Shown here: piece after piece, positions 1-25,648 of the stretch
How positions within the stretch are numbered: position 1 is the first letter of the stretch
How the letters are laid out: every line of letters begins with the position of its first letter
Virus record (IMG/VR): IMGVR_UViG_3300037493_005044
Span: 1-25,648 of that record
Source of the DNA: a virus
Strand: one strand, 5' to 3'
DNA length: 25,648 bases
Translations under genes and position numbers: made by a program
Notes under the pieces: model-generated
The model's input: only the letters and a program-made list of their open reading frames with translations
Told to the model about the DNA's origin: nothing
The model's database searches: none

Positions 1-1
1 G

Positions 2-1180
2 CGCCACTACCTGTGGCATGCGATGCAGCTGGAGGAGAGTCCGGAAGGGCCCCGTGCAAAGGATCCACGCTTCAATCGGTGGAGCCGCCTGATCATCCCT
101 GCGGCCCTCGAGGAGGACGGCAAGCTCATCTCCTGTTGGCCGGACATGTGGCCCACAACGAAGGCTGAGCGGGTAGAGCGATCCATCACGCAGCCGAAGT
201 TCAAGGAGGCCTTGTCCTTGGAGGAGATCCGGGAGGCCATCGGAACCTCCAACTTTGCCTCTGAATACATGGCGTCCCCAGGAGACGGTACGGGAGCGTT
301 CTTCGGGGAGCTGGAGGAGATCAAGCACAGCTGGTGGTACGAGGCCATTGATGACAACATTGATGCGCCCCTGCTGACCAACACCCTCATCTGTTGGTAC
401 GAGCGCCACGGCGAAAGGCAGGAGCTCAAGAAGTTCCCTCTGCCTGAGTTCTTGCGCAACCACTGCCGCACCTTCATGACGGCGGACACCTCGCACACCT
501 CAGGCAACGACTCCGACTACAAGGTTGTGGCTTTGATGGCCGTGACCACGCAGAACGACTTGTTCGTCCTGGACCTCTGGGCCAAGCAGGGCCCCGAATC
601 GGATCTGGTCAAGGCGATCTTCGAGATGGCCGACAAGTGGCGTTGTCCTTCGGTGCACCCGGAGGCCATCCGGCAGGGCGTCTCGTTGTTCAACGCGCTC
701 CACGCAATCGTCTCGACCCGTGCGACCGACATGGCGGGAACCGAGCATCTCCCCAAGATCACCAAGCTGAACCCGGGCATGGCCGAGAAGCAGGACAAGA
801 TTGCCGGCCTTCAGTTCCGTTTCGAACACGGCAAGATCAAGTTGCCGCTGTGGCGCCGAGACCAGTTGCCTTGGCGTTACCTCTTTGACCAGATCGAGTC
901 CTTCAATCCGGAGGCGCAAGACGGCGGCCTCGAGAAGGACGATTGCCTGGACGTTGTGGCCATGAGCCAGTTCGTTCTGAGGGGCCGTCTCTCGAAGGTG
1001 CCAGGCGCCGACGTAACCAAGACGCTGTTTGAGCGCCTGCGAGACGGTGACTACTACGACGATCACGGATTGCACGTAGGCACAGGCCTTGATCTGTCCC
1101 AGCTGACTGCTCAACAGGTAAACGAGATCCTCGATGCTAGAACACCAACCCCAAACCCATCCAAGTACTCCAAGATCTGA
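2..1180 (+). CDS. terL: Terminase large subunit, C-terminal part (nuclease domain), 5' truncated
   Basis: This is the end of the DNA-packaging motor subunit, which cuts concatemeric phage DNA and drives it into the prohead through the portal. The frame is open to the left edge, so the ATG at 23 is probably internal and the ATPase domain lies outside the window. Numbering from that ATG, TSNFASEYMASP (about 75-86) resembles the segment joining ATPase and nuclease in TerL proteins. FMTADTS (Asp155) supplies the first acidic residue of the RNase H-like nuclease, and KDDCLDVVAMSQFVLRG (Asp306, Asp307, Asp310) matches the C-terminal acidic motif followed by a helix. These motifs and the portal gene downstream make the call firm. 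The ATPase motifs cannot be checked here. Confidence 0.9.
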   Translation, partial: RHYLWHAMQLEESPEGPRAKDPRFNRWSRLIIPAALEEDGKLISCWPDMWPTTKAERVERSITQPKFKEALSLEEIREAIGTSNFASEYMASPGDGTGAFFGELEEIKHSWWYEAIDDNIDAPLLTNTLICWYERHGERQELKKFPLPEFLRNHCRTFMTADTSHTSGNDSDYKVVALMAVTTQNDLFVLDLWAKQGPESDLVKAIFEMADKWRCPSVHPEAIRQGVSLFNALHAIVSTRATDMAGTEHLPKITKLNPGMAEKQDKIAGLQFRFEHGKIKLPLWRRDQLPWRYLFDQIESFNPEAQDGGLEKDDCLDVVAMSQFVLRGRLSKVPGADVTKTLFERLRDGDYYDDHGLHVGTGLDLSQLTAQQVNEILDARTPTPNPSKYSKI

Positions 1181-1249
1181 GTCCCGCATCCCCATGAGTC
1201 TCTTCGAGGCCATGAGTCGCTGGTATTTCGGAGGATCCGTAGAGAAGGA

Positions 1250-1259
1250 ACCCCCACTG
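1250..1259 (-). repeat. CAGTGGGGGT word, exact copy 1 (minus)
   Basis: Exact reverse-complement copy (ACCCCCACTG) in the terminase-portal gap. It forms an inverted pair with the copy at 1361, with 101 bases between them. Confidence 0.85.
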
Positions 1260-1360
1260 GCTCGCGGGGCGGACACGATGGTCACAGTTTCTGATGCTTG
1301 GATAGGAGTCCTCTGTCTCTCCTACTTCGGAAACGGCCCACGCCACCCCTCCGTCGGATT

Positions 1361-1370
1361 CAGTGGGGGT
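1361..1370 (+). repeat. CAGTGGGGGT word, exact copy 2 (plus)
   Basis: Exact copy in the terminase-portal gap, inverted partner of the copy at 1250. The transcript could pair the two words into a 10-bp stem enclosing the smaller inverted repeat at 1303-1324. Confidence 0.85.
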
Positions 1371-1491
1371 CTCGCTGAAACAGGGGGTCACGATCTTCCA
1401 TCACGGGAGACCGTGGCCAAGTATGCTCCCGTTAAAGAATCTGTACGCATGATCCCAGGTGGATACGCGGCTCGAAAGGCTCAGGCAAACA

Positions 1492-3528
1492 ATGGCAACC
1501 GACCCAATCAAACTGACCAAGGATCCGCTGTCGCTGGCCCGTCTGATCGACCAGCACGTGGACCGGGAGATGTACCGCCTGTCGTACCGCCGAGCGACAT
1601 GGCTGGTGGCCCTGTACTACATGATGGGGGCCCGGCAGTTTGACGTCTTTGATCCGACGAGCGGTACCGTCCGGTACTCGTATCTGGATGAGAACGACAA
1701 GATGGAGTTCCAGTCCAGCGAACTGCTGAGTGCTGTGGACAAGATCTCGGGTCGCATGTCGAGCCTTGATTATCGGCCGTTGGTGCAGCGTGTTGGGTCG
1801 TCGTTGAGTTCGATCCGGCAGCGGTCCATTGCGCAGATCATGCTGGACCAGGTGGTCTCGGATCACCAGTTGCAGCGGGTGGTCCCACAGTTCAACCACA
1901 TCTTTGCGTTGCTGGGCAGCTGCGGGATTACGGGTCACATGGTGAATCACCCGACGATTGGCATGACGGCCGATCTTGAGGTGGTGCACCCCCTTGAGTT
2001 GTTCCCGTTTCCGACGCTGGCGCAGGACTACACGAAGCAACGGGGTCTGTTGCGGCAGCGCATGGTGTCGATGGACTACCTGAAGGACATCTTCGGGCCG
2101 AAAGTGAGTCGCAACAAGGACCGGATGGAGTACTACACCATCAAGCCGGGCGACACGTATGAGCGGCACAACCCCAACACGTATGCTATGGGCATGGCGG
2201 GCAGTGGGGAGATGCTGGGTACGAACATGACGTACTCGGATTCGAAGCTGCACGGTGAAGCCAACGCTACGGACAACCAGGACGTGGTGCGTGTGCGCGA
2301 GTTGTGGCTCAAGGGCCCCCGCGACACGGTTTCCCGATACGTGGTTACGAGCGGTGAGTACGTGATTCACGATGAGGACCTGGAGGGCCGAGAGGTCTAT
2401 TGCCCGATTGGCTTTGCCCGGTTCATGGAGAACGGTTCGTTCCACGGCGCCGGCGTCTTCGATCTGTTGTTCCCGTTGTGCCGGGAAGCGGAGAAGTTGC
2501 AGAAGCAGCTCTTCAAGAACATCCACGACATTGACCGGTACGGCGTGTTGGTGTTGCCGCACGGTTCGTTCAATGCGAACACGATGCTGCGAGACGTGGG
2601 TCAGGGCTTACGGGTGTTCCCGTGGGAACCGGATCCAATCAGTGAGGGCTTCAAGCCGTTCAACATTACGCCGTTCAATTCCGGTGACGTGCCCGGTAAG
2701 GTGAGCGCGTTTGCCGTTCAGCAGATCGACCGTCTGAACCCGATCCGTGATCTGATTGCGGAGAAGGGTCGCGTCGATAGCGCAACGGGCTTGCAGTTCC
2801 TGGACGAGCAGGTCAATAGGGCCATGAACACGCCGACGGCTGGTGTCCAGATGGCGTGGGGCGATTGCTACCGCAGCGTGTTGGCCGGTACGGTTCGGGA
2901 GGTTGTGTTCAGCCCGAAGACGTTTACGGTGGACCAGTTGACGCTGGATCTCGCGGGCGTTGTGGTTGATCCGGAGACGATGGCGGTCAGCTTTGAGCAG
3001 AACCCGCTGCCTTCGCTGGCCCAGCTGTCGTTCAAGATCAAGGACATCAATCCCCGAAGTAAGGTTGCGCGCAAGCAGGAAGCCCTCCAGTTGCAGCAGC
3101 AGTTTCAGATAGATCCGGACACCTTCATGCTGTTTGCGTTGAAGGAAGGTCTCGACTTTGCTATGTGGACCGATGAGCATCAGAGTGCCTACGAGAGCGT
3201 GGTCCGCAACTGTCTGTTCCTTTACGGTGACGGTAAGGAACCCGGTCAGGTGGTGTTGACGCCTCAGACGACGAAGCCCGAGATGCAGATCCGGGTGCTC
3301 AACAGCTTCATGGCGAGTCCGACGATGGCCGTGGCTGGACCAGAGGTACAGAATGCGTTCATCGAGTACCATAAGACCCTGATGAGCTTTATGGGCTTGG
3401 TACTCCCGAACGCCCTTCCCAATCCTGACGATGTGGCTATGCTGGGCAAACTGGATCAGCAAATGGCCCAAATGCAGGGGGCATCCCAGGGTTCTGGGCC
3501 TCAACAACAACCAAGGCAAGGAATGTAA
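1492..3528 (+). CDS. Portal (head-tail connector) protein
   Basis: This is the putative portal, the ring at one capsid vertex through which DNA is packaged and ejected. At 678 residues it is long, as in many podovirus portals. It lies directly after terL and before scaffold and capsid genes, the canonical place. The N-terminal part is helical and ends in ALYYMMGARQFDVFD. A central stretch, FDLLFPLCREAEKLQKQLFKNI, and the later DRLNPIRDLIAEKGRVDSATGLQFLDEQ look like portal stem and crown helices. The C-terminus is a Gln/Met-rich tail. I chose ATG 1492 because the in-frame GTG at 1459 has no ribosome-binding site, whereas GAAAGG and CAGG lie 6-12 bases before 1492. A start at 1459 would add 11 residues. 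The gene contains no exact copy of the repeated word; 2202-2211 matches only its first eight bases. Confidence 0.8.
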   Translation: MATDPIKLTKDPLSLARLIDQHVDREMYRLSYRRATWLVALYYMMGARQFDVFDPTSGTVRYSYLDENDKMEFQSSELLSAVDKISGRMSSLDYRPLVQRVGSSLSSIRQRSIAQIMLDQVVSDHQLQRVVPQFNHIFALLGSCGITGHMVNHPTIGMTADLEVVHPLELFPFPTLAQDYTKQRGLLRQRMVSMDYLKDIFGPKVSRNKDRMEYYTIKPGDTYERHNPNTYAMGMAGSGEMLGTNMTYSDSKLHGEANATDNQDVVRVRELWLKGPRDTVSRYVVTSGEYVIHDEDLEGREVYCPIGFARFMENGSFHGAGVFDLLFPLCREAEKLQKQLFKNIHDIDRYGVLVLPHGSFNANTMLRDVGQGLRVFPWEPDPISEGFKPFNITPFNSGDVPGKVSAFAVQQIDRLNPIRDLIAEKGRVDSATGLQFLDEQVNRAMNTPTAGVQMAWGDCYRSVLAGTVREVVFSPKTFTVDQLTLDLAGVVVDPETMAVSFEQNPLPSLAQLSFKIKDINPRSKVARKQEALQLQQQFQIDPDTFMLFALKEGLDFAMWTDEHQSAYESVVRNCLFLYGDGKEPGQVVLTPQTTKPEMQIRVLNSFMASPTMAVAGPEVQNAFIEYHKTLMSFMGLVLPNALPNPDDVAMLGKLDQQMAQMQGASQGSGPQQQPRQGM

Positions 3529-4455
3529 ATGGACCGAGATACGATGATCACGCTGGATGACGGAACCGAGGTCTCTTTGGGGGACCTGATCCAGAGTCGT
3601 ACAGATCTGAAGGATGTCCTGACCATCAACGAGGACTTGCAGAAGGACCTTGATGGGGTGGGCGTTCTGTTCCAAGAGGGTGTGACTTGGGAGGAGCGCG
3701 AAAGTGCCGTGCGCAAGGTCCTGGTGAACCTTGGGTACGAGAACGACCAAATCGATAGTTACCTTGAGGCTACCCGGCAAGCTTCTCAGCCCGTTGCTGA
3801 AGAGGAACCGGAAGCCGAAGAGAATTCCGCGTTCGAGATGTCAACCGACGACTACTCCGACGTTGAAGACGATGTAGACGATTCCAGTGGGGGTCAACAA
3901 GAGGACAACATGAGCGACGAACGAGAACAAATTTTGCGTGGCGAACTTGAGTCTCAGCGGGCCGAACTTCACCGGATGCGAGTTCGTGAACTTCGGGAAA
4001 ACCTGAACGCCAATCTTGATCGGGTTTTGAAATCAAATCCCGATTTTCAGAAGCTTATTGAGAGCGCCCGGCAGAACCGAGGCGAGGAAGGTGTGACTCA
4101 GGCGACCGCGACTCTCCGATCCCAATTGGAGCAACGGTCCCTGGAGCGCATGCAAGCTCGTCGCACGTCCGCCGGTAACTTCCAGGACTCTTGGATGTCC
4201 GAAGAAGTTGACAAGGCAGTTGAGCCCCTTATGGGCACCTTTCGGTCAGTAATCGGAGATATCGACCGGCTCGGTCGTTCTTCGGAAACAGTCACCGGAC
4301 TCGATGCGCAAGAGATTCTGCGCAGTAAGCCAGTGTCTGCACCTGAATGGACGCCCGGAGCCACCATCAGCGATATTGAATCGCAGGTCAAGAGCTTTGC
4401 AAGCGACTCCATTAAGAGGGCCCTGGCCGCATCTCCTGGTGATTCCGCAATCTGA
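3529..4455 (+). CDS. Scaffold protein (prohead assembly), acidic N-terminal half and coiled-coil C-terminal half
   Basis: A scaffold role is inferred from position immediately before the capsid gene, length (308 residues) and composition. Residues 1-90 form a small acidic region with no recognised fold or protease motif. Residues 92-127 are a Glu/Asp-rich linker that includes the repeated DNA word (SGG at 120-122). From Met128 the sequence becomes a charged coiled coil (REQILRGELESQRAELHRMR) continuing as helices to the end. The start codon directly follows the portal stop, with AAGGAA just upstream. A strong internal ribosome-binding site precedes Met128, so a second, shorter product of 181 residues is likely. 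No catalytic residues of a capsid maturation protease are visible. Confidence 0.65.
   Translation: MDRDTMITLDDGTEVSLGDLIQSRTDLKDVLTINEDLQKDLDGVGVLFQEGVTWEERESAVRKVLVNLGYENDQIDSYLEATRQASQPVAEEEPEAEENSAFEMSTDDYSDVEDDVDDSSGGQQEDNMSDEREQILRGELESQRAELHRMRVRELRENLNANLDRVLKSNPDFQKLIESARQNRGEEGVTQATATLRSQLEQRSLERMQARRTSAGNFQDSWMSEEVDKAVEPLMGTFRSVIGDIDRLGRSSETVTGLDAQEILRSKPVSAPEWTPGATISDIESQVKSFASDSIKRALAASPGDSAI
3885..3894 (+). repeat. CAGTGGGGGT word, exact copy 3 (plus)
   Basis: Exact copy in the acidic linker of the scaffold gene, read as Ser-Ser-Gly-Gly. It lies 15 bases before the probable internal start codon at 3910. Confidence 0.85.
3899..3912 (+). promoter_or_regulatory. Internal ribosome-binding site and nested in-frame start in the scaffold gene
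   Basis: AAGAGG (3899-3904) lies 5 bases before an in-frame ATG at 3910, at ideal spacing and stronger than the site of the full-length gene. Translation from here would give a 181-residue product holding only the coiled-coil half. Known phages such as lambda (C/Nu3) make a scaffold from a nested in-frame start; extension to this gene is inference. Confidence 0.5.
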
Positions 4456-4472
4456 CATAAAGGGGCTATATC

Positions 4473-6161
4473 ATGCCTTTCGCAACTACTGGTTCGATTT
4501 TCGACCGTCAATCTCCTCGTATTCAAGAAGTCCTCAACAAGTCCCTCAAGGTGTTCCTTGCGGGTCTCGATCCCGTGTGGCGTGACGCCGTTGTCACGAG
4601 TCAGGGCGTCGGTAATTCCGGTGACCTCGGCCGTGACCTCAAGATCACGAAGCTCTTCATGGGCAGCCTCACGGGTGTTATCGATCCGGGTCGCGCTTAC
4701 GCCGATCAGGATCTCTACGGCGATGCAACTGCTTATATGAGTGCGTCGATGCACACTCAGTCGGCAAGTCAGGCGTATCCGAGCCCTCTCGAGGGTCCGA
4801 ACGCCACGGCATTCCGTCTTGCAATCCCGATGCGTTCGCTCGTGACCAACTTGATGATCACCCTCGGTGAGAAGCAAGCTGACGCGACTCCGGCGCTGAT
4901 CGATCAGGTCATTGCTCCGAAGCTGACGGCGTTCGCCCGCAACATGGCGCACACCCTCTGCAACTACTGGTACCTGTCCCAGAACAGCTCCTACAAGCTC
5001 TGTGGTGTTACCGGCGTCACGGCGAGCACCATCGTGAACACTGCAACCACTGGTATTGTGAACACGACGATTGCGTTCCAGCCGGACAACTTTGCTTGCC
5101 ACCGCTTCTCTCGTGGCCAGCGCGTTGACTTTATTTACACCAGCGGTTTCCGGGCCAACGAAGCTGTCGGCGCCACTCTTGCTACTCAAAGGCGCACCAC
5201 ACGGTTCAACCTTGTGGTGGAGTCGGTTGATCCGCTGACCAACACGGTTGTGGTTGTTGTCCCTCAGGCGGCAATCATTGGGGCCATTGGTACTGGCTTC
5301 TTGGATAGCACAGGTGCCGCTATCAGTCCATCAACCAATGCTCAGGCAGCGACTTTGCTGAACACTTGTTCGGTTGTCTACGCCAATGCGACCATCGAGT
5401 CCGGGAACACGGCAGCGAATACGTTCACGGGTATCGCGGGTATCAACTCGTGGCTCAAGAACGGTAACGAGACCGGCGGAACTCGTCCGACCTCTCTGCT
5501 TGGTGCGGAGTCGGATGGCACGGACTTCATTGACGTGGCTGCTCGACCGGAGTTCAAGAGCTTCAAGTACGACGTGGCAGGTGGTGCGCTCACGGAGTAC
5601 AACATGAAGCGTTACCTCCAGCGCGTCCACTCGGCGTTCGAGCCGGCTGGCAACACCATCGACACGCTGATCGCGTCCGAGGGTGTGTGGAGTGCTTACG
5701 AGAGCCAGAAGATCGGTCAGTACCGTATCGACCGAACCAACAAGGTTGCGTCGATCACCAACGAAGGACTGCAAGAAGGCTTCACCTTCAGCTTCGAGGG
5801 CCATACCTACAAGGGAAGCACTTCGCGCTTTGTCGAAGGCGGAACCATGTATGGCATCAAGCTCGGTGGCAAGAACTGGAAGAAGTACATCCCGCCGAGC
5901 CCAGCTGGCTTGTCGAAGATGAGCCAGGCCGATGCCTACGTTCCGTTCGAGTTCGTGGCTGGCGCCATCACCGGCACCTCCACCAACCAGTTGCCGATCT
6001 ACCAGACCGGTGCCAGTGGTGGACCGAGCTTGGTGACTCAGGCCAGTCAGATGCCGGGCCGCATCCGCATGCAGCTCGTCCCTGATCAGCCGAACGGCAT
6101 GAAGCTCGTGAACATTGCTGAGGATCGTCTGTACATGGCGACCTCCGGCAATATCGCGTAA
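4473..6161 (+). CDS. Major capsid protein
   Basis: This is the putative main shell protein, 562 residues, which would adopt the HK97 fold common to tailed phages. It has a good ribosome-binding site (AAAGGGG, 4459-4465) and directly follows the scaffold gene. The N-terminal part is helical (RIQEVLNKSLKVFLAG). The C-terminal third carries a pattern typical of capsid proteins: TLIASEGVWSAYESQKIG, then QYRIDRTN, a beta-rich FSFEGHTYKGSTSRFVEGG and MYGIKLGGKNWKKYIPP. A Thr/Ala/Asn-rich segment (about residues 175-300) may be an inserted surface domain. A hairpin terminator begins 20 bases after the stop, as expected for the most abundant product. The gene has no copy of the repeated word. Family assignment is by position and pattern only. 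Confidence 0.75.
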   Translation: MPFATTGSIFDRQSPRIQEVLNKSLKVFLAGLDPVWRDAVVTSQGVGNSGDLGRDLKITKLFMGSLTGVIDPGRAYADQDLYGDATAYMSASMHTQSASQAYPSPLEGPNATAFRLAIPMRSLVTNLMITLGEKQADATPALIDQVIAPKLTAFARNMAHTLCNYWYLSQNSSYKLCGVTGVTASTIVNTATTGIVNTTIAFQPDNFACHRFSRGQRVDFIYTSGFRANEAVGATLATQRRTTRFNLVVESVDPLTNTVVVVVPQAAIIGAIGTGFLDSTGAAISPSTNAQAATLLNTCSVVYANATIESGNTAANTFTGIAGINSWLKNGNETGGTRPTSLLGAESDGTDFIDVAARPEFKSFKYDVAGGALTEYNMKRYLQRVHSAFEPAGNTIDTLIASEGVWSAYESQKIGQYRIDRTNKVASITNEGLQEGFTFSFEGHTYKGSTSRFVEGGTMYGIKLGGKNWKKYIPPSPAGLSKMSQADAYVPFEFVAGAITGTSTNQLPIYQTGASGGPSLVTQASQMPGRIRMQLVPDQPNGMKLVNIAEDRLYMATSGNIA

Positions 6162-6180
6162 GGTTCCAGCTGACGCTACA

Positions 6181-6217
6181 ATGGGGCCACCTCGTAAATG
6201 GGGTGGCCCTATTCTTT
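6181..6217 (+). terminator. Rho-independent terminator after the capsid gene
   Basis: GGGCCACC (6184-6191) pairs perfectly with GGTGGCCC (6202-6209). The stem extends inward through G-T and C-G pairs to a TAAA loop and outward through A-T pairs, followed by TTCTTT. The next ribosome-binding site (GGAG, 6218-6221) directly follows the T-tract, so some read-through or an unseen promoter must serve downstream genes. The right arm GGGTGGCCCT is identical to that of the terminator at 23312. Confidence 0.8.
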
Positions 6218-6225
6218 GGAGCATC

Positions 6226-6777
6226 ATGAACTACAGTGAGAATGAAATTTCGTTGGCCATGCTGTTCGGGACTACGTTCTCGGCAGACCGGTTTGAGATC
6301 CTTGCGCCCTGCTACTGGTTGGAGCAGGTACAACGGAAGACCGGGTTACCGACCCTGTTTGTCTACAGGCACCGGAAGAGCAATAAGTTCGGGCTCGGCC
6401 AGTGGACAATCAAGCCCAAGGTCTTTGGGCAGGGAGCAGCGGTTGGGACGGAGATCTGTCTGTTTGATGGGCCGCCCGGTCAGAACCCTGTGGACTTGCC
6501 GACAATGGAGTGGCTGATGTGGCGGTGCAAGCCGGAAGAGGAAATGATGGAGGAGGGCAAGAAGAAGACCATGGAGGCCCGTAAGGAACGGTACTACGCG
6601 GTCATCGAGCGTAAGAACATCCTTGATGACATGGAAAAGGTCTTGCGCAAGCAAGGGCTAGATGAGGCCGCCGAAAAGCTGAGTCTTGATGATGTACCGG
6701 ATGAGGGTCGAGAGCTGGATGAGATGCGTGAATTGTTGCGTTGGGCTGGTTCAGGCAAGATCATTTCAACGGGGTAA
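6226..6777 (+). CDS. Unknown protein between capsid and adaptor genes
   Basis: I do not recognise this 183-residue protein. The start at 6226 (MNYSENEISL) is preceded by GGAG at 5-base spacing and lies just past the terminator; an in-frame ATG at 6115 would overlap the capsid gene and the terminator and is rejected. The N-terminal half is mixed and aromatic (APCYWLEQVQRKTGLPTLF). The C-terminal half is highly charged and helical (EEEMMEEGKKKTMEARKERY, then DDMEKVLRKQGLDEAAEKL), probably coiled-coil. Position suggests a head completion, assembly or chaperone-like role, but no function can be assigned. Confidence 0.75.
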   Translation: MNYSENEISLAMLFGTTFSADRFEILAPCYWLEQVQRKTGLPTLFVYRHRKSNKFGLGQWTIKPKVFGQGAAVGTEICLFDGPPGQNPVDLPTMEWLMWRCKPEEEMMEEGKKKTMEARKERYYAVIERKNILDDMEKVLRKQGLDEAAEKLSLDDVPDEGRELDEMRELLRWAGSGKIISTG

Positions 6778-6779
6778 CC

Positions 6780-7835
6780 ATGCATTCTTCAGGCTCAATT
6801 CTTAAGACCTACTGCGAGAAGGTTCGTCACTATCTGGACGACCCTGATCTCGACGCCAAGTATGACGATAACTATCTCGTGCGGTTCTTCCTGTCGAGCG
6901 CGATGACCGATGTGATCTCGCGCGTCTCACAGATGTCGGATGCCCAGGTCCTTTCGGCCTTCGAGATCACCGTTGTGGGTGGCACCAACACCTACAAGTT
7001 GCCGCCGGCTGTGGCTCAGGTGATCCGCATCGGAACCATCGAGAGCTCATCGGGTCTGTTCATGGAGGACCTGAAGCCGCGAAGCCAGTTCAATCCTGGG
7101 GGCCCCAACTGGTCCATCCAGGGGAACACCCTGGTGTTTCAGCCGGTGGTCAACGAGGATCGGACCCTGACGTTGATCTTCGTTCCGAGCGGAGACATGG
7201 TCTGTCATTACGAACCCACGGCCACGGGACAGATTGTCTCGAACGGCACATTCACGATGCCTTCGACCGTGACCCTGGGGTCGATGGACAAGCGTCCAAA
7301 TGCCTACATGGGTTCGTACCTGCGGATCTTTGGTTCAACCCTTACGGACGAGCTTCTGATCACGGATCACGATGCCGCTCTACGGATCCTCACGCCGAGC
7401 ACCGCATTCCAGAATGCCCTTGGCTTCTACTCGTATGAGATCGTTCCGTTCCTGCTGGAGCCAATGATCGATGCGATCTCCGTGAGCGCGGCCATGCGCG
7501 CGGGCGTAGGGCGCAAGATCAGTCAGGCCCACATGACCTCGCTGACCCTGGCCTACAAGCAAGCCGTGAAGACGGCGCACGACACGCTCGGGAACATGAA
7601 CGGCCGCCTCGGTAAACGCTTTGACGGCGCAACCATCGACAGCCGCCGGTCCTTCGTGAGCGCCTCATCGGGTGCATCCAATGGATCCAGTGGGGGTGGC
7701 ACCAGCGGATGCGACTGCAACGATGTGGCAAGTGAAACCACACAGCAGCAGATCATCATCACCTTGGATGCCCTGAACGCATCGTTGGTGGAGCTGAGCA
7801 TAGAGGGCGTCAATGGTCCGGTGTGGGGTCCCTAA
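6780..7835 (+). CDS. Putative head-tail adaptor protein
   Basis: This 351-residue protein is a candidate for the ring bridging portal and tail. The start at 6780 has GGGG upstream and lies 2 bases after the previous stop. Residues 1-50 are helical with a DDPDLDAKYDDNYLVRFFL pattern reminiscent of phage adaptor proteins, followed by beta-rich sequence (EITVVGGTNTYKLPPAVAQV) and a helical C-terminal block (MRAGVGRKISQAHMTSLTLA). After about residue 295 comes a Ser/Gly linker (SSGASNGSSGGGTSG) holding a copy of the repeated word, then a Gly-Cys-Asp-Cys tag and a helical tail. Gly-Cys-Asp-Cys recurs in the product of 10058-10828. The adaptor call rests on gene order and N-terminal pattern and is only moderately secure. 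Confidence 0.5.
   Translation: MHSSGSILKTYCEKVRHYLDDPDLDAKYDDNYLVRFFLSSAMTDVISRVSQMSDAQVLSAFEITVVGGTNTYKLPPAVAQVIRIGTIESSSGLFMEDLKPRSQFNPGGPNWSIQGNTLVFQPVVNEDRTLTLIFVPSGDMVCHYEPTATGQIVSNGTFTMPSTVTLGSMDKRPNAYMGSYLRIFGSTLTDELLITDHDAALRILTPSTAFQNALGFYSYEIVPFLLEPMIDAISVSAAMRAGVGRKISQAHMTSLTLAYKQAVKTAHDTLGNMNGRLGKRFDGATIDSRRSFVSASSGASNGSSGGGTSGCDCNDVASETTQQQIIITLDALNASLVELSIEGVNGPVWGP
7688..7697 (+). repeat. CAGTGGGGGT word, exact copy 4 (plus)
   Basis: Exact copy in the Ser/Gly linker near the adaptor C-terminus, read as Ser-Ser-Gly-Gly (SGG at 304-306). Confidence 0.85.
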
Positions 7836-8960
7836 ATGGCTTGCATTGCGTACCCATATGTTGCTGCCTCTCAGGACCTATGGCTGTATACGCCACGGGT
7901 CATCAATTGGACTGTGCCTTCAGCGGGTAGTGCGTCCATTGATTTCCCTTCGGCATGGAATCCAGGGTCTCCGCTTTATGGGTATCGCGGTTCTCTCCAG
8001 GGGATAACCATTCGTTGCCGTATTCAATCGGCTGATTCGTTGACATACTTGGGTGGGATGCTTTACGCCTACTACTCGACCTTTAATAATCCGGCGTTGC
8101 CTCAGAATAAATGGGCCTTCTACAACTCGTACCCGATGCCTGTTTACATGCTGGGTGCTAAGTTGGGATGGACCTGTGCGCACTGTGTCGCCTCGGGTGG
8201 TGTGGTGCAACGGGACCCCGCTTTGACGTGGGACAACGTGCATACCCCTGGGTCCTTGAACTACTACCTCCAGGTGTTTGAGTGGATGAACAAGAACAAC
8301 GTGATAGACAATGTTCGTTCACCGAGCCAGATGCTGAAGGGCTACAACAGAGATACCCCCACTGATCTGTATGCAGGTGACGATCTAATCATTGTGGAAT
8401 CTGTCACGCCTCTTACGGTTGAGCCCATACAGGTGGTGGATCTTAGGACTTTGAAGCCAGGGTCTACGGTGTGGGAACTTGACAGTGCCATGAAGATCAT
8501 TAGGCACAAGTTGGTGCTGGCGCCTGTTTATTCGCAAACTGGATTGACAAGCCAGGCTGTCCCTAATAGTCCGAGAGGGCATGTGGCGTTGCAAGCGGTT
8601 ACCCCGGATGGGTTAACCAATGTGCAGGTCAATCACTACCAGCATGACTCGGGCTCTGTTTTGTTTGCGGAGATCTCGCCACCCACGAGCGCCGCAGCAG
8701 GCGATGGAGTGCTGGGTCTTGTCCCGACACACATGTTTGGTGCCGGAGATTTCACTGGTGGAAACAAGCAGCTGTACTCGGAGTACACATCCTTTGGCCG
8801 GCTGGGTAGTGGTACTACTTTGCCCAAGATGATCAGCTATGCCGCGTCGAAGGGTGATTCCTTTGAGGCACAGCCTGCGAAGAGGCAGCACACGGACTTC
8901 GCGTTGCAAAGCACAATGGACACGATCCTGCAAAAATCGCTCGATATCCTTGGAATTTAA
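7836..8960 (+). CDS. Unknown structural protein, 374 residues
   Basis: I do not recognise this protein. The ATG directly abuts the preceding stop. It is aromatic and beta-rich, with a Tyr/Trp-rich first half (LGGMLYAYYSTFNN, WAFYNSYPMPVYMLG), one Cys-x-x-Cys pair (WTCAHC) and a Gly/Ser-rich C-terminal third. There is no signal peptide, membrane segment or obvious repeat. It lies between the adaptor and a fibre-like gene, so it is probably a virion component of the neck or tail. A minus-strand copy of the repeated word lies in its middle at 8355. Confidence 0.7.
   Translation: MACIAYPYVAASQDLWLYTPRVINWTVPSAGSASIDFPSAWNPGSPLYGYRGSLQGITIRCRIQSADSLTYLGGMLYAYYSTFNNPALPQNKWAFYNSYPMPVYMLGAKLGWTCAHCVASGGVVQRDPALTWDNVHTPGSLNYYLQVFEWMNKNNVIDNVRSPSQMLKGYNRDTPTDLYAGDDLIIVESVTPLTVEPIQVVDLRTLKPGSTVWELDSAMKIIRHKLVLAPVYSQTGLTSQAVPNSPRGHVALQAVTPDGLTNVQVNHYQHDSGSVLFAEISPPTSAAAGDGVLGLVPTHMFGAGDFTGGNKQLYSEYTSFGRLGSGTTLPKMISYAASKGDSFEAQPAKRQHTDFALQSTMDTILQKSLDILGI
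8355..8364 (-). repeat. CAGTGGGGGT word, exact copy 5 (minus)
   Basis: Exact reverse-complement copy inside the 374-residue gene, read as Thr-Pro-Thr-Asp on the coding strand. It has the longer form GATCAGTGGGGGT, shared with the copies at 15413 and 22027. Confidence 0.85.
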
Positions 8961-8963
8961 ATC

Positions 8964-10061
8964 ATGATTCTTACAGGCCCAGTCATCCCCCGCGCGTACA
9001 CGACCTTCAATGCAAGCTCGCCGACACCGACTCTTCTAAATCCCATCCCTTATGGAAGCGGTGAGATCATCACCTGCGTTAACACGGGTCGCATGTGGGT
9101 AGCCAAGGCAACGACTCCCGGCTACACCGGTGCGTGGGTCCCGCTGTCCCTCGAGTACGAAGTGATTGGTTTAAGCGGCACCACTACTTCAGGGGTGAAG
9201 AAGTACGTCTATGTCGCAGGCATTTTCAATCTTGCGGGTGTGGAGATTACGGGTTCCAAGACCGTCATCAACACCATCTCAAGCTTTTCACCTACTACTG
9301 GGCTTACTACGCAGGGTCTGACGGTCGGGGGTGGCACGGAAGCGGTGTACATAGCGACATCCAACACGATTGCCCCAAACCCGATTCACATTAACTCCTT
9401 GAAGGCTTCCATGTCCAATGCGGGATTTGGATCGGGGGTTCCAGCGGATGAGTATTGGCTGACTTGCCATGCTGGCAACGGCATTGAGCTCGCCGACGGC
9501 ACCTCGACCTACCGGGTCAACATGAAGGTGAACAAGACGGAGGCTCGTTGCTACCGTCCGTTCGTTGCAGAGGGTGGGATCACCGACACCACCAATACGT
9601 CTCGGTACCTGCTTGGTACTTCAGCCGCCGGCTTGGTTCAGGATCGAGGACTGACTTCCCAGCAGTCCTTCATCGGCGCCGATGTGACGCTCACAAACTT
9701 GGACACGACTTACGATGTGACAAGTCTGACTCTTGCGGCAGGAACTTGGAGCATCACGGGGCAGGCGAACTTCAAAACCAATACGGGTGTAGCAACAACT
9801 TACGCTCTTGTCTTAAGGAATAACACGGCAGGCACAGATTTGACAGCTGCTGTAGTCTTCAGTCCCGCAGCAGCCCTTAACAACGGGGTCTACGTTTCAT
9901 ACGTTGTTACGTTGAGTGTGTCGAGCGTAATTAAGTTGCAAGCACGGTCCAGTACTACTACAACTGCCAACGTTGTTAGTTATCAGGTTGCGGCGGGCGC
10001 AGGAGGTGCGATTGCTACTTACTCTAATGCGAGTGGGATTATGGCGGTGCGAATCGCATGA
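8964..10061 (+). CDS. Putative tail fibre or receptor-binding protein with C-terminal jelly-roll-like domain
   Basis: This 365-residue protein probably contacts the host surface. Residues 1-60 resemble a short attachment region. Residues 80-230 are Thr/Gly/Ser-rich beta sequence, including a fibre-like LLGTSAAGLVQD stretch. Residues about 236-365 contain LTLAAGTWSITG followed by alternating hydrophobic strands, the pattern seen in C1q/TNF-like jelly-roll domains at the ends of many phage fibres. The start is 3 bases after the previous stop with only a weak ribosome-binding site. The DNA for the C-terminal domain is visibly AT-richer than the rest of the gene, which suggests the receptor-binding module was exchanged. 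The fibre assignment is by pattern only. Confidence 0.55.
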   Translation: MILTGPVIPRAYTTFNASSPTPTLLNPIPYGSGEIITCVNTGRMWVAKATTPGYTGAWVPLSLEYEVIGLSGTTTSGVKKYVYVAGIFNLAGVEITGSKTVINTISSFSPTTGLTTQGLTVGGGTEAVYIATSNTIAPNPIHINSLKASMSNAGFGSGVPADEYWLTCHAGNGIELADGTSTYRVNMKVNKTEARCYRPFVAEGGITDTTNTSRYLLGTSAAGLVQDRGLTSQQSFIGADVTLTNLDTTYDVTSLTLAAGTWSITGQANFKTNTGVATTYALVLRNNTAGTDLTAAVVFSPAAALNNGVYVSYVVTLSVSSVIKLQARSSTTTTANVVSYQVAAGAGGAIATYSNASGIMAVRIA

Positions 10062-10828
10062 GTGGAGATCAGGAACAACTTGATGAGGCCAATAGGGAGT
10101 TCGAACTCCTGAGGTCCCGCTATTCGGATCCTTTCGCGAGGCGGATCCAGAAGAGCTTTCAGGTTACGACTGTCACGCCGGGTTTGCCTTTCGTGGGCCC
10201 GACCGCTTACAGCGCACCCGGCTCCGTACCGAACCAGACCGGACCCACTTCGGCTTCCAACATGTTCAACATGGGGAACAGTGGGGGTAACTCTATCTTC
10301 TTGGCGGTGATGAACAACCTTCCGCCGTCGGGGGTCTCGAATCCGGGTTCGACGCCGCCGGTGGGTCCCGAAGAGAAGTTGCGGTACTCGTGCTTGTCAG
10401 GCTTGTGCATCCAGAACCCCAACGGGGCGTACTTGGGGATCGAGGCTTGTCAGGAGGCCCAGTGTGTGGCTGATGCTACGGATGGCGGGTATGGCAACGG
10501 TTGCGACTGTGGGTACGGGCCCGCGCACACGGTGTTCAAGGCCACCATCCTCAGCTACACGACGACAGGGGTTGTTGCTGGTCGGAACTACTGGAACTAC
10601 ACTTGGTCGGAGGTTACGACCGGGGTACCTAGGACATCGACGGACTACGGGACAGCGATCAACACGTATGAGATCTCTGTGAACAATAACGGGGGTAACA
10701 CGGTACCTGTTACGGCAAGTCTTACTCGGCTACGAATTCTGGACGACACTATATTGCCGATGTACATTGACCTTGATGGTGTGCCTTGGTTCTTTGCTGA
10801 AAACCCTTTATCGGTGGTATGTGCATGA
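10058..10828 (+). CDS. Unknown structural protein with a short cysteine module
   Basis: This 256-residue protein overlaps the fibre gene by ATGA, implying coupled translation. Residues 1-35 are helical and charged, and 40-105 form a Pro/Gly/Ser linker containing a copy of the repeated word (SGG at 75-77). Residues 110-136 carry Tyr-x-Cys-x4-Cys followed by Asn-Gly and a Cys-x4-Cys pair (RYSCLSGLCIQN, EACQEAQC). I recognise this as a small cysteine module found in fibre-like proteins of environmental phages and bacteria. A Gly-Cys-Asp-Cys tag follows near 149, then a beta-rich C-terminal part. It is the first of three consecutive cysteine-rich products. A role as tail accessory or adhesin component is inference. 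Confidence 0.65.
   Translation: MSGDQEQLDEANREFELLRSRYSDPFARRIQKSFQVTTVTPGLPFVGPTAYSAPGSVPNQTGPTSASNMFNMGNSGGNSIFLAVMNNLPPSGVSNPGSTPPVGPEEKLRYSCLSGLCIQNPNGAYLGIEACQEAQCVADATDGGYGNGCDCGYGPAHTVFKATILSYTTTGVVAGRNYWNYTWSEVTTGVPRTSTDYGTAINTYEISVNNNGGNTVPVTASLTRLRILDDTILPMYIDLDGVPWFFAENPLSVVCA
10279..10288 (+). repeat. CAGTGGGGGT word, exact copy 6 (plus)
   Basis: Exact copy in the Pro/Gly/Ser linker of the 256-residue protein, read as Asn-Ser-Gly-Gly. Confidence 0.85.
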
Positions 10829-12075
10829 GTAACGGAGTCATTGCAGCTGCATGTTGTTGTGGAGGAACCTGCCCAACATCCTGTTGCGATTGGTGGGCTT
10901 GCAGTCCGACGACCCCTAAGACCATGAAGTTGACGGGGTCTCGGGTTGAGACGAAGTACATCACGGATGAAGCGGGTGCGTTTGTGCACACTCTGGTGGT
11001 CGATGAGACGCACTGGAACTTGTCGGGGGTCGTGACGCGCTCTGGAAGCACTTGCACTCAGGTGCCGCCGCTGTACACAAACATTTACAGGTACAGCGCC
11101 ACGAGCTTGACCCTCTCTTACATTCGAACCCAAAGGTCCTACAGCACCGGCATCCGTCATCAATGCACTACATATTGGCCCCCTATATTCCCTGACTGCT
11201 GTCGCCAAGCACCTCATGGAGCTTGTGTAAATCCGTCGGGTCTTACAACGATCCCTCCAGCGCCATTCGAACCGCCTGCCTGTGTAGGCCCACCGTGTGA
11301 TGATGAGGGTGACTGGCTCAGGCTCAACGTTAACTCTTGCACTTGTTGGAATTGCGAAGATTGCGCTGATGGTTATGGGGAAGGTTGTACAGGATGGGGG
11401 GCTAAGACGCTTGCAAATATGGAGTGGCGCCTTCAGGGGGTGGTGACCACCACGTATCTCGGGAGCGTGGGTGCAGGGACGTGCATAGGGGATCCAGGTT
11501 GTAATGGGCCTGCGTACCCTGGGGCGCCAAGTCTTCGTTACAACGGGCTGGCACGGAACACGGATGTCATCACGATAGCTTGTGACATGGGGTGCTCCGG
11601 GACCTGTGTCAAACCGTTGCTTATATTTACCCCAGCTCAAGTCACAGCGGTTGTCAATACGGATTTCTCGGTGGACCCTTGTTGCCCATACCCTTGCGAG
11701 CCGTTTTCTCCATCTTGCACGTCCACGTACTCAACCGCTTTGTGCATGGATACATTTGCGATCCTCGGTACGGGCAACTGTCTTGACAACAACAGCTTCA
11801 AGACACCCACTACGGCACAGGCTTGGGTTCCCAAAGATGAGATCGGGGGTGCAGGCTGCTTCTCTTGCGCTCCGTTGGATGCCACTTACAAGGATCCTTC
11901 GTTCTGTGTGGACAACACCGACGAAGCAGGCGGGAACTGGTGTTCGCACGTCACGCAGGGGGGCTGGAATGACGATAACACAATTTATTTCCCTGGGTTC
12001 TTCGAACTTCAGCTTTGGCCGAATTGGTGTGAGAAACATATAACCGTTTGCTCTTGGGGATGGACGCTGTCATGA
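10825..12075 (+). CDS. Extremely cysteine-rich unknown structural protein
   Basis: By hand count this 416-residue protein has 36 cysteines (about 9 %), many as CC, CCC or Cys-x2-Cys clusters such as ACCCGGTCPTSCC at the N-terminus, CTCWNCEDC in the middle and DPCCPYPC later. I do not recognise the family. There is no signal peptide or membrane helix. The start at 10825 gives an ATGA overlap with the previous gene, matching the style of its neighbours; ATG 10819 would add two residues. The number of cysteines suggests either disulphide-stabilised surface repeats or metal binding. Virion disulphides would have to form after lysis, since the bacterial cytoplasm is reducing. Position among tail genes suggests a virion accessory or adhesion protein. 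Confidence 0.65.
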   Translation: MSNGVIAAACCCGGTCPTSCCDWWACSPTTPKTMKLTGSRVETKYITDEAGAFVHTLVVDETHWNLSGVVTRSGSTCTQVPPLYTNIYRYSATSLTLSYIRTQRSYSTGIRHQCTTYWPPIFPDCCRQAPHGACVNPSGLTTIPPAPFEPPACVGPPCDDEGDWLRLNVNSCTCWNCEDCADGYGEGCTGWGAKTLANMEWRLQGVVTTTYLGSVGAGTCIGDPGCNGPAYPGAPSLRYNGLARNTDVITIACDMGCSGTCVKPLLIFTPAQVTAVVNTDFSVDPCCPYPCEPFSPSCTSTYSTALCMDTFAILGTGNCLDNNSFKTPTTAQAWVPKDEIGGAGCFSCAPLDATYKDPSFCVDNTDEAGGNWCSHVTQGGWNDDNTIYFPGFFELQLWPNWCEKHITVCSWGWTLS

Positions 12076-12473
12076 CTTGCTATTGGGACTTGGAAGGAAC
12101 GTGTAGGCATCCGCTCATCTCGGGGATTGCAACAAGCCCGGAGGTTTGTGGGGCCTGTAAGCACTTCATGAAACAGCCCGTGATGGGGGATGGGCCGCCA
12201 CCGCCGAGGCCGAATCTGGCGGAGCGGGCTGTAAGTTGGGTCAAGGCGGAGGCCAGCATGGTCTTGCAGGGGCCCCTTTCCGATGCTTCATATGAGGCCC
12301 GCATTGCGATTTGCAACGGTTGCGATGCCCTTGAGAAAGCGGTAGAGCCGGACAAGGTGGGGTTCTGCAAGGCCTGCGGTTGTGGACATAATGTGAGGGC
12401 TGAGCTGACGATCAAGGGCAGGATGCCAGCCGCTAAGTGCCCCCGGAACTTATGGCCTAAGGAGGCCAACTAG
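12072..12473 (+). CDS. Small zinc-ribbon-like protein
   Basis: This 133-residue protein starts at ATG 12072, overlapping the previous stop as ATGA; an upstream TTG at 12048 and ATG at 12060 are less likely. It has 10 cysteines. The N-terminal part has CYWDLEGTC followed by VCGAC. The C-terminal half has ICNGC, then FCKACGCGHN and AKCPRNLWP. That C-terminal spacing, Cys-x2-Cys ... Cys-x2-Cys-x-Cys ... Cys-Pro-x-x-x-Trp, is a pattern I recognise from small uncharacterised phage proteins and fits a metal-binding ribbon. The middle is helical. It ends 9 bases before the large nozzle-like gene and may act in tail assembly; function unknown. Confidence 0.7.
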   Translation: MTCYWDLEGTCRHPLISGIATSPEVCGACKHFMKQPVMGDGPPPPRPNLAERAVSWVKAEASMVLQGPLSDASYEARIAICNGCDALEKAVEPDKVGFCKACGCGHNVRAELTIKGRMPAAKCPRNLWPKEAN

Positions 12474-12482
12474 AGGTGAACC

Positions 12483-15400
12483 ATGGCTGATATGAAGAAC
12501 GACTGGTCGTATCCCGTGATGGAGACAACTCTGGATAAGCGACTTGAGCGGCCAGGGGTTCAGCGTGGGATGGCCAGTGAGATGACGGGTGTTGATGGAC
12601 GCAGCGAGAGCGGCTTGAAGCCGTTCCCTGGGTTCAGGTTGGCACACCGGTTGATCGAGCTACAGAATCAGCCGCGTCACAGCATTTATTCACAGGTCAT
12701 CGACTTGAAGGCGATTGACTTCCGAATTGGAAGCGAGCACTACGGCTATGGCTTTGTCTATCGGGCACTGAGAGACCCATCTGAGAGTCAGGTCGCCGAT
12801 GTGTACATCGACTACTGGAACTCCGTAACCCAGACTTGGACCTATTGCCATCAGATCACTCTTGCGACGGATATCGAGAAGCAATTCGATGTGGCCGTGG
12901 CCGGCAGGTTCATCTACTGCTTCATTGCAGGACGAAGCCCCGCGCTCTTCTACATTGATGCCACGCGCACAAAGGAGTATGTGGCAGAAGCCGACTCCTA
13001 CTTGGACTCGGTGAACCCGACCGTAAACTACGGGACGGCGCTGACTCTCCGTATGCAGAACACCGTTGAGTATGCGCTGATGCGTTTCAACACTTCGGCC
13101 GAGGTCGGAGGCATCGTGGAGTCCGCCTCACTGGACATCACGGTGTCGGGCAACACTCTGACTGCCTCGAACACGGTGACGGTCAAGTCCGTGTCTGACC
13201 CGACGACTACAGGTCAGCTGTGGGAGGAGGCTTCCACAACTTGGAACCTTCGCAAGACAGCCGTGAACTGGGGAACAGCTGGTGGTACCGTTGGAACGGT
13301 CTCGGCAATCAATACTGTGGGTGTTGGCTTTCTTGGGCGCTTGAGTTTCAACGTGCAAAACTTGGTGAGCCAGAGTTTGCTTACGCCCATTCAGACGTTC
13401 ACCAACAAGGTGGACCTTCGGCTTTCGGTGGCCGGCACAGGAGTGTTGAGTCTGGCAGCGCGCAATCAGGTCAATGCTTTGATTGTCCCCAAGTTGACTG
13501 TGACTTACACGAACAAGGTGTTCATCAATACGGTCACGATTGATGGAAATGGCGTTTTTCCGGGGCCGGGCAAGCAACCGAAGCTGAAGAGTCCGGAGCG
13601 CGGTACGTCGCTGGGATCCTTTACGACGTTACCCCCACTGAACTCGGCGGCAGGCCAGGTCGTGTTGGTTGAGCAAGAGCCTTACGCCAACACGGCAAAC
13701 TTCCCTGACACGGTCTCGGGTCTATGCAGTGGGGGTTCTTACAGCGATACGTTTCCTGCGCCACCGGCAGTGGTTATCCCAGGATCGCCGGAGGCTTATA
13801 CGCCTACGGGCGGTGTGTGTTCTGCGGCTCCCGATGGCATTACGTCGAACGGGCTGTTGATCCAGTTGGTGTCACCGGCGAACAAGCAGACGAATGTGTC
13901 GGCGACACCTCGGTTGGATTGGAGTGCGTACTACGAGGATGGCCGGGCACTGAGCGTCAGCATGATCTATGACGTGTTCTTGGTGCAGGATGGTCTTGAT
14001 CAGGTGGGTGATCGAGTGGTGGCTGCGAGTCTTCCGTATGGGACGACACACTTTGACCCTGCTTCGTTGTGGCCTACGGGCAAGCTTCCTTATGGGAAGA
14101 AGTTCCTGTGGAAGGTTTTGGCGAAGCGCCACGACTGCACCGACTTCTTTGTCATGAGCATGACGGGCACCTTTACGACGGAGAACCGTTATCAGGCTCG
14201 CAAGTTTGTGCCGGGTGATTACTCGTTCGGGTACACGATGGTGGACTCTAAGACGGGACGCAAGAGTGCGTTCAGTGAGGTGGCCCAGGTTCGTGGTGAG
14301 GACTTTGTGATTTCTCGGCAGCAGAACGGTGTGACAGTGAGCTCGAAGAGGGATCAGTACATCGGGATCGAGGTGCTTTATGACTCGCTCAAGTATGACC
14401 TGATGTATGTGTACCGGAGCGTCAAGATCCAGGATGCTGGTGGCACCATGATTGCCGGGCTCCCGTTCTTGGATGCCATCGTTCGGCTTACGGATTATCA
14501 GACTTGCTTAAATGGAACGGGTCGCACGTTTCCCCCAAATCAGCAGTTGCGTCACGCCATGTACTTCTATGAGCTGGAAGACAAGCAGCTTGTCTATCAG
14601 AGCCCGTATGTGGATCGCAGCGTGTTCGACGAGACCATGCCTTATGGCGGCACGGCTCACTTCTTCCAGAACACGATGATGACCTCGCGTGTGGAGCTAC
14701 CTAGTGTTTCGACGACGGATGAGGCGCGCGTCGATGACGCCAACCGTGGGCTGGGCGAGATGCGTTGGTCCAGCCTGATGGATTCGAGTCCGGAGTTGTT
14801 TCCACCGTTCAATCGGTACAACCCAACCGTGCCCAGCAATGAGGTTATTTGCTTCGCGAAGGCGGGTGGCAATCTGGTTGGCCTGTCGCGAGACAAGGTT
14901 TATCATTTGCGCAAGAGTGGCCCGTACATCAAGGTTACGGAGATGCACGAGGGCTACGGGATTGTGAACTCTAAGGCTGTGGACAGTGTTGGTAGTGCTG
15001 CATTCTTTGTCACCAGTCACGGTCTCAAGAGTGTGGACATGCAGGGCCAGCTGGATGAGATCCGGATCCTGAACAACGTGTTCGTTCGGGAGTGGGACAA
15101 CGATCTTACGAGCATTCAGGTGGCGCATGACCCGTTCATGAATGCGTTGTTCATTCACAACCCGGTGATGGAGGAGACCTACATCATGTGGTTCTCGACG
15201 GGCAAGACCACCAAGTTGGAGGACTCAAACTTTGACTTGATTAGTCACGGGTCGTGGCCTGTGAACTGGACGGGCGCTCAGTTCGGGAATGATCTGTGCC
15301 GTCGCACCTTCTTCTTGCAGAACTTCCAGGAGACGCGCGCGAGCGGCACGGGCTCGGACACGTTCTTGGGGCCAGCGATCTTCCTTGTGGATCAGGACGA

Positions 15401-16181
15401 CAGCAAGGTGATCAGTGGGGGTACCGCCAGTTGGAACGGTGCACGGCGTATCACCATGATGGACTTTGCCGGCGACAGTCGGTTCGTGGCTTCGGCTGCG
15501 TGGGCCAGTGGGGCGATCCCTGTGACTTCGGCTACGGGTACTGTGGTGGCGGCTGGTGCGTGGCGGTACGCCTATGTGTATCTGGTCAATTCGGTTACGA
15601 ACAAGCAGTACGTGGGCCGCAAGGCAAAGGTGATGTACAACACGAGCACGAGCGTGTTTGTGGACAGTGCTGTTTACCCGTGGGTCACGAACGTGGTGGC
15701 GGGTGACTTGTTTGTGGTGAGCCCGGTGGCGTTCGAGTGGGTTGGTCATCCGTTGGGGATGAGCAACGAGCAGGGCATGCTGTTCTCGAATGCGGATCTG
15801 TTCAGGATGAAGGTGGTCAGCAGTGTGGGTTCGGCGTTCACGGACGTCTCTGGACCCCCAATGACCGATACGGTGACGGCTTCGAACCCGTTGAACCGGT
15901 TCTCGGGTGTGCTGTACTCGGGTACGGCTGAGGACCCAATGGCGGTGGCTTTGACAAAGGATACGAATGGGGACCTATATGCTTCTGTGGAGGATGATGA
16001 AGGCTTGGTGTACGCTGCCTTTGGATCTGATGCTTCAGACGGGCGGTACGGAGCAAAAGGGACGTCGTTGAGTCCCGGCATCCGTATCCTGTGCGCCGAT
16101 CTTGATTACCGATTGCTAGGCTGTATTGTCCGTGGCAGCATCACGTCGGTCGAACGAACTACGAACATTCGAGGTAGCTGA
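12483..16181 (+). CDS. Large modular tail protein: DNRLRE-like and FnIII-like modules on a nozzle/propeller-like body
   Basis: This is a 1232-residue candidate tail nozzle or hub component. A strong ribosome-binding site (AGAGGTG) sits 5 bases before the start. Residues 1-160 begin a beta-structured body. Residues about 163-343 match the DNRLRE pattern (VAEADSYLDSVNPTVNYGTA, ALMRFN, TTWNL), known from bacterial surface proteins and probably carbohydrate or protein binding. A linker (345-455) carries an inverted pair of the repeated word. Residues about 455-568 resemble a fibronectin-III domain (SPANKQTNVSATPRLDWSA ... YGKKFLWKVLAK). From 570 come repeated beta blades (GNLVGLSRDKVYHLRK, NSKAVDSVGSAAFFVTSHG), as in propeller-like nozzle proteins of short-tailed phages. 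A third copy of the word codes for SGG at 978-980. Identity as nozzle is inferred from size, blade pattern and position before internal-protein genes. Confidence 0.6.
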   Translation: MADMKNDWSYPVMETTLDKRLERPGVQRGMASEMTGVDGRSESGLKPFPGFRLAHRLIELQNQPRHSIYSQVIDLKAIDFRIGSEHYGYGFVYRALRDPSESQVADVYIDYWNSVTQTWTYCHQITLATDIEKQFDVAVAGRFIYCFIAGRSPALFYIDATRTKEYVAEADSYLDSVNPTVNYGTALTLRMQNTVEYALMRFNTSAEVGGIVESASLDITVSGNTLTASNTVTVKSVSDPTTTGQLWEEASTTWNLRKTAVNWGTAGGTVGTVSAINTVGVGFLGRLSFNVQNLVSQSLLTPIQTFTNKVDLRLSVAGTGVLSLAARNQVNALIVPKLTVTYTNKVFINTVTIDGNGVFPGPGKQPKLKSPERGTSLGSFTTLPPLNSAAGQVVLVEQEPYANTANFPDTVSGLCSGGSYSDTFPAPPAVVIPGSPEAYTPTGGVCSAAPDGITSNGLLIQLVSPANKQTNVSATPRLDWSAYYEDGRALSVSMIYDVFLVQDGLDQVGDRVVAASLPYGTTHFDPASLWPTGKLPYGKKFLWKVLAKRHDCTDFFVMSMTGTFTTENRYQARKFVPGDYSFGYTMVDSKTGRKSAFSEVAQVRGEDFVISRQQNGVTVSSKRDQYIGIEVLYDSLKYDLMYVYRSVKIQDAGGTMIAGLPFLDAIVRLTDYQTCLNGTGRTFPPNQQLRHAMYFYELEDKQLVYQSPYVDRSVFDETMPYGGTAHFFQNTMMTSRVELPSVSTTDEARVDDANRGLGEMRWSSLMDSSPELFPPFNRYNPTVPSNEVICFAKAGGNLVGLSRDKVYHLRKSGPYIKVTEMHEGYGIVNSKAVDSVGSAAFFVTSHGLKSVDMQGQLDEIRILNNVFVREWDNDLTSIQVAHDPFMNALFIHNPVMEETYIMWFSTGKTTKLEDSNFDLISHGSWPVNWTGAQFGNDLCRRTFFLQNFQETRASGTGSDTFLGPAIFLVDQDDSKVISGGTASWNGARRITMMDFAGDSRFVASAAWASGAIPVTSATGTVVAAGAWRYAYVYLVNSVTNKQYVGRKAKVMYNTSTSVFVDSAVYPWVTNVVAGDLFVVSPVAFEWVGHPLGMSNEQGMLFSNADLFRMKVVSSVGSAFTDVSGPPMTDTVTASNPLNRFSGVLYSGTAEDPMAVALTKDTNGDLYASVEDDEGLVYAAFGSDASDGRYGAKGTSLSPGIRILCADLDYRLLGCIVRGSITSVERTTNIRGS
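13631..13640 (-). repeat. CAGTGGGGGT word, exact copy 7 (minus)
   Basis: Exact reverse-complement copy, read as part of Leu-Pro-Pro-Leu (residues 383-386), in the linker after the DNRLRE-like module. It forms an inverted pair with the copy at 13727, 86 bases apart. Confidence 0.85.
13727..13736 (+). repeat. CAGTGGGGGT word, exact copy 8 (plus)
   Basis: Exact copy read as Cys-Ser-Gly-Gly (415-418), just before the fibronectin-III-like module; inverted partner of the copy at 13631. Confidence 0.85.
15413..15422 (+). repeat. CAGTGGGGGT word, exact copy 9 (plus)
   Basis: Exact copy late in the large tail gene, read as Ile-Ser-Gly-Gly, in the longer form GATCAGTGGGGGT. The segment 15506-15515 matches the first eight bases only. 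Confidence 0.85.
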
Positions 16182-17467
16182 TGAGCCAGTCCCAAAGTCA
16201 AGATCCGTTGTCCAGCTTCTCTCAGTGGGGGATGCCCTTCAACCGTCGGCGCCAGAGCCCACGCCCCCCTTCGGCGCCCACTCAGGGCCCGCTGAGTCCG
16301 TATGGTCCCCCCACTGGTCAGGGTGGGCAGCAGGGCCAGCAGCAGGGGGTCCAGGCGGTGACCGGTCCGAACCGGGCGCAGATGTTCATGAACCCTTTCA
16401 GTGGGGGTCCGAACAATGCGGGTGTGCCGATGATGACGCCGCCGCAGCGGCAGTCGCAGGTGAGCCAGTTCGTTCCGAACCTGAGCGGGTACACGGCTCA
16501 GCAGCCGGGGCAGCAAATGAACATGGTGCCGCTGAGCATAATGGGGTCGCAGCTGAATCCACAGTTCTTGAACTGGGACCAGGCCTTGGCGGGTGCTATG
16601 GGTTACGACCTGAATAGCCAGCAGGGCGCGGCAAACGAGATGTACAACAACTTGGCTGCGCAGACGGGCCAGTATGAGCAGGCTCTTCAGGGCGGATTGC
16701 AGACGATGGGCAATGCGGCTGAGGGTGTGCGACAGGTTGGCAATGCGGAGGCGGACAGATTGTCGGCTGAGGCCAAGCAGGGCATTGACAAGTTCTATGG
16801 GTTTAGGGATGAGCAGCTGGGCAAGATGGATCAGGGGATCGCGAAGTCCAACAAGCAGATGGCGGACATGGTGTCGGGGTATGAGAAGGCGATGGGCGAG
16901 TTCAAGGACACCAGCGCGCAGGACTCGGCGAACGCGGCGTTCGGGTTACGGCGTGATGCCATGGCCCAGTCGCAGCAGATCGATCAGATGGATCTGAGTC
17001 CTGGGGAGAAGGCCGCTCTCAAGCAGCAGTTGATGGGCGATGTTGGTCAACAGGTGACTCAAGCGGTCACGGCCAACTTCAGCAATATGAACAACAAGGT
17101 GTCGGAGATGGAGCAAACTTTGGCGGGGTTCAGGGCGGCTGAGTCTCAGCAGACTATGACTGGGACACAGATGGGAACTCAGGCCGGGATTAGCTGGGGC
17201 GGGATGGGGCTGGATGCAGAGAAGACGCGCAATAACATGTCCTCGTTGAGCGCGCAGTTGCGCATGACGAGTGAGAGTGCCTATGCGAGTTCGATGCAGC
17301 AGTTGGTGATGACGGAGCTCAGTGGCCGCACTGCGATCACGGAGATGATCAAGGCGAACCCGAAGCAGTTCATGTCGCTGTTTGCAGGACTGACGGGTTT
17401 CATGGCTGCCGCGTCCACACCTGGAATCGAGAACATCAGCATCCCTAACTTTGGAGGCCAGGTATGA
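16181..17467 (+). CDS. Putative internal virion protein, Gln-rich and helical (428 residues)
   Basis: The gene overlaps the previous stop as TGATG, with GAGG upstream. Residues 1-110 are a disordered Pro/Gln/Gly stretch holding one exact and two one-mismatch copies of the repeated word. Residues 130-380 are long Gln/Ala/Met-rich helices typical of proteins stored inside the capsid and ejected with DNA (for example QKQ-like patterns NKQMADMVSGYEKAMGEFKD). A hydrophobic stretch, FMSLFAGLTGFMAAAS, near residue 395 could insert in a membrane. Position after the nozzle-like gene matches the order of T7-type phages, where internal core genes follow the tail tubular genes. No enzymatic motif is visible. 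Confidence 0.55.
   Translation: MSQSQSQDPLSSFSQWGMPFNRRRQSPRPPSAPTQGPLSPYGPPTGQGGQQGQQQGVQAVTGPNRAQMFMNPFSGGPNNAGVPMMTPPQRQSQVSQFVPNLSGYTAQQPGQQMNMVPLSIMGSQLNPQFLNWDQALAGAMGYDLNSQQGAANEMYNNLAAQTGQYEQALQGGLQTMGNAAEGVRQVGNAEADRLSAEAKQGIDKFYGFRDEQLGKMDQGIAKSNKQMADMVSGYEKAMGEFKDTSAQDSANAAFGLRRDAMAQSQQIDQMDLSPGEKAALKQQLMGDVGQQVTQAVTANFSNMNNKVSEMEQTLAGFRAAESQQTMTGTQMGTQAGISWGGMGLDAEKTRNNMSSLSAQLRMTSESAYASSMQQLVMTELSGRTAITEMIKANPKQFMSLFAGLTGFMAAASTPGIENISIPNFGGQV
16399..16408 (+). repeat. CAGTGGGGGT word, exact copy 10 (plus)
   Basis: Exact copy in the disordered N-terminal region of the 428-residue protein, read as Phe-Ser-Gly-Gly. One-mismatch copies lie at 16223-16232 (plus) and 16307-16316 (minus), the latter forming an inverted pair with this one, 82 bases apart. 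Confidence 0.85.
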
Positions 17468-19107
17468 GCCAGATCAATACGAACTTTCTTCAGGGTGTCC
17501 AGACCGGCGTTCAGAATGCTGGACAGGCCACTCAGAACTTTCAGGTGAAGCAGCAGGCTCTTCAGGCGCAACAGGCCATGGGTCTGGAGCGGCAGAAGAT
17601 GGAGCAGCAGGGGCAGCAGTTTGCGTCGGGTCAGAGGGCAGAGGCTGAGAACTACCGGCTGTTGAATGCGAGTCGCGAGCGCATGAGTGCTCAAGAGCTG
17701 ACGCAGCAGAGCGGGCAGTTCAATCAGAAGATGGCCTACGACAAGCAGCAGGCTGAGGCTGAGAAGAGTCTTGCTCTTGGTCTTCAGAAGATTGAGACGC
17801 ACCGCCGCAAGGTGGATCAGGACATTGCGGCCATGGCCGACAATGATCCGGGGCTGATTGCATTGCGGGCGCGGGCGCGGGATCTGGGCAAGAAGAAGAT
17901 TGATCTCGAGCACACGATGGCTTCTTTGAACGCTAGTCGCGCTATGGCCGACGGGCTCAAGGGTCAACGGATGGAGGAGGTTGATACTCGTTTGACGCAG
18001 GTTGCGGAGGGTCATAAGACTCGCCGGACTCAAGCTGATTCGGCGGTGGCTCGAGGTATCGATATGGCCTTGACGCAGAACGCTCGAGGCGCCGGCTATT
18101 GGCAGGGCATAGCGAATGTGGCCGCTCAAGATGGGCAGGTAGGTTCGGATGGCCAACTGATGCAACAGGGTGGTCCGACTACCGGAACAATGGGGGCCAT
18201 GACGCGAGTGGCTTACGACAGCATCAAGCAATACTTCGGGGCCATGGGCGATCAACAACTGGTGGAGCTGAAGGCGACCGAGTTCGAGAAGAACGGGGCC
18301 TTTATGGCGGCCAACATTGTGGGCAACGTGCTGGAGCTTGGTGGCGCCAACTTCGGATTGGATAAGGGCAATCAGGAGAAGGGAAAGATTCTTGCAGCAC
18401 AGATTGTTGCAGATGCCGCCATCGTGGCAAACGTTGGAACAACGGCTTCTTGGAGCGATGAGGGTTTGCAGGCAAGGCGCGCAAATATTGCTCGTCGGGT
18501 GAACGAGCTTCGCAACTCGGGCATGGGAGATGAGCAGATTGCCTCGCTCTTTGATGGGCTCCAATCTATGGGCATGAACCAGGACAAGTTGTTGAGCCAG
18601 TATGAAGTGACGGATGTGAGTGGTCGCGCTCCGCTGTTGAAAAAGACTTTGGATGGCGTGGCAAAGATTGCGGACGTCATTGACGGGGTCATGGCGGACT
18701 CGCAGCTCATGGGGCCCAATGGGGGTGTGCTTGTTGATCACAGCAAGTACGACACCCAGAGTGTCATGGCGAAGGCTCGATTGGCTTACGGCACTACCAG
18801 CGGTAAGGATCTTGAGTCTCTGGTTGCCGACTTGCAGTCCCAACGGATGCCGAAGGCGGAGATGAACGCGATCCTCAAGAGCGTGATCGAGAGTGATCCG
18901 CGCTTGAAGTCCCTTCGCCCCGAAGACATCTTGGCAGCTATCGAAGCTGGTGGCCGCGAGCAGTCTCTTACGGAACAAGAGTTGGGTACGGCTGAGTCTG
19001 ATTACCGACGGCAGTCTTCTCAGCGTGTAGCGCAAGATCGTAGTCGTGGTCTGGGCACTGAGGCTGACATGCTGGATGAGTTGGCAAGGAGCAACAACAA
19101 TGGCTAA
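17464..19107 (+). CDS. Putative internal virion protein, coiled-coil (547 residues)
   Basis: This gene has an ATGA overlap with the previous gene and a clear GGAGG upstream. Residues 1-190 are Gln/Glu/Lys-rich coiled coil (QALQAQQAMGLERQKMEQQG, KMAYDKQQAEAEKSLALG). The remainder is helical and better mixed, with segments such as EFEKNGAFMAANIVGNVLEL and NEGLQARR-like helices. No lysozyme, transglycosylase or other catalytic motif is seen. Its N-terminus (MSQINTNFLQG) resembles in style those of its two helical neighbours, all opening MSQ. It is probably part of the ejected core; the exact role is not assignable. Confidence 0.55.
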   Translation: MSQINTNFLQGVQTGVQNAGQATQNFQVKQQALQAQQAMGLERQKMEQQGQQFASGQRAEAENYRLLNASRERMSAQELTQQSGQFNQKMAYDKQQAEAEKSLALGLQKIETHRRKVDQDIAAMADNDPGLIALRARARDLGKKKIDLEHTMASLNASRAMADGLKGQRMEEVDTRLTQVAEGHKTRRTQADSAVARGIDMALTQNARGAGYWQGIANVAAQDGQVGSDGQLMQQGGPTTGTMGAMTRVAYDSIKQYFGAMGDQQLVELKATEFEKNGAFMAANIVGNVLELGGANFGLDKGNQEKGKILAAQIVADAAIVANVGTTASWSDEGLQARRANIARRVNELRNSGMGDEQIASLFDGLQSMGMNQDKLLSQYEVTDVSGRAPLLKKTLDGVAKIADVIDGVMADSQLMGPNGGVLVDHSKYDTQSVMAKARLAYGTTSGKDLESLVADLQSQRMPKAEMNAILKSVIESDPRLKSLRPEDILAAIEAGGREQSLTEQELGTAESDYRRQSSQRVAQDRSRGLGTEADMLDELARSNNNG

Positions 19108-21943
19108 GAAGAAGATAAAAGTTGATGCTGAGGGCTACCCCAAAAAGGACGAGGCCTCCGAGTTTCTTGCTTTGAAGCGGAAGACAAGAACAAGTGACGA
19201 GGTGCCAATCAAGCCTGACGCGGCTCGAATTGATGAACAGCGGCGGCTTCAAGAGGAAAAGCGCGCGGCAGATGATGCAAAGCGCGCGGCAGATAGGGCT
19301 GCCCAAGAAGCGCAGGACGCTATAGATGCACAAAGGGCGGAGGTAGTTTCTGCTGCGAATGCGGAGAAGGCAGCGGCGGCCAAGAAGATTGCTGACCGCG
19401 TTGAGATGCCACCTTTGGCGGCGGGGCAAGAGGCCAAGTATTACTACGTGCGTGGTACTTCCGTTAATGCGGACGGTGCTCCACACCGTGTGCGCGACGT
19501 CATCCGCGTCAATCTTCCGGATGCGGATGGCACCAACTTCAACCAGGAGTTTGATGACTTTGCTACCCGGAACAAGGTCAGTGTCAAAGACACGAAGAAC
19601 ATCTACTTCGAGCAGATCCCTGGCGATCCGATGGCTGGGGCTAAGACGGCTGTTAGTTCTAAGAGCTTAGCTGAAGTCTTTGAGGCAAACCGAAAAGAGG
19701 AATACAAAGCTTTTAGGAAGGGCTGGGAGGCAGAGAACAAGGGTAAGAATTTCTTTGAGGAGCAGAAGACTGGTCCCCTTGTGAATAAGAAGGGGGAAGG
19801 CATCCCTCGTAAATTGGAGACGCCTGTTGAGACAGCGCACTGGGCTTCGGTTGATCAGGCTAGACGGGAAGGAAAGAAGACGCCTCGTAAGGCGCAGAGT
19901 GCACGGCTTGAAGGGGCAGACATCAACGATGCCGCTGAAGAAGCGAAGAAGCTGGCCGCTCAACGAGAATCAAACGGTACTACCAGGTTCCTTAAATATG
20001 GAACGCGAGATCAAGCTGGCGTTTGGACCGCGACAGATCCTGCGGATCAGGCAGCCTTGGACAAGATCTTTAAGCAGCTCGATAAGGGAATGACGCCTGA
20101 GGCTAGGGCAGCGCATGTCTCTATGGTGCTACAGAAGTTTGGTCTGGGCGAAAATGACATGCAGTACCTCACGGAGGCAGAGAAGACTGCCTTTGACAGG
20201 GCTACTAGCAACTTGTCGAACGGAAATATTGAGGAGTCAGTAGAGAACCTTGCGAAGATTCCTCAAAGCCCTCGCGCTGCAACTGCGGTTGAAGCGGTAG
20301 CCGGGAAAGGGCGGACGGGGCCAGCTCGTCTTACTGAAGGTTGGCGAGATCCTCCTGAGCTCACGAGCCAGAAGGGGTGGGCCACAGCCAGTAAGGAAGA
20401 GCAGCAGCTTCGGCGCGTTGAACACCTGTTTGATACGGGTGTCTTTGACGGGCCAAACGATTTGCTTTCCGATCTTCCAGATAACAATAGTCACGTGTGG
20501 GAGTTCATTAAGAAGGACAAGAAGGCTCTTGCTTACTTGGAGCGCGTCGGCACCAATGCTGAACTAGCTTCTCACGCTGTCAATGGCGGTGACTTTGAGA
20601 AGCGGGTTCTTGAGCCCCTTCGCTATGCTTTGAGTAAGGCAGAAAGCGCTCCCTTTCAGACTGACGCAGCGGGTAAGGTGATCTTGCTGGGTTCGAGGTT
20701 GGGAAAGCTTCATGGTGCTCCTAACTTTGAGGCACTTGAGAAAGCGACTAAGGGTCTCTTTGATGGCAACGGCCTGAACCGTACTCAGTTTGATCTCACC
20801 AGCCAGTCGGCTCAGCTTTCGGCTAAGAAGAGGGACGCAGCAGGAGTAAGGCGCGCCACACTTCTCAACAAACTAGAAGGTAAGACTACGCTCAAGGCAG
20901 TTGACGCAAATGTTGCCGCACTGAGGAAGAAGCTTGAGACTCTCAGTACAAAATGGAACGCGAAGCTGAAGACTGGTGATGCAGCGGCAGGGCGAGAGAT
21001 GGCAGAAGTAAAAAGGTTGTTGAACATCAACCTTGAGAAGCGAAAGGTTCTTAGCGAGCAGGATATGAAGGGGCGCTTTGCCAATAAGGCCAACCTGACA
21101 GTCCAGGACACGGCGCGCACAGCTGAAGAGCGTCTTGCTTTGTTGGACAAACAGATTGCGGACATCAATAATAATCTTCACCCCACAAGGATGTACACGG
21201 ATCGCAAAACGGGAGCGGTGAAACGATCTAAGTTGAACGGGAAGAACCTGTTCGTCGAAGGTCAACCGAACTTGGCTCCACCTCCTGGAAGTCAACAAGA
21301 GAGAATGCTCAAGCGGGCTATGGCTGATCGAGCCACGATCCTAAAGCAGATCGGGGCACCAGCTGCAACTGGGGCGGCGGCCGTGGCGGAGACAGTGATG
21401 GAGAAGGGGCCGATCCCTATTGCCGGTGAGCCCGAACTGAGCAAGCTGGCAACCAAGGTTATCCCTATGGGACAAGAGGCCGAGCAGCGTCTCATGGCCG
21501 AAGGCTCCACCGCAACCCGTGCGGGCACCAAGGTTGTGCGTCCGGCTGCGCTCGGGGGTCCAGCAGGCAAGATGGGATTCATGGGCCATGCCGGCAAGTG
21601 GCTGGGTCCGCTGTTCGCCATCTACGGTGTCTACGAGACGCTGCACATGCTGCAAGACGGCACCATCGGAGACGCGGATCGCGAGCGACTGAAGACTCTC
21701 GAGGCCCTCGGATCAGTGGGGGGCGGCGTACAAGAGGACCTCGAACAACGTCGCACCATTCAGAATGCGTCACGCATGACGGACCTTGCCGCTATCGAGG
21801 GACAGCGCAACAAGGACAAGATGAACTCCCAGTTCTTGGACGATCAGGCCCTCAATGCTATGCTGCACGGACAGCAAGCTTCACTGGCCTCCATTGCCAG
21901 ACCTAGCCAACCGAGTATTGCTGAAATGATGTCGAGGATGTAA
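19100..21943 (+). CDS. Putative large internal virion protein, Lys/Ala-rich (947 residues)
   Basis: I chose ATG 19100 because AAGGAG (19086-19091) precedes it at good spacing; the open frame extends to 19046 but overlaps the upstream gene further. It overlaps the previous gene by 8 bases. Residues 45-105 form a Lys/Ala/Asp coiled coil with a tandem repeat (KRAADDAKRAADRAAQEA). Residues 115-260 are mixed alpha/beta; much of the rest is charged helix. A hydrophobic helix (WLGPLFAIYGVYETLHML, about 834-852) near the C-terminus could span a membrane. Most of the gene looks AT-richer than its neighbours, and the last 600 bases return to a GC-rich style. A one-mismatch copy of the repeated word lies at 21714. 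A role in the ejected core is inferred from size, helicity and context. Confidence 0.6.
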   Translation: MAKKKIKVDAEGYPKKDEASEFLALKRKTRTSDEVPIKPDAARIDEQRRLQEEKRAADDAKRAADRAAQEAQDAIDAQRAEVVSAANAEKAAAAKKIADRVEMPPLAAGQEAKYYYVRGTSVNADGAPHRVRDVIRVNLPDADGTNFNQEFDDFATRNKVSVKDTKNIYFEQIPGDPMAGAKTAVSSKSLAEVFEANRKEEYKAFRKGWEAENKGKNFFEEQKTGPLVNKKGEGIPRKLETPVETAHWASVDQARREGKKTPRKAQSARLEGADINDAAEEAKKLAAQRESNGTTRFLKYGTRDQAGVWTATDPADQAALDKIFKQLDKGMTPEARAAHVSMVLQKFGLGENDMQYLTEAEKTAFDRATSNLSNGNIEESVENLAKIPQSPRAATAVEAVAGKGRTGPARLTEGWRDPPELTSQKGWATASKEEQQLRRVEHLFDTGVFDGPNDLLSDLPDNNSHVWEFIKKDKKALAYLERVGTNAELASHAVNGGDFEKRVLEPLRYALSKAESAPFQTDAAGKVILLGSRLGKLHGAPNFEALEKATKGLFDGNGLNRTQFDLTSQSAQLSAKKRDAAGVRRATLLNKLEGKTTLKAVDANVAALRKKLETLSTKWNAKLKTGDAAAGREMAEVKRLLNINLEKRKVLSEQDMKGRFANKANLTVQDTARTAEERLALLDKQIADINNNLHPTRMYTDRKTGAVKRSKLNGKNLFVEGQPNLAPPPGSQQERMLKRAMADRATILKQIGAPAATGAAAVAETVMEKGPIPIAGEPELSKLATKVIPMGQEAEQRLMAEGSTATRAGTKVVRPAALGGPAGKMGFMGHAGKWLGPLFAIYGVYETLHMLQDGTIGDADRERLKTLEALGSVGGGVQEDLEQRRTIQNASRMTDLAAIEGQRNKDKMNSQFLDDQALNAMLHGQQASLASIARPSQPSIAEMMSRM

Positions 21944-22311
21944 TGGTAAAGATCGAGGACGTGAAGGCTATCTCGCACGAAGTCGTTGCATCCCATAATG
22001 CACGTGGCTTCGCTATCGTCAGCCTAACCCCCACTGATCAGATTCCAGTGGGGGTCCTCTTGAATGTGACGAAGGATCCTTGGGTGAAGGAGGGTCCTGA
22101 GTTGAGGGCGAAGGCGGATGTGAGGACGTTCTTGTGGGCGCAGAGCCAGGGTGCTGGGTTGCGGAGGCAGGAGCGGAGTTGCGTGTGGAGCCGGTATGTG
22201 AAGGAAGAGAACCGGAGTGTGATGGGGATTGCGACCGTTGTGAGTCGCGGTGTTGCGGAAAGAATGACCAAGTTGAATGACGGGTACCAATGGATTGAGG
22301 TTGGAACATGA
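21943..22311 (+). CDS. Small unknown protein (122 residues) with an internal hairpin in its DNA
   Basis: The gene starts in a TAATG overlap with the previous stop and is preceded by GAGG. The product is basic and mixed alpha/beta (AISHEVVASHNARGFAIVSL, then FLWAQSQGAGLRR and SRYVKEENRSVMGIATVV). I do not recognise it; it has no membrane segment or known motif. Codons 29-38 are formed by a perfect inverted pair of the repeated word, read as Leu-Thr-Pro-Thr ... Pro-Val-Gly-Val. It lies among internal virion genes and may be a small virion or assembly factor. Confidence 0.65.
   Translation: MVKIEDVKAISHEVVASHNARGFAIVSLTPTDQIPVGVLLNVTKDPWVKEGPELRAKADVRTFLWAQSQGAGLRRQERSCVWSRYVKEENRSVMGIATVVSRGVAERMTKLNDGYQWIEVGT
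22027..22036 (-). repeat. CAGTGGGGGT word, exact copy 11 (minus), left arm of a perfect hairpin
   Basis: Exact reverse-complement copy. With the copy at 22046 it forms a perfect 10-bp stem with a 9-base loop. It has the longer form GATCAGTGGGGGT on the minus strand. Confidence 0.9.
22046..22055 (+). repeat. CAGTGGGGGT word, exact copy 12 (plus), right arm of a perfect hairpin
   Basis: Exact copy and inverted partner of 22027. CCTCTTG follows the stem, so a weak terminator or attenuator activity is possible. This is the only plus copy inside a well-supported gene that is not read in the Ser-Gly-Gly frame. Confidence 0.9.
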
Positions 22312-22850
22312 GCCAAATTGCTGCTACTGCCTTTAAGGGATTGGGAACTGTCGCCCGAGGCGTTGGTAAATGGGGAGGCCGGGAGCTGGGCACCCCGTTG
22401 AAGGCGCTGGACTTTGCCCGGAAGGGCATTGGGTTGGAGGCGCCCAGCAGCTTTAATAAGGCGGCGTGGCTGTTGCCGGGCGTGGGGATCGCGGCGGCCT
22501 TGACGAAGCCGTTGGTGGATGTGGCGAGTGGGAAGCCGAAGGGGCTAACGCTCGAGCTGGACAAGATGATCCAGGAGAAGCGGGCCCAGATCAGCCAGCA
22601 GATGAAGGCCGAGCGATTGCAGACGGCCATGGCGGAAAACATGACGAGGTTGGCGGCAAGCAACCCGCAGCTTTACAACCAGTTGCTGGTTGGTAGGATG
22701 CTGCCTCAGGGTGCCGTCGTGATTGGCGGCGGGAAGAAGACGGACTTCTTGGAAAGTGTGGCATATCAGATGGCCACAGGTGGCTTTGGAAACACCCAAG
22801 TAAACCCCGATTCTTCTGATGTGATGCAGTCTCTTGTGAACTCCTATTGA
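22308..22850 (+). CDS. Small helical protein with a hydrophobic segment (180 residues)
   Basis: The gene has an ATGA overlap with the previous gene and GAGGTTGG upstream. A Gly-rich N-terminus (about 1-45) is followed by a hydrophobic segment, AAWLLPGVGIAAALTKPLV (52-70), that could be a membrane or pore-forming helix. A charged helix follows (LDKMIQEKRAQISQQMKAER). The C-terminal part is mixed. It has none of the charge pattern of a classical holin and lies inside the internal-protein cluster, so a small ejected virion protein is more likely than a lysis protein. Function unknown. Confidence 0.6.
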   Translation: MSQIAATAFKGLGTVARGVGKWGGRELGTPLKALDFARKGIGLEAPSSFNKAAWLLPGVGIAAALTKPLVDVASGKPKGLTLELDKMIQEKRAQISQQMKAERLQTAMAENMTRLAASNPQLYNQLLVGRMLPQGAVVIGGGKKTDFLESVAYQMATGGFGNTQVNPDSSDVMQSLVNSY

Positions 22851-22858
22851 GGTGAACC

Positions 22859-23287
22859 ATGCCCGGCCAAATTACTCTTGATACTCGGTACTACCCCGCT
22901 GACTTCGTTGTGACCCCCCTGGTTTTGTCGGGGTACGGCTTCGGAACGGCAAGTATCGGCACTCAGTTCCCGCTGCTTTATGCGGATCGGGACATGCTGG
23001 TTGACTCGGTCACTCTTCTCTTTCCTGTTCAAGGAGCAGCGGCTTCGACGGGAATTGTCCTCAAGAAGACTACGGCCCCGGCGGTTGCTGTGACGGGAAG
23101 CACAAACATGGCTACCAATGTTTTGGCTCGTGCCGCTGCCGCACCGGTTGGCTTGTTGACCTTCACCATGGACAAGAACAATAACATGCTCGCGGCCGGT
23201 CAAACGATGAGCTTGTTTGCTACGGCCTTTACAGCTACAGTTGCTGAACCGGTCTTTGTGCAGGTTCGGTGGCGCAGCCAGCTCTGA
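22859..23287 (+). CDS. Small beta-rich protein, possible capsid decoration or other abundant virion protein
   Basis: This 142-residue protein is rich in alternating hydrophobic residues with Thr, Ala and Val (DSVTLLFPVQGAAASTGIVL, LFATAFTATVAEPVFVQVRW), consistent with a compact beta sandwich. It lacks cysteines, catalytic motifs and membrane helices. Its start context AGGTGAACCATG is identical to that of the large tail gene at 12483. A strong terminator follows the stop, resembling the one after the capsid gene, which suggests high expression. A decoration, head-fibre or other multi-copy virion role is inferred from this and is not proven. Confidence 0.55.
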   Translation: MPGQITLDTRYYPADFVVTPLVLSGYGFGTASIGTQFPLLYADRDMLVDSVTLLFPVQGAAASTGIVLKKTTAPAVAVTGSTNMATNVLARAAAAPVGLLTFTMDKNNNMLAAGQTMSLFATAFTATVAEPVFVQVRWRSQL

Positions 23288-23311
23288 GCGACGACTATCT
23301 TTTCCCCCAAG

Positions 23312-23347
23312 CGAAGGGTCACCTGTTATAGGGTGGCCCTTTGTTTT
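23312..23347 (+). terminator. Rho-independent terminator after the small beta-rich gene
   Basis: AGGGTCACC (23315-23323) pairs with GGTGGCCCT (23332-23340), with one T-G wobble and an 8-base loop. The stem extends by A-T, G-T and C-G pairs and is followed by TTGTTTT. The right arm GGGTGGCCCT is identical to that of the terminator at 6181. Confidence 0.8.
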
Positions 23348-23353
23348 GGGCGA

Positions 23354-23365
23354 TACTCTAGAGTA
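23354..23365. promoter_or_regulatory. 12-bp perfect palindrome upstream of the last gene
   Basis: TACTCTAGAGTA is a perfect 12-bp palindrome, 6 bases past the terminator T-tract and 9 bases before the next ATG, abutting its ribosome-binding site (AAGAGG). It could be an operator or part of a promoter; no clear -35/-10 pair was found. Confidence 0.35.
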
Positions 23366-23374
23366 AGAGGATCC

Positions 23375-25648
23375 ATGAGCCAAACACCTATGAACTTACC
23401 GTTTGAACAGCTGGCAAGCTATGACAAGCCCAGCTTGCTGTTGACGATGGCCTTGGACAATGAGTTGACTTTGAGGGGTGGGATGCAAGCATTGGTGGAT
23501 TCCAATGGGTTGTCGCCGAAGGAGCGCGACCTGGTGACCACACGGTTGAAGGACAAGGTGGGGCGTAATCCGATTACGGATAGCGCGATTGACATCATTA
23601 CGAATCCCTTTGTCTTGTTGATGGCGGTCACGAATCCGGTGGCAGGACAGATGCTGAGCCGCTCGGGTAAGGCCATCTTTGATATGGGCGCGCGGTATAG
23701 CCCGTTCATCAAGGAGCAGGGTGGGTTGCATGCGGCACTGGGTGCGCTCAGCCCGATGCAGTTGTTCCGGGGTACGGCACTGACGCCGGCGATGGAGTCG
23801 TTCACCAAGGGTGTGGACAACATGGAGCAGGAGATGGTGGGTGTGGTGGGTGGCCCGTTGCAGAGGGTGCTGGAGCGGCATGGGTTGGAGTCTTTGAACC
23901 CGGACAAGATCAGTGATCCGATCAAGAAGGAACTGGCTCGGGATCTGAATACGACCTTGTGGGCCTCGATGGAGGGCATGGATAAGGTGAGGCGCGAGGC
24001 GCTTCCTGTCATGAAGACGGTGGATAAGGAGGGGGTCAAGACGATCACGTTGGAGATGGTGGATAAGACGATCCCCCAGTATGTGACGTCGAACATGAAC
24101 ATGGAGATCGAGCGCCGGGGCTTGACGGAGTTGCGGGATGCCATGAATAAGGCGAAGGCCGATAGGCGCATGGCCTTGTTCGGGGATGCAGACAAGAGCT
24201 TCAAGAGCGGGACGTTTGTCGCCGATGAGCAGAAGCTGTTGCGCCAGATCCAAGGCGTCAAGATGGGCTTCAGCAATGAGGGAGCGTTGAGGGGTACGGG
24301 CGCGGAGGTGACGGCCATGTTGATGGGGCCGGAGATCTCGGAGCTGGTTTCATCTGGGCAGATTGAGGCCGAAGCGATCAGTAAGTTTTTGAAGGAGATG
24401 ATTGAGAAGCAGCCGGCGGACTACATGCCGCGCAACTTGGTGGATCTGGTTGGCGAGACGAGCATGACGAAGATCTTGGAGCAGCGAAGGTCGAGGGGTT
24501 TGGCTGCGACAGGGAGCACGTTGGGCCGGTCGAGTGTGTCGGGATCGTTTCACCCTGAGGATCTTGAGGATGTGTTCAAGCGGTTCGGGTCCACGGGAGA
24601 AGGTGGCACCCTGTTGGAGAACTCGAAGACCAAGATCCGGAAGATCGTGGAGGGTGGTGGTTCGGCAAAGACGTACAGGATCAATGCACAGGAGTCGCTG
24701 GCCCGGTACTTCCGGGATACGGCTGTGACCCATGCGTTGTATGTGCAGACCGTGGATCAGATGCCGCACCTGGGTCAGGCGATTCAGGATACCCGGGGCT
24801 TTGCGAAGCCGGAGAAGGTGAAGGCGCTTGAGGGGGCGATGTTCCAGTCGCCATTGATGGACAAGAGCAAGCAGAGCTTGGCCAGTGTGTTGCAGCAGGA
24901 GCATTATCTGTTGGAGGATCGGTTTGCCAAGGAGGCGGTTGAGGTGCTGTTGAGGCAGGCCATGGGTGTGCAGAAGATTGAGCATGCTGCTACCCACATG
25001 GCGTTGATCAATGGTAAGCGGGGCATGCAGGCTGTACTGGAGTCACCTATTGGCAAGGCCTTGAAGGGGTCGGGCTCTTGGGGTGAGGGCATGTACAACC
25101 GGATGGATGAGCTTGTTAAGAAGGAGATGACCTTCGGCGAGTCCAAGAGCATGAGTGCTAACTTGGCCAAGTACTTTTATGTGACGCACCTCGGGTTTAA
25201 TTTGAGCTCGGCGGCCATGAACATGATGCAGCCCTTGTTGCTGGCGTCTACTTGGGGTGGGCTGGGCAATGTGGCTAAGGCTTACGGGACTGCTTTCAAG
25301 GAGCTGGGTGGGTATCTGAAGGAGCGCGTCGGGAAGCACGGGTTCACGTCCTTGTCAGATGTGGAACACATGGCCCTGATTCAGAAGCACTTCAAGTACT
25401 CCAATGTTGAGGGCGAGAACCTGTTGGGCATTGGGCGTGATTCGTTTGCGACGTTGGACAGCATCAGTTACAAGAGTGATGCGCTGTCGGGGTTGTCGCG
25501 CCGAGAGTCCTACTTCTACGATTACCCGATGAAGTTGTTTGAGAAGGTCGAGTGGCTCAACCGATCTGTTGCTGCGCACACCGTCGAGAACATGTACACG
25601 AAGGCGGGCATTGATACGACGAAGGGTGGTGCCGGCTACTACAGGATG
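23375..25648 (+). CDS. Very large putative internal virion protein, N-terminal 758 residues (3' truncated)
   Basis: The frame is open from ATG 23375 to the right edge. AAGAGG precedes the start by 5 bases; an in-frame ATG at 23390 is a weaker alternative. The product is helical throughout with many Met and Lys residues and no membrane-spanning block in the first 600 residues. Around residues 606-622, a LGFNLSSAAMNMMQP stretch resembles a segment I recognise in very large internal or polyvalent phage proteins, typically FNLSSA followed by Asn and Gln. Such proteins are packaged in the capsid and injected early. No enzymatic motif is visible in the part present; a catalytic domain could lie beyond the window. 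It is the first gene after the second terminator and probably needs read-through or its own promoter. Confidence 0.6.
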   Translation, partial: MSQTPMNLPFEQLASYDKPSLLLTMALDNELTLRGGMQALVDSNGLSPKERDLVTTRLKDKVGRNPITDSAIDIITNPFVLLMAVTNPVAGQMLSRSGKAIFDMGARYSPFIKEQGGLHAALGALSPMQLFRGTALTPAMESFTKGVDNMEQEMVGVVGGPLQRVLERHGLESLNPDKISDPIKKELARDLNTTLWASMEGMDKVRREALPVMKTVDKEGVKTITLEMVDKTIPQYVTSNMNMEIERRGLTELRDAMNKAKADRRMALFGDADKSFKSGTFVADEQKLLRQIQGVKMGFSNEGALRGTGAEVTAMLMGPEISELVSSGQIEAEAISKFLKEMIEKQPADYMPRNLVDLVGETSMTKILEQRRSRGLAATGSTLGRSSVSGSFHPEDLEDVFKRFGSTGEGGTLLENSKTKIRKIVEGGGSAKTYRINAQESLARYFRDTAVTHALYVQTVDQMPHLGQAIQDTRGFAKPEKVKALEGAMFQSPLMDKSKQSLASVLQQEHYLLEDRFAKEAVEVLLRQAMGVQKIEHAATHMALINGKRGMQAVLESPIGKALKGSGSWGEGMYNRMDELVKKEMTFGESKSMSANLAKYFYVTHLGFNLSSAAMNMMQPLLLASTWGGLGNVAKAYGTAFKELGGYLKERVGKHGFTSLSDVEHMALIQKHFKYSNVEGENLLGIGRDSFATLDSISYKSDALSGLSRRESYFYDYPMKLFEKVEWLNRSVAAHTVENMYTKAGIDTTKGGAGYYRM

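Follow-up and report, generated by a model that had tools for sequence, protein, structure and literature searches.

The ten-base word CAGTGGGGGT, together with its variants, is a selected, phage-specific DNA signal that is independent of transcription and takes clade-specific forms. It recurs across the 25,648-base window (the whole stretch of DNA analyzed, which spans its entire virus record) and across the genomes of its relatives. We infer that a phage protein reads it and, from its disregard for genes, its even distribution along each strand and its polarity, that it functions in DNA processing. The reading that we tentatively favor is that the word is a binding site for a factor of the phage's own; its most likely use would be as a polar, Chi-like mark for the replication and recombination machinery of the phage.

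The window covers part of a phage of about 50-54 kb that looks lytic. No cultured relatives of its portal, terminase or capsid protein were present in the phage collection, and it therefore belongs to an uncultured family. Its relatives, with lengths of up to 55 kb, were obtained as viral contigs fetched via the portal and capsid proteins, and these were read whole. In the best-studied of them, G001 (54 kb), a structural arm runs rightward and a replication arm leftward, the latter coding for PolA, an SF3-type helicase (DUF5906), Sak4, a PD-(D/E)XK exonuclease, an SSB-like protein and an ERCC4 nuclease. Allowing for gaps where records are incomplete, the family-wide genes are those for the helicase, a 147-aa protein, the terminase, SSB, Sak4, a helix-turn-helix (HTH) protein of ~115 aa, the exonuclease and PolA; most members also carry a gene for an ERCC4-type nuclease. 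Among the genes scanned, there was no match to an integrase, lysogeny gene or repressor family (HTH proteins are present), no DNA ligase, and no RecBCD- or AddAB-like helicase-nuclease. Nor was a primase domain found, the helicase matching just the C-terminal part of primase families, and no tRNA genes turned up that could serve as a clue to the host.

All 12 exact copies reported by the sequence-only reading of the window are present at the positions and on the strands given for them, and they do extend, as it held, across a structural region whose terminase, portal and capsid-side genes are all on the plus strand. Two of them are intergenic (1250 minus and 1361 plus, in the terminase/portal gap) and ten intragenic, with both strands in use. 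The five one-mismatch copies in that reading are likewise real, and a sixth, at 15821 on the plus strand (CAGTGTGGGT), had been overlooked. The genes named and the copies are as follows:

23 to 1180, plus strand: terminase large subunit (phrog_38 match, 1.3e-24), cut at the contig start
1250 to 1259, minus strand: word copy, intergenic between terminase and portal genes, left half of a divergent pair 110 bp apart
1361 to 1370, plus strand: word copy, right half of the divergent pair with 1250
1492 to 3528, plus strand: portal-like protein, named from its place between the terminase and capsid genes, with no family match
3885 to 3894, plus strand: word copy, in a scaffold-like gene between the portal and capsid genes
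4473 to 6161, plus strand: major-capsid-like protein, named by position, with no family match; used for the family tree
7688 to 7697, plus strand: word copy, within gene 6780-7835
8355 to 8364, minus strand: word copy, within gene 7836-8960
10279 to 10288, plus strand: word copy, within gene 10058-10828
13631 to 13640, minus strand: word copy, within gene 12483-16181, in a divergent pair with 13727
13727 to 13736, plus strand: word copy, within gene 12483-16181, in a divergent pair with 13631
15413 to 15422, plus strand: word copy, within gene 12483-16181, with an orthologous site in G001, G004, G011 and G016
15821 to 15830, plus strand: one-mismatch copy CAGTGTGGGT
16223 to 16232, plus strand: variant CAGTGGGGGA, core CAGTGGGGG intact
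16307 to 16316, minus strand: variant CAGTGGGGGG, core intact, in a divergent pair with 16399
16399 to 16408, plus strand: word copy, within gene 16181-17467, in a divergent pair with 16307
21714 to 21723, plus strand: variant CAGTGGGGGG, core intact
22027 to 22036, minus strand: word copy, left half of a 19-bp divergent pair in gene 21943-22311, conserved in group I
22046 to 22055, plus strand: word copy, right half of the 19-bp divergent pair with 22027, in gene 21943-22311

Shuffles (of synonymous codons as well) and Markov models rule out chance and base composition as the cause of this abundance. Dinucleotide-preserving shuffles of the window give an expectation of 0.04 copies (largest count 1) against the 12 observed, and an order-5 Markov model, with the word itself still included, one of 0.65. 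Shuffling of synonymous codons leaves 2.1 copies, 2 of them being the intergenic copies, which lie outside its reach. The Markov comparison that had been proposed for complete genomes and relatives places the word far above expectation in the near-complete relatives: the core word numbers 313 against 2.25 expected in group I and 99 against 2.3 in group III. Single genomes carry up to 35 core copies, an over-representation of ~140-fold, at a density of ~0.5-0.7 per kb. Across the family, a copy occurs about every 1.5 to 2.5 kb, both strands being used.

The form of the word follows the phage clades. In all close relatives examined (GC 47-67%), the top over-represented word is CAGTGGGGGT or CAGTGGGGGG, i.e. 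the core CAGTGGGGG followed by T or, in four genomes, by G. The extended form is [A/T][T/C]CAGTGGGGG[T/G], and the conserved block spans ~10-13 bp with no signal in the flanks beyond it. More distant members carry shifted words, namely GAGTGGGGG (GC 41-44%), AGCGGGGAA, CTAGTGGGGAA, CGTGGGGGGAC and AGTGGGGGGA; a G[T/C]GGGG core is common to all words, including the shifted ones. The T to G change of the last base is concerted in the four genomes, which the capsid tree places in two lineages, and is seen at orthologous sites as well. For instance, the site at window position 3885, which is held in 17 of 18 relatives, ends in T, save for A in one genome and G in all four CAGTGGGGGG-type genomes. 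Genes shared by the two T-to-G lineages were compared as a way to the reader of the word, but none groups the lineages together, the sampled regions barely overlapping.

Comparison of relatives points to selection on the copies as DNA. The sequence-only reading had asked whether they are conserved or randomized at synonymous positions, and they are conserved: in codon-aligned orthologous genes, copies are intact in 48% of comparisons as against 13% for nearby windows in the same frame, and codons for the same amino acid are unchanged in 72% of cases inside the word as against 41% for the same codons elsewhere, values which are to be read as effect sizes rather than P-values since the genome pairs are non-independent. 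The AGT serine codon, for example, is unchanged in 86% of cases within the word and 20% elsewhere. At the same time, site turnover is high, with 62 of 100 site clusters confined to one genome; hence, copy number and spacing seem to count for more than the exact position of a site. The use of both strands and several frames and the synonymous conservation rule out a peptide as the cause of the word, which, given the further lack of a tie to gene direction, is kept as DNA, much as had been surmised. An RNA element or terminator hairpin was also rejected: the copies do not prefer the gene strand, nor are convergent pairs favored, whose folding would be just as good.

In the group I relatives, the word lies in the same orientation as the gene in 156 cases and in the opposite one in 141. 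Of 384 group I copies, 297 (about 77%) are intragenic and 85 intergenic, the latter partly because a simple gene caller misses genes. The strand of the structural genes is preferred in both arms by about 2:1 (205 vs 108 in group I, 76 vs 23 in group III); most copies in the arm with minus-strand genes are antisense. This bias is mostly accounted for by GC skew in group I (0.655 observed, 0.60 expected), whereas in group III it is not explained by skew.

Along each strand, the copies are evenly spaced at intervals of about 2-5 kb. The coefficient of variation (CV) of same-strand gaps is 0.61 in group I against 0.94 for random placement, 0.72 in group III and 0.44-0.57 in the best group II genomes, with some single genomes not reaching significance; same-strand gaps of less than 1 kb number 35 against 61 expected. 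Close pairs, on the other hand, are mostly divergent (minus then plus), as at 1250/1361, 13631/13727 and 22027/22046 in the window; of the 15 group I genomes tested, 9 share the first of these pairs. When every type and distance enters the count a single time, groups I and II have 26 divergent and 6 convergent pairs at up to 250 bp, a preference that is absent in group III. Searching every viral contig for pairs at distances of 15-45 bp recovered 16 divergent and 6 convergent stretches, but adds little: a single conserved locus and six unrelated contigs make up most of the divergent stretches, and one locus in PolA the convergent ones.

Whether the word is over-represented in the likely host had also been put forward as a check, which could be made in one metagenome-assembled genome (MAG), G036, that of a 3.6-Mb Myxococcales bacterium. 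Three of its contigs (48.6 kb), bearing different parts of one gene set, represent one member of the phage family, and, judging from the binning, the bacterium is the likely host. Here, 19 of the 21 copies of the local word, AGTGGGGGGA, are on the phage contigs, with the other 2 in ~3.55 Mb elsewhere, which argues against a host Chi; the 8-base core AGTGGGGG occurs 65 times in the entire MAG as against 79 for its reversed control, and so shows no excess. Over-representation in the host chromosome is not seen in this MAG. The word did pick out the three contigs of one phage, and it offers a simple tag for spotting members of this uncultured family.

Several roles had been put forward from the window. 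A module-boundary recombination site finds no support, since 88 identity breakpoints between relatives lie no nearer to the sites than random positions do (median 720 bp as against 566 bp). This rejects site-specific crossover and not a Chi-like signal, which need not place exchange breakpoints at its sites. A single packaging signal is ill-suited to 20-35 evenly spread copies. A protein-binding site, in its dispersed version, stays among the best fits: purifying selection at synonymous positions and concerted change of the word between clades were both observed, as befits a dispersed signal for a protein. For the Chi-like signal, the host version is disfavored by the phage-specificity of the word in the MAG, while a Chi-like mark for the machinery of the phage itself is the other best fit.

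As a possible mechanism for such a mark, we posit that the phage family would encode a sequence-specific DNA-binding factor, for which many interchangeable copies of the word would be retained at even intervals on each strand, with factor and word changing together between clades. The mark may be read by the machinery comprising the SF3-type helicase, PolA, exonuclease, Sak4 annealase and SSB; the exonuclease, HTH protein, Sak4 and SSB genes go along with the word across the family. An enzyme moving along the phage DNA would respond on meeting a site from one side, and the marks might thereby limit how far resection, re-priming or strand exchange runs. Divergent pairs, with their G-runs outward, could present the active face to enzymes arriving from both directions. 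Counting against this reading are the negative result for RecBCD- or AddAB-like enzymes among the genes scanned, a literature search that yielded no Chi-type system encoded by a phage, a protein-distance test that favored no candidate reader, an enrichment far exceeding that of Chi in lambdoid phages, breakpoints that do not cluster at the sites and, in group I, a strand bias mostly due to GC skew. A more specific proposition, which we consider possible though doubtful, is that the family owns a complete Chi-like system, in which a phage-encoded reader and a phage-specific, evenly spaced, both-strand word would co-evolve and control the phage's own exonuclease/Sak4 recombination or replication.

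There are two candidate readers among the family-wide proteins. One is the 147-aa protein, found in most genomes of each of the three groups. Its gene lies a few genes upstream of that for the terminase, and its AlphaFold model (pLDDT about 90) shows a winged HTH with a long helix at the C-terminal end. The other is the ~115-aa protein encoded between the exonuclease and Sak4, modeled as an HTH with a disordered tail. Fold searches of the PDB with both models gave no significant match, and a test of protein distances against word differences singled out no candidate, neither HTH protein tracking the word. A double-HTH protein beside PolA was rejected as a common reader as it is missing from group III, a group-specific reader aside.

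We regard it as rather unlikely that the word instead furnishes dispersed sites for a phage protein of DNA organization, segregation or packaging resembling RacA, MatP or the KOPS reader. KOPS, matS and RacA-type marks are dispersed on the chromosome and are read by an organizing or motor protein. The word is like them in its dispersal, and its even spacing and independence from transcription fit such a role, for which the winged-helix protein, by its wide distribution and modeled fold, would be the natural candidate; the sequence and reader nonetheless differ, and the word is phage-borne. The RacA-DNA structure is a very weak fold match to this protein and not a significant one (E about 1), and the distances of the protein do not follow the word differences.

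Less probable again are sites of a phage nickase that would interrupt single strands of the virion DNA, a feature of T5, phiKMV-like phages and Pseudomonas phage tf. The layout of phage tf is the closest on record: its 46 kb are nicked at 14 places sharing a 9-base consensus, of which a one-base variant occupies similar map positions in its relatives (PMC3517423). In general, the nick sites of these phages share with the word a length of ~9 bases, dispersal through genes and one-base variants at similar map positions (PMC3517423), and the ERCC4-type nuclease of most members might be thought to favor this role. However, nick sites lie on one strand only, while the word uses both at the ratio given above. 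Moreover, it favors divergent pairs 16-110 bp apart, where nicking at both sites would break the duplex, and a DNA ligase is lacking among the genes scanned.

Marginally less probable still are lagging-strand priming signals for a phage primase or replication initiator. The even per-strand spacing is Okazaki-like in its length, both strands are used, and the strand bias ignores genes; yet known primases recognize about three bases, and these phages show only the C-terminal part of the primase families in their helicase.

That the word is a Chi site of host RecBCD, AddAB or AdnAB, kept by the phage for protection, appears improbable. Known Chi sites are similarly G-rich, asymmetric and strand-biased, and lambdoid phages without recombinases enrich Chi 2-3-fold (PMC3784561), but neither the word nor its core is enriched in the likely host, and the phages bring their own Sak4/exonuclease module. 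Finally, stoperators, i.e. repressor sites stopping transcription, are very improbable: those of Cluster A mycobacteriophages are comparable in number (20-30 asymmetric sites per genome of about 50 kb) and have variants tracking relatedness (PMC9283540, PMC6550527), but they lie mostly in short intergenic gaps and follow transcription, unlike the word, which is mostly intragenic and disregards the direction of transcription, and the scan of genes turned up none for integration or lysogeny.

The start-associated sequences of Cluster K (PMC3203893) and the 18-bp motif of Cluster EC (PMC7302621) are also repeated, asymmetric and cluster-conserved; however, they directly precede start codons and have a single orientation, unlike the mostly intragenic copies of the word on both strands. 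Most dispersed motifs known from phages are linked to transcription or translation, whereas the word is tied to neither, being intragenic, even on each strand and an almost unique mark of the phage DNA. In agreement with the sequence-only reading, our literature search found no named phage element with its sequence (of 129 papers containing the word, the 20 listed were all unrelated), nor did it find a phage-encoded Chi-type system.

It is Chi, as read by RecBCD and AddAB, that the word resembles in being short, G-rich and asymmetric, with many interchangeable, intragenic copies (PMC3784561) that occupy both strands with a strand bias and are unrelated to transcription. It differs from Chi in being phage-specific and variable between phage clades, in its even spacing and divergent pairs, in its density (about 0.5-0.7 per kb vs 0.2 for Chi) and in its over-representation (about 140-fold vs 2-3-fold for Chi in lambdoid phages; PMC3784561). 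If the phage family does own its Chi-like system, this would be, as far as our searches go, the first case of a virus having Chi-type punctuation of its own instead of using that of its host, and the clade-specific words provide natural variants with which to find the reader and to test for such a virus-owned signal.

Word density by itself suffices to recognise a family member on contigs C7, C18 and C72 of a Myxococcales metagenome-assembled genome (loci L229-L232), which hold one divergent member of the phage family split across the three contigs. The 10-base word also occurs as a short inverted repeat in the unrelated viral contigs L235, L236, L238, L240, L246 and L249; these show no other match to the phage family and no dispersed copies of the word, and the repeats there look like ordinary hairpins. 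At the contig ends of the relatives G002, G021 and G024 we found terminal repeats of 99, 127 and 127 bases, respectively, which possibly reflect assembly circularity.

Several further proteins of the window and of G001, the best-studied relative, were noted:

L115:6570-6824 (G001), basic protein of 84 aa
L117:6071-6361 (G001), 96-aa protein adjoining PolA
Window 10819-12075, cysteine-rich ORF of 418 aa in the structural region
Window 12048-12473, 141-aa ORF with CxxC motifs, next after the preceding ORF
Window 12483-16181, protein of 1232 aa carrying a CBM96 carbohydrate-binding module at residues 164-257
L117:3149-4048 (G001), 299-aa protein

The basic protein, whose PHROG matches are all of unknown function, is more conserved than the terminase, with identities of 78-96% among complete copies within group I and 68-83% in group III. 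The PolA neighbor, present in groups I and II only, looks like a tandem pair of HTH units. No family assignment was found for the 418-aa ORF, and the DUF6171 match of the ORF following it is weak, falling under the cut-off for that family. The CBM96 protein is probably a tail or receptor-binding protein, and the 299-aa protein of G001 carries the Mtd (major tropism determinant) N-terminal domain.
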